From positions 62,001 through 126,000 of the forward strand of contig NZ_QHKM01000007.1 in NCBI RefSeq assembly GCF_003258365.1: 64,000 nucleotides of DNA. Direction: 5' to 3'. This DNA comes from Hymenobacter edaphi. GTDB lineage: Bacteria > Bacteroidota > Bacteroidia > Cytophagales > Hymenobacteraceae. Made by a program: the position numbers and the translations under genes. Positions within the stretch are counted from its first letter, which is position 1. Each line of letters begins with the position of its first letter. Positions 1 through 64,000 of the stretch are shown here, in pieces. The notes below the pieces were generated by a model. It worked only from the letters and a program-made list of their open reading frames with translations. It did not search any database and was not told the DNA's origin.

Positions 1-35
1 GGTATCGCCGCCTGAACAGTCACTTTCACCCTCAC

Positions 36-1052
36 ATGAACAAGTTTCTTGGTTTGCCCCTCATCGCCTCCGTGGCCTTGATGTTGGGGGCTTGCAGCTT
101 CGGCACCGGCCCCCAGGGTGACCTGGTAGGAGCTCAGGACCGACCGGAATTCAACCCGCAGGAAGTCCCCTTCGGGATGGTTCCTTGCCCCGGTGGTACC
201 TTCCACATGGGCCAGACCGACGAAGACATTGCCGCTTCGATGGTTAACATGAACAAGCAGGTAACCATCGCCGGCTTCTACATGGACGAGACGGAAATCA
301 CCAACAACGAGTACCGGCAGTTCATGAACGCCGTGATGCAGGACTCGGTGGACGTGCTGGGCCAGGAGTACATCATGACGGAACTGTACCCCGACACCAC
401 GGTATGGGTGCGCGACTTCACCTACCACATGGGTGACCCGCTGATGGAATACTACTACAGCCACCCGGCTTTCGACGATTACCCCGTAGTCGGCGTTGAC
501 TGGTTTGCCGCCAAGTATTTCTGCAACTGGCGCACGAAAAACAAAAACGCCGCTGCTGCTGAGGAAGGCGTAGCTGGGGTACCGGGTTTCCGCCTGCCCT
601 CCGAGGCTGAGTGGGAATACGCCGCCCGCGGTGGCCGCGAACTGGCGACGTTCCCCTGGGGCGGCCCGTACCTGCGCAACACCAAAGGCTGCATGCTGGC
701 CAACTTCAAACCCGGTCGTGGCGACTACGCTTCGGACGGTTACGCTTACACTTCGCCGGTAGGTTCCTATTTCCCGAACGACTTCGGCCTGTACGATATG
801 TCGGGCAACGTATCCGAGTGGTGCGACGACGCCTTTCTGGAGGCCTCGATGCCGGTGGTGTGGGACATGAACCCGACCAACCCGGATGACAACGAGCCCC
901 GCAAAGTAGTGCGTGGTGGTTCGTGGAAAGACATTGCCTACTACCTTGAAACGGGTACCCGCAACTTCGAATACCAGGATTCGGCCCGCTCCTTTATCGG
1001 TTTCCGCTGCGCGCTGATTCAGATCGGTATGGGTACCAACAACCGTTTGTAA
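36..1052 (+). CDS. gldK: Gliding motility / T9SS lipoprotein GldK
   Basis: GldK forms, with GldN, the periplasmic ring attached to the outer membrane in the type IX secretion and gliding machine. The 338-aa product begins with a lipoprotein signal whose lipobox (LGAC) puts the lipidated cysteine at residue 20. The rest is a formylglycine-generating-enzyme (SUMF1-like) fold, seen in the GGTFHMGQTD opening, the DETEITNNEYRQF segment, the RLPSEAEWEYAARGG core and the closing VRGGSW and GFRCA motifs. In GldK this fold is structural, not enzymatic (family knowledge). It is the first gene of gldKLMN; gldL follows after 69 bp. The start is the first ATG after a short leader and begins the signal peptide. 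Identification is firm because of the domain plus the neighbours. Confidence 0.95.
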   Translation: MNKFLGLPLIASVALMLGACSFGTGPQGDLVGAQDRPEFNPQEVPFGMVPCPGGTFHMGQTDEDIAASMVNMNKQVTIAGFYMDETEITNNEYRQFMNAVMQDSVDVLGQEYIMTELYPDTTVWVRDFTYHMGDPLMEYYYSHPAFDDYPVVGVDWFAAKYFCNWRTKNKNAAAAEEGVAGVPGFRLPSEAEWEYAARGGRELATFPWGGPYLRNTKGCMLANFKPGRGDYASDGYAYTSPVGSYFPNDFGLYDMSGNVSEWCDDAFLEASMPVVWDMNPTNPDDNEPRKVVRGGSWKDIAYYLETGTRNFEYQDSARSFIGFRCALIQIGMGTNNRL

Positions 1053-1121
1053 CCACCCAAGGGATTGTCCCTCTTTTTTAAGTCAACCTCCAACACCCAC
1101 TTTCTTTCCAACTTTTAACTA

Positions 1122-1928
1122 ATGGCACAAAAAGAGAACTTCCTGTTCGACGTGGTGATGCCGAAAATTTACGGCATCGGTGCTGCCGTAGTAATCATCG
1201 GCGCACTCTTCAAAATCGAACACTGGCCTGGTGCTGACGTGGCAATTATCGCCGGTCTGGGCACGGAAGCACTTATCTTCTTCCTGAGTGCCTTCCAGCC
1301 GCAGCACAAAGAGCCGGATTGGGCGCTGGTTTACCCCCAACTGTCGGAAGGCTACGACCCTTCGACCGACAGCAACTCGTTTGCTGCTACGGACAACTCG
1401 AGCAAGGGCCTGACCCGCAAGCTCGACGACATGCTGAAAGACGCCAATGTGACTCCCGACGCTATCAAGTCGCTGGGTGAAGGCCTGAACCGCCTGAGCA
1501 CCACCACTTCGCAGCTGACCACCCTGGGCGACGCTACCAACGCTACCGACGAATACACGCAACGCGTGCGTTCGGCCGCTCAGTCGCTGGACAACATCAA
1601 CGTTGCTTACAAGCAGACCGCTGAAGCCATGTCGGCTATGTCGAGCGCTACGGCTGATGCCAAAGAATACCACCTGCAGGTGCAGAACGTGACCAAAAAC
1701 CTGGGCGCGCTGAACGCAGTCTACGAAATGGAACTGCAGGATGCCAACACGCACCTGAAATCCATGAACAAGTTCTACGGCACGCTGAGCCAGGCTATGG
1801 AAAACCTGGTAAGCGCTGGCAAAGACACCGAGCAATTCAAAGACGAAGTCGCCAAACTGACCGTCAACCTGAACTCGCTCAACCGCGTGTACGGCAACAT
1901 GCTGAACGCCATGCGTGCCACCAGCTAA
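1122..1928 (+). CDS. gldL: T9SS/gliding motor inner-membrane protein GldL
   Basis: GldL is the stator-like inner-membrane subunit that, with GldM, converts the proton motive force into movement for secretion and gliding. The 268-aa protein has two N-terminal membrane helices, roughly residues 12-31 and 38-58, then a long hydrophilic region rich in Ala, Thr and Asn that looks helical and coiled-coil-like. Glu49 lies inside the second helix (GLGTEALIFF), at the position of the glutamate described as part of the proton pathway in flavobacterial GldL. The gene is tightly placed between gldK and gldM. Its C-terminal cytoplasmic region is of normal size for the family. Confidence 0.95.
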   Translation: MAQKENFLFDVVMPKIYGIGAAVVIIGALFKIEHWPGADVAIIAGLGTEALIFFLSAFQPQHKEPDWALVYPQLSEGYDPSTDSNSFAATDNSSKGLTRKLDDMLKDANVTPDAIKSLGEGLNRLSTTTSQLTTLGDATNATDEYTQRVRSAAQSLDNINVAYKQTAEAMSAMSSATADAKEYHLQVQNVTKNLGALNAVYEMELQDANTHLKSMNKFYGTLSQAMENLVSAGKDTEQFKDEVAKLTVNLNSLNRVYGNMLNAMRATS

Positions 1929-1994
1929 TTGCTGGACACGTTAAGAATTGGTTCTCAACATCCACCCAGGTCTCTTTTATAGGAATCCAATACA

Positions 1995-3590
1995 ATGGCG
2001 GGAGGTAAAGAAACACCGCGGCAAAAGATGATCGGCATGATGTACTTGGTACTGACTGCCCTTCTCGCGCTGCAAGTAAACTCCGCAATTCTGCTCAAAT
2101 TCAAGTTCCTCGACGACAGCTTGTCGAGCATCAACCAAAAGGTGCTGAAAGCTAACGACGATGCGGTAAAAGGCATCCAGGCGCAAGTCGAGAAGAACCG
2201 TAACACGCCCAAAGATGTGGCCGTGTTGAAAAAGAGCGAGGAAGTGCGTGAAAAGACGAAGCAGGTTGTAGCCTATCTGAACGATGTGCGCGACAAGCTG
2301 CTCGTAGCTACCGAAAACGGTAAGGCTGGCAAGGGCAACAATGCTTATAAGAACATGAGCATGGAAGACAAAGTCGCCATTACCATGCTCGGTCCAAGCA
2401 AAAACGGTCTGGCTTACAAGATGAAGGACGAGCTGAACGGCTATTCTTCCTACATCAAGGCTATCGTACCGGGTGCATCTCCGCTGGCACTGGATGCCAA
2501 GGAAGATCCGGGCGTAACGGAACAGTCGCAGAAGAGCAAAAACTTCGCGGAGCTGAACTTCGAAAACACGCCGCTGGTAGCTGCACTGGCTGTGCTGTCG
2601 CAGAAAGAGGCTGAAGTGCTGAAGTACGAGTCGGACGCCATGGCCGAGCTGTCGAAGCAGGTGGGCGGTACGGTAATCGTATTCGACAAAATCGGGGCTT
2701 TCGCCAGCGCTGAGTCGAACACGGTAGCTGCCGGCACCAAGTACAAAGCTGAACTGTTCCTGACGGCTTCGGCCACGGGTATGCGGCCGGCAATGACGCT
2801 GAACGGCTCGCCGCTGCAGGTTGGTCCGGACGGCAAAGGCAAGATTGAGTTCACGGCTACCCCTGGCGCATTCGATGCTTCGGGCAACGCCAGAAAAAGC
2901 TGGACGGGTACGGTTCGCATCAAAGGCAATAGCGGCCGCGATACGACGTTTAAGGTTACGGTTCCTTACATCGTGACCAAGCCCGTCATGCAGATTCAAT
3001 CGGCTTCGGTACAGGCGCTGTACTTCAAGTGCGGCAACAAGCTGACGGTTTCGGTACCGGCGCTGGGTGCCAACTACAAACCGGGCTTCACGGCCTCGGG
3101 TGCTTCGGTTATCCAAGGCGGCAAGCTGGGCGAAGTAACGCTGGTGCCGAACTCGGGTGAAGTGACCCTGAACGTCAGCAGCGGTGGCAACGCCATTGGC
3201 TCGCAGACTTTCAAGGTGCGTCCGATTCCCAAGCCGGAAATCAAATGCATCGTCGGTGGCCGCGAGGCCAACGAGAAGCAGGGTACGCCGATTACGGCCG
3301 TGCGTAACCTGAGCCTGCGCGCCGTGCCGGATCAGGGCTTCGCCAACTTCCTGCCGGAAGACGCCCGCTTCCGCGTAACCCGCTACGAAGTAACGCTGGT
3401 GCGTGGCCGTCGTCCGGCCATCCCGACGATGACCTTCGAAGGCCCGGATGCTAACCTGACCAACGTTGTAAACTCGGCCCGCGAAGGTGACCGTCTGTAC
3501 ATCGAAGTGAAGGAAGTGCGTCGCATGAACTTCCGCGGCGAGCAGGAGGAAGTGCGCATGACGAAGCAATTCAACGTGCCGCTGCTGTAA
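1995..3590 (+). CDS. gldM: T9SS/gliding motor protein GldM
   Basis: GldM is the motor subunit that anchors in the inner membrane with one helix and spans the periplasm to reach the GldK/GldN ring. The 531-aa product has a short cytoplasmic start (MAGGKETPRQKMIG), one membrane helix at about residues 12-34, and a long periplasmic region expected to form the family's four-domain rod. The C-terminal beta-rich portion is visible as GldM-like segments such as FKVRPIPKPEIKC and FRVTRYEVTLVRG. The start follows gldL by 66 bp and gldN follows by about 50 bp, so the four genes form one transcription unit. Length is normal for the family. Confidence 0.95.
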   Translation: MAGGKETPRQKMIGMMYLVLTALLALQVNSAILLKFKFLDDSLSSINQKVLKANDDAVKGIQAQVEKNRNTPKDVAVLKKSEEVREKTKQVVAYLNDVRDKLLVATENGKAGKGNNAYKNMSMEDKVAITMLGPSKNGLAYKMKDELNGYSSYIKAIVPGASPLALDAKEDPGVTEQSQKSKNFAELNFENTPLVAALAVLSQKEAEVLKYESDAMAELSKQVGGTVIVFDKIGAFASAESNTVAAGTKYKAELFLTASATGMRPAMTLNGSPLQVGPDGKGKIEFTATPGAFDASGNARKSWTGTVRIKGNSGRDTTFKVTVPYIVTKPVMQIQSASVQALYFKCGNKLTVSVPALGANYKPGFTASGASVIQGGKLGEVTLVPNSGEVTLNVSSGGNAIGSQTFKVRPIPKPEIKCIVGGREANEKQGTPITAVRNLSLRAVPDQGFANFLPEDARFRVTRYEVTLVRGRRPAIPTMTFEGPDANLTNVVNSAREGDRLYIEVKEVRRMNFRGEQEEVRMTKQFNVPLL

Positions 3591-3639
3591 TCCGCTCAGC
3601 CGGTTGAACCAACTAGCTGCCTTTTATCTTTCTCCTCAC

Positions 3640-4629
3640 ATGAACAAGTACACTTCCTTTGCCGCGCTGGCGGTTGGTCTGACGTTGTCGGTATCGGCGT
3701 CGGCTCAGGAACAGGCCACCACGGCGAGCAGCAATGGCTCCTATCGGCCGATTCCGAGCTCGGATATCATGTTCCGCAAAACCATCTGGCGCCAGATTGA
3801 TCTGCGCGAGAAGCAGAACAAGCCGATGTTTTCGGAAGGCAAGGAAATCACCCGCGTGATTCTGGATGCCGTGAAGCGTGGTGAACTGCCGGCTTACCGC
3901 AACGACTCCCTCACTTCGTCCTTTACCTCCGACGAGGTGAAGAACAACTCTTCGTACGCCGAGCAGAGCCAAGGCCTGTCGGATGAAGAGAAAGCTGCCG
4001 GCCTGAAAGAAGACGACAGCTGGGGCGGGGGCGGCGGAGGCGACGCCTGGGGCGGTTCGGCCAAGTCGGGTAGCAAAGGCGCTGCCGCGACGACCAAGCG
4101 TGTGCCCAAGCTGGGTGCCAACGGCAAGCCGCTGAAGGACAAGAAAGGTAAGATCATCTACCAAACCGTCGCCGTGGAGCCGCCGAAGCCGGCTGCGCCC
4201 CCGAGCTACGAGTACCGTCCGAAAGACCTGTACCAGTTGGAACTGAAGGAGGATATGATTTTCGACAAAAAACGGTCGAGAATGTATCACGACATCAAGA
4301 CCATCACGCTGGTGGTGCCGGCAACGGCTCCGGGTAACACGGCTGGTATTGACAAGCCCATCGGTACGTTCAAGTACAGCGACTTGGTGAAGGTGTTCCG
4401 CGCCAACCCGGACAAGGCTATCTGGTTTAACCCGCAGAACGACGCCCAGCACAAGAACCTGGCTGATGCCTTCGAGCTGTGGCTGTTCAACTCGTACATC
4501 GTGAAGGTGTCGAACCCGGGTGACCAGCGCCTCGACGAAATCTACGGTGACCAGCGTCAGGGCATCCTGGCTGCCTCGCAGGCGGCTTCGGACCTGATTG
4601 ACTACGAGTACAGCCTGTGGAGCTTCTAA
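3640..4629 (+). CDS. gldN: T9SS/gliding ring protein GldN
   Basis: GldN (PorN-like) partners GldK in the periplasmic ring of the type IX secretion system. The ATG at 3640 was chosen over an in-frame TTG at 3604 because it starts a clean signal peptide (MNKYTSFAAL... cleaved near ASA/QEQ, residue 22), giving 329 aa. The N-terminal core (DIMFRKTIWRQIDLREKQNKP) and the C-terminal core (AFELWLFNSYIVKVSNPGD, DLIDYEYSLWSF) match the family. Between them lies a Gly-rich and Lys/Pro-rich stretch (about residues 125-195) that looks like a flexible insertion. It is the last gene of the operon and is followed by a strong hairpin terminator. Confidence 0.93.
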   Translation: MNKYTSFAALAVGLTLSVSASAQEQATTASSNGSYRPIPSSDIMFRKTIWRQIDLREKQNKPMFSEGKEITRVILDAVKRGELPAYRNDSLTSSFTSDEVKNNSSYAEQSQGLSDEEKAAGLKEDDSWGGGGGGDAWGGSAKSGSKGAAATTKRVPKLGANGKPLKDKKGKIIYQTVAVEPPKPAAPPSYEYRPKDLYQLELKEDMIFDKKRSRMYHDIKTITLVVPATAPGNTAGIDKPIGTFKYSDLVKVFRANPDKAIWFNPQNDAQHKNLADAFELWLFNSYIVKVSNPGDQRLDEIYGDQRQGILAASQAASDLIDYEYSLWSF

Positions 4630-4684
4630 GACCACGGATTTAGACGGATTTTTCGGATGCCACGGATTTCGTGGACGATTGGTC

Positions 4685-4732
4685 CAGAAAGCAAAAGCCC
4701 CCGCCACAACTGGCGGGGGCTTTTGCTTTCTG
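4685..4732. terminator. Bidirectional hairpin terminator between gldN and uvrC
   Basis: A perfect 22-bp inverted repeat (arms 4685-4706 and 4711-4732) encloses a 4-nt loop. The GC-rich inner stem has A/T-rich outer arms (gcaaaagccccc / gggggcttttgc), so either strand gives a stem followed by T-rich sequence. It lies between the convergent genes gldN (+) and uvrC (-) and can end both. Confidence 0.9.
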
Positions 4733-4747
4733 CTATTTCTGGTAATG

Positions 4748-6568
4748 TCAGATGGTTTCAGTTGGGGAATCTTGGCTGGCGAAGTAGTCGAGCAGCACCT
4801 TGGTTTTGGCTTTGCCAATTTCGGTTATTAGCTCCGACTCGCTCAACTCTTTGATCTTCTTGACCGATTTGAATTTGTTCAGCAGCTTGTCGGCGGTGAC
4901 GGGGCCGAGGCCTTTCACGTCGGTAAGCTCGGTTTTGAGGGTGGCGGCGTCGCGGCGGGAGCGGTGGAAGGTGATGCCGAAGCGGTGAGCTTCGTCGCGC
5001 ATGCGCTGGATAAGGCGTAGCGTCTCGCTTTTCTTATCGATATAGAGAGGGAGCGGGTCGTTGGGGACGTAGATTTCCTCCAGGCGCTTGGCAATGCCGA
5101 TGATGGGTATCTGGCCCCAGATGCCGAGGTCTTTCAGCGCTTTGACGCCCATGCCGAGCTGGCCCTTGCCGCCGTCGACGATGATGAGCTGGGGCAGGCT
5201 GGCGCCTTCGTCGAGCAGGCGGCGGTAGCGGCGGGTGACGATTTCGTACATCGAGTCGAAGTCGTTGGGGCCGACGACGGTTTTGATGTGGAAGTGGCGG
5301 TAGTCCTTCTTGCTGGGTTTGGCGTTGCGGAAGCACACCATAGCCGCCACCGGGTTGTCACCCTGGAAGTTGGAGTTGTCGAAGCACTCGATGTGGCGGG
5401 GCAGCTCCTTGAGGTGCAGGTCCTTTTTGGCCGTTTCGAGGATGCGCACCTCGTTCACATCCTTGGACTTCTCGTTCATCGACTCCTTTTCCTTGCGCAA
5501 ATACAGCACGTTCTTGATGGAGAGGTTAAGCAGCTTGCGCTTGTCACCAATTTCGGGCACTGCGACTTTGACGCCGGGCAGGGGCAGCTCGGGCAGCTCC
5601 ACGTTGACCAGGATGTCGCGCGACTCGCTCTCGAATTCCTGGCGCAGCTGCATGACCATGGGCGCCAGGATTTCGGCGTCGGTTTCATCGAGCTTCTTCT
5701 GCACTTCCAAGGACTGCGTCTGGATGATGGAGCCGTTCATCACCTTGAGGTAGTTGATGAAGGCCGATTTCTCGTTGGACGCAATGCTGAACACGTCGAT
5801 GTTCGAGAGCGTGGGGTTGACGATGGTGCTCTTGGCCTGGAAGTCGTCGAGCTTATCGAGCTTGGTTTTGAACTGGTGGGCCAGCTCGTACTGCTGCTCC
5901 GTGGCCGCTTGCATCATGCGGTCCTTGAAGTAGTTTTTGGCTACCGTCAGGTTGCCGGAGAGGATGTTACGGATCTGCTGGATGTGCTGACCGTAGCTGT
6001 CCTCATCAATCAAATCCTGGCAGGGGCCTTTGCAGTTACCAATATGGTACTCCAGGCACACCTTGTACTTGCCCGCAGCCACGTTTTCCGGGCTCAGGTT
6101 GTACGTACAGGTGCGCAGCGGATACAGGGCGCGGATCAGCTCCAGAATGACGTTCAGGCCGGTACCCGTGGCATAGGGGCCGTAGTAGCGTGAGCCGTCG
6201 TTGATTTTGTTGCGCGTGGGCAGCACCCGCGGAAACCGCTCGTTGGTGATGCAGATGAACGGGTAAGTTTTGCCGTCCTTCAGCAGGATGTTGTACTTGG
6301 GCTGGTGCTGCTTGATCAGGTTGTTTTCGAGCAGAAAGGCATCCGATTCCGAATCGACGATGGTGAATTCGATGCGGTGAATGTTCTTGACCAGCTGCTG
6401 GGTTTTCTTGTTGTGGTCCTGCTTGGTGAAGTAGCTGCTGACGCGCTTGCGGATGTCCACGGCTTTGCCGACGTAGATGATGGTATCCTCGGCATCGAAG
6501 TACTTGTAGATGCCCGGGCGGTGCGGCAGCTGACGAATTTGCTCTTGCAGGTGGGCTTGGGCAGCCAT
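4748..6568 (-). CDS. uvrC: UvrABC excinuclease subunit C
   Basis: UvrC makes both incisions around a DNA lesion in nucleotide excision repair. The 606-aa protein has all expected parts: an N-terminal GIY-YIG nuclease (PGIYKYF at about 18-24, YVGKA at about 32-36), a cysteine-containing region (KVCLEYHIGNCKGPC), a UVR segment near residues 210-240 for UvrB contact, an RNase H-like nuclease (ECFDNSNFQG and IIVDGGKGQL), and C-terminal helix-hairpin-helix repeats (VKGLGPVTADKLL). Length is normal for the family. The gene stands alone on the minus strand, about 150 bp downstream of the class A PBP, and is separated from gldN by a bidirectional terminator. Confidence 0.97.
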   Translation of the reverse strand: MAAQAHLQEQIRQLPHRPGIYKYFDAEDTIIYVGKAVDIRKRVSSYFTKQDHNKKTQQLVKNIHRIEFTIVDSESDAFLLENNLIKQHQPKYNILLKDGKTYPFICITNERFPRVLPTRNKINDGSRYYGPYATGTGLNVILELIRALYPLRTCTYNLSPENVAAGKYKVCLEYHIGNCKGPCQDLIDEDSYGQHIQQIRNILSGNLTVAKNYFKDRMMQAATEQQYELAHQFKTKLDKLDDFQAKSTIVNPTLSNIDVFSIASNEKSAFINYLKVMNGSIIQTQSLEVQKKLDETDAEILAPMVMQLRQEFESESRDILVNVELPELPLPGVKVAVPEIGDKRKLLNLSIKNVLYLRKEKESMNEKSKDVNEVRILETAKKDLHLKELPRHIECFDNSNFQGDNPVAAMVCFRNAKPSKKDYRHFHIKTVVGPNDFDSMYEIVTRRYRRLLDEGASLPQLIIVDGGKGQLGMGVKALKDLGIWGQIPIIGIAKRLEEIYVPNDPLPLYIDKKSETLRLIQRMRDEAHRFGITFHRSRRDAATLKTELTDVKGLGPVTADKLLNKFKSVKKIKELSESELITEIGKAKTKVLLDYFASQDSPTETI

Positions 6569-6660
6569 GGGGGGAGAGTTAGGCGGAAACGGCGAAAAAG
6601 GAGTACGCTGTGGCCGGCCGCGAAGCCGCCTGCCGGGCGTAAAAGCTGGTACGAGTTAAA

Positions 6661-6692
6661 CAAAAAACGTGGCCGGGAAATCCCGGCCACGT
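6661..6692 (-). terminator. Rho-independent terminator after the class A PBP gene
   Basis: A 12-bp perfect inverted repeat (6667-6678 and 6681-6692, core ggccggga/tcccggcc) is followed, reading the minus strand, by a run of T (the aaaaaa just left of the stem on the plus strand). It lies 28 bp past the stop codon of the penicillin-binding protein and upstream of uvrC, so uvrC probably has its own promoter. Confidence 0.85.
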
Positions 6693-6719
6693 CGGCTATT
6701 TGCGGGGGCAGGCCGCCGG

Positions 6720-9074
6720 CTAGATGTTGTCCCGGTCGATGTCCTGCAGGTCGGTCGGGTTCTGCTTCTGCTCGTAGGGAATGGTGTCGCGCTGGCCGCC
6801 GTAGTAGCGTGAGCAGTCGATTTCGATGCTGAGCGGCTTGCTGGGCGCCGGGAAATCCTTGGTGTCGACGTCGAGGTCCTTGGCCTTGTTGTTTTTGTAC
6901 ACCTGCTGCATGAAGATGCCGTAGATGGGCAGCGCGAGGCGGGAGCCTTGGCCGTAGGCGCCGGTACGGAAGTGGATGCTGCGGTCTTCGCCGCCCACCC
7001 ACATGCCGCACACCAGGTTCGGCGTCATGCCCATAAACCAGGCGTCGGAGTAGTTTGAGGTGGTGCCGGTTTTGGCGGCCACCTGGTTCTGGAACTTGAA
7101 GCCGCCGCGCAGGATAATGGACGTGCCGCCCTTTTCCTCCACCGCGCCGCGCATCATGTAGGTCATCAGGTAGGCCGTTTCTTCGCTCAGCGCCTCCTTG
7201 GTCTGCGGCACGAACTCGCGCAGTACGTTGCCGTTCTTGTCCTCGATGCGCGTCACCATCATGGGAGCCGTCCACACGCCTTTGTTCACGAAGGTGCTGT
7301 AGGCGCCGGCCAGCTCGTAGATGCTCACGTCGGAGGAGCCGAAGCCCACGGCGGGCACGGCCTCGATGGGGGAGGTGATGCCGAGGCGCTGGGCGTACTT
7401 CACCACGTCCTCGGGCCCGATTTCCTTTACCAGCCAGGCCGTGATAGAGTTCAGGGAGCGGGCCAGGGCCTGGCGCAGCGTGAACGTGCGGCCCGAATAG
7501 CTGCCCTCGAAGTTTTTGGGCGTGTAGGGCGGGCGGCCCGCCACGGCCGGGAAAGTGGTGGCAATGTCGGGGCGCTGGTAGCAGGGCGAGTAGCCGCGGT
7601 CGATGGCCGCCACGTACACGAAGGGCTTAAACGTGGAGCCCGGCTGCCGCTTGCCCTGCTTGACGTGGTCGTACTTGATGTACTTGAAGTTGATGCCGCC
7701 CACCCAGGCCTTCACCTGCCCGTTAAGCGGGTTCATGGCCATGAAGCCTGCGTGCAGCAGGCGCTTGTAGTAGGCCAAGGAGTCCATCGGCGACATCAGC
7801 ACTTCCTTCTCACCGCCTTTCCAGGTAAATACCTTCATGCGGTACTTCTTGTTCAGGTAGTACTTCACCGAATCCGGCTGGTCGGGGAAGCGGGCCTGCA
7901 GGGCACGGTACCGCTCGGTGCGCTTGATGGAAGTACTCAGAAAGTTCGGAATGAGCCGGCCGTTTTCGTCGCGCCAAGGCTGCTGGCCCTTCCAGTGGGC
8001 ATCAAACCAGCGCTGCTGCAGGCTCATGTGGTCGGCCACGGCCGTTTCGGCGTACTTCTGCAGGCGCGAGTCGATGGTGGTGTAAATCTTCAGGCCATCG
8101 GAGTACAGATCGTGCTCGGTTTCCTTGGCCCACTGGCGCAGCATCTTGCTGACCTCCACCCGGAAGTAGGGCGCAATGCCTTCGTTCTGGTTTTCGACCT
8201 TGTAGTCGAGCTTGATGGGCTTGGCAATGGCGGCGGTGTACGCTGCATCGTCGAGGTAGTTATACTTGCGCATCTGGCTCAGCACCCAGTCGCGGCGCTT
8301 GCGGCTGCGCTCAGGGTGGCGCACCGGGCTGAACCACGTCGGACCGTTTACCAGGCCCACCAGCAGCGCCGATTCCTCCAGAGTCAGGTTTTTCGGCTTC
8401 TTGTTGAAGAAGGTCTTGGCGGCAGTAAATACCCCGAAGGCATTGGAGCCGTACTCGGCCTGGTTGAGGTACATGCGCAGAATTTCGCGCTTGGTGTAGT
8501 TGCGCTCCAGCCGCACCGCCAGAATCCACTCCTTGGTCTTGGTGATGAGCATGCGCAGGCCCGGCACGTCGTTGAGCAGGCCGTCGTTAAGGTCTTCGCG
8601 GGTGCGAAACAGCAGCTTGGCCAGCTGTTGCGTCAGGGTCGAGCCGCCGCCGCTTTTGCCCAGGGCCCCCGCCGTCAGGATGCCGCCCGCCACGCGGGTC
8701 ATGGCCTTGGCGTCGATGCCGGAATGCTGCTCGAAGCGCGAGTCCTCGGTGGCTACCAGGGCATCGACGAGGTTCTGCGGCAGGTCGTCGTAGGAAACCG
8801 GCGTGCGGTTTTCGCGGAAGTACTTGCCCATCAGCACGCCGTCGGCCGAATACACTTCCGAGGCCACTTCGCTCTTCGGGTTTTCGAGCGACTTCAGGTT
8901 AGGCATGCTCCCGAACAGGTTCAGGAAGTTGACGCTGACGGCCAGCACGTACAGAATAGTGCCCAGCACGCCGGCGCCGAAGAGCACCCACAGGGTGCGC
9001 GTCAGCGCGCCGAAACGCTCGGGACGGTTGGGCTTGGCCCGGAAAGCAGGTTTGGACCGCGAAACGGTAGGCAT
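6720..9074 (-). CDS. Class A penicillin-binding protein (PBP1A-like)
   Basis: This bifunctional enzyme polymerises peptidoglycan glycan strands (glycosyltransferase 51) and crosslinks stem peptides (transpeptidase). The 784-aa protein has a basic cytoplasmic tail, one membrane helix at about residues 29-50, and the GT51 domain with the catalytic glutamate in ALVATEDSRF (Glu110) and the GGSTLTQQLAK motif. The transpeptidase domain follows, with the nucleophile in PGSTFKPF (Ser480, Lys483), a SLNS motif and KTGT about 190 residues later. The start follows an intergenic repeat by 6 bp. It is probably co-directional with porW upstream, but the repeat element between them forms a large hairpin that could influence read-through. 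Confidence 0.95.
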   Translation of the reverse strand: MPTVSRSKPAFRAKPNRPERFGALTRTLWVLFGAGVLGTILYVLAVSVNFLNLFGSMPNLKSLENPKSEVASEVYSADGVLMGKYFRENRTPVSYDDLPQNLVDALVATEDSRFEQHSGIDAKAMTRVAGGILTAGALGKSGGGSTLTQQLAKLLFRTREDLNDGLLNDVPGLRMLITKTKEWILAVRLERNYTKREILRMYLNQAEYGSNAFGVFTAAKTFFNKKPKNLTLEESALLVGLVNGPTWFSPVRHPERSRKRRDWVLSQMRKYNYLDDAAYTAAIAKPIKLDYKVENQNEGIAPYFRVEVSKMLRQWAKETEHDLYSDGLKIYTTIDSRLQKYAETAVADHMSLQQRWFDAHWKGQQPWRDENGRLIPNFLSTSIKRTERYRALQARFPDQPDSVKYYLNKKYRMKVFTWKGGEKEVLMSPMDSLAYYKRLLHAGFMAMNPLNGQVKAWVGGINFKYIKYDHVKQGKRQPGSTFKPFVYVAAIDRGYSPCYQRPDIATTFPAVAGRPPYTPKNFEGSYSGRTFTLRQALARSLNSITAWLVKEIGPEDVVKYAQRLGITSPIEAVPAVGFGSSDVSIYELAGAYSTFVNKGVWTAPMMVTRIEDKNGNVLREFVPQTKEALSEETAYLMTYMMRGAVEEKGGTSIILRGGFKFQNQVAAKTGTTSNYSDAWFMGMTPNLVCGMWVGGEDRSIHFRTGAYGQGSRLALPIYGIFMQQVYKNNKAKDLDVDTKDFPAPSKPLSIEIDCSRYYGGQRDTIPYEQKQNPTDLQDIDRDNI

Positions 9075-9080
9075 TGAGGG

Positions 9081-9191
9081 GAATTAAGAATTAAGAATTA
9101 ACAATTAGTAATTACTAACTGTCCCGGCAGGCCTTATGTTGACGCGGGCTGACGGGATAATTATTAATTACTAATTGTTAATTCTTAATTG
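9081..9191. repeat. Intergenic inverted element with heptamer arms (locus A)
   Basis: Two arms of five degenerate 7-bp words each (9081-9115 on the plus strand, 9191-9157 on the minus strand) flank a 41-bp GC-richer core. Words are gaattaa, caattag, taattac and close variants. A 26-bp stretch of the arms is a perfect inverted repeat (9089-9114 with 9165-9190), extended by tcccg/cggga inside. The right arm contains the stop codon and last codons of porW, and the left arm ends 6 bp from the PBP start codon. It is one of five elements of the same design in the window. Confidence 0.9.
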
Positions 9192-12153
9192 AGTAAACGG
9201 GCTGGGCGAAGCGTTGGTACTCCTCCAGGTTGCCGCGCGTCAGCAGCACGGGCAGGTTATCAATACCGATCTGGAAGGATTGGTAACCCGCGTTACGCAG
9301 TTTCAGCAGCGGGCCCTGCGGGCCGCGCAGCTTCAGGGCGTAGTTCTGCGCCACCTTGTTGTTGGCAAAGGGCTGCACCACCACCAGCTGCTGCGTAGCG
9401 CCCAGCGGCTGCACCTGAATCTGCAGGTTGCTGGCCTTGAAGAAGCGGTTGTTGTAGGCCGTCAACTGTACCTGCAGGTCGTTGAACGCGGCGGCATCCT
9501 TCGGGAAAACAATGGCTACGGCGTGGGGCGCAGCCAGGTTGAACGCGTAAGGCGAAGGCTCCGGCGCCGGGGCCACCGGCGGCGCAGATGCGGGCGGCGT
9601 GGGGGTGCCCGGCGCGGGCGGGGCCGGGGTGTTATCGGCGTCTTTGGCCGGCGTCTTCTTGGTGGCTGCCGGCTGCGGACCTGCACTCACGCCCGGTACT
9701 GCCGCGGGGGCGGCCTCCTTGGGCTGGGGCTCCTCCTTTTTCGGGGGGGCAGCCGCCGGCGCCGGCGCGGCCGGGCGGGGCGCCGGCAGCGGCTCGTCGT
9801 AGTCGATGCGCATGCGGTTGTCGACCTCGCCGGGGCGGAAGAACGACACCACCGGCTTTTCCGTCGAGGCCAGGGCCCCGGCCAGCTGGCCCGATTCGTA
9901 CTTGGTATAGCTCTGCAACAGTTCCTGGGCCCGCGGGGTCAGCGGGCTTTCGGGGTATTTCTGCACGAAAGCCGTCAGGGCCGCCTTGTGGGCCGCGGGC
10001 GGCTGGGTGCGGATAACCAGCAGCGCGGCCAGGTAGTCGGCGCGGTCGTCCAGGTCGGTTTGCGGGTTCAGCTTCCGCGCCCGCAGCAGGGCGGCGTTGG
10101 CCTTGCGGAATTCCTGCTTTTTGTAGAAGGCGAAGGCCGAATCAAGGCGCACCGTCATCTGCTCGTTGGCCAGGGAAGCGCGGCGCAGGTACTCGGGGTC
10201 GGCCACCAGGCGGGCGTAGGAGGAGTTGGGAAACTCCGTGCGCAGCCGCTGGGCGTACTGCTCGGCCTTGGGGTCGTTCTGCTCCTTGTAGATGAGGTAG
10301 AGCGTGTAGTACGTTTCCACCGTGTGCGGCCCCTTCGGAAAGCGCTGCAAGAGCTGCTCGTAGGTCTGCACTGCGTTGGTGGGCTCCTTCAGCTGCTGGT
10401 TGTAGATGGCGCCCAGGGCAAACAGCGCCTCTTCGATCTGGGCTTCGGACTGCTGCTGCTGCGAGGTCGTGAAAGGCAGGCTCTGCCGGTACTCCGCTAT
10501 CAGGGCGGCCCGCTCGTCCTGCGGCGTTGCCTGCTTGGCCGAGGCATCCCCCGACGGATTGATGACGGAGTTGCTGGCGCCGCCCACCGTCACGGGGGCG
10601 CCCGCGCCCGGGGCCGGGGCGCCGGTGGTAGCCAGGCTGCTCAGGCGCCAGTTGTCGGTGAGCGGGCGGTTGCCCCAGCGGCGCTCAAAGTCACCGCGGG
10701 CCGTGCTCAGCGCCTGCGGGTTGTCGAAGTACCACGCCCGGCCCGCGTTGTTGGTGGCAAAAGCCAGCGGGTCGACGTCGGAGTTGCCGGTGCGCGTCGG
10801 GTCCTGACCGGTGCCGGTCTGGTTGGCGCTGCGGGCGGCCAGGGCGGCCTGCCGCTCGGCTTCGCGCTTGCGGCGCAGCATTTCCGCATCAGCATAAGCC
10901 GTCAGGCGGCCGCGCAGGGCGGCCGTATCCAGGCGCACCAGCGTGAGCAGGCTGTCCTGGGTCTGGATGACGGTAATCTGCTTGGCGAAGTCGCGCAGAA
11001 TGTCGCTGCGCTCCTTGATGGCGGCGTAGCCCGGCGTTTCGCGCGGCAGGCTTTGGGTGGTGCTGTCGTAGTAGGCCGCGGCCAGCTGGTACTTGCGTAG
11101 GTTCTCGTAGTAGATGCGCCCGGCCAGCAGGTAGGCGTAGCCGCGCTGGGCCTTGTTGGTCGTATTGGCCCGCACCGACTGGTTCACCAGCTTCAGCGCC
11201 GAGTCGAAATGCTGCTGGCGGTAGTCCAGCCGCGCCATTTCGTAATAGATCTTGTCGCGGTACTCCTTGTTCTTCGGGTCTTTCAGGAGCTTGCTGAAGT
11301 ACTTGTCGAGGCGGGCCCGGTCCTGCTGGTTCAGGTCCGACACCTGCCCGAGCATGAGCTTGGAGAAGAAATCCAGCTCGTAGGGCGGGTTGCGCTTCAG
11401 AATCTTGTTCAGCTCGGCGTAGGCTTCCTTGTCCTGCCCGTTGTTCTGGTACAGCTGGGCCAGGATGTAGCGCGTGCGGCTGCGCTCATCCTTTTTCGGG
11501 ATATAAGGAATTGCTTTCTGGATGTTGGCAATGGCCAGCTGCTCCTCGCCCTCGTGGAGGTAATACTCGGCGCGGGTCAGAAACAGCTCCCGGGCGTTGG
11601 CCTCGGTGCCTTCTTCCTTATCCAGCAAATCCGAGACGGCCGAGGCGTTGTCCCACTGCTTGGTCACCATGTAGGTGCGCATCAGCCAGATCAAGGCCTC
11701 GTGCCGGGCGTTGGCGTCGTTGCTGGTGGTGTTGATGTACTTGAAGGTCTTGACAGCCTCCTCGAACTCGCGCTTGTAGAAGCGCGTCTTGCCGATCAGA
11801 ATGTAGGCATCGTCGGTCCAGTCGCTGCTGCTGCGGCGCACCACCGGGATGGATGCCTTCTTCACCACCTCGTCCATGGCCGCCGTCAGGCCCACCGCCT
11901 TCACCGAGTCGACCACCGGAAACAGCGGCAGCACGCGGTTGTAGTCGTTGGGCCGCTCCTTATAGAGCTTGTCCTCTTCGGCGCGCATCTTCTCGCGGGC
12001 CAGGAAGTAGCCGTTGTCGCGGGCCGTAATGTTCTGGTAGGTGCGGGCCACCACGTTGTGCCGCTCGGCCGAGCAGCCGCTCAGCAGCAGGGCCGTGCCG
12101 GCCACGAACAGGCCACAAGCGGAGGATAAAGCAAAACGCGCGGAATTCGGCAC
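9178..12153 (-). CDS. porW: T9SS/gliding lipoprotein PorW (SprE), TPR-rich
   Basis: PorW/SprE is a lipoprotein required for type IX secretion; it links the secretion ring to other machine parts. The 991-aa product starts at GTG with a lipoprotein signal (LLLSGC, lipidated Cys27) followed by the family-typical opening ERHNVVARTYQNITARDNGY. Many TPR-like helical pairs follow (for example around 110-330 and 540-720), then a long Pro/Ala-rich linker (about 770-860) and a C-terminal globular domain (AVAIVFPKDAAAFNDLQVQL to the end). Its last codons and stop lie inside a repeat element. The assignment rests on the start, the size and the C-terminal domain; a generic TPR lipoprotein is the alternative. 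Confidence 0.82.
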   Translation of the reverse strand: MPNSARFALSSACGLFVAGTALLLSGCSAERHNVVARTYQNITARDNGYFLAREKMRAEEDKLYKERPNDYNRVLPLFPVVDSVKAVGLTAAMDEVVKKASIPVVRRSSSDWTDDAYILIGKTRFYKREFEEAVKTFKYINTTSNDANARHEALIWLMRTYMVTKQWDNASAVSDLLDKEEGTEANARELFLTRAEYYLHEGEEQLAIANIQKAIPYIPKKDERSRTRYILAQLYQNNGQDKEAYAELNKILKRNPPYELDFFSKLMLGQVSDLNQQDRARLDKYFSKLLKDPKNKEYRDKIYYEMARLDYRQQHFDSALKLVNQSVRANTTNKAQRGYAYLLAGRIYYENLRKYQLAAAYYDSTTQSLPRETPGYAAIKERSDILRDFAKQITVIQTQDSLLTLVRLDTAALRGRLTAYADAEMLRRKREAERQAALAARSANQTGTGQDPTRTGNSDVDPLAFATNNAGRAWYFDNPQALSTARGDFERRWGNRPLTDNWRLSSLATTGAPAPGAGAPVTVGGASNSVINPSGDASAKQATPQDERAALIAEYRQSLPFTTSQQQQSEAQIEEALFALGAIYNQQLKEPTNAVQTYEQLLQRFPKGPHTVETYYTLYLIYKEQNDPKAEQYAQRLRTEFPNSSYARLVADPEYLRRASLANEQMTVRLDSAFAFYKKQEFRKANAALLRARKLNPQTDLDDRADYLAALLVIRTQPPAAHKAALTAFVQKYPESPLTPRAQELLQSYTKYESGQLAGALASTEKPVVSFFRPGEVDNRMRIDYDEPLPAPRPAAPAPAAAPPKKEEPQPKEAAPAAVPGVSAGPQPAATKKTPAKDADNTPAPPAPGTPTPPASAPPVAPAPEPSPYAFNLAAPHAVAIVFPKDAAAFNDLQVQLTAYNNRFFKASNLQIQVQPLGATQQLVVVQPFANNKVAQNYALKLRGPQGPLLKLRNAGYQSFQIGIDNLPVLLTRGNLEEYQRFAQPVYSIKN

Positions 12154-12423
12154 GGGCAGCAGAAGGCGGTGGATGAAGGATGAGTTGCGGGGAAAACGCT
12201 GCCGGGCAGCCCTTTTGTTCAGCCCGGGTGCAGCAACCGCCTCGGCTGTTGCCTGGGCTGTTGCCTGGGCTGCGTCCCGACCACGTACAACGCCGCAAAT
12301 CAGCTAAAAGTACGCGAATTTACCCGGTGCCGTCCGGCCGCGGCCGGATTCGGCCTCATTTAGTGCGGGTTGGCTGCTGATTTGGCAATCATGGCGTACC
12401 TTTGCAGCCTTCATTTGAAATTC
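12154..12423. promoter_or_regulatory. Divergent intergenic region porW / atpZ
   Basis: This 270-bp stretch separates divergent porW (-) and atpZ (+) and must hold both promoters, though I could not fix the promoter elements. It contains a small tandem repeat of a 12-bp word (ggctgttgcctg, 2.4 copies, 12244-12272). No gene is seen in it. Confidence 0.5.
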
Positions 12424-12645
12424 ATGCCCGAATCCACGCCTCCGCCTAAGAAAAGTACGAGCCAGCTGGCCCGCTACTCCGGCGTGGGCATGCAGATGCT
12501 GGTGACCATCGGCCTCAGCGTCTGGCTGGGCGTCTGGCTCGATGAGAAATACGGCTGGAGCCCCTGGGCCACGGTGGTGCTGTCCTTACTAGGAGTATTC
12601 GCCGCCATGTACCAGATTATCCGCAGCGTTTCCAACGACAAATGA
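12424..12645 (+). CDS. atpZ: ATP synthase accessory protein AtpZ-like
   Basis: A 73-aa membrane protein of the AtpZ / ATPase_gene1 type, which in other bacteria assists assembly of the Fo part of ATP synthase or ion supply to it. The start at ATG 12424 removes an implausible upstream extension of the frame. The sequence has a short cytoplasmic start, a helix at about 23-41 (MLVTIGLSVWLGVWLDEKYG), a short loop and a second helix at about 48-66, ending NDK. The order AtpZ, AtpI-like, AtpB at the head of the atp cluster supports the call. Function in this organism is inferred. Confidence 0.8.
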   Translation: MPESTPPPKKSTSQLARYSGVGMQMLVTIGLSVWLGVWLDEKYGWSPWATVVLSLLGVFAAMYQIIRSVSNDK

Positions 12646-12730
12646 ACTCTTCGGCGGCTGATTTTCTTACGGCTGCCCCACGCCCCGCTCTTTGACCCCG
12701 CGTCCGCCGCTCCCGCGCGCCCCGCACTGC

Positions 12731-13138
12731 ATGAACCGTTTCCTTCGCAATCTGCTCCTCTTCTCCGTTTTACTCGGCGCCGGCATCTATGCCCTGCGGC
12801 TGCAGTACGGCGCGGCGGTGGTGCATCCGCAGGCGGACTGGCTGCTGCTCTTCTTTGTGGTGCTCACGGCGCTGACCTTCTGGCTGACCTGGCGTGCCTT
12901 TCAGCGCGACCCGGAGTCACTGATGACGGCCTGGTTCAGCACCACCGCCCTGCGCTTGGTACTCGCTTTAGTGGTTGTTGTAACCTACTTAGTGCGTGGC
13001 GGGGCCAAGGCGGGCAATAGTACTTGGACTTTTTTGGGCCTGTTCTTCCTCCTGTATTTTCTCTATACCGGGTTTGAAGTCTGGAACGTCGTGACTAACT
13101 TGCGCCCGTTTTCAAAACAGCCCTCCGACGAGGCGTAG
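12731..13138 (+). CDS. Four-helix membrane protein, AtpI-like
   Basis: A 135-aa membrane protein with four predicted helices (about residues 6-22, 36-53, 66-86 and 95-115) and a short polar tail. Its size, topology and place directly before atpB fit the poorly conserved AtpI-like proteins of Bacteroidota atp clusters, thought to help c-ring assembly. ATG 12731 is preferred to the upstream in-frame ATG, which only adds a Pro/Arg-rich stretch. It overlaps no neighbour: 85 bp separate it from atpZ and 32 bp from atpB. Sequence similarity alone would not establish the function. Confidence 0.65.
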   Translation: MNRFLRNLLLFSVLLGAGIYALRLQYGAAVVHPQADWLLLFFVVLTALTFWLTWRAFQRDPESLMTAWFSTTALRLVLALVVVVTYLVRGGAKAGNSTWTFLGLFFLLYFLYTGFEVWNVVTNLRPFSKQPSDEA

Positions 13139-13170
13139 TTTTGGACTCGATTGACCCTAAATCATTCTGA

Positions 13171-14256
13171 ATGAAGCGGTTTCTGCCCTTTCTCTTCTGG
13201 ATTCTGACCCTGCCGGTTTTCGCGCAGGAACATCCCACGGAGGTTTCTACCACCGCCGATACGCAGGTTGAAGCCACCGAAGAGGGCAAGTTCAACGCCG
13301 GTGAGATGATTCTGCACCACGTGGGCGATTCGCACGAATGGCACTTTACCTCCATTGGCGAGAACCACGTCACGCTGCCGCTGCCCATCATTGCCTACCG
13401 TCCCGACAAAGGCCTGTCGGTTTTCTCGTCGAGCCGCTTCGGCCACGAGTTCAAGGAAAGCTACGACGGGCTGAAGCTGGAGCACGAGCACCTGGTAACC
13501 GAAGACGGCAGCACGGTGTACGACCTGAGCATCACCAAGAACGTGGCTTCCATGCTCATCAGCGTGCTGCTGCTCATCCTGGTATTTACTTCGGTAGCTG
13601 CGGGTTATAAGAAAAACCACGGCCGCGCGCCCAAAGGCCTGCAGTCGTTCTTCGAGCCCATCATCCTCTTCGTTCGCGACGAAATTGCCAAGAAGGCCAT
13701 TGGTCCCAAGTACAAGAAGTTTCTGCCGTACCTGCTGACCATCTTCTTCTTTATCTGGTTCAACAACCTGCTGGGCCTGCTGCCGGGCGCCGCGAACCTG
13801 ACCGGCAACCTCGCCGTCACGTTCCTCTTCGCCTTCATCACGCTGCTCATCACCACGTTCAGCTCCAACAAGTACTACTGGTCGCACATCTTCTGGACGC
13901 CCGGCGTTCCGCTGTGGCTGCGCCCGATCATGATTCCGGTGGAGCTCATCGGCGTGATTTCGAAGCCCTTCTCGCTGATGGTTCGACTGTTTGCCAACAT
14001 CACGGCCGGTCACATCATCATCCTGAGCTTCATCTCGCTGATCTTCATCTTCAACACGGTGGCCGTATCGCCGCTGTCCCTGGCCTTCGGTCTGTTCATC
14101 AACTGCCTGGAGCTGCTGGTGGCCCTGCTGCAAGCCTACATCTTCACCCTGCTCACCGCCATGTACATCGGCGGCGCCGTGGAAGAGCACGATGACCACG
14201 ACTACGGCATCGGCGGCGACGACGCCGACGCGCCGGCCCACGCGCACGCTCACTAA
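13171..14256 (+). CDS. atpB: ATP synthase Fo subunit a
   Basis: Subunit a forms the proton half-channels of the Fo motor next to the c-ring. The 361-aa protein is longer than enterobacterial subunit a because it has an N-terminal signal-like segment (ending VFAQE) and a soluble domain of about 120 residues before the first channel helix, which is usual in Bacteroidota. The essential arginine is in MVRLFANITAGH (Arg272). The last 24 residues form an Asp/His-rich tail (EEHDDHDYG...AHAHAH), an unusual ending. It precedes atpE by 68 bp. Confidence 0.96.
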   Translation: MKRFLPFLFWILTLPVFAQEHPTEVSTTADTQVEATEEGKFNAGEMILHHVGDSHEWHFTSIGENHVTLPLPIIAYRPDKGLSVFSSSRFGHEFKESYDGLKLEHEHLVTEDGSTVYDLSITKNVASMLISVLLLILVFTSVAAGYKKNHGRAPKGLQSFFEPIILFVRDEIAKKAIGPKYKKFLPYLLTIFFFIWFNNLLGLLPGAANLTGNLAVTFLFAFITLLITTFSSNKYYWSHIFWTPGVPLWLRPIMIPVELIGVISKPFSLMVRLFANITAGHIIILSFISLIFIFNTVAVSPLSLAFGLFINCLELLVALLQAYIFTLLTAMYIGGAVEEHDDHDYGIGGDDADAPAHAHAH

Positions 14257-14324
14257 GCCGCGCTTCCCTCGTTTTTTCCTTTTTCGAATTTTTCTCCTTT
14301 TCACACTCCCCAAACCCCTGTTTT

Positions 14325-14585
14325 ATGCTTCTCACTCTGTTGCTGCAGGTCGTTAATGCTGTTGGTCTGGCCGTAATGGGCGCTGGTATCGGTGCTGGCC
14401 TGGCTATCCTGGGTGCCGGCCTCGGCATCGGTCGCATTGGCGGCAGCGCCATGGAGGCTATCGGCCGCCAGCCCGAGGCTTCGGGCAAAATCCAGACGGC
14501 TATGCTGATCGTAGCGGCCCTCGTTGAAGGTGCAGCTCTGTTCGCCGTCGTAGTCTGCCTGCTGATTGCTCTGAAACTGCAGTAG
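14325..14585 (+). CDS. atpE: ATP synthase Fo subunit c
   Basis: This 86-aa proteolipid forms the rotating c-ring. It has two membrane helices joined by the polar loop GRQPE (residues 47-51). The ion-carrying carboxylate is Glu68 in helix 2 (ALVEGAALF). The residues around it lack the Ser/Thr next to the Glu that is typical of sodium-binding rings, so proton coupling is the likelier use. A GC-rich hairpin follows directly, between atpE and atpF. Confidence 0.97.
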   Translation: MLLTLLLQVVNAVGLAVMGAGIGAGLAILGAGLGIGRIGGSAMEAIGRQPEASGKIQTAMLIVAALVEGAALFAVVVCLLIALKLQ

Positions 14586-14595
14586 TAGCATAGAT

Positions 14596-14640
14596 AACCC
14601 GGCCGCCGGCTTTCCCACTGCGGGGGCTGGTGGCCGGGTT
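14596..14640 (+). promoter_or_regulatory. Hairpin between atpE and atpF
   Basis: An imperfect inverted repeat (14596-14610 with about 14626-14640; outer arms aacccggcc and ggccgggtt are perfect) folds into a GC-rich stem of about 15 bp. It has no T-run after it, so it is more likely an mRNA-stabilising or partial attenuating structure than a full terminator. It would let atpE, needed in many copies per complex, be expressed above the downstream genes. That role is inferred. Confidence 0.6.
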
Positions 14641-14723
14641 GATGCTGTTATTGGGTTGTTTCGGGTGGTTCCGTCGGACGCCCCGTGGAGCCCATTTCTC
14701 ACCTAGCAATCTGCTAAGCGACC

Positions 14724-15215
14724 ATGCTTACCAACCCTAGTTTCGGCTTGCTGTTCTGGCAGCTGGCCATTTTCGTAATCCTACTGCTCATTCTGCGCGC
14801 TTTCGCGTGGAAGCCCATCCTGGCCGCCCTGAGCGAGCGGGAGGAGAGCATCGAAGGCGCCCTGCGGCAGGCCGACCAGGCCAAGCTGGAGATGCAGGCC
14901 CTGAAAGCCGACAACGACAAGCTGTTGGCCGAAGCCCGCATGGAGCGTGACCGTATTCTGAAGGAAGCCGGCGCGATGAGCAACCAGCTCATCGAAACGG
15001 CCAAGCAGAAGGCCACGGACGAAGGCGCCCGCCTGATCATGCAGGCCCGCGAAGCCATCCAGAACGAGAAACAAGCTGCCCTGGCCGAAGTGAAAAACAC
15101 GGCCGCGCAACTGTCCATCGACATTGCCGAGCGCATCCTGCGCCGCGAACTCACGGACGCCACCGCCCAAAAGCAGTTGGTGACCGACTACCTGCAAGAG
15201 GTAAAACTGAATTAG
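14724..15215 (+). CDS. atpF: ATP synthase Fo subunit b
   Basis: Subunit b is the peripheral stalk that holds F1 against Fo. The 163-aa protein has one N-terminal membrane helix (about residues 8-27, FWQLAIFVILLLILRAF) followed by a long, charged, Ala-rich helix with heptad spacing, ending in the typical SIDIAERILRREL segment that contacts the delta subunit. Length is normal. The gene ends 1 bp before repeat element B, which fills the gap to atpH. Confidence 0.96.
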   Translation: MLTNPSFGLLFWQLAIFVILLLILRAFAWKPILAALSEREESIEGALRQADQAKLEMQALKADNDKLLAEARMERDRILKEAGAMSNQLIETAKQKATDEGARLIMQAREAIQNEKQAALAEVKNTAAQLSIDIAERILRRELTDATAQKQLVTDYLQEVKLN

Positions 15216-15319
15216 AGTTGATAGTTGTCCGGTAACAGTTGTCAGTTGTCAGGAGCACATTTCCCCGCTTTTGGCGCCTGTACTGACAACCAGCAACTGA
15301 CAACTGATAACTGACCAAC
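15216..15319. repeat. Intergenic inverted element with heptamer arms (locus B)
   Basis: Left arm 15216-15250 has five 7-bp words (agttgat, agttgtc, a divergent third word, then agttgtc twice). The right arm, on the minus strand from 15319 to 15285, also has five (gttggtc, agttatc, agttgtc, agttgct, ggttgtc). A 34-bp core separates them. The left arm starts 1 bp after the atpF stop and the right arm ends 3 bp before the atpH start, so the element occupies the whole junction and supplies atpH's translation start region. Confidence 0.88.
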
Positions 15320-15322
15320 CCA

Positions 15323-15880
15323 ATGTCTGAACTACGAGTCGCCGCCCGCTACGCCAAATCCCTGCTGGATCTGGCGAATGAGCAGGGTACGCTGGATGCG
15401 GTAAAACAGGACATGGACCTGTTCGGCAATACCTTGGAAGGCAGCCGCGACCTGCGGCTGCTGCTGCGCAATCCGATTGTGAAGCACGACAAGAAGCTGG
15501 CCATCCTGCGGCGGCTGTTTGACGGCAAGGTGTCGGACATGACCATGCGGTTCTTCACCATCATCACCCAAAAGAACCGCGAAAACGCGCTGGAATTTGT
15601 GGCCCCGGAATTCCTGGCCCAGTTCAACGCCCTGCGCGGGATTCAATCGGCGGACGTGACTACGGCCACCCCGCTCACGCCGGAACTCCGCGCCCACGTG
15701 GAGCGTCTGGTGCAAGATCAGACCGGCGGCAAAGTGCTGCTCAAGGAGCACGTGGACCCTTCGCTCATCGGCGGGTTCGTGCTGCGCCTCGGCGACCGGC
15801 AGATCGACGATTCGGTACGCACGCGCCTCAACCGCCTGCGTTCCACTTTCAAAGAGAACCCCTACCAAGCCAACCTATAA
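15323..15880 (+). CDS. atpH: ATP synthase F1 subunit delta
   Basis: Subunit delta joins the peripheral stalk to the top of the F1 hexamer. The 185-aa protein opens with the standard RVAARYAKSLLDLANEQG helix and ends with the family's two-strand/helix module (VDPSLIGGFVLRLGDRQIDDSVRTRL). Length is normal. The start lies 3 bp after a repeat arm, so its ribosome-binding region is made of repeat sequence. The stop is 9 bp before atpA. Confidence 0.96.
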   Translation: MSELRVAARYAKSLLDLANEQGTLDAVKQDMDLFGNTLEGSRDLRLLLRNPIVKHDKKLAILRRLFDGKVSDMTMRFFTIITQKNRENALEFVAPEFLAQFNALRGIQSADVTTATPLTPELRAHVERLVQDQTGGKVLLKEHVDPSLIGGFVLRLGDRQIDDSVRTRLNRLRSTFKENPYQANL

Positions 15881-15889
15881 GTCAGCATC

Positions 15890-17473
15890 ATGGCAGAAGT
15901 ACGTCCGGATGAAGTATCCGCCATTCTGCGGGAGCAGTTGTCCAATTTCAAGACCGAAGCCGAACTCGAAGAAGTCGGTACGGTGCTGCAGGTTGGCGAC
16001 GGGGTAGCCCGCATTTACGGCCTCTCGAAAGCCCAGTCGGGTGAACTGATTGAGTTCGAGAACGGCCTGCAGGCCCTGGTTCTGAACCTCGAAGAAGACA
16101 ACGTAGGTGCCGTAATGCTCGGCGACTACTCGGAAATCCGCGAGGGAGCCACCGTGCGCCGCACCAACAAAATCGCCTCGATCAAAGTCGGTGAGGGCAT
16201 CGTGGGCCGCGTGGTCAACACGCTGGGCCAGCCCATCGACGGCCGCGGCCCCATCGCCGGCGAGCTGTACGACATGCCGCTGGAGCGCAAGGCTCCGGGC
16301 GTAATCTTCCGTCAGCCCGTTAACGAGCCGCTGCAAACCGGTATCAAGGCTATCGACGCCATGATTCCGATTGGCCGGGGCCAGCGCGAGCTGATCATCG
16401 GTGACCGTCAGACCGGCAAATCGACCGTAGCGCTTGACGCCATCCTGAACCAGCGCGAGTTCTTCGAGCGCGGCGAACCGGTTTTCTGCATCTACGTTGC
16501 CATCGGCCAGAAGGCCTCGACGGTAGCCCAGATCGTAAACTCGCTGCAGCGCGGCGGTGCCATGGACTACACGGTGGTGGTTTCGGCTTCGGCCGCTGAC
16601 CCCGCGCCGATGCAGTTCTTCGCCCCCTTCACCGGTGCCGCCATCGGGGAGTTCTTCCGCGACACGGGCCGTCCGGCTCTGGTGGTGTACGATGACCTTT
16701 CGAAGCAGGCCGTAGCTTACCGCGAAGTGTCGCTGCTGCTGCGCCGCCCCCCGGGCCGCGAAGCATACCCCGGCGACGTATTCTACCTGCACAGCCGCCT
16801 GCTGGAGCGCGCCGCCAAGGTTAACGCCTCGGATGCCATTGCCCGCAACATGAACGACCTGCCCGAGAGCCTGAAAGGCCTCGTGAAAGGTGGCGGTTCG
16901 CTGACGGCTCTGCCCATCATCGAGACGCAGGCTGGCGACGTATCGGCTTATATCCCGACCAACGTAATTTCGATTACCGACGGGCAGATCTTCCTGGAGA
17001 CGAACCTGTTCAACTCCGGTATCCGCCCGGCTATCAACGTAGGTATCTCGGTATCGCGCGTGGGTGGTTCGGCCCAGATCAAGTCGATGAAGAAGGTGGC
17101 CGGTACGCTGAAGCTGGACCAGGCCCAGTTCCGCGAGCTGGAAGCCTTCGCCAAGTTCGGCTCCGACCTGGACGCCTCGACCAAGCTCACCATCGAGCGG
17201 GGCCGTCGCAACCTGGAAATCCTGAAGCAGGCGCAGTTCTCCCCGGTGAAAGTGGAAGACCAGGTGGCCATCATCTACGCGGCCACGAACGGCCTGCTCG
17301 ACCGTATCCCCGTGAACCGGGTGCGCGAGTTCGAGAAGGAGTTCACGCAGGTGATGAACACCCGTCACGCCGACGTGCTGGCTGGCCTGAAAGCCGGTAA
17401 GCTCGACGACGCCATCACGGGCACCATCCGCCAGGTAATCAACGACCTGTCGGCCTCGTACGCTGCGAAATAG
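15890..17473 (+). CDS. atpA: ATP synthase F1 subunit alpha
   Basis: Subunit alpha forms the F1 hexamer with beta and carries the non-catalytic nucleotide sites. The 527-aa protein has the Walker A motif GDRQTGKS at residues 171-178, a [12 protein letters not shown] segment and the alpha-family signature [17 protein letters not shown]. All domains are present. Beta (atpD) and epsilon (atpC) are not in this cluster, which is usual in Bacteroidota, where they form a separate unit. Its TAG stop abuts repeat element C. Confidence 0.98.
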
Positions 17474-17563
17474 ATTGTTAAATGGTTGAATGGCTAAATG
17501 GTTGGTCGTTCTGGCAACGCGAGAACAATCAACCATTTAGCCATTTAACAATTCAACCATTCA
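17473..17563. repeat. Intergenic inverted element with octamer arms (locus C)
   Basis: Each arm is four 8-bp words (32 bp): 17473-17504 on the plus strand and 17561-17530 on the minus strand, with a 25-bp core. The inner two words (aatggcta, aatggttg) are identical in both arms and give a 16-bp perfect inverted repeat (17489-17504 with 17530-17545). The outer two words are the same pair in swapped order. The left arm starts at the last base of the atpA stop and the right arm ends 2 bp before the atpG start. Confidence 0.92.
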
Positions 17564-18457
17564 ATGGCTAACCTTAAAGAAATCCGCGGCCGGATTCAGT
17601 CGGTCAGCTCGACGCAGCAGATTACCAAAGCCATGAAAATGGTGGCGGCAGCCAAGCTGCGCCGTGCGCAGGACAACATCATGCGCATGCGGCCCTACGC
17701 CCAGCGTCTCAACGGCATCCTGTCGAACCTTTCGCAGGGCGGTGGGGCCGAGGTGACCGGGGCGTACGGCGTGGTGCGCGAGGTGCGCCGCGTGCTCATC
17801 ATTGCCATTACCTCGGACCGCGGCTTGGCCGGTGCCTTCAACAGCAACGTGTTCAAGGGCGTGAACCAGGCCATCCAGGAGCGGTACGCCACTCAGGCGG
17901 CCAACGGCGGCGTGAGCGTCATGGCCATCGGCCGCAAGGCGCACGACTACTTCGGCCGCCGCGGGGAGCTGGTGGGCAACTACACCCACGTGTTCCAGCA
18001 GCTGTCGTTCGACACGGTGCGGGCCGCGGCTGAAGAAGCCATGGCCGGTTTCCGCGCCGGGCAGTTCGACGAGGTGGTAATCGTGTACAACGAGTTCAAG
18101 AACGTGGCTACGCAGATCATCCGCACGGAGCAGCTGCTGCCCATCTTGCCGCCCGCCGAGCCCGTTGGTGCCACCGCTACGGCTTCGAATGTGGACTACA
18201 TCTTCGAGCCGAGCAAGGAGGAAATCGTGCAGACCTTGATTCCGACCTCGCTGAAGGTGCAGCTCTACAAAGCCGTACTGGAAAGCAACGCCTCGGAGCA
18301 CGGCGCCCGCATGACGGCCATGGACAAAGCCACCGAAAACGCCGGTGAGCTGCTCAAGGCCCTCAAGCTGACCTATAACCGGGGTCGTCAGGCCGCCATC
18401 ACGAACGAGATTCTTGAAATCGTGGGTGGGGCCGAAGCGCTGGCCGCCAGCCGCTAG
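17564..18457 (+). CDS. atpG: ATP synthase F1 subunit gamma
   Basis: Subunit gamma is the rotating shaft inside F1. The 297-aa protein has the two terminal helices of the coiled coil: the N-terminal LKEIRGRIQSVSSTQQITKAMKMVAAAKLRRAQ and the C-terminal MTAMDKATENAGELLKALKLTYNRGRQAAITNEILEIVGGAEAL (each quoted here as family landmarks in two parts: ITKAMKMVAAAKL and ITNEILEIVGGAEA). The middle Rossmann-like domain includes SDRGLAGAFNSN. It is the last atp gene here and is followed by a terminator. A decayed copy of its last codons and terminator lies 2 kb downstream, beyond the next gene. Confidence 0.97.
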   Translation: MANLKEIRGRIQSVSSTQQITKAMKMVAAAKLRRAQDNIMRMRPYAQRLNGILSNLSQGGGAEVTGAYGVVREVRRVLIIAITSDRGLAGAFNSNVFKGVNQAIQERYATQAANGGVSVMAIGRKAHDYFGRRGELVGNYTHVFQQLSFDTVRAAAEEAMAGFRAGQFDEVVIVYNEFKNVATQIIRTEQLLPILPPAEPVGATATASNVDYIFEPSKEEIVQTLIPTSLKVQLYKAVLESNASEHGARMTAMDKATENAGELLKALKLTYNRGRQAAITNEILEIVGGAEALAASR

Positions 18458-18476
18458 AACCGAATCTGCCAGACCG

Positions 18477-18520
18477 AAGCCGGCCCGCTTTCCGCAAGGA
18501 AGGCGGGCCGGCTTCTTTTA
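18477..18520 (+). terminator. Terminator of the atp operon
   Basis: Arms 18477-18493 and 18498-18514 pair with one mismatch around a 4-nt loop (core ggcccgctttcc / ggaaggcgggcc), followed by cttttatt. It closes the atp operon 20 bp after the atpG stop. The same GC core recurs in three other hairpins up to 27.7 kb. Confidence 0.9.
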
Positions 18521-18542
18521 TTCCATGATGAAAAAGGTTATA

Positions 18543-18573
18543 ATCAGGGGGTTCTTATAAATTAGCCCCTGAT
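18543..18573. promoter_or_regulatory. Short inverted repeat upstream of the first FG-GAP gene
   Basis: An 8-bp perfect inverted repeat (atcagggg 18543-18550, cccctgat 18566-18573) with a 15-nt AT-rich spacer lies 20 bp before the start codon at 18593. It could be an operator or a leader hairpin. No clear promoter of the Bacteroidota type could be fixed. Confidence 0.4.
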
Positions 18574-18592
18574 GATATAAAAGGTTGATAAG

Positions 18593-20353
18593 ATGAAAAA
18601 GATCTGGATTCTGACGAAGGCAGTAATGATTGGTGTGGCCTTTTCAGGGCAAGCACAAAACCTGACCGTTACCAGCATGTCGCCCGCCCGTAATGCCACG
18701 GCTGCCCCGGTAGCGAGCAACGTCAATATGGGTTTCAATCAGGTTATTGGCAGCAGCCTGACCGCAATACACATGCGCGTGTTCAGCAGCCGCATGGGCG
18801 GGCAGAAGGCCGGTACACTGAGCCTAGACGACACGGGCAGCAGCTTGGGGTTTAACCCCACCCAGGATTTCGTGCCAGGCGAAGAAGTCAGCGTGCAGGT
18901 GGCAGGGGTAGGAGCAGGCGGTTCGACGTTGCCCCCGATGATTTATCAGTTTACAACGGCCGTGAGCGGGAGCGGCAACGGCTATTTTGTAGCGCCTGCT
19001 ACCAATGCCGAACCGGCCGTTGGCTTCCTGCCCCTGGACATCCGTTTGGCTGATGTCGACGGCGACGGCGACCTGGATCTGCTCACCTCCACCTACGGCG
19101 GCTTTGCCGCAACCAAAGTGACGGTTCGGATCAACAGTGGCCTGAACAGCGGCAACTTCGTGGCACCAGCCACCAACGCGGAGGTGCTGACGGGCAACTA
19201 CACAACCAACATCGCGACGGGCGACGTGAACGGCGACGGCACGTTGGATCTGGTTACGGCCAACAACGACGGCTGGGTTGGCTCCGGCTCGGTGAACGTG
19301 TGCCTGAGCACCGGCGCGGGCGCTTTCTCCCCCGCGGTGAGTACCGCCGCCATTGCCGTGCCGGGGGTAAGCCAGGTTCTGCTGGCCGATATCGACGCGG
19401 ACGGCGACCTGGATATGCTGGCAAACGGGCGTGACGGAATAACCATCAGCCGCAACAATGGGGCGGGCGTCTTCGGGCCGGCACAGCTGACGAGCACTGC
19501 GGTGGCCGCGGGCTACATGGCAACGGGCGATGTTGACGCGGACGGCGACCTGGATGTGGTCTTTGTGCAGGGCACTGCCACGGCGGGCGTCGCCCTGAAC
19601 AATGGCACCGGGACATTGACCCCGGCGGCATCCGTGCCCATCGCCCAGCCGGTGCAGATGTTGCTGCTGGCGGATCTGGATGGAGACGGCGACAAGGACT
19701 TGTTGTCCACAGCCGACCTCACGTTTGGCAACCAAAGCACCGCTAGCATCCGCCTGAATACTGGATTGAACACGGGAATATTTGCCGCGCCGCCCACTAA
19801 TGGCGATGTGGCAATCGGGGGCGGAATAGCGGCTTTGGGCGACTTGGACCGGGATGGTGACCTGGATCTGGCAGTTGCCAAGGCTGGGCAAACGACGGTG
19901 TACCTCTACTTCAACACCGGACTGCACAGCGCCAACTTTGTCGCGCCGAGCGCCAATGCGCGCGTAACAGTGGGCGCCGGGCCCAACCGCCTGCTCTTGG
20001 GCGATGTGGACGGGGACGGTGACTTGGACATGCTCACGACCAGTTTCGGGCCGGGCTCGGGCAATGGCAATTCCGTCAGCGTCCGGCTAAACCGCCCGCA
20101 GGTATTGAGTACGGCAGGCGGGGCGTCCGCCTCAGCCCTGAGCTTCTGGCCTAACCCTGCCAAGGGATGGGTGCGGCTGCGGGTACCCAAGGCCAGCTCC
20201 GAAGTGCAGCTGCTGGATCAGCTAGGCCGCAGGGCGCTGACGGTACCCGTGAGCCCCGGCGCTAGCGAAGTCACTCTGCCTTTGCAGGGCCTGCGCGGCG
20301 GGCTGTATACCCTGCGGGTCGGTACCGTCACTGGCAAACTGCTGGTGGAATAG
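18593..20353 (+). CDS. Secreted FG-GAP/VCBS repeat protein with T9SS sorting domain
   Basis: A secreted or surface protein with no recognised enzyme domain. The 586-aa product has a signal peptide (ending GQAQ, about residue 22), an Ig-like SbsA/Big_5-type domain (about 24-125, LTVTSMSPARNATAAP...), then seven calcium-binding-like loops of the DxDGDGDLDxL kind between about 155 and 480, as in an integrin-type seven-bladed propeller. It ends with a T9SS type A sorting domain (SFWPNPAKGWVRLRVP to GKLLVE). It is a paralogue of the gene at 29236. It sits between atpG and a decayed duplicate of the atpG end, so it may be an insertion. Ligand unknown; carbohydrate or surface binding is only a guess. 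Confidence 0.85.
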   Translation: MKKIWILTKAVMIGVAFSGQAQNLTVTSMSPARNATAAPVASNVNMGFNQVIGSSLTAIHMRVFSSRMGGQKAGTLSLDDTGSSLGFNPTQDFVPGEEVSVQVAGVGAGGSTLPPMIYQFTTAVSGSGNGYFVAPATNAEPAVGFLPLDIRLADVDGDGDLDLLTSTYGGFAATKVTVRINSGLNSGNFVAPATNAEVLTGNYTTNIATGDVNGDGTLDLVTANNDGWVGSGSVNVCLSTGAGAFSPAVSTAAIAVPGVSQVLLADIDADGDLDMLANGRDGITISRNNGAGVFGPAQLTSTAVAAGYMATGDVDADGDLDVVFVQGTATAGVALNNGTGTLTPAASVPIAQPVQMLLLADLDGDGDKDLLSTADLTFGNQSTASIRLNTGLNTGIFAAPPTNGDVAIGGGIAALGDLDRDGDLDLAVAKAGQTTVYLYFNTGLHSANFVAPSANARVTVGAGPNRLLLGDVDGDGDLDMLTTSFGPGSGNGNSVSVRLNRPQVLSTAGGASASALSFWPNPAKGWVRLRVPKASSEVQLLDQLGRRALTVPVSPGASEVTLPLQGLRGGLYTLRVGTVTGKLLVE

Positions 20354-21001
20354 CTCCAGGGGTGGCACTTGCCGAGCAGGTTGTGATGGGCAAATCCACC
20401 GAAAGCGCGGCTGGGGCCGAAGCCCTGGCCCCAGCCGCTAGAACCGAATCCGCAAGCCTTCGACCGGCCTGCTTCCCAGCGGGAGGCGGGCCGGTTTTGC
20501 GTTGGTACCGGCGCCGATACGGTTGCCGCGGCGCTTGCATGCCCCAAGCTGCTGCGGGCTGGGCTAAGCCGGACCAGGTGCGAGAAATCCGGCGGCCAAC
20601 CTGGTTTTGAAGAACGGCACCAAGTGCGGATAAGCAGCTTGCCAGCCGACCCGGCGCAGGCGGGCGGGAGCCGGTAGGGTGGAGAAATTGCACTGGCACA
20701 GTAGTAAATGCCCCGTTGTTGGGGCTTTACTGGAGGAAACAACTTGTCTTATTTTTAGATATATTCGTGACGGGCTAAGCTGAAGCAGGGCAAGTGCAGG
20801 AAAAAGCCCTTCCCCGACGACCTGACTTTGCGACGTTTGGTAGCCCCTGCGGGCCAACTGCCCCGGTGTCGGCCCCATGCGGGAACCAACCGCCGACAAC
20901 CGTTGGTCTGCTTTCCAGTGAATAATCGAGCAGCGGGGACGACCAGGATATTGCGTCGCTCAACTGGCTCGGCTTTGCGTTTGCGACTCAACTCTCATCA
21001 T
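20354..21001. other. Gene-free region with decayed atpG-tail copy
   Basis: This 648-bp stretch holds no convincing gene. Its left part (20412-20497) is a duplicate of the atpG 3' end plus terminator. An AT-rich patch at about 20741-20770 (atttttagatata) could hold a promoter for the metalloprotease gene, about 230 bp before its start. An in-frame extension of the protease frame from 20828 lacks a signal peptide and is read as leader sequence. Confidence 0.6.
20412..20497 (+). repeat. Decayed duplicate of the atpG 3' end and its terminator
   Basis: Bases 20412-20453 match 18427-18469 (the last ten codons and stop of atpG plus 12 bp) with two substitutions and one 1-nt gap. The match then continues more weakly through a hairpin equivalent to the atpG terminator (ccggcctgcttccc / gggaggcgggccgg). 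The gap shifts the frame, so it is not a functional atpG end. Together with the true atpG end it brackets the FG-GAP gene as a direct repeat. Confidence 0.85.
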
Positions 21002-24000
21002 ATGAGGAAACCCTTTACGCTGCTTACCCGGGCCCGATTTGTGGGCACCGGCTTGATAACCGCGGCCATGGTGCTGACCGCCCTGCCCACGGCCGTGGGC
21101 CAGACGGCTGCCCGGGCCCAGCCCGGGGTGGGAGCGTGGCTGCGTCCGGTGGCTGGCCGGCCCGCACTGGGCCAAGCCGCCGGCGCCCTGCGCCAGGAGC
21201 TGGCGCTAACCCAGGCCGACGACCTGCGCCTGGTCGATGCCTTTACCGATGAGCTGGGGCAGGTGCATCAGCGCTACCAGCAGTATTACCAGGGTGTGAA
21301 GGTGGAGCACGGCCGCGTGACTCTGCACGCCCGCGACGGCCGGGCGGAGCTGCTCAGCGGCGAAGTGGGCCGGGCGGCCGGTCAGACCGTGCAGCCTTCC
21401 CTCGGCGAAGCGGCGGCCCTGCAGCGCGCCCTGCAGGTGGTGGGCGCCCGGCAGTACAAGTGGCAGCTGCCAGGCGAGGAGCAGGCGCTGCGGGCCCAGA
21501 CCGGCAACGCCCGCGCCAGCTACCAGCCCAAGGGCGAACTGGTGCTGGTGGACGACTACCGGCAGCCCGAAGCCGGCCGGGGCCTGGTGCTGGCCTGGAA
21601 GTTCAACGTGTACGCGCACCAGCCGCTAAGCCGCGACTGGCTGTACATCGACGCCCGCACCGGGCAGCTGGTGCTGCGCACGCCCATCATCAAGCACCTC
21701 GACGCCACCGGCGCGGGCGACACCCGCTATCTGGGCCGCCGCACCGTCTACGCCGACCAGTTCGGGGGCGGCTACCGCCTGCGCGAGGCCGTGCACGGCA
21801 AAGGCGTGGTGACGCTGAACATGAAAAAGGGCACCAGCTACGCCGCGGCCGTCGACTTCGTCGACAACGACAACAACTGGAGCGCGGCCGAGTACGACAA
21901 CGCCAACTACGACAACGCCGCCCTTGACGCCCACATCGGGGCGCAGGTGACCCAGGACTACTGGACCAGCATCCACAACCGCGACTCCTTCGACGATAAG
22001 GGCTCGGTGCTCTACAGCTACGTGCACTACAGCACGGGCTACGAAAACGCCTACTGGGACGGGCTGCGCATGACCTACGGCGACGGGGCCAGTTCCTTTA
22101 AGCCGCTGACGGCGGTGGACGTGTGCGGCCACGAAATCGGCCACGCCGTGTGCGAATCCACGGCCAACCTGGCGTACCAGAACGAGTCGGGGGGCATGAA
22201 CGAGGGCTTCTCCGATATCTGGGGTGCCTGCGTGGAAAACCACCTCGACCCCACCAAGGGCATCTGGCGCATCGGCGAGGACATCATGCGCAACGGCACG
22301 GAGCTGCGCTCGATGAGCAACCCCAACGCCCACGGCCAGCCCGACACCTACAAGGGCACGTACTGGGTGGCCTCGACGGCCACCCCGACCTCCAGCAACG
22401 ACTACGGCGGGGTGCACACCAACTCGGGCGTGCTCAACTACTGGTTTTACCTGCTGAGCGTGGGCGGCTCGGGCACCAACGACCACGGCTACACCTTCAA
22501 CGTGCCGGGCATCACGATGGCCAAGGCGGCCAAAATAGCCTACCGGGCCGAGCGCGTGTACCTCTCGGCCAACTCCACCTACTCCAACGCCCGGCAGGCC
22601 ACGCTGCAGGCCGCGGTAGACCTCTACGGGCTGGGCTCGGCCGAAGTAACGGCCGTGGCCCGGGCCTGGCGGGCCGTGGGCGTGGAGCAAACCGAAGCCG
22701 CTCCCTCCATTACTGGGCTTTCCGCCAGCAGCGGCGTGCCGGGCGACGTGCTCACCATCACGGGCACCAACTACGGCAGCGCCTACCAGGTGCGCTTCAA
22801 CGGCACCAACGCCGTGGCCGCCACCTACAGCTCGCTCACCAGCCTGGCCGTAACCGTACCGGCCGGGGCCACCACCGGCCCCGTGGCCCTGACTACGGTG
22901 ACGGGCACGGCTACCACCGCCGGCAGCTTCACCATTCTCTCGCCGGGTCCGGCGCCCACCCTGAGCAGCTACAGCCCGGCCGCCGGGGCGGTGCAGGGCG
23001 CCGGCGTCACGCTCAGCGGCACCAACCTGACGGGCGTTACCAGCGTGAAAGTCAGCGGCGTGGCGGCCGCGTTTACGGTGGTGAATGCCACCACCATTAC
23101 CCTCACCGTGCCCACGGCCGGCAGCGGCCCGCTCAGCGTGAGCAGCCCGGCCGGCTCGGCCAGCATCCCCTTCACCGTGCTGCCGGCCCTGACGGCCTTT
23201 TCGCCCCTGAGCGGGGCAGTGGGCACCACCGTCACCCTGGTCGGCACGAACCTGGCCAACACCCTGAACGTGAAGTTCAACGGCGCGTACGCCAGCAGCG
23301 TGGCGGTGGTCAATGCCACCACCGTGCAGGCGCAGGTGCCGCTGGGCGCCGGCTCCGGCCCGCTCACCCTGCGCACGGCCGATGGCACGGCCACGGCCCC
23401 CGTCGACTTTGTGGTGGCTTCGGCGCTGGCTATCAATAGTTTTAGTCCCGTCTCCGGGCCGGTGGGTACCTCGATTACCCTGCTCGGGCAGGGCTTCACG
23501 GGCACCTCGGCCGTGCGCATTGCCGGCACGGCGGCCACCACGTTTACCGTGGCCTCCGACGCCGAGCTGTGGGTGACGGTGCCGGCGGGGGCCCGCTCGG
23601 GTGCCATCAGCCTGACCACGCCGCAGGGCAGCATCACCTCCAGCCAGCTGTTTGAAGTGACGGGCACTGCGGGCGCCCCCACCATTACTTCCTTCTCGCC
23701 CGGCAGCGGCCCGGTGGGCACGACCGTGACGATTCAGGGCAGCCTCAGCGGCGTGACGGCCGTGACGTTCAACGGCACGGCGGCCGCGTTCAGCTTTCAG
23801 GGCATGCGCATCAATGCGACGGTACCGGCCGGAGCCACCTCGGGGCGCATCACCGTTGCCAATGCGGCGGCCACGGCCCTGAGCGGCACCGATTTCTTTA
23901 TTACCCCGGCCAATGACCTGCTGGCCAATGCCATAGCCGTGGGCTGTGGCAGCCGTACGCTGGGCAACACGGCCGGCTCGACGCACACCGGCGACCCGGG

Positions 24001-25852
24001 CACGGCCTGTTCCGGGGCTTCCCTCTCCGCCAGCACCCTCGGCGTGTGGTACAAGTTTGTGGGCCAGGGCGGCAGCGTCACGATGAACACCTGCCCCAAC
24101 GCCAGCTACGACGGCCAGCTGGCCGTGTACTCCGGCCCGGCCAATGCCACGGCCGGCAGCCAGCTGAGCTGCGTCGCCGGCGACGACGACGGCTGCGGCA
24201 GCGCCAGCGGCTCGCGGGTAACCTTCACGGCCACTTCGGGCACCACGTACTACATCTACGTGACGGGCTTCGAAGCGGCCGTCGGGGCCTTCGAGCTGGC
24301 CGTGAACTGCGCCAGCTCGCCGGCCGTGACGGCCATGAACCCCACCAGCGGACCGCGCGGCACGGTGGTAACGCTCACCGGCACCAACCTGGGCAGCACC
24401 TCCGGAGTGACCTTCAACGGCGTGGCGGCCTCCAACGTGACGGCCTCGGCCACCCAGGTGACGGCGACCGTGCCCCCCACCGCCACCAGCGGCCCGATTA
24501 CGCTGCTCACGGGGCTGGGCAACACCGTGGCCCCCAGTTTCTTCACCGTGACGCCGGGCCTGAACGCCTTCAGCCCGGCCGCCGGGCCCGCGGGTACCGC
24601 CGTGGTGCTCACCGGCTCGTTTTTCGACGGGGTGAGCGGCGTGCGCTTCAACGGCACCGACGCGGCCAGCTTCACCATCAACTCGGCCAGCCAGCTGACG
24701 GCGGTGGTGCCGGCCGGGGCCACCACCGGCCCGATCAGTGTGCTGGTGCCGGGCGGCGCCAGCGTCACGGTCGCTTCGTTTGAGGTGCTGGGCATCTTCA
24801 GCGCCACCCGCAACCAGTGCCTGAGCACCCCGGCCGTCACCAGCACCGGCAGCGGGCAATGGCAGTGGCTGCGGGCCGCCAACGGCGACCTGGTAGCGGC
24901 CATCAACGACCAGGGCGTGGCCCTGGGGCCGGTGAGCGTGGAGGTGTTCCTGAACCAAGGCGCGCTGCGCACCGACGCCGGCGGCGTTGAGTATCTCAAC
25001 CGCAACTGGCACCTGACGGCCCAGAACGCCTTTGCCGGCCAGCGCGTGCGGGTGCGCTTCTACGTGCCCGACGCCGAGCTGGCCACCTACGTGGCCGGCA
25101 ACGACAACGACGCCTCCGACGTGAGCACCGCCGACGACCTGCGCCTGACCCAGTACCAGGGCCCGGGCGAGGACTGCGCCCTAACCAACAACAGCGGCCC
25201 CGACTACCGCCTGCTCACGCCCGGCGTACAGCGCGTGACCAATGCCGGCTGGTTTGCCCTGGAAACCGAGGTGGCCGACCACTTCTCGGAGTTCCACGCC
25301 CACGGCGGCAACCTGCTGCCGCTGCCGGTGACGCTGACGGCCTTCACGGCCACGGCCACGGCTGCCGGCAGCGGCGTGCAGCTGCGCTGGACCACGGCCC
25401 AGGAGCGCAACAGCGCCAGCTTCGTGGTGGAGCGCAGCCTCGACGGGCGCACCTTCGCGGCCCTCGGCCGGGTAGCGGCGGCCGGCAACAGCACCGCCCC
25501 GCGCAGCTACCAGCTGACCGACGCGGCGCTGCCGGCCGGCGCCCCCACGCTCTACTACCGCCTGCAGCAGCTTGACCAGGACGGCACCTTCGCGCACTCG
25601 GTCGTGCAGGTCGTGCGGGTGGGCCCGGCCGCCGCGCTGGCGCTGCTGCCCAACCCGACCAGCGGCGCGGCCACCCTGCGCGGGGCCCTGCCCCACGCCC
25701 TGGTGCAGGTGCTCGACCTGCGCGGCCGCCGCGTGCTCAGCGCCACGGCCGACGCGGCGGGCACGGCCCGGCTGGTGCTGCCGGCCCACCTGCCGGCGGG
25801 TGTGTACATCGTGCGCAGCGGCGCCCAGGCCGCCCGCCTCGTCAAGCAGTAG
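21002..25852 (+). CDS. Secreted M4 (thermolysin-like) metalloprotease with seven TIG domains and T9SS sorting domain
   Basis: A secreted zinc protease of 1,616 aa. The ATG at 21002 opens a signal peptide (ending AVGQ, about residue 35). An FTP/PepSY-type propeptide follows (about 60-230), then the M4 catalytic domain with HEIGH at 377-381 (zinc His377 and His381, catalytic Glu378), the third zinc ligand in GGMNEGFSD (Glu401) and the NSGVLNYWFYLL region. From about residue 566 come five IPT/TIG domains, a PPC-like domain (NDLLANAIAVGCGSRTLGN..., with paired cysteines), two more TIG domains, a module of unknown type, a fibronectin-like region and the sorting domain (LLPNPTSGAATLRG to ARLVKQ). 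TIG arrays commonly act as spacers or binders. Its substrate is not deducible. Confidence 0.92.
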   Translation: MRKPFTLLTRARFVGTGLITAAMVLTALPTAVGQTAARAQPGVGAWLRPVAGRPALGQAAGALRQELALTQADDLRLVDAFTDELGQVHQRYQQYYQGVKVEHGRVTLHARDGRAELLSGEVGRAAGQTVQPSLGEAAALQRALQVVGARQYKWQLPGEEQALRAQTGNARASYQPKGELVLVDDYRQPEAGRGLVLAWKFNVYAHQPLSRDWLYIDARTGQLVLRTPIIKHLDATGAGDTRYLGRRTVYADQFGGGYRLREAVHGKGVVTLNMKKGTSYAAAVDFVDNDNNWSAAEYDNANYDNAALDAHIGAQVTQDYWTSIHNRDSFDDKGSVLYSYVHYSTGYENAYWDGLRMTYGDGASSFKPLTAVDVCGHEIGHAVCESTANLAYQNESGGMNEGFSDIWGACVENHLDPTKGIWRIGEDIMRNGTELRSMSNPNAHGQPDTYKGTYWVASTATPTSSNDYGGVHTNSGVLNYWFYLLSVGGSGTNDHGYTFNVPGITMAKAAKIAYRAERVYLSANSTYSNARQATLQAAVDLYGLGSAEVTAVARAWRAVGVEQTEAAPSITGLSASSGVPGDVLTITGTNYGSAYQVRFNGTNAVAATYSSLTSLAVTVPAGATTGPVALTTVTGTATTAGSFTILSPGPAPTLSSYSPAAGAVQGAGVTLSGTNLTGVTSVKVSGVAAAFTVVNATTITLTVPTAGSGPLSVSSPAGSASIPFTVLPALTAFSPLSGAVGTTVTLVGTNLANTLNVKFNGAYASSVAVVNATTVQAQVPLGAGSGPLTLRTADGTATAPVDFVVASALAINSFSPVSGPVGTSITLLGQGFTGTSAVRIAGTAATTFTVASDAELWVTVPAGARSGAISLTTPQGSITSSQLFEVTGTAGAPTITSFSPGSGPVGTTVTIQGSLSGVTAVTFNGTAAAFSFQGMRINATVPAGATSGRITVANAAATALSGTDFFITPANDLLANAIAVGCGSRTLGNTAGSTHTGDPGTACSGASLSASTLGVWYKFVGQGGSVTMNTCPNASYDGQLAVYSGPANATAGSQLSCVAGDDDGCGSASGSRVTFTATSGTTYYIYVTGFEAAVGAFELAVNCASSPAVTAMNPTSGPRGTVVTLTGTNLGSTSGVTFNGVAASNVTASATQVTATVPPTATSGPITLLTGLGNTVAPSFFTVTPGLNAFSPAAGPAGTAVVLTGSFFDGVSGVRFNGTDAASFTINSASQLTAVVPAGATTGPISVLVPGGASVTVASFEVLGIFSATRNQCLSTPAVTSTGSGQWQWLRAANGDLVAAINDQGVALGPVSVEVFLNQGALRTDAGGVEYLNRNWHLTAQNAFAGQRVRVRFYVPDAELATYVAGNDNDASDVSTADDLRLTQYQGPGEDCALTNNSGPDYRLLTPGVQRVTNAGWFALETEVADHFSEFHAHGGNLLPLPVTLTAFTATATAAGSGVQLRWTTAQERNSASFVVERSLDGRTFAALGRVAAAGNSTAPRSYQLTDAALPAGAPTLYYRLQQLDQDGTFAHSVVQVVRVGPAAALALLPNPTSGAATLRGALPHALVQVLDLRGRRVLSATADAAGTARLVLPAHLPAGVYIVRSGAQAARLVKQ

Positions 25853-25855
25853 CCG

Positions 25856-25915
25856 CCCCTGCACGCAAACCGGCCCGCTCTCCATCCGGGGAGCGGGCCG
25901 GTTTGCGTGCAGGGG
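25856..25915. terminator. Long hairpin after the metalloprotease gene
   Basis: A perfect 25-bp inverted repeat (25856-25880 and 25891-25915) with a 10-nt loop begins 4 bp after the stop codon. Its core (aaaccggcccgctc / gagcgggccggttt) belongs to the same hairpin family as the atpG terminator. No T-run follows, so termination efficiency is uncertain. Confidence 0.75.
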
Positions 25916-26008
25916 CCTGGACGTACGCACAGGTGCTGTTGTATGCAGGTACACTCGGCTCTTCCAACTACTTTCGGGGCTGCATTTTAGTGATACTACG
26001 ACTACTAC

Positions 26009-27661
26009 ATGAAACACTTTTTCTCCGTGGGCGGCTGGTGGATGCTGCTGGTCTTGCTGAGTAGCGCGGTTTATGGACAGGCACCACAATGGCAGAATGT
26101 GACGTCCTTCGGCAGCGCCTACACCACCAGCACGGCCACCGACGCCAGCGGCAATATTTACCTGACCGGCGCTTTTCAGAATACGGTCACCTTCGGCGCC
26201 ACCACGCTGACCAGCGTAGGGCAGAGCGACATTTTCGTGGCGAAGTGGAGCCCCGCTACCGGGCGCTTTCTGTGGGCCAAACGAGCCGGCGGCAGCGCGG
26301 GCGAGCAGGCGGTCAGCCTGGCCGTCAGCGGGGGCAACGTGTACATCGGCGGCATCTTCGACAGCCGCTCGGTCAGCTTCGATAACGTCACCATTGCCAA
26401 CGGCGGCAACTTTGCCACCACCGACCTGTTCGTGGCCAAGCTGACGGATACCGGCAGCAGCGCGGACTTCGTGTGGGCCGTGCGGGCGGGTGGCAACGAC
26501 TACGACAGCATGTCCTGCCTGGTCGCCGCGGGCTCGACGCTGTACCTGGCCACCAACCAGCACAGCCCCGCGGCCACTTACGGCGGCATCACCGTCGCGG
26601 CGACCGGCACCGACGCCGTGGTGGCGAAGCTCACCGACGCGGGCACCAGCGTCAGCTTCGTGTGGGCGCAGCCCACGGGCGGGACCAGCCTGTACGTGTA
26701 CGCCCTGGCCCTGCAGGGCTCCGACCTGTACCTGGGCGGTAACTTTACGGGGCCTACCACGCTGGGCGGCTTTCCGCTGCCGAATACCAATATTGCCGTC
26801 ACCCCCTACGTCGCCAAGCTCACCGATCAGGGCAGCAGCGGCACTTTCCGGTGGGTGCTGGCGGGTGACGGCGGGGGCAGTGTGGCCGCCCTGGCCGTCA
26901 GCGGGACCAGTGTCTACCTGGCGGGCTCCATGTCCAGCAGCTTCCGGCTGGGGCTGGGCAGCGTCAGCCTGACCAATGCCAATGCCAGCACCCAGGATGC
27001 GTTCTTTGCCAAGCTGACCGACACCGGCAGCGCCCCCACCGCCGTCTGGGGGCAGCGCGCCGGCGGTATCAGCCACGAGTACGTGAAAACGCTGGTGGTG
27101 CGCGGCCCGGCCGTGTACGCCACCGGCAACTTCGACGGGCTGAGAAGTACGTTCGGCTCGACCACGCTCGTCAATACCGATCAGGTCAACGGCCTCACCG
27201 AAGACCTGTTCGTGACCAAGCTGCTGGATGCGGGCAGCACCGGCAGCTTTGCCTGGACCAAGCAGGCCGGCGGCAGCAGCTCCGACGGGGCGTACGGCCT
27301 GGCCCTGAGCGGCGGGCTGCTCTACCTGACCGGCGGCCTCTCCCAGGGCGGCAGCTTCGACGGGACGACCCTGACTGGCCAAACGAGCTTTCTGGCTGCG
27401 CTGGCCGACCCGACGCTGGCCACGAAGCCGCTAACGACTTCCCCGCTGGCCATATACCCCAACCCCGCCCGCGACGAAGTGCGGGTGCGCGTACCGACCC
27501 ACGCGGGCCCCGTTACGCTCATGGACGCCACCGGGCGGCGGCTGCGCCTCGTGACACCGTTGCCCGGCCAGGCCGATGTGCGGGTGCCGCTGCAAGGCTT
27601 GCCGGCGGGCGTGTACGTGCTGCGCGCGGGTGCGGCCACGGGACGTCTGGTAAAGCAGTAA
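26009..27661 (+). CDS. Secreted SBBP-type beta-propeller protein with T9SS sorting domain
   Basis: A 550-aa secreted protein with a signal peptide (ending VYGQ, about residue 24) and a series of SBBP-type repeats. Each repeat carries motifs such as DASGNIYLTGAFQNTVTFG, DIFVAKWSPATGRFLWAKRAGG and VYIGGIFD, recurring about every 55-65 residues over residues 28-460 and building a propeller-like fold. The C-terminal T9SS type A sorting domain (AIYPNPARDEVRVRVPTH to GRLVKQ) marks it for secretion and surface attachment. It follows the metalloprotease by 156 bp and is closed by its own hairpin. No enzymatic motif is visible, so its role is unknown; adhesion or surface scaffolding is a guess. Confidence 0.85.
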   Translation: MKHFFSVGGWWMLLVLLSSAVYGQAPQWQNVTSFGSAYTTSTATDASGNIYLTGAFQNTVTFGATTLTSVGQSDIFVAKWSPATGRFLWAKRAGGSAGEQAVSLAVSGGNVYIGGIFDSRSVSFDNVTIANGGNFATTDLFVAKLTDTGSSADFVWAVRAGGNDYDSMSCLVAAGSTLYLATNQHSPAATYGGITVAATGTDAVVAKLTDAGTSVSFVWAQPTGGTSLYVYALALQGSDLYLGGNFTGPTTLGGFPLPNTNIAVTPYVAKLTDQGSSGTFRWVLAGDGGGSVAALAVSGTSVYLAGSMSSSFRLGLGSVSLTNANASTQDAFFAKLTDTGSAPTAVWGQRAGGISHEYVKTLVVRGPAVYATGNFDGLRSTFGSTTLVNTDQVNGLTEDLFVTKLLDAGSTGSFAWTKQAGGSSSDGAYGLALSGGLLYLTGGLSQGGSFDGTTLTGQTSFLAALADPTLATKPLTTSPLAIYPNPARDEVRVRVPTHAGPVTLMDATGRRLRLVTPLPGQADVRVPLQGLPAGVYVLRAGAATGRLVKQ

Positions 27662-27684
27662 CCGCCCGGAACCCGACCAACGCG

Positions 27685-27720
27685 AAACGGCCCGCTTCCC
27701 GGAAGGGAAGCGGGCCGTTT
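27685..27720. terminator. Hairpin terminator after the SBBP-repeat gene
   Basis: A perfect 16-bp inverted repeat (27685-27700, 27705-27720) with a 4-nt loop lies between convergent genes. The core cggcccgcttccc / gggaagcgggccg is shared with the atpG terminator. A/T ends on both sides would allow use in both directions. Confidence 0.85.
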
Positions 27721-27753
27721 CTATAGGCAATAGGTGTAAGGGTAACGCAAGGC

Positions 27754-28179
27754 TTAGGCCGAGAGCGTGGCGCGGTGGGCCGTGACTTCGTCAATAGCCT
27801 TTTCCAGCTCGGGCACCTGCACGGCCACCTGGCGCACGTCCACGGCCTGCAGGAAGGCGTCCACCGGCGTCTTGGTGCCGGGCGCTGCCGGCAGGCTCAG
27901 GTCCTCCACGCGGCGCTTGGCCTGGGTGAGCAGCCGGTCGAGGAAGCGGTGCTCCCGGGTGCCCACCGCCAGGCCGGCCACCTGCGGGGTCAGGCGGGTC
28001 ACCTCGGCGGTGGCCGTTTGCAGGGCCGTGGCCCGCTCGGCGGCGCGCTCGGCCGATTTGTCGGCGCGCAGGTCGAGCACCTGGTCGTTGAGGGTGAACT
28101 CGCGCAGCTCCCGGTTGAGGGAAGTCAGGGCCGTGTCGCACTCGGCCTGGGTACGGAGCAAGCTTACTGGGAATGCCAT
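27754..28179 (-). CDS. Small hypothetical protein, helical
   Basis: A 141-aa protein I do not recognise. It has no signal peptide or membrane helix. It is rich in Ala, Arg, Glu, Leu and Thr, and most of it looks helical with heptad-like spacing (LNRELREFTLNDQVLDLRAD, ERAAERATALQTATAEVTRL), so a coiled-coil dimer is plausible. The ATG at 28179 is the only sensible start. It lies downstream of the XRE-type regulator on the same strand with a 154-bp gap that holds two spaced direct repeats, suggesting its own regulated promoter. It converges on the SBBP-repeat gene. Confidence 0.65.
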   Translation of the reverse strand: MAFPVSLLRTQAECDTALTSLNRELREFTLNDQVLDLRADKSAERAAERATALQTATAEVTRLTPQVAGLAVGTREHRFLDRLLTQAKRRVEDLSLPAAPGTKTPVDAFLQAVDVRQVAVQVPELEKAIDEVTAHRATLSA

Positions 28180-28251
28180 AAAAATGGAGTTAGATAGAAT
28201 TGGCGGAGTTGCCGGTGATAAGGTAAAATCCGCCGTTTATTAAACAATGGC

Positions 28252-28293
28252 CCATTTTGGGAGTGGATGCTTGTTGTTATTCCATTATGGGAG
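28252..28293. promoter_or_regulatory. Paired 12-bp direct repeats upstream of the hypothetical gene
   Basis: Two 12-bp copies of ccattNtgggag start at 28252 and 28282, exactly 30 bp apart, 73-114 bp upstream of the minus-strand start at 28179. Each copy is also a small palindrome (ccca...tggg or ccat...atgg). They look like binding sites for a regulator, spaced about three helical turns apart. The regulator is unknown; the adjacent XRE protein is a candidate. Confidence 0.4.
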
Positions 28294-28333
28294 GCATTCC
28301 ATTGAAAATATAAACAACCGGAGGCAGGTGCAC

Positions 28334-28981
28334 CTACGACCCTGGCAGGGCTGTGCTCAGCGCCTCCAGTGCGGCCACCTCGGCGCGCAGCCCGGCCACG
28401 CGGGCGGCCAGTAGCAGGCGGGCCGCTGTGGCCCCGGCCGGATCGGGCGCGTCGCGGGCCAGGTCGGTGGATAGCTCGCCCAGCCAGCGGGCATAGCGGG
28501 CCGCTTCGGTGGGCTCGGTAGGTCCGGTGGCGGCCTGCAGCTGGGCCAGGCCGCGGCGGCGCAGGGCCAGCGCGGCGGCGCGGGCTTGAAGCTGAGTTAG
28601 GCGCTGGCCCTGGGTTAGCAGCTGGAGGCGACAGTCGCGCAGGCGGTGGCGCAGCGGCTCGGCGGCGGGCGCAGCATCCGCCGGCACCGGCCCGTCGCCG
28701 GTCAGCGCCGGTTCCGGCGTCGGCAACGGCGCCAGTGGGTCGTAGGCCGCGGGGTCGGGCGGGGCGGGCGGGCCCTGCCCCAGCGGCGCGGGCAGCAGGC
28801 GGCTCAGCACCAGCAGGCGCGGGGCCAGGGCCGGAGGCAAGCCTTTGCGCCCGGCTTCCACGTGCGACACGAAGCCCGTGGATACGCCCAGATAGCGCGC
28901 CAGTTGGCGCGTGGAAAGGCCCAAATGCGCCCGTACGGCGGCGGTCAGTGACAGTAGTAACGGATCAGCAGAGGTCAACAT
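28334..28981 (-). CDS. XRE/Cro-C1-type HTH regulator
   Basis: A 215-aa protein with an N-terminal helix-turn-helix of the Cro/C1 type at about residues 10-50: LTAAVRAHLGLSTRQLARYL then GVSTGFVSHVEAGRKGLP, with the typical recognition helix and the E-x-G-x-K ending. The rest (about 60-215) is Ala/Leu/Arg/Pro-rich, first a linker and then a helical, coiled-coil-like region without a recognised ligand domain. Upstream lie palindromic sites that suggest self-regulation and possible control of the divergent FG-GAP gene. The target genes are inferred from position only. Confidence 0.8.
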   Translation of the reverse strand: MLTSADPLLLSLTAAVRAHLGLSTRQLARYLGVSTGFVSHVEAGRKGLPPALAPRLLVLSRLLPAPLGQGPPAPPDPAAYDPLAPLPTPEPALTGDGPVPADAAPAAEPLRHRLRDCRLQLLTQGQRLTQLQARAAALALRRRGLAQLQAATGPTEPTEAARYARWLGELSTDLARDAPDPAGATAARLLLAARVAGLRAEVAALEALSTALPGS

Positions 28982-29047
28982 GGAGCAGGAAGTCGGATTG
29001 GGAGTGATTGATCTAGGGTAGAAACCCCGCGTGATTAGTTGCTATTC

Positions 29048-29142
29048 TTCTACCTGTGCAGGTAGAATGCTGTTGGTATTTGGCATCGTGCTTCTACCTA
29101 CATGGGTAGAAGGGCTATTGCTAGTAGGTATATGCTCCTACC
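29048..29142. promoter_or_regulatory. Palindromic operator-like sites between the XRE gene and the FG-GAP gene
   Basis: Two 20-bp palindromes, 29048-29067 and 29092-29111, share the arms ttctacc and ggtagaa and start 44 bp apart (about four helical turns). A third, weaker site at 29123-29142 has the half-sites in opposite orientation (gtagg...cctac). They lie 67-160 bp upstream of the XRE start and 94-190 bp upstream of the FG-GAP start, so the XRE product is the obvious candidate binder. Binding is inferred. Confidence 0.6.
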
Positions 29143-29235
29143 CATTGGCCAGCTTATTAGTTGCGCCGGTGGCCGTAATTTGTGTGGTCTAACCCCAGTC
29201 AATTACCAGCGGGGAATGTCTCCCGCTTCGCCCGA

Positions 29236-31026
29236 ATGAAACCACTTGTACTGTTATGCGCGGGCCTGCTGCCCGCGGCACCCCTTCTGGCCCAAAGCTT
29301 CGCCGTCACCGGCCTCAACCCCACCCGCAACGCCGTGGCCGTACCCCGGAGCACCAGCATCAGCGTCACGATGTCGCAACCGCTGGCCACGCCGGCCGCC
29401 GGCGCCCTGCGCGTATTCAGCAGCCAGCGCGGTGGCCGGCTGGCGGGGGCGCTGGCCGCCAGCGGCAATACGCTGAGCTTTGCCGGAGCCCGGGCATTCA
29501 AACCCGGCGAAACGCTGCTGGCCACGCTGACCACGACGGCGCGCAGCGCGGGCGGCTCAGCCCTGAGCACCCCGCAGGTGTGGCAGGTTACGGCCAGTGT
29601 GCAGGGCGGCACCGGGCAGTTTGGCGGCGGCGCCGAGGTGGCGGTGGGCGCGGGCCCGGGCAGCCTGGCCACCGGCGACGTGGATGACGACGGCGACCTG
29701 GACGTGGTGGTGGCCAACACCGGCACCTATACCACCCCGGGCAACACGGTGAGCCTGCGCCTCAACGACGGCCTCGGCCGCTTCAGCCCGCCCGCCACCG
29801 GGGCCGAGCTGACCGTGGGCAGCTACGTGCAGCACGTGACCCTGGGCGACGTGGACGCGGACGGCGACCTGGACCTGCTCACCGCCAACTTCAACAGCAA
29901 CACGGTGAGCGTGCGCCTGGGCAACGGCCGCGGGCAGTTTGCCGCGCCGGCCACGGGCGCGGAAGTGGCCGTGAACGTGCCCGCGCACGTGGGGCTGGCC
30001 GATATCGACGGCGACGGCGACCTGGATCTGCTCGTCGTCAACGGCATCTACAGCGCGGCGGCCAGCGGCTCGGTCAGCATCCGCCTCAACGACGGCACCG
30101 GCCAGTTTGCCGCGCCCGCCGCCAACGCCGTGGTGCCGGCCGGCAACGGGCCCTACAGCCTGGTGGTGGGCGACGTGGACAACGACGGCGACCTGGACCT
30201 GCTGGTGCCCAACGACGGGGCCAGCTACGGCAATGGCACGGTGAGCGTACGGCTCAACACCGGCGCCGGCGTCTTCGCCGCCCCGACGCCGGGCGCCGAA
30301 GTCCCGCTGTTTCCCGGCGTCGACGACGCGGTGGCCGGCGACGTGGACAACGACGGCGACCTGGATCTGCTGGCCGTCAACTACGGCGGCCCCACCAGCG
30401 TGGGCAGCCTGGTGGGCTTTCGCCTGAACAACGGCGCGGGCCAGTTTACGGCGCCGGGCGCGTCGGCCTCCATCACCGTGGGCCGGGGGCCGCGCAGCCT
30501 CGCGCTGGGCGACATCGACGGCGACGGCGACCTGGACCTGCTGGTGGCCAACACCGGGGTGGGTACGGTTGGCACCACGCTGAGCGTGCGCGTCAACGAT
30601 CAGGTGAGCAGCGGCAGCTTTGGCGCCCCGGCCACCGGGGCCGAGCTGACCGTGGGCAGCAGCCCCCGCGCCGTCACGCTGGCCGACGTGGACGGCGACG
30701 GCGACCTGGACGTGCTGTGCGCCAACGCCGGCAGCAACACCTGCAGCGTGCGCCTCAACGGCGGGACCGGGGCCGCGTTGGCCGCTGCCGCCCCCCGCGG
30801 TAGCCGGGTGTTGGCGCTGTACCCGAATCCGGCCCGGGAGCTGGTGCGGGTGCCGCTGCCGGCTCCCGCGCGGGAAGTGACGCTGCGTAACGCCCTGGGC
30901 CAGCGCGTGCGGACCGTAGCCGTGGCGCCCGCCGCTACCGAGGCCATCCTGCCGCTGCACGACCTGCCGGCGGGCGTGTACCTGGTGCAAGCGGGCGGGG
31001 CCAGCAGCCGCCTGGTTGTTGAGTAA
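29236..31026 (+). CDS. Secreted FG-GAP/VCBS repeat protein with T9SS sorting domain (paralogue)
   Basis: A 596-aa secreted protein built like the one at 18593. ATG 29236 begins the signal peptide (MKPLVLLCAGLLPAAPLLAQ); the longer frame from GTG 29182 adds 18 residues without a signal. An Ig-like SbsA/Big_5-type domain (FAVTGLNPTRNAVAVPRS..., about 20-125) precedes seven DxDxDGDLDxL calcium-loop repeats (about 145-510) and a T9SS sorting domain (ALYPNPARELVRVPLP to SRLVVE). It is divergent from the XRE regulator across operator-like palindromes and may be under its control. It ends 17 bp from the convergent HAD gene with no clear terminator between. Ligand unknown. Confidence 0.86.
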   Translation: MKPLVLLCAGLLPAAPLLAQSFAVTGLNPTRNAVAVPRSTSISVTMSQPLATPAAGALRVFSSQRGGRLAGALAASGNTLSFAGARAFKPGETLLATLTTTARSAGGSALSTPQVWQVTASVQGGTGQFGGGAEVAVGAGPGSLATGDVDDDGDLDVVVANTGTYTTPGNTVSLRLNDGLGRFSPPATGAELTVGSYVQHVTLGDVDADGDLDLLTANFNSNTVSVRLGNGRGQFAAPATGAEVAVNVPAHVGLADIDGDGDLDLLVVNGIYSAAASGSVSIRLNDGTGQFAAPAANAVVPAGNGPYSLVVGDVDNDGDLDLLVPNDGASYGNGTVSVRLNTGAGVFAAPTPGAEVPLFPGVDDAVAGDVDNDGDLDLLAVNYGGPTSVGSLVGFRLNNGAGQFTAPGASASITVGRGPRSLALGDIDGDGDLDLLVANTGVGTVGTTLSVRVNDQVSSGSFGAPATGAELTVGSSPRAVTLADVDGDGDLDVLCANAGSNTCSVRLNGGTGAALAAAAPRGSRVLALYPNPARELVRVPLPAPAREVTLRNALGQRVRTVAVAPAATEAILPLHDLPAGVYLVQAGGASSRLVVE

Positions 31027-31043
31027 CCCGGCCGGCTCGCGCG

Positions 31044-31772
31044 CTACAGCTGCATATACTGCCGCTGGGCCAGTTCCCGGCTCGGCTTGGGCGCTTTGGG
31101 GTGGGCCTCCAGCAATGTCAGCACCAGCGCGGGCGTGAGGTCGGTGAAGTCCTTGATAACCGCCAGCGGGGCCTGAAACTGCCGGGCCGGAAGCGTGGTG
31201 CTGACGGCTATGCAGCGCATCCCGCCCTTGTAGGCGGCCTGTTCGCCCAGGATGGCATCTTCAAACACCACGCAACGCTCCGGCGGTATGCCCAGCTGGC
31301 GGGCGGCTACGGCGAAGGTGTCGGCGTGGGGCTTGCCGCGGTCCACGTCGTCCTTGCCCACGATGACGTCGAAGTGGTGGCGCAGGCCGAGGTGGTCGAC
31401 GATGTAATCGATGGTTTCGGCGCCCGAGCCGGTGCCCAGGGCCAGCTTGAAGCCGGCGGCGCGGGCAGCCGCGAGGAACTTTGTGAGACCCTCCAGTTCG
31501 CGGCGTTTGTCCCAATAGAGCACCCGGTAGAGAAACTCGCGGCGGTCGGCGTACTGCTTCAGCTCCTTTTTCGGTACGGGGTTCCGCAAGACGGTCTGGA
31601 GGATGTTGGTGGCGGGCATGCCGTTCAGGCGGCGCAGCAGGGGCAGGGCTTTGGTCGTCAGGCCCAGCTCGCGGAACAGCAGCTGGAAGGCGCGGGCCTG
31701 GTAGCGGGTATTGTCGATGAGCACGCCGTCCATGTCGAAGATGAGGGCGTGGTCGGAGGCGGCGAGGGGCAT
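31044..31772 (-). CDS. HAD-family phosphatase, beta-phosphoglucomutase-like
   Basis: A 242-aa haloacid-dehalogenase-type hydrolase or mutase. Motif I is FDMDGVL (nucleophile Asp13, general acid Asp15), followed by an alpha-helical cap domain. Motif II is in LALGTGSG, motif III is around GKPHADTF (Lys), and motif IV is VVFEDAILGEQAA (acidic pair E-D). This pattern matches the beta-phosphoglucomutase / phosphoglycolate phosphatase-like subfamily. The substrate cannot be told: sugar phosphates are usual. The gene is divergent from pafA and convergent with the FG-GAP gene. Confidence 0.88.
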   Translation of the reverse strand: MPLAASDHALIFDMDGVLIDNTRYQARAFQLLFRELGLTTKALPLLRRLNGMPATNILQTVLRNPVPKKELKQYADRREFLYRVLYWDKRRELEGLTKFLAAARAAGFKLALGTGSGAETIDYIVDHLGLRHHFDVIVGKDDVDRGKPHADTFAVAARQLGIPPERCVVFEDAILGEQAAYKGGMRCIAVSTTLPARQFQAPLAVIKDFTDLTPALVLTLLEAHPKAPKPSRELAQRQYMQL

Positions 31773-31935
31773 GGCGGGCAGGGTAGAGGCGGGGTAATCA
31801 AATGATAACCGCCTGCGTGTACGGACCCGGGAGGGCCGTGGCTATTGTAGGGTGGCGGTTGCGGGTTTGGGCCGTAACTTTGGCGGCCCCGCCTGGCTGT
31901 CAGCCCCCCGGGCCCCGCTCACCACCGTTTTTTCC

Positions 31936-33663
31936 ATGCGAAACACCTTCCTGACGAGCCTGCTGACCACGGCCGCGCTGCTGAGCGCCACCGCGGCTAC
32001 GGCCCAGAAAACCAAGCCCCTGCCCCGCCCCAAGCTGGTGGTGGGCATCGTGGTGGACCAGATGCGCTACGACTACCTGTACCGCTACTGGAACAAGTAC
32101 GGCGCCGACGGCTTCCGGCGCCTGCTGGGCGAAGGATTCAGCTTCGAAAACTGCCACTACAACTACGTGCCCACCTACACCGGGCCGGGCCACGCCAGCA
32201 TCTACACCGGCACCACGCCCAGCACGCACGGCATCATCGGCAACAACTGGCTGGTGCGCGAGGCGGGCAAGGCTACCTACGTGACCGAGGACAAAAGCGT
32301 GCAGGCCGTGGGCGGCACCGAGGCCGCCGGGCAGATGTCGCCGCGGCACATGCTCACCACCACCATCACCGACGAGCTGCGCCTGGCCACCAACTTCCAG
32401 GCCAAGACCATCGGCGTGTGCATCAAGGACCGCGGCTCCATCCTGCCGGCGGGCCACGCCGCCTCGGCCGCCTACTGGTTCGACAACGCCAACGGGGCCT
32501 TCATCACCAGCACCTTCTACACCCCGCAGCTGCCCGAGTGGGTGCAGCAGTTCAACGCCCGCAAGCTGGCCGCGCAGTACCTGAGCAAGCCCTGGGAGCC
32601 GCTGCTGCCGCTGGCCGCCTACACCGAAAGCACCGCCGACGACGTGCCCTGGGAGGCGGCCTTCCGCGGGGAGCAGAAGCCCGTGTTTCCGCACAACCTG
32701 CCGGTGCTCAGCGGCGTGGCGCCGGCCCAGGCCCCCGCGCCCGCGCCCACCGGCGGCGAAGCCCCGACCACGGCCGCCGCGGCCAACCTCGACGTGATTC
32801 GCTCCACGCCCTTCGGCAACACGCTCACCCTGGACTTCGCCCTCGAAGCCATCCGGGCCGAGCAGCTGGGCCAGCGCGGCCAGACCGACTTCCTGGCCCT
32901 GAGCTTCAGCAGCACCGACTACGTAGGCCACCAGTTCGGGCCGAACGCCATCGAAACCGAGGACACCTACCTGCGCCTCGACCAGGACATTGCCCGCCTG
33001 CTCAAGGTGCTCGACCAGACGGTGGGCAAGGGCCAGAGCCTGGTGTTTCTCTCGGCCGACCACGGCGCGGCGCACTCGCCGGAGTTTCTCAAGAGCCAGC
33101 GCATTCCGGCCGGCTCGGTGGGCCCCCGCCTCTGGCGCGACTCGCTGCAGGCCCGGCTGGTGCGCCGCCTCGGCCCCGGCCAGTGGGTGCTCAGCTACGA
33201 AAACCAGCAGGTGTATTTGAACCGCCCGCTCATCCAGCAGAAGAAGCTGGACCTCTACCAGGTGCAGCAGGCCGTGGTGGAGCTGGCGGTGCAGTTTACC
33301 GGCGTCACGCGGGCGGTGGCGGCTACTGATTTGCAGAAGTCGCACTGGGAAAGCGGGCTGCTGATGTACCTGGAAAACGGCTACCTGCCCAGCCGCTCGG
33401 GCGACGTGATGGTGGTGATGGAGCCCGGCTGGCTGGAGTCGTACGCCTACCCGGTGAACAAGGGCACCACCCACGGCTCGTCGGGCGCGTATGACACCCA
33501 CGTGCCGCTGCTGTTCTGGGGCTGGCGCGTGCCGCAGGGCGAGTCGGCATTTCCGGCGCGGATTACCGATATTGCACCGACGGTAGCCCGGTTCCTTCAT
33601 ATTCAGGAGCCCGACGGCTGCACCGGGCAACCCCTGCAGGACGTGCTGACCAAGAAAAAATAG
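31936..33663 (+). CDS. pafA: PafA-type alkaline phosphatase
   Basis: A periplasmic phosphate monoesterase of the PafA type, which releases phosphate from many organic esters and in other Bacteroidota is active without phosphate starvation. ATG 31936 starts a signal peptide (cleavage near ATAQ, residue 24), giving 575 aa. The metal-binding Asp41 is in [12 protein letters not shown], the threonine nucleophile is Thr82 in PTYTGPGH, Asn103 lies in GIIGNNW, and the Lys164/Arg166 pair is in IKDRG, matching the known PafA active-site set. The C-terminal metal ligands appear in [10 protein letters not shown] and in [20 protein letters not shown] (20 residues). All key residues are present. Confidence 0.92.
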
Positions 33664-33773
33664 CGCCGCTCCGGCTCCGCAGGCGGTTTTTCGGGGCCTC
33701 CACTGACTTCATTTCATCTTCTTTTACCCGCGCTGCCTTCGCGCGTGCGAACCGGCAGCCCGCAGTTACCACA

Positions 33774-34346
33774 ATGGCTCATTTCAACCCCTGGCACGAC
33801 GTTAACTACGGTTCCAAGGCTCCCGGCATTGTCAATGCCATCATCGAAATTCCGAAAGGCTCGAAGGGCAAGTACGAGCTGGACAAGGACAGCGGCCTGC
33901 TCAAGCTGGACCGCGTGCTCTTCTCGGCCGTGCACTACCCCGCCGCCTACGGCTTCATCCCGCAGACCTACTGCGACGACAAGGACCCGCTGGACGTGCT
34001 GGTGCTCTGCTCGGTGGACGTGGTGCCCATGTGCCTGATCGAGGCCAAGGTCATCGGCGTGATGCAGATGATTGACAACAACGAGGAGGACGACAAAATC
34101 ATTGCCGTGGCCGCCAACGACGTGTCGATGAACCACTACAACGACATTTCGGAGCTGCCCCCGCACACCCTGCGCGAGATGCGCAAGTTCTTCGAGGACT
34201 ACAAAGCCCTGGAAAACAAGCAGGTGGTGGTCGAGAAGTTCATGGGCCGCGAGGATGCCTACAAAATCGTGCAGAACAGCATCGACCTCTACGACGAGAC
34301 GTTCCGCCACCCCAACAACCACCAGGCTCAGCTCTCGATGCTGTAG
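33774..34346 (+). CDS. ppa: Inorganic pyrophosphatase (family I)
   Basis: This cytoplasmic enzyme splits pyrophosphate to phosphate and so pulls biosynthetic reactions forward. The 190-aa protein has the family I features: the [17 protein letters not shown] segment, YGFIPQTY, and the metal-binding signature D-D-K-D-P-L-D-V (Asp69, Asp71 and Asp74 in [11 protein letters not shown]). The length is typical of a bacterial family I enzyme. It follows pafA by 110 bp on the same strand; the link between phosphate release and pyrophosphate removal may be incidental. A T-rich hairpin terminator follows. Confidence 0.96.
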
Positions 34347-34384
34347 GCCGATAAGTACGCAGCCCGGCCTCCGGGTTACTACTG

Positions 34385-34420
34385 AAAAAGCCCCGGCTGC
34401 CCCGCAGTCGGGGCTTTTTT
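34385..34420 (+). terminator. Rho-independent terminator after ppa
   Basis: Arms 34385-34399 and 34405-34419 pair with one G-T wobble (aaaaagccccggctg against cagtcggggcttttt), with a 5-nt loop and a six-T run at the end. It lies 39 bp past the ppa stop. Confidence 0.92.
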
Positions 34421-34494
34421 GTGGCGTTTGGCGGGCAGGTGGCGGCACCTTCGGCGGGCCGGGGCGTAGAACGGCGCAGGCCTCTCCCACGCGC

Positions 34495-35178
34495 ATGACC
34501 CAACACACTCCCAAGCAACCGCTGCGGCGCTTCCTCTACCAGAACGGCCTCTCGCTGGTCATCACCGCGATGGTGCTGCTGACCCTGGGCGGGCAGACGC
34601 TCACCGGCTGGCACGACTACAACGACGAGCGGCAGGACCTGCACCTGAGCGCGCTGAGCCTGGGCGAGTACGTCACCTCCGGCCACTGGGTGGAGGCCAC
34701 TTTCGAAAACTGGGAAAGTGAGTTTCTGCAGATGGCCCTCTACGTGATGCTGACGGTGAGCTTGCGCCAGAAAGGCTCCGCCGAATCCAAGAAGCTCGAC
34801 GAAGAAGAGGAAGTAGACCGGGAGCCCGACGCCAGCAAGTCCGATGCGCCCTGGCCGGTGCGGCAGGGTGGCGCGGTGCTCTGGCTCTACAAACGCTCCC
34901 TGAGCCTTGCCTTCTTCCTGTTGTTTCTGGGGGCCTTCTTCCTGCACGCGCTCGGCGGCACGGAGGTCTACAACATCGAGCAGCAGGCCCACGGCAAACC
35001 CCCGGTGGATTTGCTGGGCTACATGGCCACCTCGCGCTTCTGGTTTGAGTCGCTGCAGAACTGGCAGAGCGAGTTCCTGAGCATCGTGAGCATCGTGGTA
35101 CTCAGTATCTGGCTGCGGCAGCAAGGCTCCCCCGAGTCGAAGCCGGTGGACGCACCGCACGATGAAACGGGCAAGTAA
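34495..35178 (+). CDS. DUF6766-type membrane protein
   Basis: A 227-aa membrane protein resembling the DUF6766 family, whose function is unknown. ATG 34495 begins MTQHTPKQPLRRFLYQNGLS and the first membrane helix (about 17-35). The sequence contains an internal duplication: HDYNDERQDLHL...LGEYVTSGHWVEATFENWESEFLQ near the N terminus recurs as IEQQAHGKPPVDLLGYMATSRFWFESLQNWQSEFLS near the C terminus (compare the shared W-E/Q-S-E-F-L core). Each half carries two helices, and an acidic linker (about 95-125) joins them. It starts 75 bp after the ppa terminator and ends at repeat element D. Confidence 0.75.
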   Translation: MTQHTPKQPLRRFLYQNGLSLVITAMVLLTLGGQTLTGWHDYNDERQDLHLSALSLGEYVTSGHWVEATFENWESEFLQMALYVMLTVSLRQKGSAESKKLDEEEEVDREPDASKSDAPWPVRQGGAVLWLYKRSLSLAFFLLFLGAFFLHALGGTEVYNIEQQAHGKPPVDLLGYMATSRFWFESLQNWQSEFLSIVSIVVLSIWLRQQGSPESKPVDAPHDETGK

Positions 35179-35179
35179 A

Positions 35180-35353
35180 GGCAATGAGCAAATGGACCCG
35201 GGCCGGGAAGTGAAGTAGCCATTGACAATGAGCGATGAATAATGCGCACTGGGCGTAACCGCCCCAACAGGCGGGCGTAGCCTCATTGCTCATTGCTCAT
35301 TGCTCATTGCTCATTGCTCATTGCTCATTGCTCATTGCTCATTGCTCATTGAT
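35180..35353. repeat. Intergenic inverted element with expanded heptamer arm (locus D)
   Basis: The right arm (35284-35353) is ten 7-bp words: nine perfect cattgct and one cattgat. The left arm holds four degenerate complements (35217-35244; on the minus strand cattatt, catcgct, cattgtc, aatggct) and two more isolated words nearer the DUF6766 stop (35180-35193). The core between the arms is 39 bp and GC-rich. Perfect identity of the nine copies suggests recent expansion by slippage or active copying. It belongs to the same family as the elements at 9.1, 15.2, 17.5 and 63.3 kb. Confidence 0.88.
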
Positions 35354-35397
35354 AATTTGCGGGCCGAATAAGGTCCGGCGTCGGGCCGTTGCTGCGC

Positions 35398-36306
35398 ATG
35401 GCCGAGCCCGTTGTTTCCCGTCCTGCTTCCTCGCGCCTGCCCCAGGGGGCCCGGGCGCTGCTCGATGCCGTGCTCTATAGCAACGGGCTGGTAGCCGGGG
35501 CCGCGGCGGCGCTGGCCGTATCGTCGGCGCACTACTGGCGGCGGCCCTTGCCCTGGGCGGTGCCCGTGCTGGTGCTGGCCGCCACGCTGTTCGTGTACAA
35601 CCTCAACGGGGCCCGCCGCCACAACCAGCGCCTGCCGCCCAACGTGCCGCCGCGCCGCCGCTGGATTGTGCAGCACCGCGAACTGCTGCTGGCGCTGGTG
35701 CTGCTGTCGGCGCTGGTGCTGGCGGCAGTGTACCTGTTCAGCTCGTTCACCCTTGCGCTGACGGGCTTCCTGGCCCACCTGGCGCTGCTCTCCCTGGCGT
35801 ATTCGTGGCCGGTGCTGCCGCCCCGGCAGCCCGGCGGCCGCCGCCGTGGTCTGCGCGACTGGCCGGGCCTGAAGACGTTGTTGATTGCCTACGTGTGGTC
35901 GAGCGTGACGGTGTGGCTGCCCGCGCTCTGCCTCGGGCTGCCGCTCAGCGCCGGATCGGTGTTGCTGCTGTTTGCGCGCCGCTTCTGCTTTATCCTGGCC
36001 ATTGCGCTGGTATTCGACCTACGCGACTATCAGCGCGACCGGCGCCACGGCCCGCTCACCCTGCCCGGGCTGCTGGGCTACCAGGGCGGCCGCTGGCTGG
36101 CGCTGGCCTGCACCCTCGCCTCGGTGGTGCTGGGGCTGCCCGCGCTGAGCCTGGCCGGGCAACTGGTGCTCCTGCTGCCGGCCGTGCTCACGGCCCTGGT
36201 TGTCTGGTTCGCCAACGAAACCCGCTCCGATTACTACTTCGCCCTGCTCGCCGACGGCGTGCTGCTGGTGCAGGCCGCCGCGCTGATGCTGGCGGTTAGG
36301 GTGTGA
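35398..36306 (+). CDS. UbiA-like polytopic membrane protein
   Basis: A 302-aa membrane protein with about eight helices. Its topology and a D-rich motif (FDLRDYQRDRRHG, about residue 210) resemble UbiA prenyltransferases, which attach isoprenoid tails to quinones or other acceptors. The first Asp-rich motif expected in UbiA enzymes (NDxxDxxxD) is replaced by YNLNGARRHNQR, so it may be inactive or use a different substrate. ATG 35398 is preferred over TTG 35389. It stands after repeat element D and converges on the NAD(P)HX repair gene. No partner for quinone synthesis is nearby. Confidence 0.55.
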   Translation: MAEPVVSRPASSRLPQGARALLDAVLYSNGLVAGAAAALAVSSAHYWRRPLPWAVPVLVLAATLFVYNLNGARRHNQRLPPNVPPRRRWIVQHRELLLALVLLSALVLAAVYLFSSFTLALTGFLAHLALLSLAYSWPVLPPRQPGGRRRGLRDWPGLKTLLIAYVWSSVTVWLPALCLGLPLSAGSVLLLFARRFCFILAIALVFDLRDYQRDRRHGPLTLPGLLGYQGGRWLALACTLASVVLGLPALSLAGQLVLLLPAVLTALVVWFANETRSDYYFALLADGVLLVQAAALMLAVRV

Positions 36307-36478
36307 GTGAATTCATCTACCGCCGCAGCGCGGCGCCACGGTGGGTAGGAAGCCAGGGGGCAGGGCGTTTGAGTTTGAGCTGCAGCTCGAATTGCTTGTC
36401 AGGCGCGCATGTCTACCACTATGGCGCCGCGCTGGGGCTGTAGACAAAATCCGCGGTCAGCTCACCCTCATCTACTCA

Positions 36479-37996
36479 TCAAAATTCCTCCGCCGTCGTC
36501 AGCTCCTGCAGGGCCTGGCCGATGTATTGCGGCAGGTCGCCGGCAATGAGGCCGGCCTGACCGGTGTGGGCGGCGGCCAGGTCGGCAGCGCGGCCGTGGG
36601 CGTAAATGGCCAGCAGCGCGGCATCGAGCGGGGCGAGGCGCTTGTCGGCGCGCAGGGCCAGGCAGAGGCCGGTGAGCACGTCGCCGGAGCCGCCGGTGGC
36701 CAGGCCGGGGTTGCCGGTGGTGTTGAAGTAGAGTTGCCCGTCGGGCGCGGCGAGGCAGGAGTAGGCCCCCTTCAGCACCACGTAGCAGCGGTACTGCCGG
36801 GCAAAGTCGCGCAGCAGCTGCAGGCGGTGGTAGTCGTCGCGGGCGGGCTCGGTCAGGCGCTCAAACTCCTTGGGGTGGGGCGTGAGCAGCGTGTCGGGCG
36901 GCAGCAGGTCGAGCAGGGGGCGGTTGGCGCCGAGCAGGTTCAGCGCATCGGCATCGAGCACCAGCGGCACGCGGGCCGAGCCGAGCAGGTCTTCCAGCGC
37001 GGCGCGGGTGTCGTCATCCTGCCCGATGCCCGGGCCCATGCCCACGGCATTGTAAGGTTGTAAATCAGGCAGTTCGCTCAGGTGATTTTTTTCGGGGTCG
37101 ACCAGGCACATGGCTTCGGGCACGGCGGTCTGCAGCACTGCGTAGCCCACGGCGGGCACCTGTACCGTGAGCAGGCCCACGCCCCCGCGCAGGCAACTGC
37201 GGGCGGCCAGCACGGCCGCGCCCAGCTTGCCCTTGCTGCCGGCCAGCAGCAGCGCGTGCCCGAAGGTGCCCTTGTGCGCAAACGTGGGTCGGGCCGGCAG
37301 CCTGCCCGCCAGCAGCGCGGCGTCCACCAGGTGCATGTCGGCGTCGACTTCGGCTAGGAAGCGCGGACTCAGCCCGACGGGGACAACGTGCCAGCGGCCC
37401 ACGGAGCGGGCATTCTGGGGCAGCAGCAGCGCCAGCTTCGGTAGCTCAAACGTGACGGTGTGCCGGGCTTCCACCACCGGGCTGTCCTTGGGTTGCGGGG
37501 CGTCGGCAAAGAGGCCGGAGGGCAGGTCGATGCTCACCACGCGGGCCCGGGCAGCGTTCAGGTGCCGCACCAGGGCCGCGGCGGCGCCTTCCAGCGGCCG
37601 GCGCAGCCCGGTGCCGAACAGCGCGTCGATAACCACCGTGCCGGGCTCGATGGGCGGCAGCTTGCCCGGGCGCCAATCGGCCACGGGCACTGCGGCGGGC
37701 AGGCGCGGGCGGTTGTGCTCGAAATCGGCGGAATGTTTGTCGGCCGGCAGCAGGCCCACCCGCACCCGATAGCCCCGCTCGTGCAACAGGCGGGCGGCCA
37801 CCAGCCCGTCGCCGCCGTTGTTGCCGGGGCCGCAGAGCACCAGGATTTCGCCGGCGTCGGTGGGGGCGAGGCGGGCCGTGAGCCAGTCGGTGAAGACCGT
37901 GGCGGCGCGCTCCATCAGGGCCACCGAGCGGATGCCTTCGTCTTGAAGGGTGGCGGCGTCGGCCTGGCGGGTCTGGGCGGCAGTGAGGAGCTTCAT
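36479..37996 (-). CDS. nnrD: Bifunctional NAD(P)HX epimerase / dehydratase
   Basis: This 505-aa fusion repairs hydrated NADH and NADPH. The N-terminal epimerase domain (about 1-215) has MKLLTAAQTRQADAAT, the phosphate-binding loop GPGNNGGDGLVAARLL and DALFGTGLRRPL. The C-terminal ADP-dependent dehydratase, of ribokinase type (about 225-505), has HKGTFGHALLLAGS, GMGPGIGQ, the catalytic Asp region LVLDADALNLL, TPHPKEFERL and NPGLATGGSGDVLTGL. Both domains look intact. ATG 37996 is preferred to an adjacent TTG. It is divergent from a lipoprotein gene and convergent with the UbiA-like gene. Fusion of the two activities is common in bacteria. Confidence 0.94.
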   Translation of the reverse strand: MKLLTAAQTRQADAATLQDEGIRSVALMERAATVFTDWLTARLAPTDAGEILVLCGPGNNGGDGLVAARLLHERGYRVRVGLLPADKHSADFEHNRPRLPAAVPVADWRPGKLPPIEPGTVVIDALFGTGLRRPLEGAAAALVRHLNAARARVVSIDLPSGLFADAPQPKDSPVVEARHTVTFELPKLALLLPQNARSVGRWHVVPVGLSPRFLAEVDADMHLVDAALLAGRLPARPTFAHKGTFGHALLLAGSKGKLGAAVLAARSCLRGGVGLLTVQVPAVGYAVLQTAVPEAMCLVDPEKNHLSELPDLQPYNAVGMGPGIGQDDDTRAALEDLLGSARVPLVLDADALNLLGANRPLLDLLPPDTLLTPHPKEFERLTEPARDDYHRLQLLRDFARQYRCYVVLKGAYSCLAAPDGQLYFNTTGNPGLATGGSGDVLTGLCLALRADKRLAPLDAALLAIYAHGRAADLAAAHTGQAGLIAGDLPQYIGQALQELTTAEEF

Positions 37997-38108
37997 CAAT
38001 CACGGATTAGAAGGATTCTCCGGACTACGCGAATTTCCGGCAAACGTAACGTCGATAAGGGCCAGGCCGCCGCCCCGCAGCCGCCACAAATCTGCTACGT
38101 TTGCCGGC

Positions 38109-38906
38109 ATGAAACCACGGTTCTGCGTTTTGTCAGGCCTGCTGGCCGGTTTGGTCGCCTGTCAGTCAGACCCTAAATCCAACCAGGCGGCAGCGCCACC
38201 GGCGGCTACTGCTCCGGCGGCCAAGTCCGCGCCCGCGGCCTGGGCGGGCACCGTCGATTCGCTCACGGCCGGGCAGCTGCCGCCGCTGGAAAAGCTGCCC
38301 GGCAAGCTGCTGCTGGCCCGGCGCTGGACCGACATAGCCGGCGAAAACGTGCTGGTGCTGTATCGCACCAAGCCGGCTGACGAGCGCACCACCAAGTACA
38401 CCGACGAGGAAAGCTACGTGGAGCTATTCGCCCGCCAGTACGTGCGCCAGCCCAATGGGCAATACCGGGAGCTGTGGCGCCTGCAGGACGCGGTGCGCAA
38501 CTGCCCCTTTGATATGTGGCTGGGGCCGCTGCCCGGCTCCACCCGCATTACTGATCTGGACCGGGACGGCACTACCGAAACCACACTCATCTACAAGCTC
38601 ACCTGCCGTAGTGACGTAAGCCCGTCCGAAATGAAGCTCATCATGCACGAAAGCAAGGCCAAGTACGCCCTGCGCGGCTTCATGGTGGTACCCGACTCGC
38701 TGCCGGCTGCGCAGAACATGCCGGCCAATTCCTGCTGCCTAGATACCATCAGCAAAGCGCAGTTTGAGGCTCCCAACGGCTACAAGCTGCAGGACGGCCG
38801 CTACGAAAATGAGAAGGAGTTTCGCCGGGCCCCACGGGCGTTTCTGGCTTTTGCCCGCGCCCAGTGGCGCCGCTGGGCGCCGCGCGACGAGTTTGAGCAG
38901 TTTTGA
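38109..38906 (+). CDS. Lipoprotein of unknown function
   Basis: A 265-aa lipoprotein. ATG 38109 gives a short signal with the lipobox LVAC (lipidated cysteine near residue 18); a frame extension upstream has no signal. An Ala/Pro linker follows, then a domain with TDLDRDGTTETTLIYKLTCRSD (shown in part: DLDRDGTTETTLIY), an FG-GAP-like calcium loop. A block with paired cysteines (SCCLDT) comes later and the tail is basic. It resembles hypothetical Bacteroidota lipoproteins but I cannot name a function. It stands between the NAD(P)HX repair gene and msrB, with no apparent operon partner. Confidence 0.7.
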   Translation: MKPRFCVLSGLLAGLVACQSDPKSNQAAAPPAATAPAAKSAPAAWAGTVDSLTAGQLPPLEKLPGKLLLARRWTDIAGENVLVLYRTKPADERTTKYTDEESYVELFARQYVRQPNGQYRELWRLQDAVRNCPFDMWLGPLPGSTRITDLDRDGTTETTLIYKLTCRSDVSPSEMKLIMHESKAKYALRGFMVVPDSLPAAQNMPANSCCLDTISKAQFEAPNGYKLQDGRYENEKEFRRAPRAFLAFARAQWRRWAPRDEFEQF

Positions 38907-39006
38907 CCCGCTCCGCCTTGGCTTGCCCCCGACCGTTTAAACCAGCCGGGCCCCGAAACCGTTGGTAACAGTTCTGTCATCAACCCCGAACCAACCCGCA
39001 CCAATT

Positions 39007-39471
39007 ATGCTCACTTGGGCCGACGTCATCCGCGAAGCCAACAACGGCACCCCCGCCCCCGACCACCGCGTCGAAAAAACCGACGCCGAGTGGCGCCAGC
39101 AGCTCACCGACGAGCAATACTACGTGACCCGCCAGCACGGCACCGAGCGCCCCGGCACCGGCGAGTACTGCGAGGCCCACGACCCGGGCCTCTACGCCTG
39201 CGTGTGCTGCGGCACGCCCGCCTACGATTCGCGCACCAAGTTCGAGTCGGGCACGGGCTGGCCGAGCTTCACCGAGCCGGTGAAGGACAACGTGGTGAAA
39301 TACAAGAAGGACAGCAGCTTCGGCATGGTGCGCGTGGAAGTGCTCTGCAACGTGTGCGACGCCCACCAGGGCCACGTCTTCCCCGACGGCCCGCGCCCCT
39401 CAGGCCTGCGCTTCTGCATCAACTCGGCCTCCCTGAAGCTGGTGGCCGAAGACGCGAAGGTGCAAGGCTAA
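39007..39471 (+). CDS. msrB: Peptide-methionine (R)-S-oxide reductase MsrB
   Basis: MsrB reduces the R form of oxidised methionine in proteins. The 154-aa protein has the zinc-binding cysteines Cys65/Cys68 (ACVCCGTP) and Cys114/Cys117 (CNVCDAHQGHVF), the substrate-pocket segment GTGWPSF and the catalytic Cys137 in RFCINSASL. ATG 39007 is chosen; the frame is open 45 bp further up without support. No signal peptide is visible, so the enzyme is cytoplasmic. The start of the domain (WRQQLTDEQYYVTRQHGTE) is typical. Single-domain MsrB, with no MsrA nearby. Confidence 0.96.
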   Translation: MLTWADVIREANNGTPAPDHRVEKTDAEWRQQLTDEQYYVTRQHGTERPGTGEYCEAHDPGLYACVCCGTPAYDSRTKFESGTGWPSFTEPVKDNVVKYKKDSSFGMVRVEVLCNVCDAHQGHVFPDGPRPSGLRFCINSASLKLVAEDAKVQG

Positions 39472-39483
39472 ACCGGCGGTAGC

Positions 39484-39563
39484 GCGGGCTTTAGCCCGCA
39501 TCCGGCAGATAGTACCCTACTTGTCGAACAACCGGCTCCGCGGCAAACGCGGGCTAAAGCCCC
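39484..39563. repeat. REP-like inverted pair between msrB and the GNAT gene
   Basis: A 16-bp palindrome (gcgggctttagcccgc, 39484-39499) and an inverted second copy of its core (gcgggctaaagccc, 39549-39562) lie 50 bp apart between convergent msrB and the acetyltransferase gene. The left copy folds on itself and the two copies can also pair. The arrangement resembles a BIME-like pair of repetitive extragenic palindromes. Confidence 0.65.
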
Positions 39564-39631
39564 CACTGCAACCAAGCGGCCCGGCCCCGGTGAATACGCC
39601 CCCGCGGCCGGGCCCCTTGGCGGTGGCCGGC

Positions 39632-40075
39632 CTACTGCGGCGGCTGCCGGTACGGATCGAGCCGGGCGTTTTCCATAAAGCGCGCCGGATCGGCCAGCGG
39701 CGTGAAGCCGAACTGCGCGTAGAGCGCGTGGGCGTCGCGGGTGCCGAGCATCCAGCGGCGCAGCCCCTGCAGCTCGGGGTGCTGGCTGATGTGCTGCATC
39801 AGCAGCTTGCCCAGGCCCCGGCCACGAAACTCCGCCAGCACGAACACGTCGCAGAGGTAGGCAAAGGTGGCGCGGTCGGAGATGATGCGGGCGAAGCCGG
39901 CCAGCCGGCCGTCGGGAGCGTACAGGCCGAAGCACAGCGAGTTGCGAAGGCTGCGCTCCACCAGCTCGCGGCTGATGCCCGGCGCCCAGTAGGAGTGGTT
40001 GCTCAGGAAGTCGTGAATCAGGTCCACGTCGAGGCGGGCCGGGTCGGTGCTGACGGTGAAAAGCTCGGAAGACAT
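39632..40075 (-). CDS. GNAT-family N-acetyltransferase
   Basis: A 147-aa GCN5-related acetyltransferase. The opening (DLIHDFLSNHSYWAPGISRE) and the acetyl-CoA-binding motif A (DVFVLAEFRGRGLGKLLMQ, with the R-x-x-G-x-G core) are clear, as is the C-terminal segment HALYAQFGFTPLADPARFME. The shape matches small single-domain GNATs often found near amino-acid genes. ATG 40075 (MSSELF) is preferred over ATG 40090, which adds MIFAL. The acceptor is unknown. It converges on msrB and is divergent from the L-serine dehydratase gene. Confidence 0.88.
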   Translation of the reverse strand: MSSELFTVSTDPARLDVDLIHDFLSNHSYWAPGISRELVERSLRNSLCFGLYAPDGRLAGFARIISDRATFAYLCDVFVLAEFRGRGLGKLLMQHISQHPELQGLRRWMLGTRDAHALYAQFGFTPLADPARFMENARLDPYRQPPQ

Positions 40076-40300
40076 AAGCGCGAAGATCAAGCCGCCAAGG
40101 TAGCCCGCGGCGGCTATTGGCGGTTGCTGACGCCCGGGGCTGGTGGCCCGTGCCCGGCCGCCACGGGCTGCGGAGTGGGCGGCGGCGCGGAATTAGCGAA
40201 ATTCGCGGCCCCGCCCGGCACCCGCCCCGGCCCGCTTGCGTTTGAAGCTGCTGGGAGGCGCCGCGCTTTCCGTTCTATTTCCCCGTTTTCCCACCCCGCC

Positions 40301-41206
40301 ATGTCTTTGCTATTCACCGATTTTGCCTCCTGGCAGCAGCACTGCGCCAGCACCGGCGAGGCCCTCTGGCAGCCCGTGCTGACCTACGAAATGGAGCAGA
40401 AGGGCCGCTCCGAAGCCGATATCTGGGACGGCCTGCAGCGCGCCTACGACGTGATGCGCGACGCCGTGCACACCGGCCTGCGCGAAGACATGACCTCGCG
40501 CTCGGGCATGATTAAGAACGGCGCCAAGAAAGTGGCCGCTTCGCCCGTCACCGCCCTCTCGCCCGAGTTCAAGATGCTCGTTACCCGGGCCCTCGGGGCC
40601 AAGGAAGTCAACTCCTGCATGGGCCGGGTGGTGGCCGCGCCCACGGCCGGCGCCTCGGGCATTCTGCCCGGCATCCTCACCACCCTGCAGGAGCTGCACC
40701 GGCTCGACGACCGGCGCATCCTGGAAAGCCTGCTGATTGCGGCCGGCGTGGCCCTCATCATCGAGCAGAATGCCTCCCTGGCCGGCGCCGTGGGCGGCTG
40801 CCAGGCCGAAACCGGCTCGGCCGCGGCTATGGGCGCGGCCGCCATCGTGTACTGCCTCGGCGGCTCGGTGGAAGAAACTTTTGCCGGCGTGGCCATTACC
40901 ATTCAGTGCATGCTGGGTTTGGTGTGCGACCCGGTGGCCGGCCTGGTGGAAGTGCCCTGCGTGGTGCGCAACGCCTCGGCCGCGGCCATTGCCTTCTCCT
41001 CCGCCCAGATTGCCATTGCCGGCGTCGACCCGGTCATCCCCGTCGACCAGTGCGTGGCGGCCCTGGGCGAAGTGGGGGAGAGCATGGAAACGCGCTACAA
41101 GGAAACCGCCCTCGGCGGCCTGGCCAACACGCCCCGGGCCCGCCAGATCGAGCAGAAAGTGCTGGTGCAGGACATCCAGATTCTGCCCGACCAGCCGGAA
41201 GGCTAA
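40301..41206 (+). CDS. sdaAA: L-serine dehydratase, iron-sulfur type, alpha subunit
   Basis: This enzyme deaminates L-serine to pyruvate and ammonia using a [4Fe-4S] cluster. The 301-aa protein corresponds to the alpha (catalytic) subunit alone: AAPTAGASGILPGIL, GGCQAETGSAAAMGA with a cluster cysteine, CDPVAGLVEVPCV with further cysteines, and SMETRYKETALGGLA. The beta subunit (sdaAB) is not adjacent. ATG 40301 fits the domain start; the open frame runs 780 bp upstream without support, over the divergent GNAT gene. A terminator follows 108 bp after the stop. Confidence 0.93.
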   Translation: MSLLFTDFASWQQHCASTGEALWQPVLTYEMEQKGRSEADIWDGLQRAYDVMRDAVHTGLREDMTSRSGMIKNGAKKVAASPVTALSPEFKMLVTRALGAKEVNSCMGRVVAAPTAGASGILPGILTTLQELHRLDDRRILESLLIAAGVALIIEQNASLAGAVGGCQAETGSAAAMGAAAIVYCLGGSVEETFAGVAITIQCMLGLVCDPVAGLVEVPCVVRNASAAAIAFSSAQIAIAGVDPVIPVDQCVAALGEVGESMETRYKETALGGLANTPRARQIEQKVLVQDIQILPDQPEG

Positions 41207-41313
41207 GCGTGCTCTTTGATTTAAAGGACTGTGTCGGGAGCCCTAAGCCTTGCCTAAAGAACGTGATGCTGAACTGGTCGAAGCATGACCGATCATCACT
41301 ACATCAACCGACG

Positions 41314-41351
41314 CAAAACGCCCCGAACCAGTCACGGTTCGGGGCGTTTTG
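41314..41351. terminator. Bidirectional terminator sdaAA / large adhesin
   Basis: A perfect 16-bp inverted repeat (caaaacgccccgaacc 41314-41329, ggttcggggcgttttg 41336-41351) with a 6-nt loop separates the convergent sdaAA and the 2,198-aa adhesin gene. T-rich ends on both strands suit both directions. Confidence 0.9.
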
Positions 41352-41372
41352 TTTCAGCCGGCTACGGGCTGG

Positions 41373-44300
41373 TTACTGCTTCACCAGCTTCAGGCGCTGC
41401 GGCTGGCCGCCGAGGGTCAGTTGCAGGGTGTAGAGGCCGGCGGGCAGCGGCTGCAAGTCGCTCAGCGTCAGCTCCGAGGTACCGGCCGGGACTTCGATGG
41501 TGCGGGTGAGCACCACGCGGCCGCGGGCATCGAGCAGGCGCAGCGCGGTGGCGGGCTGGGCTGCGGGGCTGCTCAGGCGCAGGCGCACTTCCGCGCCGAA
41601 CGGGTTCGGGTAGGCGCTGAGCTGCGCGGCTTGCACCCGGCCGATCTGCACCGTGCGCGGGCCGAACAGGGCCGCGGTGCCGTCGAGGTCGAGCTGGCGC
41701 AGGCGGTAGTGGCGCAGGCCGGGCTGCCGGGCGTCGCGGTCAGTGAAGCTGTACTGGCGGCGGCCGGTGGAGGTGGGTGCAGCGGGCAGTACGGTGCCGA
41801 TGGTGCGGAACTGCTGCCCGTCGGTGGATACCTGCACTTCGTAGCGGAGCACGTCCAGCTCCTGGGCCGTTTCCCAGCGCACCAGCACCGTGCCGGCCGC
41901 CTGGGCCTGGGCCGTGAGCGACACCAGCGAAATGGGCAGCGGCCCGGCGCCCTCGGCCAGCGTCCAGATGGAGAAGTGGCTCAGGCCGCGCTGCTGCAGG
42001 GTATTGGTGCCGGCGTCGTGGCTCTGGTGATATTCCTGGTTCCAGGACGTGGCGTTGTTCGAGGAGCTGAACAGCGTCAGGCGGTTCTCGTTCAGGCCGT
42101 TCAGCTCCGCGTCGAGGTAGCGCAGCTCCAGGTCCACGTTCAGGCCCTGGTCCACCGTCGGGCGGATGTCGAAGGTGCGGCGGATGCTCAGGCGCATGGG
42201 GCCGTCCGGGCGGCTGTAATAGAAGCCGGTGCTGCGCAGCACGGTGGTCGGGCCCGGCAGGGTGCTGCCGTGGGGCGTCAGCGTCAGGCCCAGGCCGGCG
42301 CAGCTGCTGGCCACCTCGGCCGCGTTGAGGTTCAGCGTGGTACGGATGCGCCCGTCCACGTACGCCGTTTCCGACTCGCCCACGAGCTGGGCGCCGGGCT
42401 CCAGCGTCACCGGGTCGGTGCCGGCCGAGATGCGCCCGCTCACGAAGCGCAGCGTGCCACTCACGAAGATGTGGCCGGTGTGAATCAGTGCCGCGCCGTT
42501 GGTTTTGCTGATGGTCAGGTCCGTGAAGTACACCTCGCCGGTCAGCGGCTGGTTCACGTCGCCGTCGAACTGCACGGTGCCGCCCGTCAGCGCGCTGGTG
42601 TTGGCGGCCGAGTGCTGCCAGCTGCCCCACACCCGCAGCAGGCCGCCGCTCATCAGCAGCCCGCCGGTGCCGTCCACCGTCAGGTGGCGCACGGCCGCCG
42701 TGCCGCCAGCTATGCGCGGGCTGGGCCGCCCGCCGACGGCCGGAATCAGGGCGTCGGTGTGGGCGTCGGGCACGCAGTCGGTCCAGTTGCCGGCCTCAAA
42801 CCAGTCGTTGCTGACCGCGCCCGTCCAGGTGCTCAGGGTGCCGCCCAGGGTCAGCACCAGCTGGTCCTGGGCCGCGGCGCAGGCGCCGGCCGCGTCGCTG
42901 GTCAGCTTCAGCGTCACGGTGCCGGCCGTGCGGTCGGCCGCCGAGGGCTGGTAGGTGGCGTTCAGGGCCGCGGCATTGGGCGCGAAGGTGCCCGAGCCGG
43001 TCGTGGTCCAGGTGGCGCCGGTGGCCCCGCCGCCGAGGCTGCCGCTGAGCGTCAGGCTGCCGCCGCCGCACACCGTGGCCGTAGCCGGGCCCGCGTCCAC
43101 GGTAGCCGGCTGGTCGATGAGCACCTGCACCGCGGTGCGGGCACTTTCGCACTCCCCGCCGCTGCCGTTGGTCACCACGGCGGCCACGTAGTAGCTGCGG
43201 CTGCTGCTCACGTTCAGGATAAACGAAGAGCTGTTGGCCACCACCGTGCCGCCGGTGGGCGCGTCGTACCAGCGGGCGGCGGCCCCGCCGCTGAGCGTGG
43301 CCGAGAGGCCCACGTTGCCCGGGCCGCAGCGGCGCACCGGCGAGGCGGCGCTGACGACGCGCGGGGTGCCCACCGTCACGGCCACGGCCGCGGTGGTAGC
43401 CACGCGGCTCAGGCAGCGCGTCTGGGCCCGGAACCAGGTGCTGGCCGGCAGGGCCGGGGAGGTGTAGCTCAGGCCGGTGGCGCCCGCAATGTCGGTAAAG
43501 GTCACGTTGTCAGCGGACTGCTGCCACTGCACCTGCCCGTTGGCGGAGCCGGTCAGGGTGAGCTGCACGCTGGTGTTTTCGCACACGCCGGTGCTGCCGG
43601 GCGCAATGGCCCCGGCCGTGGGCGCCGCCACGCTGCGGGTAATGGCCGTGCCGAGCTGGTCGTTGGTGGCGTTGCCGTCGCCGCTGGCCGTGGCCGTGAG
43701 GGCAAAGGAGTAGGTGCCCAGGGCGCTCATGTCGAGGATACCGGCCGGCACATCCAGCGTGGCGCCCGCCGCCAGCGTGCCGGTGCTCAGCGTGCTGGTC
43801 AGGGTGCGGGTGCCACCGCCCGGCAGCGTCGCCACGGCCGTCACGCTGATGGGGTTCAGGCTGAGGTCGAGGAGGCTAGTACCGTCGTTTTTCACTGTCA
43901 GCAGCACCGGCTCAGCCGCGGAGAAGCAGCCGCCGACGGTTGGGGCGGCCAGGGCCACCGGGCGCACGTCGAGGCCGGCCCCGTTGCGCAGGTACACGTC
44001 GTCGAGGTGGAAGTCGTAGTCGGCGGCGTTGCCGACGGCGCCCGAATAGGCAAAGAAAGCCACGATGATTTCCTGCCCGGCGTAGGCGCTCAGGTCCACG
44101 TCGTAGAGGCCCAGCGTGCCGTTGTTGGGCGGCTGGTTGCTGGCATCGAAGGTGTACACGTGGGAGAAGCTTCCGCCGCAGTTCGTCGACACGCCCACGC
44201 GCACCACGTCGTCGGTGCCGGTCATGGCGGCGGGGTCGGCGGTCAGCGCGTTGTAGTCGGTGATGCCGGCGCGAAACGACAGCCGCGTGGTGGCCGTGGC

Positions 44301-47300
44301 CAGCAGGCGCGGGCCGATCAGGAAGGCGTAGCGGCCGCTGCTGTAGATGTTGACCTTCGCCGTTTCGGTGAAGGCGGCGCGCTGGGCCGCGGCGTTGCTG
44401 GTCCACCCGGAGCTGCCGGGCGTCGTGCCGTCGGTCGACTCAAACCAGCCGGGATACAGCGCCGGCAGGTTGTCGGCAAAGCCGGTGAAGGGCAGCTGCT
44501 GGGGCAGGGCGGCCACGCCGTTCTGGCGGCGCGTCTGCTGGGCCAGCGCGTCGTTGGCGGCCGTGCCGTCGCCGGGCAGCCGGGTGGTGGCGTCGAAGGT
44601 GTAGAGGCCGGCCGCCGTCAGGCTCAGCTGGCCCACCACCACGTCGGCGGTGCCGTTGGCCGGGATGGGGCCGGGCACGGTGGCCGTGAGGGTGGCCGTC
44701 ACGGGGCCGCCCACGGTCACCTGCACCGGCACGTTGCTCACCGGGCTGGCGCCGTAGTTCTGCACCCGCACGGTCACGTTTTCGGCGCCGGAGTAGCAGC
44801 CGGTGGCCAGCGGACCCAGCAGGGCCACCGCGCCCACGTCGGCCGTGAGCGTGCCGAGGAACAGGTCATCGAGCAGCAGGTCGTAGTCGGGCGCGTTGTC
44901 GACGGGCCCGTCGGTGGCTTTCAGGGCCACGATGATCTGCTGGCCGGCGTAGGCGTCGAGCGGCACGATGAAGTCGACGAAGCCGCCCCCGTTGGCGGGC
45001 ACGTTGCCGTTGGCGGCCGAGATGGTGAAAACCGGCGCGAACGAGTGGCCGCAGTCCGTCGACACCAGCACCTGCAGCGCGTCGTCGGTGCCGTTGGCCA
45101 TGCCGCCGGTGTTGTCGGGGGTGCTGGCGGGGCTGTTGTACTCCGCAATGGCGGCTTTGAAGCGCACCACCGTGCTGGCCGTGGGCACCACCTTCGGGCC
45201 CAGCAGCCACTCCTGGCGGTTGGTGGTGTAGAGGTTGATGCGGGCCACCGCGTTGCCGGGGAAAGCCGTGGTGGTGGCTTCCCACTGCGAAGCGCCCGGG
45301 GCCGCGGGCAGGCTGCCGCCGCTGGCTTCGGTCCAGTTTGGGAAAGTCGCCGTCAGATTGGCGCCGCTGAAGCCCGCGAAGCTCACGTCCTGGGGCAGGG
45401 CCGCCGTGGGCAGCACCGTGCGGGTGGGCGCGGGCAGCAGCGTGTTGTTGCCGGCCACCGCGTCGCCGGGCGTGCTCACGCTCACCTCGAAGGTATACAC
45501 GCCGGGCTGGGCCAGGGGCAGCGGGCCGGGCAGGCCCACCTGCCAGGGGCTGCCCACCGCCAGCGTGCCCGCGGTGAAGGTGTGGGTCAGCGTCTGCGTT
45601 ACCGGGCCGCTCACCTGCACCGTGACGGTGACGGGCTGGGCGGCCGAGAAGGTGAGGGGCGTCGAGCCGTTGTTGCGCAGCCGCACGGCTACGGGCTCGT
45701 CGGTGGGGCTGTAGCAGCTAGTGGCGGTGGGGTAGAGCAGGGCTTCCACGGCCAGGTCGAGGGCGGCCGGGCTGAACTCGTAGGCGCCCGCGTCGGGGGC
45801 GCTGCCGCGGGCCGTGCCGCCGAGGTCCGTTGCCACGGCGGCCAGCGGGGTGGCCTGGTTGTTGAGCAGCGTGTTGCTGGGCCGCAGCCCGGTGGCCGAC
45901 TCAAACAGCGGGTCTACGCTGAGCGAGTACAGGTCCTGGTTGACGGCCGGGCGCCAGTCCTCGATGCGGGCCTTGTCGGCCGTGCCGCTGGTGAGCTGCG
46001 GCGTGCCCGCGGCGCCCACGAAGCCGTTGCCGGTGGTGGCCACGAACAGGTCGTTGTAGTCCGACACCGAGCCCGCGCCGCCGAAGGGCGTGGCGACGGA
46101 GGCGTAGGGCGTCAGCCAGCAGTAGTGCTTACCCGGGCCGGCGCCGGTGAAGTTGGCCAGCACGTTGTTGCGGAAGTTGAGTTTGGCCGTGCTGCTGCCC
46201 GCCAGCTCGAAGCAGGTGTTCGAGGCATTGGGCGAGGCCGAGCCATCGATGCGCACCGAGTTGTGCCACACATTCGCCTCGTTGTTGATGCCGCCGCTGG
46301 TGCCCAGAAAAAAGCCCGTAACCAGGCGCGCAATGGTGGCCGGGCCGAGGTAGGGCGCGGCCGTCACGTCGGCAATGGCGTTGTTGTAGATGTTGAGAAT
46401 CTGGCCGTTGGCCTCGTAGCTGGTCACGTACAGGCCGAAGGAGGGCACGCTGTGGTTGTAGTACTGCCGGATGCCCGTCACCGCGTTGCCGTACACGTTG
46501 GAGGCGTCGTTGCCGGGGCCGGCCGCGGGCGCGCTGGTCAGGTTCGTGCCCTTGCCCGAGCAGTATTCCAGGTAGATGCCGTGGCCCGGGGCGCCGATGA
46601 CGCGCTGCACGCGGTTGTCGTGCACGCTCAGGCGGCGCACCATAAAGGTGCGGATGCCGTAGGCCGCGGCGGCGTTGTTGCCGATGGGCCCGCTCGCGTC
46701 GGCCGAGCCCAGGGTGCAGCCCCCGATTTCCAGGTCGTACTCCGGCCAGCTGGCGCCCATGCTCAGGGCCACGATGCCGCTCTGGGCCCGGGCAATGGTC
46801 AGATTCAGGTAGCGGTTGCCCTGGTTCAGGCCGGTGGCCGCGCTGGCCGAGGCGCTGCCCAGCTGCCCGTTCGACACCTGCACCACGCCGATGGAGTTGG
46901 TGGCCCCGCTCAGCGTGACGGCGGCGTTGCGGATGACGTTGTAGGCCGCCCCGTTGGTACCCGCGGCGCTGCGCACCCGGTAGCCGTAGGTGGCGCCGCC
47001 CGTCACGTCGAGCCCGTCGAAGGTTACGTAGTCGGCGCCGAGCAGATCGAGGCCGGCTTCGGCGCCGGCGGCGGTCTGCAGCACCGGGTTGGGGCCCGCG
47101 CCGGTGCGCATAAAAGTGATGCGCCGGGTGCTGGTGCCCGAAGCGGTGAGGGCCGGCGGGGTTTCGCTCAGCGTCAGCCCGGCAGCCAGTTCAAAGGTGG
47201 TCGGCCCGGCCACGCCGTTGGCGTTCAGCGCGTTGATGGCCGCCGTCAGGCTGCGGAAGTTGCCGGCGCTGGCCGCCTCGGCGGGCCGGATGGTGTAGGT

Positions 47301-47969
47301 GCCGCTCAGGCCGGTGGGCACCTGGCTGGTCAGCAGCACGTTGTCGATGGCCGCCGGGGGCTGGCTGCCGCCGCTGCCGTCGTTGGTCCAGGTGAAGAGC
47401 AGCCGCTGGCTGGTGCCGGCCAGGCTGGCGGGCAGGTTCAAGTCGGCCGTGGTGTAGGTGCTCTGGGTGTGCAGGTTGGGGAGCAGCAGCGTCACGCCGG
47501 CGCCAGCAGGCAGGGTACCGGCCACGGGTACGAAGGTGGTCGGGGCCAGGTACACGCGCAGGTGGTCGTAGATGCCCTCGCCCATGCCGCGCCAGTCGAA
47601 GGAAAGACGGATGGCCGTTTCGCCGGCCGGGAAGGCCACGTCGCGGTACAGGTGCACCACTGCTGCGGCGCCGGTGGTGTAGGCGTGGGGCAGCGTAGCG
47701 GGGTTGTTGCTGAGGTAGGCCGCGCCGGTGCCGCCGGCCGAGGGCCCGTTGGTGGCGCCGGCGCCGGCCACCCAGCGGTTGGTCAGGCCGCCGTTGACGG
47801 CCACAAACGAGCCGAACGAGCCACCCTCGAACGACTCGTTGACGAGCGAAGTCTGGGCCGTGGCCAGCTGCGCCCAGAAGGCGGCCAGCAGCGCGAGCAG
47901 GCCGCGCCGCGCCAGCAGGGGGCGCCCGGCGCCGGGGGGCCGCGCCGAACGCGGGAATAAGTGTTTCAT
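41373..47969 (-). CDS. Large multidomain T9SS-secreted adhesin-like protein (2,198 aa)
   Basis: A 2,198-aa secreted protein. ATG 47969 starts a long, basic signal peptide (MKHLFPRSARPPGAG..., cleavage near ATAQ, residue 39). Next come a choice-of-anchor J / MAM-like jellyroll (FEGGSFGSFVAVNGG), a parallel beta-helix region of several hundred residues (GISRQYYNH-type turns, VYGNAVTGI, IYNNAIADV), repeated CARDB/Ig-like and jellyroll modules (GCYSGAENVTVRVQNYG, FSHVYTFDASN), an Ig-like segment with CENTSVQLTLTG, two glycan-binding-like beta modules and a fibronectin-like region. The end is a T9SS type A sorting domain (SAYPNPFGAEVRLRL to LKLVKQ). A surface adhesin is the best guess. The opposite strand is also open for 2,203 codons, a composition effect. 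Confidence 0.85.
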   Translation of the reverse strand: MKHLFPRSARPPGAGRPLLARRGLLALLAAFWAQLATAQTSLVNESFEGGSFGSFVAVNGGLTNRWVAGAGATNGPSAGGTGAAYLSNNPATLPHAYTTGAAAVVHLYRDVAFPAGETAIRLSFDWRGMGEGIYDHLRVYLAPTTFVPVAGTLPAGAGVTLLLPNLHTQSTYTTADLNLPASLAGTSQRLLFTWTNDGSGGSQPPAAIDNVLLTSQVPTGLSGTYTIRPAEAASAGNFRSLTAAINALNANGVAGPTTFELAAGLTLSETPPALTASGTSTRRITFMRTGAGPNPVLQTAAGAEAGLDLLGADYVTFDGLDVTGGATYGYRVRSAAGTNGAAYNVIRNAAVTLSGATNSIGVVQVSNGQLGSASASAATGLNQGNRYLNLTIARAQSGIVALSMGASWPEYDLEIGGCTLGSADASGPIGNNAAAAYGIRTFMVRRLSVHDNRVQRVIGAPGHGIYLEYCSGKGTNLTSAPAAGPGNDASNVYGNAVTGIRQYYNHSVPSFGLYVTSYEANGQILNIYNNAIADVTAAPYLGPATIARLVTGFFLGTSGGINNEANVWHNSVRIDGSASPNASNTCFELAGSSTAKLNFRNNVLANFTGAGPGKHYCWLTPYASVATPFGGAGSVSDYNDLFVATTGNGFVGAAGTPQLTSGTADKARIEDWRPAVNQDLYSLSVDPLFESATGLRPSNTLLNNQATPLAAVATDLGGTARGSAPDAGAYEFSPAALDLAVEALLYPTATSCYSPTDEPVAVRLRNNGSTPLTFSAAQPVTVTVQVSGPVTQTLTHTFTAGTLAVGSPWQVGLPGPLPLAQPGVYTFEVSVSTPGDAVAGNNTLLPAPTRTVLPTAALPQDVSFAGFSGANLTATFPNWTEASGGSLPAAPGASQWEATTTAFPGNAVARINLYTTNRQEWLLGPKVVPTASTVVRFKAAIAEYNSPASTPDNTGGMANGTDDALQVLVSTDCGHSFAPVFTISAANGNVPANGGGFVDFIVPLDAYAGQQIIVALKATDGPVDNAPDYDLLLDDLFLGTLTADVGAVALLGPLATGCYSGAENVTVRVQNYGASPVSNVPVQVTVGGPVTATLTATVPGPIPANGTADVVVGQLSLTAAGLYTFDATTRLPGDGTAANDALAQQTRRQNGVAALPQQLPFTGFADNLPALYPGWFESTDGTTPGSSGWTSNAAAQRAAFTETAKVNIYSSGRYAFLIGPRLLATATTRLSFRAGITDYNALTADPAAMTGTDDVVRVGVSTNCGGSFSHVYTFDASNQPPNNGTLGLYDVDLSAYAGQEIIVAFFAYSGAVGNAADYDFHLDDVYLRNGAGLDVRPVALAAPTVGGCFSAAEPVLLTVKNDGTSLLDLSLNPISVTAVATLPGGGTRTLTSTLSTGTLAAGATLDVPAGILDMSALGTYSFALTATASGDGNATNDQLGTAITRSVAAPTAGAIAPGSTGVCENTSVQLTLTGSANGQVQWQQSADNVTFTDIAGATGLSYTSPALPASTWFRAQTRCLSRVATTAAVAVTVGTPRVVSAASPVRRCGPGNVGLSATLSGGAAARWYDAPTGGTVVANSSSFILNVSSSRSYYVAAVVTNGSGGECESARTAVQVLIDQPATVDAGPATATVCGGGSLTLSGSLGGGATGATWTTTGSGTFAPNAAALNATYQPSAADRTAGTVTLKLTSDAAGACAAAQDQLVLTLGGTLSTWTGAVSNDWFEAGNWTDCVPDAHTDALIPAVGGRPSPRIAGGTAAVRHLTVDGTGGLLMSGGLLRVWGSWQHSAANTSALTGGTVQFDGDVNQPLTGEVYFTDLTISKTNGAALIHTGHIFVSGTLRFVSGRISAGTDPVTLEPGAQLVGESETAYVDGRIRTTLNLNAAEVASSCAGLGLTLTPHGSTLPGPTTVLRSTGFYYSRPDGPMRLSIRRTFDIRPTVDQGLNVDLELRYLDAELNGLNENRLTLFSSSNNATSWNQEYHQSHDAGTNTLQQRGLSHFSIWTLAEGAGPLPISLVSLTAQAQAAGTVLVRWETAQELDVLRYEVQVSTDGQQFRTIGTVLPAAPTSTGRRQYSFTDRDARQPGLRHYRLRQLDLDGTAALFGPRTVQIGRVQAAQLSAYPNPFGAEVRLRLSSPAAQPATALRLLDARGRVVLTRTIEVPAGTSELTLSDLQPLPAGLYTLQLTLGGQPQRLKLVKQ
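41646..41720. repeat. 75-bp near-identical patch shared by the two giant adhesin genes (copy 1)
   Basis: These 75 bp match 48633-48707 with a single substitution and encode the same 25 residues in both proteins (GLRHYRLRQLDLDG... PRTVQ), just before the sorting domain. Flanking sequence diverges at once. It suggests recent gene conversion or recombination between the C-terminal modules. Confidence 0.85.
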
Positions 47970-48359
47970 AGCGGGGTAGGAAAAGGGAACGGAAAGGGCA
48001 ACACCGCCCCACCCGGGCCCGCAGGCCCGGTTCGAACGGAGAAAAAGCAAGGGGAAGCGGGGCCGCCGCGGCTGCCGGAGCCCGCGCCGCGGACGGCCGC
48101 TGACTAGTGCCCGGAGCCCGCGCCAGCCGACCGCAGCAAAAGTAGAAGGGCCCAGAGGCGGCGCTTATCACATGAGGATGTGCCCGGTGCCTCACACGAT
48201 AATGTGGTGCGCCGCACGGCCCGGTGGCTTATGAGGGCGGCGGGCCCGGGCGGGCGGGGCCCCGGTTGTGCGGGCTGCCCCGCGCTGCCAGGGACTCCGC
48301 ACGCAAAAAAGCCCCGCCGGCAGAACCGGCGGGGCTTTGGGCAGAAGAAGGCGGCGCGC
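47970..48359. promoter_or_regulatory. Intergenic region between the two giant adhesin genes
   Basis: This 390-bp stretch separates two minus-strand genes. Its right part holds the terminator of the 3,679-aa gene (48305-48340). The remainder, 47970-48304, should contain the promoter and leader of the 2,198-aa gene, including an AT-richer patch at about 48165-48215; no promoter motif was fixed and no gene is seen. Confidence 0.5.
48305..48340 (-). terminator. Terminator of the 3,679-aa adhesin gene
   Basis: A 13-bp perfect stem (aaagccccgccgg 48308-48320, ccggcggggcttt 48326-48338) has a 5-nt loop and, on the minus strand, continues into a run of six T. It lies 20 bp past the stop codon at 48360. 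Confidence 0.9.
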
Positions 48360-51300
48360 TTACTGCTTCACCAGGCGCACCGTGCCGGTCTGACCGGCCG
48401 AGGTCAGGCGCAGCAGGTAGGCGCCGGCGGGCAGCTGCTCGCTCAGGTGCAGCGACAGGCGCTGGGCGCCGGCCCGCAGGTCGGCGGTCTGGCGCAGCAC
48501 CACCCGGCCCACGGCATCCAGCAGCACCAGCTCGGTGGCGCCGGCGGCCGGGCTCAGCACTTCCAGCGTCAGCTCCTGGCCCGACAGAGGGTTGGGCCAG
48601 GCGGCCAGGGCCAGCTTGATTACCTGCTCAAACTGCACCGTGCGCGGGCCGAACAGGGCCGCGGTGCCGTCGAGGTCGAGCTGGCGCAGGCGGTAGTGAC
48701 GCAGGCCCTGCTTGCCGGCCTCACGGTCCACAAAGCGGTAGTGGCGGGCCGAAGTCGAGGTCGACGTTTCGCTGGCCACAAAGCCCAGCGGACGGAACGA
48801 GTGGCCGTCCAGCGACACCTGCACCTCGAAGCCGCGGTTGTTTTTCTCCTGGGCGGTGGTCCAGGTCAGCACGGCGTCGGTGCCCTGGCGCTGGGCGGTG
48901 AAGGCCGCCAGGCTCACCGGCAGGGGCACGGCGGCGTCGCCGAGCGTCCAGAGCGAGAGGTGGTTCAGGCCGTTCAGCGTCACGGTGTTGGCGGCGGCGT
49001 CGCGGCTGGTGTAGCCCTCCTGGCGCCAGCCGCCGGGCACGCCGGCGTTGCTGAACAGCGTCAGGCTGCCCTCCCCGATGCCCTGCAGCTCGAAGGCCGA
49101 ATCCCCGTAGCCGAACACCATGTCCACGTTCAGGTTGGTGTCGACGGCGGGCTCGATGTTGAACTGGCGCCGGATGCTGGTGCTGCCGGCCATGCCGTAC
49201 ATCGGCCGGCCGGTCATGCGCGTGACGGTGGTGGCCCCGGGCAGGCTGGCGCCGCCGGTGGTGTGCGCCGTCAGCGTCAGGCCCAGGCCGCCGAAGGTGC
49301 TGCTGGCGCCATCGGTGCCCAGCGGGGCGCTGGTTACCACGTTGCCGAGCACAAAGCTGCTGGCCGTTTCCGAGAGCGTGCCCGTCAGGTTCACCTGGTG
49401 GGTGGTGCTCAGCACGTAGGTTTTCAGAATGCCGCTGCTCATCGTCAGCGCGCCGGTCACCGTCGGGTTGGCGGCCACGTGCAGCGTGTCGGCGGTTTTG
49501 GCCACGGTCAGGTTGGCGAAGCCAACGGCCTCGGTAAGCTGCTGGGCACCCGCGCCCACGAAGGCTACGGTGCCGCCCGTCAGCGCCGAGCTGGGGCCGG
49601 GGCCGGTGCGCGTCCAGTCCTGGTACACGCTGAGCGTGCCGTCGGTCATGGTGAGCTGGCCGTTGTCGCTGAAGCGCACGGAGCGCACCGCCGCCGTGCC
49701 GCCGCCAATGGCCGGGTAGCGCCCCGAGGCCACGGTGGGTACGAGGGCGTCGGTCAGGTTGCTCGGCACGCAGGCCGACCAGTTGCGGCCGTCAAACCAG
49801 TCGGTCGACTGCGTGCCGGTCCAGGTGGTCTGGTCGGTTACCGTCACCGTCACCGGTTTCGAGGAGGCGCAGTTGATGGCCGCGTAGTTGGCCGTCACCG
49901 TGTAGGTGGTCGTGGCGGAGGGCGTGGCCGTTACCGAGGAACCGGTGGTGGCCGAGAGGCCGCTGGCCGGCGTCCAGGTGAAGGTGGCGTCTTCGAGGCT
50001 GGGCCCGGCTACGCTCACGTTGTCGATGGCCCAGCTGAAGCCGTAGCTGGTTTCGTAACTGAAGCGGATGCGCACGTCGGTTTGGCCCAGCGCCGCCGCC
50101 GGCAGCGGCAGCGCCGCCGTAGCGCCCGTGGTAGCCGAGCCCACGCTGGCCCCCGTCGCCTCGTAATCGGCCAACACCGCCCAGGCGCCGCCGTTGACGG
50201 AGTACTCGACCTGCGCCGTCACATCGGTGCTGTAGTAGTAATAAAAGTGCTGGAAGCTCAGGGTGGCCCCCGTAAAGCCCAGCGTGCTGAAGGAGGGCGA
50301 GGTAAGCGTGGTGATGGTGGAGTTTACCCCGCCGGTGCTGCTGCCGTATTTGTCGCTGTCGGCCACGTAGTAGTGCCCGGCGGCGTTGCCGTCGGGGCCG
50401 TTGTAGGCCGTGCCGTTGGCCGGCGTGCCGCTGCCGCCCAGCTTGTAGCCGGCCGTCACCAGGGAGAAGCCCGACAGCGGCTGGCTCCCGGTACTGGTGG
50501 CGGTGAATGCGTTGGTCGCGCCCTCAAAGGTTTCCGCGAAGATGACCTTGTTGGGATTCAGGTACTGCGGAGCCGAGGCCGTGAGCGTGGCGCTGCCGCC
50601 GGGGCACACCGTCGCGTTGGCCGATACCGTCAGCGCCGGGTTGGTGCTGATGATGGTCACGCCCGCCAGCGCGTCGTTGGAGCTGGTCTGGTCGCCGGCG
50701 TAGCTCAGCGAGGGCACCAGCGTGTAGCTGCCGCCGAAGGTCATATCGAAGGCGGTGCTGACGGTGTAGGCCGCCGCCGTGCCGGCCAGCAGCGTGCCGC
50801 TGGTTACGGTCAGCGAGAGGCTGGGCAGCGGGCCGGCGGGGCCGGTCACGGCCACGGTCAGCGTCAGCGGGTTGGCGGGGCTCAGGGTCAGGTCGCAGCC
50901 GTTGTTGCGCACCACCACCGTTACCGTTTCGGTGGTAGTGCGGCAGCTGCTGCCGGCGGCCGGCGCCGTCAGGGCCTGCAGGCGCAGGTCGGTGCTCACC
51001 GTCGAGCCGAACTCGTAGGCCCCGAGGTCGGGCGTGCTGCTGCGCGGGGCGGCGGCGTAGTCTTCGCTGATGCCCGTGCCCACAAAGCCCGTGTTGTCGA
51101 GCGCGCAGGCGTTGGGAACCAGGGTGCTGCCCACAAACAGCGGGTCCGCGTTTTTCGAGCTGGCTTCCTGGCCGGTAGCCGTTTGCAGCGCCGGCAGCGT
51201 GGTGGTGCTGGTGCCCGCGAAGGCGCCGCTGCCCACCGAGGCCAGCAGGGCATTGGCCCCGTCGGTGTACAGGTCGTTGTGGCTCGAAGCGAGGTTGGTG

Positions 51301-54300
51301 TAGGCGGAGTAGCCGAGGCCCAGGGCGTAGGTTTTGCCGGTGCCCGCAGTGGTCTGGGTGTTCGACAGCACGTTGTTGCGCAGCACTACGACGGGGTTCG
51401 AGCCGGCTACGGCCAGCGCCAGGCTGGGGCCGGTGGGAGGGGTGCTGCCCACGTCGCGGCTGCCGCTCAGCGCCACCGTGTTGAAGTACACGTTGGTCGT
51501 CGAGCCCGCGCCGCCGCCCAGGTACAGGCCGGCCGTCAGCTCGGAGGACGAAGACGAGGACACCACGCCCGCCACCAGGTTATTGCTGATGGTGGTGGTG
51601 CCCGCCGTGGCCGCGCCGAGCACAATGCCCAGGGCCGAAGCGGTACCGGTACTCACCACCCCGCTCACCGTATTGCGGCTGACGGTGGCGTCCACCACCG
51701 CGTTGCCCGAGGGGGCTGAAGTGCTCTGCGTGGTACCAGCGCCGAGGTTGATGGCCGCCACGTCGGAGGTGCTGGTGAGGCCGCCGATGGCGTTGAGCGT
51801 TACCTGTGCCCCGCTTTCGTGGCCCAGGTAAATGCCGTAGCGCCCCACGTTGCCGGGCGCGGCCGTCGTCAGCACGTTGCCGGAAATCACCGTGCCGGTG
51901 TTGCGGTTGCTGGCGGAAGCTCCCTGCGAGTAGATGCCGTACTGCACCCGGCTGATGCTGTTGTTGAGCACCTGGTTGCCGTTGTTGCCGGTGCCCAGGC
52001 TGGTGCTCGATACCGTGCTGCTGCCAAAGCCGATGCCCATCAGCGTCTGGGTCGGGCCGCTGCCCGTCACCACCAGGTTCTGGATGACGTTGTTGGTGGC
52101 GCTGTTGGTGCTGGCGCCCGTCTGCCCGTACACCACCGTGCTGCTGGTGCCGGTGTTGGTATTGGTGAGGCTCAGGTCGCGCGAGCTGCCGCCGGGCGCG
52201 TTCGAGCCGTCCAGGGTCACGTAGTCGGCCCCGTCGAGCAAGATGAGGGCCTTGGCGTTGCTGCCCGTAATGCTGGCCGTCACGCCCGTTTGCGGGCGAA
52301 TGGTCACGCGCCGGGTTGCGTCGGCCCCGGCAATGGTGCCGATGGTCAGCGGGAAGACTTCCCCGCTGGCGGCGTCGTACGCGCCGGTGGTGGCGGCCGG
52401 GTTGGTCAGCAGAAAGGTAACGCCCACGCCGCCGGTGGTTTGCAGGCCGCGGGCGGTCAAATCCGCCAGCGCGTCCTTGATAGTCGCGTAGGCTTCGCCG
52501 CCGGTGCGGCCCACGGTGAAGGAGCCATTCATCGGGCCCAGGATGCGGCGGGCACCGGCCGGGGCGCCCACCGCCGGGTCGATGGCGAAGGGCGAGCCGG
52601 GCGCAGCCGGAATGGTCAGGCTGGTCAGCGTGGCGTCCACCAGGTTATCGGTAGCCGCGCCGGCCGTCACGTCGTACACCAGGAAGAAGTAGTTGGTGCC
52701 GGTTTGCAGCGTCTGGGTGCCCGTGAAGCTGAAGCCGCCCTGCGCCCCGAAGGCCGGGGCCGTGGCGGCGCCAAACGCGGTGGTGGTGGCAAACGTGCTG
52801 CTGGTGCCGGTGTAGTACACGCGGGCGTTGCTGATGTTGGCCAGGTCGGTGGTGCCGTCGGCCGTGAAGGTCAGCTGGGTAAGCTGCAGCGGGTTAAACG
52901 AGCCGGTGGTCGTCAGCTCCACGCGCAGCACCTGCTGGGTGGTGGCGCCCGCGAATACCGGGTTTGCGTTCTGCGTCACCACGGTGCCCGTGTACTGCAT
53001 CACCGGCAGCACCGTGCCCGCGTACTCATCCGAGCCCAGGTCGGGCTTGGTGCCGGAGCCCGCGTAGCCGGGGCTGCCCTGGCGGATGTCGCCCTGAATG
53101 TCGTTGTCGACGGTGCCGGCCAGCGCCGTGCCGCCCGACTCGATGGGCGAGGGCGTGGAAGCAAAGCCTGCGTTGATGGTCAGGTCGCCGGTGGCCGGGG
53201 CGTTGAACAGGCCGGTGGCGCTGCCGCCGACCTCCGCCGCCGTGGGCAGGTAGGCCGTAGAGCTGGCGTCGCCGCCCGAGGTGGCTTTCCAGGTACCAAA
53301 GTCGCGGGCCGTGCCGGCGGTGTTGCCCACCTTGGCGTTGTCGGCCGTCACCAGCAGGTTGTAGTTCGAGGTGGTGGCCGGCCAGCCCGCCGCCGTCTGG
53401 TAGCCGATGGCGTAGTGGCTACCCGCGCCGGTGCGTTCGTTGTAGAAGATGTTGTTGCGCAGCGCCCCGCTGGCCGTGCTGCCCGTGCGGCGGTAGGCGT
53501 ACGAATCCACCGCGCCGCTGCCCGTCAGGTACACCGAGTTGTAGTAGAAGGCGTTGCCGGTGCCGGAGCCGCCGTTCAGAATGCCGAGCACCGGTACGCC
53601 CGCCACCGAGCCGCTGCCCGGGGCAATCTGGTTGTTGGCGGCCGTCAGGTTGGCGTAGCTGTCCGCGGTGCCCACGCCGAGCACCGCGTCGAGCAGGTTG
53701 GGCGCGGTGGCCAGGGCCGGCGCCTGGCTGCTGAGGTTCCAGACGCGGTTGCGCAGCACCTTGCCCCCGCCCCCGGAAGAGGCACTCATCAGAACGCCGG
53801 CCACTAAGTTGAAGTAGCTGTTGCTGTTGACTACGGTAGTGGAGGTCAGCGCGACGTTGCTCACCGCGTTGTCGGCCACCACGACGGCGCCGGAGCTGTT
53901 CGAGATGATGCCGATGGTGTGCGTGAAGTTGCTGCTGCTGGGCACCGTGCCGCTGCTCAGGTTGGTCACGGTGTTGCCCAGCACGTCGTGGGCGCCGCTC
54001 TGCCCGACGACGATGCCGTAGAGGCGGCCGTTGACCACGCCGCTGCCGATGCTCAGGTCGCGCACCGTGTTGTTCTGCACCGTCGATTTATCCACGCTGT
54101 ACGCGAGCAGGCCGTAGTTGAACGGCAGGCTGCCCGCGCCGGTCAGCACCTGCAGGTTGCGCACGGTGTTGCCGCTCACGGTGAAAGCATGGCCCGCCGT
54201 GCTGCTGGTCAGGTAGATGCCGTAGGCGTCGTACTTGGTGCTGATGCCCAGGCCGGGCGTGGCGTCGCCGATGACGTTGCCGGTGTTGGAGCCCGTGCTG

Positions 54301-57300
54301 CTGCCCGTGCCGATGCTCAGCAGGCCCGCCGAGGCGTAAAGGCCGTAGGTGGCGCTGCTGGTGGAGGCGTTGGCCAGGTTGCGGATCAGGTTGTTCTGCA
54401 CGCTGGTCGGGGCCGTGGTGCCCACCGCCAGCCGGATGCCGTAGGTGGTGCCGCTCACGCCGAGCGGGCTGCCGCCGGCCGTGGCGTCCGCGCCGCCGAT
54501 GACGTTGCTGCTCACCGTGTGCCCGGTGCCGGCCGAGAGGTAAATGCCGGTAAAGCCGCTGGTGTTCAGGCCCGCCGTCTGGTAGAGCTTGTTGTTGCTC
54601 ACCACGTGGTTGTTGCCGCTGGCCAGGCTGATGCCGGTCAGGGCGGTGCTGCGGGCGGCATCCTGGTAGATGCGGTTGCCCTCGGCCGCCGCGGCCCCGC
54701 CGATGCTCCACGCGTCGCCGTTGCCGGTGGCGCTCAGCGCCACGCCGGTGCCGGTGAAGTTATGAATGTCGTTGCCGCTGACGACGTTGCCCTGGTTGGT
54801 GGCCGTGCCGGCATCCGTTACCGAGCGAATGGCCGTGTTGGGCACCGTGTTCGGGGCCACCGTCAGCTCGCGGATGTCGTTGCCGCTGATGACGTTGTTC
54901 TGGTTGCCGGTGCTCGTGCCGTTGTAGAACAGGATGGTGGCGCTGGTGGCGCTGGTGTTGCCGCCCTCAATGATGCTGCGGGTAATGGTGTTGCCCGTCG
55001 CGTCGTTAAGCAGGGTGAAGGTGGGGCTGAGCGTCGTGTTCAGGTTGCGGAACAGCAGCTGCTGGCCCGCGCCGCCGTCGATGGTCACGCGGTCGGCCCC
55101 GTTCAGGCGAATCAGGCCCTGCGCAAAGCCCGGCCCGCTGACCGTGCGCCGCGTGCCGTCGCCGCGCAGCAGCAGCGCGTAGCCGCCGGCGCCCTGTTCC
55201 GTGAGCTGGTTCAGGGGGATGGTGCCGTCTTCCGTCAGGTCCGAGGTGATGGTGACGGTGGTGCTGGCCGTCAGCACGCCCTGGTTCAGGGCCGCGAACA
55301 GGCCGCCGGCCCCGGTCAGCGAGGTAAACGTCTGGTTGCCGGGCGTGCTCGGCGTGCCCGAGGCATTCACCTCGTAGGCCGTGCCGCCGAACACGATGGA
55401 AATGGAGTAGTCGTTGAGCGGGCCGCTGGGAAGCTGGTTGGTGGTCAGAGCCACGCTGCCGGGCTTGTTAGGGCCCGAAGTAGCCAGCGTGCCGGCGTTG
55501 CTGGCCACGTTGCCGGCCGCATCCTGCGCCACCACGAAGTACTGAATGCGCTGGCCGGGCACCACGCCCGTTCCGCCCGCCAGCAGGCTGTAGTCGATGT
55601 CGAAGCTGAAGGGCGAAGCCGTGTTGGTGCCGCTGGCTTCCACGTACTTCCAGCCCGCCGTGGCGCTGGTGTTGTCGTTGATGACGCCCGGGTCCACGGC
55701 CGTGCCGTCGAGGTTGAGGCGGCGGAAGTACAGGCGCGGGCGGGTGCTGCCGGCCGTCGTGGCCAGGCCCACGCCCGTCGCGTCGTCGGCGATGCTGACC
55801 CCGCTCAGTGTGCGCGTGGTGGTGTTGGTGGTATTGCCCAGGGGCGTGTAGCTGATGGTGGGGGCCACCTGGTCGCCGCCGATGAAGGTGCCTTCGTCGG
55901 CTCCGACGTCGGGCGTGCCGGCGTTGCGCGGGGTGCCGTCGAAGTCATCGGGTACCGAGGCCAGCGCTACGCCCTTGCTTTCCACCGGCGTGGCCACGTC
56001 GGTGCGGATGTGCAGGTCGGGCGTGGCGGCGGTGGCATTGACGAACATCGGGTCGGCCACGGCGCTGTTGGCGTCGCCGCTGAGGCTGCTGGCCGGCGTG
56101 CCGCCCACCAGCGCCACCGTGCCGCCCGTGCCGGGCGCGTAGTACACGTTGTTGCTGAAGGTGGTGCTGGCCGTGGCGTTCAGGGTCACGGCCGCGTGGG
56201 TGCCGGTGGCCGTGCCGTTGCTGCGGGCATTCACCAGCACGTTGTTGCGCACCACGTCGGTGCCGGTGTTGGTCCGGCGCAGCGCCGCCGTGGTGGCCGC
56301 GCCGCCGTTGGCCGTGCCGCCCACGTACAGGGAGTTGTGGTAGAAGTTGTTGGCTACCCCGGCCGCGGTGGTTTTGTAAATAGCCGTGATTTCAACGGCA
56401 CCGTTGCCGATGCTGCTGCCGCTGGCGTCGAGGCCCACGCGCACCATGTTGTTGGTCAGCGGCGTGGTGCCGCCGGCCAGCTGAATGCCGATGATGGACG
56501 ACGCGGCCGTCGTGGTGGTGGTGCTCAGCGAGAGGCCGTGCACGAAGTTGCGGTTCAGCGCCAGCGTGCCGGTGGCCGAACCGTTGTAGTAGATGCCGAG
56601 CACGTTGAACCCGCTGCCCGTGGCGGCCGTGCCGCTGAGCCCAAACACCGTGTTGGTCGATACGTTGGTAGCCGTGGCGCTGGTGTTGGAGGCGTAAATG
56701 CCCATCAGGGCCGCGCTGGTGCCGCCGCTCACGTTCGGGGCCGCGTTGGTCAGGTTGCGCACGGTGTTGCCGGTCAGCGTCACCGCGGCCGTGCCCGAAG
56801 TGGCCGTAATGCCGATAACCTGGGCGCTGGTCGAGCCCGTGTTGTCGCTTTTCAGGTTGGCCACCGTGTTGTTGTTGAGGCTCATGGAGCCGGTCGTGGT
56901 GCTCACAATGCCCCGCACCAGCACCGAGGCCGTGCCCGTCACGTTGGGCACGTACAGGCTGTTGGCCTGGGTGATGCTGCCCACCGTGTTGTTGTCGATG
57001 GTGAGGGTGCCGGCCGTGGCGATAATGCCGTTGATGACCTGCGTGATGTTGCCCGTGGCCAGGCCCGCCGTGATACCCGCTACCGTATTATAGCCAATGA
57101 GCACGGTGCCGCTGCTGCTGCTGCTGATGCCATTGGTGATGCCCTGCCCGCTCGAGCTGACCACGGTAATGGAGCCGTTGGCGCTGCCCGAGCCGATGCT
57201 GTTGCCTTCGGCCAGGCTCGTGCCGCCGATGGTGGCGTTGCCCGCGGTGAGGGTGATGGCGTGGAAGAAAGGCGTGGTGCCGCTGGTCGTCGTCGTCAGC

Positions 57301-59399
57301 GAAATGTCGCGGATGGTGTTGCCCTGCACCAGGTTGGTGCCGCCCGAGACAAACGACAGCTGCATGGGGTAGAAGCGGCTGGTCGAGCCGCTCATCGTGT
57401 AGGTAGCTGCAGGCGCGGCCGGCTGCGGCGCCGCCGCGCTGGCGGCCGTGCTGGCCCCGCCCCCGATGAAGTTGCCCGATATCGTGTAGCCCGTGCCGGT
57501 AGCGGTGGCGGCCCCGATGTTGATGGCGTAGTGCACCGCGCCCGAGCTGTAGGTGCGCGCGCCCGACTGGTAGAAGGCGTTGTTGGTTATCGTCCAGCCG
57601 GTGTTGTTGCTCGAAGCCAGCAGCACGCCGTTCGACGAGTTGCTGGCGTTGAAGTAGTCCAGCAGGTTGTTGCCGGTGATGACGTTGCCGCTGTTGGCCG
57701 TGTTGGTGCCCGACGCGGCGTAGATGAGGTTGGTGGCAAAGCCCGTGGTACCGGTCGTGCTGCTGACCGAGCCGATGCTGTTGAAGCGCAGCGTGTTGTT
57801 GCTGTTGCCGCCGCCCGCCGCCGTGTTCGTGGCCGCGAATACCACCGCGCCGGAGCTGGTGCCGCTGTTCTGGCTTTTCAGCTGGCAGTACTGCACCACG
57901 TTGTTCTGCGCGTCGGAGGTGAAGCGCAGCACCGCGCCGGCCGTGCTGGTGTTGGTCAGGGTAAGGTAGCTGCTGCTGGTGCCGCTCACGCCGCCGGGGC
58001 GCCCGTCCAGCACCAGATTGCGCCCCCCGTTCACGTCGAGCAGGGCAGTGGCATTGGTCAGGCTGAGCACAATGGCGCTGGCGCCGGTAGCCGACGCCGC
58101 CGGCCGGATCGTCACCGGGTTGCTGGCCGAGGATGCCGCAAACGTGTAGGAGATGGGCAGCGTTTCGGTGCTGCCGGTGTAGCCGGGCAGCAGCTCGATG
58201 ATGACGCCGCCGGGGCAGACGCCCTGCGCCGTCAGGGCCGCCAGGGCGCCGCCGGTGCCGCTCAGGGTTGGGTAGTTGCCGCCCGGCCCCACCGTCACCA
58301 CGCCGCCCGTGCCGCAGAACGTGCCGTTGAGCGTCGCCTGCTGGCCCGCCGTCAGCGCCGCGAGGCCCTCCGTAGCGGCGTAAACGCGGTAGTAGTAGGT
58401 CGTGCCGTTCGCGAGGCCCGTCTGGGCCACCGTCTGCGTGCCGCCGGTGCCCGCCGGGCTCGTCGTGCCGCTGGAGACGATGGTGGCCACCGGCGTGAAG
58501 TTCACGTTGTCGGTGGAGCGCAGCACCGCGAAGGTGGTTTCCGTGGTCGAGTTATCGGTGATGACCAGGCTGAAGCTGCTGGCCGTGACGCTGGTGAAGC
58601 TCACGCCCGGCGCCGCCGGCGTTACCTGCGGGGGCGTAAACGTGTAGGTCTGTCCGCTCGCGGGCTTGGTGCCGATGGAGTTGGTTTCCGAGGTCGAGCT
58701 GAGCGTAGGGCTAGCGCCCAGGTTGTTGAGCGAGAGGAAGTTGCCGCTGCCCGTGGCCGTGGCCGTCAGGCCCACCGACGCCGTGGCCGAGGCGCCTGGC
58801 GAAACCGCGTCGTCGGGCGAATACACGAACTGCACCGCGCCCGTGGCTTCGTAGAGCTTCAGCTGAAAGCTGATCTGCGAGGCCGGATTGGCGTTGTAGT
58901 ACCAGTTTGCGCCCTTCCACTCCGCGGTAAACACGCGGCTGCCGGCCGCGCCGCTGGTCTGGTAGGAGAAGTTGCTGTTCGAGGGCAGGCTCAGGTCGTC
59001 CCAGAGCGGGGCCGCAATGGGCCGCGGAGTGCCGCCGCTCAGGTTGTTGGAGGCGCTGGTCGAAGTCGTTGCCCCGAAGCTGACGAACCCGTTGGTGCTG
59101 GCCGAAACGGTGGTATAGGGCGTGCCGTTGTAAAAGAACGTGAAGCCGATGGGCAGCGCGTTGAACAGGCCGTCGTCCAGGGAGCCGGAGCTCAGGGCCG
59201 GCACCGTGCCGCCGCTCAGCGGGGTGTAGGTGCCCGCGCTGGCCACAAACGAGCCGTTGGGCGCATTGTAGTTGGCCAGGCTCTGCGCCCAGGCGCCGGA
59301 GCTGACCAGCAGGAGCAGCAGGCTCAGGAGCCGACCCATCTGCCGCCTTCCCGGTGAGGACACGCGGCGGGCAGTTGGCAAGCGTAAAGGTGTGTGCAT
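48360..59399 (-). CDS. Giant beta-helix T9SS-secreted protein (3,679 aa)
   Basis: A giant secreted protein, 3,679 aa from ATG 59399 (an internal ATG at 59339 would give 3,659 aa; the longer start gives the basic n-region also seen in its neighbour). The signal peptide ends near GAWAQ. A short beta-sandwich domain comes first (FTFFYNGTPYTTVSASTNGFVSFG region), then a fibronectin type III segment (APGVSFTSVTASSFSLVI). The bulk is a very long run of right-handed beta-helix turns with G-N-x-I/V and N-N-T-V ladders (for example TITNNAFYQSG, NNTVGSITQAN, NNLIRNLANAS, GNTVRNLQVL), broken by CARDB-like and jellyroll inserts. It ends with an Ig-like part, a fibronectin-like region and a sorting domain (AAWPNPLSGQELTLEV to VRLVKQ). 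A fibrous surface adhesin is likely; no catalytic motif was found. Confidence 0.85.
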   Translation of the reverse strand: MHTPLRLPTARRVSSPGRRQMGRLLSLLLLLVSSGAWAQSLANYNAPNGSFVASAGTYTPLSGGTVPALSSGSLDDGLFNALPIGFTFFYNGTPYTTVSASTNGFVSFGATTSTSASNNLSGGTPRPIAAPLWDDLSLPSNSNFSYQTSGAAGSRVFTAEWKGANWYYNANPASQISFQLKLYEATGAVQFVYSPDDAVSPGASATASVGLTATATGSGNFLSLNNLGASPTLSSTSETNSIGTKPASGQTYTFTPPQVTPAAPGVSFTSVTASSFSLVITDNSTTETTFAVLRSTDNVNFTPVATIVSSGTTSPAGTGGTQTVAQTGLANGTTYYYRVYAATEGLAALTAGQQATLNGTFCGTGGVVTVGPGGNYPTLSGTGGALAALTAQGVCPGGVIIELLPGYTGSTETLPISYTFAASSASNPVTIRPAASATGASAIVLSLTNATALLDVNGGRNLVLDGRPGGVSGTSSSYLTLTNTSTAGAVLRFTSDAQNNVVQYCQLKSQNSGTSSGAVVFAATNTAAGGGNSNNTLRFNSIGSVSSTTGTTGFATNLIYAASGTNTANSGNVITGNNLLDYFNASNSSNGVLLASSNNTGWTITNNAFYQSGARTYSSGAVHYAINIGAATATGTGYTISGNFIGGGASTAASAAAPQPAAPAATYTMSGSTSRFYPMQLSFVSGGTNLVQGNTIRDISLTTTTSGTTPFFHAITLTAGNATIGGTSLAEGNSIGSGSANGSITVVSSSGQGITNGISSSSSGTVLIGYNTVAGITAGLATGNITQVINGIIATAGTLTIDNNTVGSITQANSLYVPNVTGTASVLVRGIVSTTTGSMSLNNNTVANLKSDNTGSTSAQVIGITATSGTAAVTLTGNTVRNLTNAAPNVSGGTSAALMGIYASNTSATATNVSTNTVFGLSGTAATGSGFNVLGIYYNGSATGTLALNRNFVHGLSLSTTTTTAASSIIGIQLAGGTTPLTNNMVRVGLDASGSSIGNGAVEITAIYKTTAAGVANNFYHNSLYVGGTANGGAATTAALRRTNTGTDVVRNNVLVNARSNGTATGTHAAVTLNATASTTFSNNVYYAPGTGGTVALVGGTPASSLSGDANSAVADPMFVNATAATPDLHIRTDVATPVESKGVALASVPDDFDGTPRNAGTPDVGADEGTFIGGDQVAPTISYTPLGNTTNTTTRTLSGVSIADDATGVGLATTAGSTRPRLYFRRLNLDGTAVDPGVINDNTSATAGWKYVEASGTNTASPFSFDIDYSLLAGGTGVVPGQRIQYFVVAQDAAGNVASNAGTLATSGPNKPGSVALTTNQLPSGPLNDYSISIVFGGTAYEVNASGTPSTPGNQTFTSLTGAGGLFAALNQGVLTASTTVTITSDLTEDGTIPLNQLTEQGAGGYALLLRGDGTRRTVSGPGFAQGLIRLNGADRVTIDGGAGQQLLFRNLNTTLSPTFTLLNDATGNTITRSIIEGGNTSATSATILFYNGTSTGNQNNVISGNDIRELTVAPNTVPNTAIRSVTDAGTATNQGNVVSGNDIHNFTGTGVALSATGNGDAWSIGGAAAAEGNRIYQDAARSTALTGISLASGNNHVVSNNKLYQTAGLNTSGFTGIYLSAGTGHTVSSNVIGGADATAGGSPLGVSGTTYGIRLAVGTTAPTSVQNNLIRNLANASTSSATYGLYASAGLLSIGTGSSTGSNTGNVIGDATPGLGISTKYDAYGIYLTSSTAGHAFTVSGNTVRNLQVLTGAGSLPFNYGLLAYSVDKSTVQNNTVRDLSIGSGVVNGRLYGIVVGQSGAHDVLGNTVTNLSSGTVPSSSNFTHTIGIISNSSGAVVVADNAVSNVALTSTTVVNSNSYFNLVAGVLMSASSGGGGKVLRNRVWNLSSQAPALATAPNLLDAVLGVGTADSYANLTAANNQIAPGSGSVAGVPVLGILNGGSGTGNAFYYNSVYLTGSGAVDSYAYRRTGSTASGALRNNIFYNERTGAGSHYAIGYQTAAGWPATTSNYNLLVTADNAKVGNTAGTARDFGTWKATSGGDASSTAYLPTAAEVGGSATGLFNAPATGDLTINAGFASTPSPIESGGTALAGTVDNDIQGDIRQGSPGYAGSGTKPDLGSDEYAGTVLPVMQYTGTVVTQNANPVFAGATTQQVLRVELTTTGSFNPLQLTQLTFTADGTTDLANISNARVYYTGTSSTFATTTAFGAATAPAFGAQGGFSFTGTQTLQTGTNYFFLVYDVTAGAATDNLVDATLTSLTIPAAPGSPFAIDPAVGAPAGARRILGPMNGSFTVGRTGGEAYATIKDALADLTARGLQTTGGVGVTFLLTNPAATTGAYDAASGEVFPLTIGTIAGADATRRVTIRPQTGVTASITGSNAKALILLDGADYVTLDGSNAPGGSSRDLSLTNTNTGTSSTVVYGQTGASTNSATNNVIQNLVVTGSGPTQTLMGIGFGSSTVSSTSLGTGNNGNQVLNNSISRVQYGIYSQGASASNRNTGTVISGNVLTTAAPGNVGRYGIYLGHESGAQVTLNAIGGLTSTSDVAAINLGAGTTQSTSAPSGNAVVDATVSRNTVSGVVSTGTASALGIVLGAATAGTTTISNNLVAGVVSSSSSSELTAGLYLGGGAGSTTNVYFNTVALSGSRDVGSTPPTGPSLALAVAGSNPVVVLRNNVLSNTQTTAGTGKTYALGLGYSAYTNLASSHNDLYTDGANALLASVGSGAFAGTSTTTLPALQTATGQEASSKNADPLFVGSTLVPNACALDNTGFVGTGISEDYAAAPRSSTPDLGAYEFGSTVSTDLRLQALTAPAAGSSCRTTTETVTVVVRNNGCDLTLSPANPLTLTVAVTGPAGPLPSLSLTVTSGTLLAGTAAAYTVSTAFDMTFGGSYTLVPSLSYAGDQTSSNDALAGVTIISTNPALTVSANATVCPGGSATLTASAPQYLNPNKVIFAETFEGATNAFTATSTGSQPLSGFSLVTAGYKLGGSGTPANGTAYNGPDGNAAGHYYVADSDKYGSSTGGVNSTITTLTSPSFSTLGFTGATLSFQHFYYYYSTDVTAQVEYSVNGGAWAVLADYEATGASVGSATTGATAALPLPAAALGQTDVRIRFSYETSYGFSWAIDNVSVAGPSLEDATFTWTPASGLSATTGSSVTATPSATTTYTVTANYAAINCASSKPVTVTVTDQTTWTGTQSTDWFDGRNWSACVPSNLTDALVPTVASGRYPAIGGGTAAVRSVRFSDNGQLTMTDGTLSVYQDWTRTGPGPSSALTGGTVAFVGAGAQQLTEAVGFANLTVAKTADTLHVAANPTVTGALTMSSGILKTYVLSTTHQVNLTGTLSETASSFVLGNVVTSAPLGTDGASSTFGGLGLTLTAHTTGGASLPGATTVTRMTGRPMYGMAGSTSIRRQFNIEPAVDTNLNVDMVFGYGDSAFELQGIGEGSLTLFSNAGVPGGWRQEGYTSRDAAANTVTLNGLNHLSLWTLGDAAVPLPVSLAAFTAQRQGTDAVLTWTTAQEKNNRGFEVQVSLDGHSFRPLGFVASETSTSTSARHYRFVDREAGKQGLRHYRLRQLDLDGTAALFGPRTVQFEQVIKLALAAWPNPLSGQELTLEVLSPAAGATELVLLDAVGRVVLRQTADLRAGAQRLSLHLSEQLPAGAYLLRLTSAGQTGTVRLVKQ
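48633..48707. repeat. 75-bp near-identical patch shared by the two giant adhesin genes (copy 2)
   Basis: Second copy of the patch at 41646-41720, with one substitution over 75 bp. It codes for the segment directly before the linker to the sorting domain. Both genes are read on the minus strand, so the copies are direct repeats about 7 kb apart and could recombine. Confidence 0.85.
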
Positions 59400-59878
59400 A
59401 GAAGAAAATGAGGTTGGAAAGGCAGCTGAAGGCAGCAAAATGACCGCACGACTGGTTGAAAATCAGCGGCTAGGCCATTGATTTCAACTTCCAATGCGGC
59501 AAGGAATGGCCAGCCCCGGTTTCGGATGGGGGCAAACGCGTAAGGCTGGCACAGCAGGGCGGGTGGAGCTTCGAAGGTGCTGCGCCAGAATGCCTGGGAA
59601 CAGTACACTGCGAGTCAGCAAACTACCGGTTTTATGTGATAATACCAGTAAGATGTAACCGGGATTTTGCACATGTTCAGCTAAGTGGTCAACGACTATC
59701 TTGGCTGGGTATCATTGCTTTTTCCAATTATAGTTTGTGAACAGTAACCGAAAATGGGCCTCTGCTGCTTCCCAGGCCGGCATGCTCGCTGTTCACCCAC
59801 CCTAGGGGCTGCGGAAGCAGTATGCTTTTACAGGCCGCGGCAACCGAGCCGGGGGCACATGGAGCGTTGAGCCGGGGC
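59400..59878. promoter_or_regulatory. Upstream region of the giant beta-helix gene
   Basis: A 479-bp stretch without a convincing gene. It is less GC-rich than its surroundings, especially 59610-59760, and must carry the promoter and leader of the 3,679-aa gene (minus strand) and the 3' end region of the membrane-protein gene. I could not fix a promoter, and no strong hairpin stands out. Confidence 0.5.
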
Positions 59879-60949
59879 TTAGCCCTGCTGAATAGTGGAT
59901 ACCTCGGGGGCCACGGTGAGCCGGGCCATAAACACCAGGGCCTCCTGGTAGCGGCTGCGCAATTCCTGGTACTGCTGCCAGGCGGCCGTGCGGTCGGGGC
60001 GCAGCGGCAGGGCGCAGGCGGCCAGCTGGTCGAGGATGTCGTCGAAGCTGGCCCGGTCGATGTGCTGCGCCCGGCCGGCATGGGCGGCCAGCGGGCCCTG
60101 CCGCGGCGGCGTGCTGCGTACGTTCACTTCAAAATAGCGGTGCACCCGGTTCAGGGCCAGGCAGCCGGCTTTGAAGCAGATTTCCATCTGCGGGCTGCGG
60201 GGCTGCTCCACGGCGCTGAACACCAGCGCCGCCGCGTCGAGGATGATGCCGGCGGTGCTCACCCAGGAGCGGCCGGGCTGGGGCGAGCGGAAAAACGAGA
60301 GGATGGGCAGGGAAGTGTGGCTTTCCTCGATTTCCACGAACCACTCTTCCCAGCGCATCCACGGCTCGTCGTGGTAGAGCCGTTCGGCCCCGTACAGCCA
60401 CTCGACCAGGGCCGTGGCCGAGCTGGGCGAACCGGCCCGCAGCTCCAGGCGGGCCACCACCAGCTCGCGCCGCGAAAACGACTGGTAAATGGTGGGCAGG
60501 TAGGAAATCAGCAGCGTGAGCAGCAGCAGCCCCAGCGCCGCCTCGGAGTACGACAGCGCCGTGGCCGCCACGCCGTGGGTGGGCTCCTCCGAGCCGAGCG
60601 TGAGCAGGGAGCTGCCGCTGATGCGGTAGCAGCGAAACCAGTGGCCCTCATCCAGCCCCCAGAAAATGCCCGTGTAGGCCAACGACAGCAGGGCCAGCCA
60701 GAAAATGGGCAGCGCCACCAAGGCTACCGGGGCGAAGAGGGCCAGCACCCGGTCGCGCTGGCCGTAGGTAACCGTGCGGGCCGCCAGCTGATTGAAGATC
60801 CAGCGGAAGCCCTGAAACAGCCACCCGTTGAGCCGAACCGACTCGTTGCGCGGCAGCACAAACGAGCGGATGGCGGCCGACAAGGTCAGCACGACCAGCA
60901 GCAGCCCGGCCAGCAGCACCGCTCCGCGTAACAATAAGTCCCAGGACAT
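59879..60949 (-). CDS. Membrane protein with pore-loop-like segment
   Basis: A 356-aa membrane protein I cannot name with certainty. It has an N-terminal helix (about 6-27), a second hydrophobic stretch (about 68-92), a short hydrophobic loop ISGSSLLTLGSEEPT (about 109-123) and a further helix (about 132-150), then a soluble C-terminal half with helices. The arrangement helix, re-entrant loop, helix and the sequence SLLTLGS recall the pore module of two-helix potassium channels, but the canonical TxGYG filter is missing. It may be a degenerate channel or an unrelated fold. Upstream of the giant adhesin gene on the same strand, not clearly cotranscribed. Confidence 0.6.
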   Translation of the reverse strand: MSWDLLLRGAVLLAGLLLVVLTLSAAIRSFVLPRNESVRLNGWLFQGFRWIFNQLAARTVTYGQRDRVLALFAPVALVALPIFWLALLSLAYTGIFWGLDEGHWFRCYRISGSSLLTLGSEEPTHGVAATALSYSEAALGLLLLTLLISYLPTIYQSFSRRELVVARLELRAGSPSSATALVEWLYGAERLYHDEPWMRWEEWFVEIEESHTSLPILSFFRSPQPGRSWVSTAGIILDAAALVFSAVEQPRSPQMEICFKAGCLALNRVHRYFEVNVRSTPPRQGPLAAHAGRAQHIDRASFDDILDQLAACALPLRPDRTAAWQQYQELRSRYQEALVFMARLTVAPEVSTIQQG

Positions 60950-61116
60950 CAGGCGGAAAGCGGGCTAAGGCGTGGCGGCATACAACGTTCTACGGCCCGG
61001 GCGCCCCACTGTTGAGCAGCAGGTACTTATCCCCCGAAGATGTGAGGCGCCGGGCGGGGCTTTGGCCTGGTGCTTGTTGCCACCGCTCCTACCAACGAAA
61101 ACAAACGACTACCCCT

Positions 61117-61908
61117 ATGAACCGCTTCCTGACCTTCGCCTTGCCACGCCCTGCGCTGCTGCTGGGCGGCGCCTTGCTGGCCCTGACCAGCTGCTCCACC
61201 ACCAGCCGCATTTCCATGCAGGTGCCGGCCCAGCTGTCGGCCGCGGCGCCGCTGCCCGTCACCGGCAAGCAGGGCTTCCGGCACAGCTACCAGTTCGGCG
61301 AGTTTGCCACCGCCCAGGTCAAGCAGGGCTGGTTTAGCACCGCGGCGTGGTCGTGGGGCAATGCCGCCGGCGGCTGGCTGCCCGCGCCGGTGTGGTTTGA
61401 TCAAACCCGCGCCCGGCAGAAAAGCTCGTTCACCATGCAGCCGGTGGGTGGCACCGCCTGGGAGGCCCAGTGCGCCTTCTTCGCTCACAGCGACGATTTG
61501 CGCCTCAGCCCCACGCCCAACAGCAACGTCGGCGTGACCCTGTTCAGCGAGGAGCTGTACAGCAGCATTATCAAGGCGCCGAACCAGCCCACCTGGCAGC
61601 TGATTCTGGAAAGCAAAAACCAGCTCGGCGACCGGCCCCAATTCGCCCGCGGCACGCTCTCCAACGGCGACTCGGTGCTGCAGGTGCGCCCCATTGCCCA
61701 GCTGCTGCGCCGCGACGGCCGGCCCATGACCCTGCCCTTCGGCGTGCCCGTCGGCTACGAGTTTGCCCGCCCCGACGGCTCGGTGGTAGCCGCCGTGGAG
61801 CTGATGGGCCGCGGCCGGGTGTGGGTGGCGCCCACGCTCACGCCCGCCGTGAAAGGCCCGGTGGCCGCCGCCCTCACAGCCATGCTGATTCACCAGCAGC
61901 GCATGTAA
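61117..61908 (+). CDS. Lipoprotein of unknown function
   Basis: A 263-aa lipoprotein. ATG 61117 begins MNRFLTFALPRPALLLGGAL and the lipobox LTSC puts the lipidated cysteine near residue 25; the in-frame ATG at 61012 adds an implausible tail. The mature part is beta-rich with no recognised domain (YQFGEFATAQVKQGWFST, AHSDDLRLSP, VGYEFARPDGSVVAAVE). No catalytic motif is visible. It is divergent from the membrane-protein gene and convergent with lutB, with a shared terminator. Confidence 0.72.
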   Translation: MNRFLTFALPRPALLLGGALLALTSCSTTSRISMQVPAQLSAAAPLPVTGKQGFRHSYQFGEFATAQVKQGWFSTAAWSWGNAAGGWLPAPVWFDQTRARQKSSFTMQPVGGTAWEAQCAFFAHSDDLRLSPTPNSNVGVTLFSEELYSSIIKAPNQPTWQLILESKNQLGDRPQFARGTLSNGDSVLQVRPIAQLLRRDGRPMTLPFGVPVGYEFARPDGSVVAAVELMGRGRVWVAPTLTPAVKGPVAAALTAMLIHQQRM

Positions 61909-61924
61909 CGGCGGCGCCCGGTAT

Positions 61925-61957
61925 GAAAAAAGCCGGAACTGCTTCCGGCCTTTTTTC
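61925..61957. terminator. Bidirectional terminator lipoprotein / lutB
   Basis: The stem aaaaaagccggaa / ttccggcctttttt (left arm 61925-61938, right arm 61943-61957, one bulged base, 4-nt loop) separates convergent genes and has T-runs on both strands. Confidence 0.88.
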
Positions 61958-61962
61958 GGGGT

Positions 61963-63345
61963 CTACTTTTTCGGGCGCTCCTTCCACTGCTGCCGGAACG
62001 ACTTCGGGGCCAGTTGAATGGCCTCGCGGCGCTTGCTCCAGCCTACCTGGCCCAGCAGGCGCTCCAGCACCCAGTTTTTGGCCGCGGTGGGGGCCAGGCT
62101 CCAGGTCCAGCGGTGCTTCATGCCGTAGAGCCAGAGCTTGATGCCGCGCTCCTCCTCCTTGTCGTTGAAGTGCTCTTTCACGGATTGCTGCCGGTTGAGC
62201 AGCAGGATGTTGTGAATCGGGATGCGCACCGGACACACCGAGGTGCAGGCCCCGCACAGCGACGAGGCGTAGCTCAGGTGCTTGTTGTCCTCGAAGCCGG
62301 CCAGGTGCGGGGTGATGACCGAGCCGATGGGCCCCGAGTAGGTGGCCTCGTAGGTGTGGCCGCCGATGTTTTTGTAGACCGGGCACACGTTCAGGCAGGC
62401 GCCGCAGCGGATGCACTGCAGGGCCTCGCGCTTGTCGGGCTGGGCGAGCAGGTTGGTGCGCCCGTTGTCGAGCAGCACCACGTACATTTCGTCGGGGCCG
62501 TCTTTTTCCAGCGGCTGGCGCGGGCCCAGGTACACCGTGTTGTACACCGTCAGCTGCTGGCCGGTGCCGCTGGTGCTCAGCAGGGGCCAGAACAGGTCCA
62601 GGTCCTGCAGCGAGGGAATCAGCTTTTCGATGCCGACCACCGCAATGTGGGTGCGCGGAAACGTGGCGGAGAGGCGGGCGTTGCCCTCGTTTTCGGTCAC
62701 GGCCACGCCGCCCACGTCGGCCACCAGGAAGTTGCCGCCCGTCACGCCCACTTCGGCCGCGGTGTACTTGCCGCGCAGCAGCTTGCGGGCCGTGGCCACC
62801 AGCTTCTGCGCGTCGTCGGTGGGCTCGATGTGCAGGTGCTTGACGAAGATGTCGGCAATGTCCTTCTTGCTCAGGTGCATGGCCGGCGTCACGATGTGGT
62901 AGGGCCGCTCGCCGTTGAGCTGCACGATGTACTCGCCCAGGTCCGTTTCCACCGATTCCACCCCGTTCTGCTCCAGGAAGTGGTTGAGGTGAATTTCCTC
63001 GGTGGTCATGCTCTTGGCCTTCACCACCGTGCGGGCCCGCTTGCGCGCCACGATCTTGCCGATTTCCGTCAGCGCCTCCTTCGCGTCCTGGGCCCAGATG
63101 ACCTTGCCGCCGCGCTTGGTGAAGTTTTCCTCCCACTGCAGCAGGTACTGGTCAAGATTGTTGACAATCTGTGACTTGCGATATGCGGCACGGGAGCGGG
63201 CCAATTCATGGTCGCGGTACCAGCCCAGGCCGGTCTGCACCGCCGCGTTGTACTTGCCGATGTTGAAGCGAATCTTGCGCCGGTGCTCCAGATCGAAGGC
63301 CTTCGAGTCGGAGTCGGTCAGAAACTGGGCGGATTTAGTAGTCAT
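61963..63345 (-). CDS. lutB: Lactate-utilisation iron-sulfur protein LutB-like
   Basis: LutB is the iron-sulfur electron-transfer subunit of the LutABC lactate dehydrogenase system. The 460-aa protein has the LUD domain in its first 290 residues (ARTVVKAKSMTTEEIHLN, EVGVTGGNFLVAD) and two [4Fe-4S] motifs: Cys311, 314, 317, 321 (CIRCGACLNVCPVYKNIGGH) and Cys364, 367, 371 (CGACTSVCPVRIP). The C-terminal tail WLYGMKHRWTWSLAP is usual. LutA and LutC are not visible here. The ATG overlaps an arm of repeat element E, whose four-helix-bundle gene lies just upstream, so transcription from the peptidase side would pass through that element. Confidence 0.9.
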   Translation of the reverse strand: MTTKSAQFLTDSDSKAFDLEHRRKIRFNIGKYNAAVQTGLGWYRDHELARSRAAYRKSQIVNNLDQYLLQWEENFTKRGGKVIWAQDAKEALTEIGKIVARKRARTVVKAKSMTTEEIHLNHFLEQNGVESVETDLGEYIVQLNGERPYHIVTPAMHLSKKDIADIFVKHLHIEPTDDAQKLVATARKLLRGKYTAAEVGVTGGNFLVADVGGVAVTENEGNARLSATFPRTHIAVVGIEKLIPSLQDLDLFWPLLSTSGTGQQLTVYNTVYLGPRQPLEKDGPDEMYVVLLDNGRTNLLAQPDKREALQCIRCGACLNVCPVYKNIGGHTYEATYSGPIGSVITPHLAGFEDNKHLSYASSLCGACTSVCPVRIPIHNILLLNRQQSVKEHFNDKEEERGIKLWLYGMKHRWTWSLAPTAAKNWVLERLLGQVGWSKRREAIQLAPKSFRQQWKERPKK

Positions 63346-63819
63346 TGCTGAATTGCTGCATTGTTGAATTGTTGACGCAAGTGGCCCAACGTCAAATTTT
63401 CAGCATATCGTCGGTGTAGCGGATCAGGCCGTTGAGGGCTTTGGGGAGGCGCTTTAGTTCGACAAAGAACGACTCGTATTGTTCGATGTCGAGCAACTGT
63501 CGCACTTTGGCCTTCTCATTCCAGTCCAGCGACTCATACATCGAACCCTGCGCGTAGCGGAAGAACTTGATCTTGTCGCGCTTCCCGTAGCGTCCGAAAC
63601 CCTCGGCAATGTTGGCCGAAATGCTGTCGACGCTGCGCACAAACTGCTGACCGATGGTGTCGCGGGCAAAGCTGTTCCAACTACCTACTGCCAGCCAAAC
63701 CCGGTTGCTGAGGGCAAAACTGATGCGGTAAGCCTCGATATCGTTCAGTCGTAGGAATTTACGCTCTTCCATCTGCATTGTCTGGATCAACAATTTAACA
63801 ATGCAGCAATTAAACAATT
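63343..63819. repeat. Intergenic inverted element with octamer arms carrying an S23 gene (locus E)
   Basis: Each arm is four 8-bp words: 63343-63374 on the plus strand (cattgctg, aattgctg and so on) and 63819-63788 on the minus strand. Word by word the arms agree at 28 of 32 positions; the second and fourth words are identical. The left arm begins on the lutB ATG and the right arm ends 3 bp from the M28 peptidase stop, so the element exactly fills the junction. Its 413-bp core contains the whole four-helix-bundle gene. It shares its 4 x 8 layout with locus C. Confidence 0.9.
63392..63772 (-). CDS. S23-type four-helix-bundle protein
   Basis: A 126-aa protein of the S23 / 23S rRNA intervening-sequence-protein family, a four-helix bundle related in fold to the Avd accessory protein of diversity-generating retroelements. 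It has the signature SISANIAEGFGR (residues 50-61) after GQQFVRSVD, KRDKIKFFRYAQGSMYESL and the C-terminal DDMLKI. ATG 63772 (MEERKF) matches the usual family start; ATG 63778 adds two residues, and the open frame continues to a TTG inside the repeat arm. No 23S rRNA gene is present, so this is a free-standing copy. It is enclosed by inverted octamer arms. The molecular function of free-standing copies is unknown. Confidence 0.9.
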   Translation of the reverse strand: MEERKFLRLNDIEAYRISFALSNRVWLAVGSWNSFARDTIGQQFVRSVDSISANIAEGFGRYGKRDKIKFFRYAQGSMYESLDWNEKAKVRQLLDIEQYESFFVELKRLPKALNGLIRYTDDMLKI

Positions 63820-63822
63820 ACA

Positions 63823-64000
63823 TCAGGGCTTGTTGGAATCGACGACGGGGCGCTGGTCCTGGTTGGCCAGCTCCCAGGCGGTGTAGAACACCAGCCGGGC
63901 GCGGTCGGCCAGCTTATCGAACTCAATCTTGTCCACGTCGTCGGTGGCCTTGTGGTAGTCCTGGTGCAGGCCGCTGGTGTAGAAGATGACCGGGATGCCG
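63823..64000 (-). CDS. M28-family peptidase, C-terminal part (runs off the window)
   Basis: Only the last 59 codons are in the window; the gene continues to the right. The sequence ends ...FYTSGLHQDYHKATDDVDKI, then FDKLADRARLVFYTAWELAN and VVDSNKP. The HQDYHKATD segment with its histidine is the last zinc-ligand region of M28 metallo-aminopeptidases, and the closing helix is typical of Bacteroidota members. The TGA stop at 63825-63823 lies 3 bp from repeat element E. Family is clear; specificity cannot be told from this fragment. Confidence 0.85.
   Translation of the reverse strand, partial: GIPVIFYTSGLHQDYHKATDDVDKIEFDKLADRARLVFYTAWELANQDQRPVVDSNKP

Follow-up and report, generated by a model that had tools for sequence, protein, structure and literature searches.

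What are the inverted repeats that lie between genes in this part of the Hymenobacter edaphi genome, and how did they come to occupy those junctions? Within the window, by which we mean the whole 64,000-nucleotide stretch analyzed here, the initial annotation had described five junction elements of common architecture, A to E, whose arms are tandem arrays of a 7- or 8-bp word. We used a strict detector that calls an inverted pair only if each arm has a period of 7 or 8 bp and the A+T fraction is at least 0.38. It returned exactly five elements, all where they had been described (9089-9190, 15227-15315 and 35221-35356 with period 7; 17474-17560 and 63341-63821 with period 8). The initial annotation had named a shuffled-sequence control and a search for further examples in the genome as tests of coincidence. 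One hundred local dinucleotide shuffles of the window gave 2 matches in total (0.02 expected per window), which rules out chance palindromes, and the same detector called 57 elements in about 1.07 Mb of this genome. A looser first detector, which accepted any period and any composition, matched shuffled sequence too: it gave 4, 39 and 53 matches in the window and two 400-kb stretches as compared to 2, 7 and 7 in one shuffle of each. The features of the window are as follows.

9081..9191: element A, a pair of inverted arrays of AATTAAG-type heptamers (arms at 9081-9115 and 9158-9190) that separates two ORFs of the minus strand
15216..15319: element B, a pair of inverted arrays of GTTGTCA-type heptamers in the junction from the stop of the likely atpF to the start of the likely atpH, genes named from their order
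17474..17563: element C, octamer arrays of the AATGGTTG type in inverted orientation, between the likely atpA and atpG
35180..35356: element D, with a degenerate arm on the left (about 35221-35254) and, on the right, a perfect (CTCATTG)10 array (35282-35351)
63341..63821: element E, an S23 gene enclosed by inverted arms of AATTGTTG/CATTGCTG octamers (63341-63375 and 63787-63821)
63392..63778, minus strand: S23 / 23S-rRNA-intervening-sequence-protein-like four-helix-bundle gene, 128 aa from ATG, inside E
63343..63345, minus strand: start codon of the downstream 460-aa ORF, within the left arm of E

The words of A, B and D are heptamers and those of C and E are octamers. The cores of A to D are short, and E alone of the five carries an S23-family (PF05635) ORF. 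At D the inverted arms are present but lopsided, since a perfect right array faces a degenerate left arm.

Of the 57 elements, 21 come from the window's own contig (266 kb, the window included), and the two 400-kb stretches supply 13 and 23. Arm size had been described as quantized. This is roughly right, as 53 of the 57 elements have arms of 3-5 units; exact quantization is not borne out, as arm length ranges from 17 to 52 bp. Similarly, a different word at each locus is true of A to E only; in the part of the genome sampled, word families recur. The conclusion once drawn from locus-specific words, that the elements could not have moved as a fixed sequence, does not hold: word families occur at many loci, and an exact 90-bp copy of C is present in three species. 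The most abundant family in the sample is GGTGAAAT (22/57 elements). A GTTC motif lies inside the left arm of 15 of these 22 and the right arm of 8 (background 0.081, taken from random DNA of the genome), and also in 2/3 S23 elements bearing a word of this family. Enrichment pooled over all word families seems to be driven mainly by GGTGAAAT; we therefore claim the motif for that family only and rejected a core motif common to all. The arrays are also oriented. For plus-strand GGTGA arrays from this sample and from a second genome of the genus, G002, an inverted partner lay no more than 250 bp downstream in 35/44 and upstream in 0/44, although some of the 35 pairs are G002 counterparts of elements of this genome and are thus not independent.

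Is the S23 gene of locus E an oddity among these short repeats? S23 proteins form a four-helix bundle and are related to Avd, a retroelement factor. The protein encoded at E matched PF05635 at 1.5e-21 and TIGR02436 at 5.3e-24 in a profile search, and S23 or “four helix bundle” genes were found in 55/60 genomes of the family. We scored inverted arms at 88 S23 loci (23 in the genus, 25 from the family search and 40 hand-picked, full-length frames being preferred), a selection and not all matches. Among the matches listed, 79/88 scored at least 15, with an arm period of 7 in 70 and of 8 in 9, and 58/88 scored above every random control window (n = 400; 95% point 13.8, 99% point 16.2, maximum 18.8). 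Only 2 of 88 control genes of similar size reached 15, one of them with period 7 or 8 and itself an S23 gene; the caller that supplied the control genes was crude and clearly failed to pick up the S23 gene in E. Four loci with internal stops (L056, L058, L120 and L121) were kept in these counts and left out of the tree and the Mantel test described below. The link to S23 genes raised by the initial annotation is borne out.

Arms were also found at 32/59 S23 loci of Bacteroidota, at 15/29 phylum-search loci, at 15/21 loci from other phyla (all 15 in MAGs) and at 12/12 cyanobacterial plasmid loci, while 47/109 loci of the Bacteroidota, other-phylum and phylum-search sets scored below threshold. 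The thresholds come from a GC-rich genome and chance scores are higher in AT-rich ones, so that in AT-rich genomes the period is the better evidence. Identity with rRNA intervening sequences (IVSs) was rejected, because 50 S23 loci scanned other than E gave no rRNA match (Rfam). S23 genes of several phyla sit between inverted word arrays, and the S23 gene of locus E is the coding form of the element, not an exception.

The words themselves are related to the proteins that they enclose. In the tree, similar S23 proteins have common words at different sites, and word and S23 protein were correlated in a Mantel test (r 0.270, as compared to a null maximum of 0.084 in 2000 permutations and of 0.100 within genus) from which 188 homologous-flank pairs had been removed, these pairs including neighbors on both sides of one gene and so not all representing one site. 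Different elements at one site had S23 proteins 19% and about 50% identical, and their words differed. S23 genes with words other than that of locus E carry GTTGTCA and GGGTAAGA; none with the GGTGAAAT word was found in this genome, only in congeners. Words are likewise common to short non-coding elements and S23 elements. These data indicate that the word in the arms follows the S23 protein rather than the site, and that both travel as a unit at unrelated sites. The correlation is modest, and because arms and S23 gene are linked, it shows joint travel and not that the protein reads the word; recognition of the word by S23 is putative.

We compared the five junctions among eight genomes of the genus, this one included. 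At A, an element of the same word family is present in G002. At B (atpF-atpH), 7-periodic arms occur in 8/8 genomes with differing word families. At C, G001 and G005 have the identical 90-bp element, flanks being 84.7-92.5% identical among the three species, while the remaining five genomes have a GTTGTCA element instead. Elements D and E were not detected at their junctions in 7/7 other genomes. G004 gave no PF05635 match although it has elements at B and C. In a survey of 30 atp loci, in which the B spacer was unparsed in six (L075, L080, L091, L092, L094 and L096), no such element was found in 4/8 atpF-atpH spacers of the outgroup genera g3 and g4, the four that could be parsed; arm scores of 12-15 in atp spacers are near chance level alone, and there the period decides. 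Plasmid copies of the C element and phage copies of the E protein were looked for and none was found. By eye, we saw no target-site duplication at D or E, and E replaces the entire spacer, leaving no clean empty site. No excised form or new insertion was seen. From one species to the next, a given intergenic junction may hold an element, lack it or have a different one in its place.

Our reading is that A to E belong to a single selfish family whose members, some coding for S23 and others short and non-coding, insert into intergenic junctions or replace them; we give it a probability of roughly 60%. Counting against it are the elements of G004, the lack in this genome sample of an S23 gene with the abundant GGTGAAAT word, the failure to see an excised form or a new insertion, the S23 loci that score below threshold and the modest correlation of word and protein. 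Another possibility is that S23 is a word-specific regulator and that the short elements serve as its targets, or as hairpins for mRNA processing such as RNase III sites at operon junctions, held by selection and not spread. Elements do recur at identical likely operon junctions across species, and S23 loci lie between conserved genes. Co-directional gene pairs are mildly enriched at elements (36/48 as compared to 300/508 spacers, p 0.03), which would fit an RNA role too, and in Coxiella 23S rRNA the IVS with its S23 gene is cut out by RNase III (PMC4990558). On the other hand, 12/48 elements lie between divergent or convergent genes, and arm mismatches show no excess of G-U over A-C, either in S23 elements (97 and 97) or in the co-directional elements of this genome (47 and 39). 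That A-C mismatches are as frequent as G-U argues against RNA pairing, and RNA hairpins maintained by base pairing were rejected on this ground. Regulation also sits poorly with the lineage-specific D and E, with a C element that stayed identical while its flanks diverged and with the four parsed outgroup atpF-atpH spacers, which have no element. We consider it unlikely.

It is less likely still that replication slippage and hairpin template switching made the arrays in place without any protein, with the S23 gene as a passenger. Such a process could produce the (CTCATTG)10 array of D, and word variants have indeed changed between this genome and G002 at sites whose flanks are 85-98% identical. 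It would also suit the in-register agreement of the two arms at variable word positions, 0.662 as compared to 0.584 in elements picked by motif only (a smaller but safer effect than in an earlier test that used elements selected for matching arms); this agreement upholds the proposal that both arms change together inside a locus. What in-place repetition leaves unexplained is the frequent bracketing of S23 genes in several phyla, the exact transfer of the element at C and the recurrence of word families and a core motif at unlinked loci. We hold it about as improbable that the hairpins owe their movement to some other enzyme, either a Y1/RAYT-type transposase or a reverse transcriptase, with S23 as cargo or in the accessory role that Avd plays in diversity-generating retroelements. 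REPINs, which are doublets forming hairpins, are linked to RAYTs (PMC3116915). The S23 protein of L052 matches bAvd (6.8e-7) and DivGenRetAVD (1.2e-6), both below the curated cut-offs, and Y1_Tnp is above cut-off in 6/8 genomes of the genus, with one match here (33.5 bits). However, a link to reverse transcriptases, also raised by the initial annotation, was not found: this genome has no RVT_1 match at E 0.001 and only 2/8 genomes of the genus have any, so we rejected such a partner. A Y1 partner was rejected because the sole Y1 gene here has no 7/8-bp array or element in the 2.3 kb of sequence read at that gene; G005 and G006 carry elements without any Y1_Tnp match. That gene is a 189-codon open frame which, by eye, has its own, different inverted sequence at its ends.

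Spread of one selfish S23 family, our preferred reading, might proceed as follows. Full-length members carry the S23 four-helix-bundle gene, and the short, non-coding members that predominate in this genome would be deletion derivatives spread in trans. At the ends of both forms are inverted arrays in which a 7- or 8-bp word is repeated, mostly 3-6 times. The word may be the recognition site of the element's own S23 protein, with the paired array being recognized as DNA. S23 could then help the hairpin to be copied into gene junctions through host replication or repair; S23 is not known to possess a catalytic centre, so the chemistry would need another source. Slippage and arm-to-arm copying would make the words drift jointly within one locus.

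The same palindromic design between many genes and around S23 in several phyla suggests that a family of selfish DNA has been overlooked. S23 genes are common; if every S23 protein has a DNA word of its own, simple binding assays could test its function directly, and natural specificity variants for them are already available. If our reading is true, several separately described intergenic heptamer repeats would unite as one mobile system, and gene junctions would gain a replaceable, fast-evolving module.

How do these elements compare with known systems? The initial annotation knew of no named class with this design, and we agree, as for none of the classes compared do the elements show every defining feature tested. 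S23-bearing 23S rRNA IVSs of Coxiella, Leptospira and others likewise have an S23-family gene between complementary termini with a long stem possible, and E shares with them a PF05635 ORF within inverted repeats. However, IVSs lie in rRNA helices whereas E is flanked by two protein ORFs and no ribosomal RNA gene; here the arms are tandem 7/8-bp arrays and many copies have no S23. The IVS with an S23p ORF has been called a selfish element (PMC4990558). The REPIN/RAYT system also has predicted-hairpin inverted doublets, extragenic and dispersed as non-autonomous copies beside a dedicated protein gene (PMC3116915), and the 57 hairpin-capable, extragenic doublets found here resemble it. In contrast, no Y1 transposase is linked to them (the one Y1_Tnp here is without arrays and G005 and G006 have none), the protein is a small four-helix bundle, and the arms consist of arrays in which both the word and the length of its unit vary by lineage. 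Elements A to D and the other short copies are short and non-coding with terminal inverted repeats, as MITEs are, while the reverse transcriptase of a diversity-generating retroelement has no RVT_1 counterpart in this genome.

STRRs are heptanucleotide arrays of heterocystous cyanobacteria, and the repeat unit of the Nostoc tRNA-Leu intron P6b is seven bases. Like STRRs and the Xanthomonas GGGAATC and Beggiatoaceae TAACTGA repeats, A, B and D are tandem 7-bp units in intergenic DNA, C and E being octamers. The available text of PMC4692102 mentions Calothrix heptanucleotides and reports 70 and 75 convergent inverted GGGAATC pairs in two Xanthomonas genomes with no general association with mobile elements; neither xcc0516 nor “intervening” occurs in that text. 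The TAACTGA repeats are described as direct repeats with one inverted case, and their author considered whether the mobile element might be a protein that binds the repeats (PMC4679880, in which S23 has 0 occurrences). In Nostoc, P6b forms a stem-loop at one fixed site from one of two repeat motifs, and one class has been repeatedly replaced by the other, which resembles the replacement of elements at B and C; these repeats sit inside a group I intron, and the accessible part of PMC4476775 does not mention an S23 gene. With slightly under even odds, we propose a new class of selfish DNA, present in several bacterial phyla, whose recognizer is a non-catalytic four-helix-bundle protein, S23, and whose address is a tandem 7/8-bp word, the two co-evolving. 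Its short forms would explain much of the intergenic heptamer repetition of bacteria that has so far had no explanation (STRRs, the Xanthomonas GGGAATC pairs, the TAACTGA arrays and the stem of the Nostoc intron), and the spread of IVSs would be due to S23.

The five elements of the window, A to E, are inverted arms of 7- or 8-bp words, E enclosing a gene of the S23 four-helix-bundle family (PF05635), and direct reading, inverted- and tandem-repeat tools and our own detector all agreed on them as first described. The detector returned only A to E in the 64 kb, and 2 matches per 100 shuffles. In the Hymenobacter edaphi genome (G000; 6.04 Mb, 43 contigs) these unit lengths stood out: two 400-kb stretches held 21 and 6 tandem arrays of period 7 and 15 and 14 of period 8 (A+T at least 0.45), compared to 0-1 at either period in one shuffled control per stretch. 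Further elements were detected elsewhere (13, 23 and 21 in 400, 400 and 266 kb, a sample of ~1.07 Mb), which extrapolates to ~323 per genome if they are evenly spread.

Most of these 57 elements lie close to a gene. Called neighbors were present on both sides of 48 and on one side only of 1, while 8 lay within called genes, where gene-calling errors are possible. Among the 48, the median element-to-gene distances were 6 and 7 bp; at least one gene lay within 25 bp in 45, and both did in 25. The initial annotation had assigned a different word to each locus. This holds for these five only: words including GGTGAAAT, GTTGTCA, AATTAAG, CGTTTTT/CGTTGTT, AGGAGCT, GTGACAC, GGGTAGGA and AATTGTTG recur across the sampled loci.

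Element D has a degenerate arm partnered by a perfect (CTCATTG)10 array (window 35282-35351). The ten-copy array is likely a recent expansion, and its length possibly varies between isolates. A palindrome, GTAGAGACGCG...CGCGTCTCTAC, occurs near position 1159961 of contig C11 of G000, at the end of locus L031, and in the D spacer of L302; the spacer at D in a second genome of the genus, G002, holds a similar stretch.

Elements occupy the B and C junctions (likely atpF-atpH and atpA-atpG, named by gene order) in all eight genomes of the genus. In another genus, g5, 7/8-periodic arms scoring at least 12 were present at 8 of 14 B junctions, two of the 14 being unparsed, and at C they were present in 7 of 14. 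In the outgroups g3 and g4 no such arms were found in the four parsed B spacers, and one of eight C spacers (L089) had two short units. The atpA-atpG spacer of three g5 genomes (L083, L085, L087) has a different palindrome, of the TGTCATTGCGAG... type, in place of word arrays.

Copies had been thought unable to move as a fixed sequence. The C element argues otherwise: its 90 bp are identical in G000, G005 and G001, between flanks (atpA 3', atpG 5') of 84.7-92.5% identity. G002 is the nearest relative of G000 (flanks 96.2 and 94.5%), yet it carries a GTTGTCA element at C. Non-identical relatives of the C element (best 82-88%) occur at other sites in several genomes. D and E were not detected in the seven other genomes of the genus; E occupies the entire stretch between stop and start codon, which in relatives consists of other spacers. 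In place of the S23 element, G002 and G006 (L292, L293) have an unrelated ~460-bp sequence at this junction, which may be a small gene. For 17 of the 21 elements of the window's contig the site was located in G002, and its state there was classed by eye: 12 had the same or a close word family, 2 another word, 2 no element and 1 a decayed one.

S23 genes occur in seven of the eight genomes of the genus and in 55 of 60 genomes of the family Hymenobacteraceae. At 88 selected loci the inverted-arm score of the flanks had a median of 21.8, compared to 10.6 for 400 random G000 windows (95% point 13.8, 99% 16.2, maximum 18.8). Scores reached at least 15 at 79 loci, with a best period of 7 in 70 and 8 in 9, and exceeded every random control at 58. 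Mismatched left and right S23 flanks gave a median of 9.4, a 95% point of 15.0 and a maximum of 18.4. Only 2 of 88 control genes of 300-480 bp from G000 scored at least 15; the sole one with period 7/8, L052, is itself an S23 gene. We read the S23 loci as the coding form of the word-array elements.

Four S23 loci (L056, L058, L120 and L121) have an internal stop in the frame, and arms scoring at least 15 in three; these are decaying copies. Sixteen loci within L097 to L125 have homologous flanks; an S23 site is kept over several genera with differing arm words. Its neighbors, read at 4 of the 16 loci, are by their look presumably a thiolase and an acyl-CoA dehydrogenase.

Similar words group together across genera on an S23 tree (84 proteins; a quick tree of few columns with many unresolved forks), on which unit length requires 6 changes. 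With 188 homologous-flank pairs removed, protein identity and word similarity correlated at r 0.270; permutation maxima were 0.084 (2000 permutations) and 0.100 within genus. This is a modest effect, with a mean word cosine of 0.03-0.05 below 50% S23 identity, ~0.1 at 50-70% and at least 0.2 above 70% (16 pairs). One junction has S23s in G002 and G005 that are 88% identical, both with GGTGAAAT arms, a broken copy in G006 (77-78% identical) with weak arms, and an S23 in G000 (48-51%) with GGGTAAGA arms; at another, different words flank S23s 19% identical. Linkage alone accounts for this covariation, which therefore shows only that the arms and their gene move together; that S23 recognizes the word is inferred.

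Stems maintained as RNA would be expected to tolerate G-U above A-C in the transcribed orientation. The counts were 97 vs 97 in S23 arms and 47 vs 39 in co-directional G000 elements; the expected tolerance is absent, and this speaks against pairing as RNA. At the two variable positions of GGTGAnnT, arm identity in register was 0.662 vs 0.584 (35 motif-chosen pairs; reached in 0 of 5000 permutations), and it was 0.622 vs 0.471 in 21 elements chosen by arm match. The arms thus have complementarity beyond that of two same-word arrays, consistent with a DNA hairpin or with copying from one arm to the other. Arm polarity is strong, with G exceeding C in the 5' arm of 56 of 57 G000 elements and 63 of 79 S23 arms (reverse in 6, equal in 10).

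The association extends beyond the family. In a wider sample of 80 named S23 loci and 29 from a phylum search, arms scored at least 15 in 32 of 59 Bacteroidota loci, 15 of 21 from other phyla and 15 of 29 from the search; of these 62, 60 were 7- or 8-periodic. All 15 from other phyla come from MAGs, where binning errors are possible (labeled Clostridia, Planctomycetales, Phycisphaerae, Nitrospirae, Acidobacteriota, Gracilibacteria and others). On cyanobacterial plasmids, 12 S23 genes picked among the 20 matches listed of 30 matching records all scored at least 15 (lowest 15.0; period 7 in 11, 8 in 1). Three of them (L341, L345, L346) are flanked by CRISPR cas genes; all three have word-array arms, two between cas6 and cas4 and one between cas10 and a Cmr3-family gene. 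Among the matches listed in open-licence PubMed Central, we found no paper linking S23 genes with inverted heptamer arrays.

We favor a reading in which the arms would form DNA hairpins recognized by S23. S23 is not needed for upkeep, since G004 has elements and no PF05635 match. An inner-left GTTC motif is common to short GGTGAAAT-family elements and the S23 elements L067 and L068, and is not clear in L058; this sharing would fit short elements being deletion derivatives of S23 forms. No RVT_1 match was found in G000, and its sole Y1 gene has no word arrays beside it.

The solved structures closest to S23 are 2rld and 2gsc, and its likeness to Avd is weak, with profile matches under cut-offs. 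One report describes a Xanthomonas S23p as a homopentamer of four-helix bundles (PMC4990558), and another places an IVP ORF in insertions within the 16S and 23S rRNA of CPR bacteria (PMC11270868). The Y1 transposase-like gene L351 (G000:C41:40986-41555) has, by eye, its own inverted sequence, of the GGGAGTC... type, at both ends, as expected of a RAYT-like unit; this sequence is unrelated to the word arrays.
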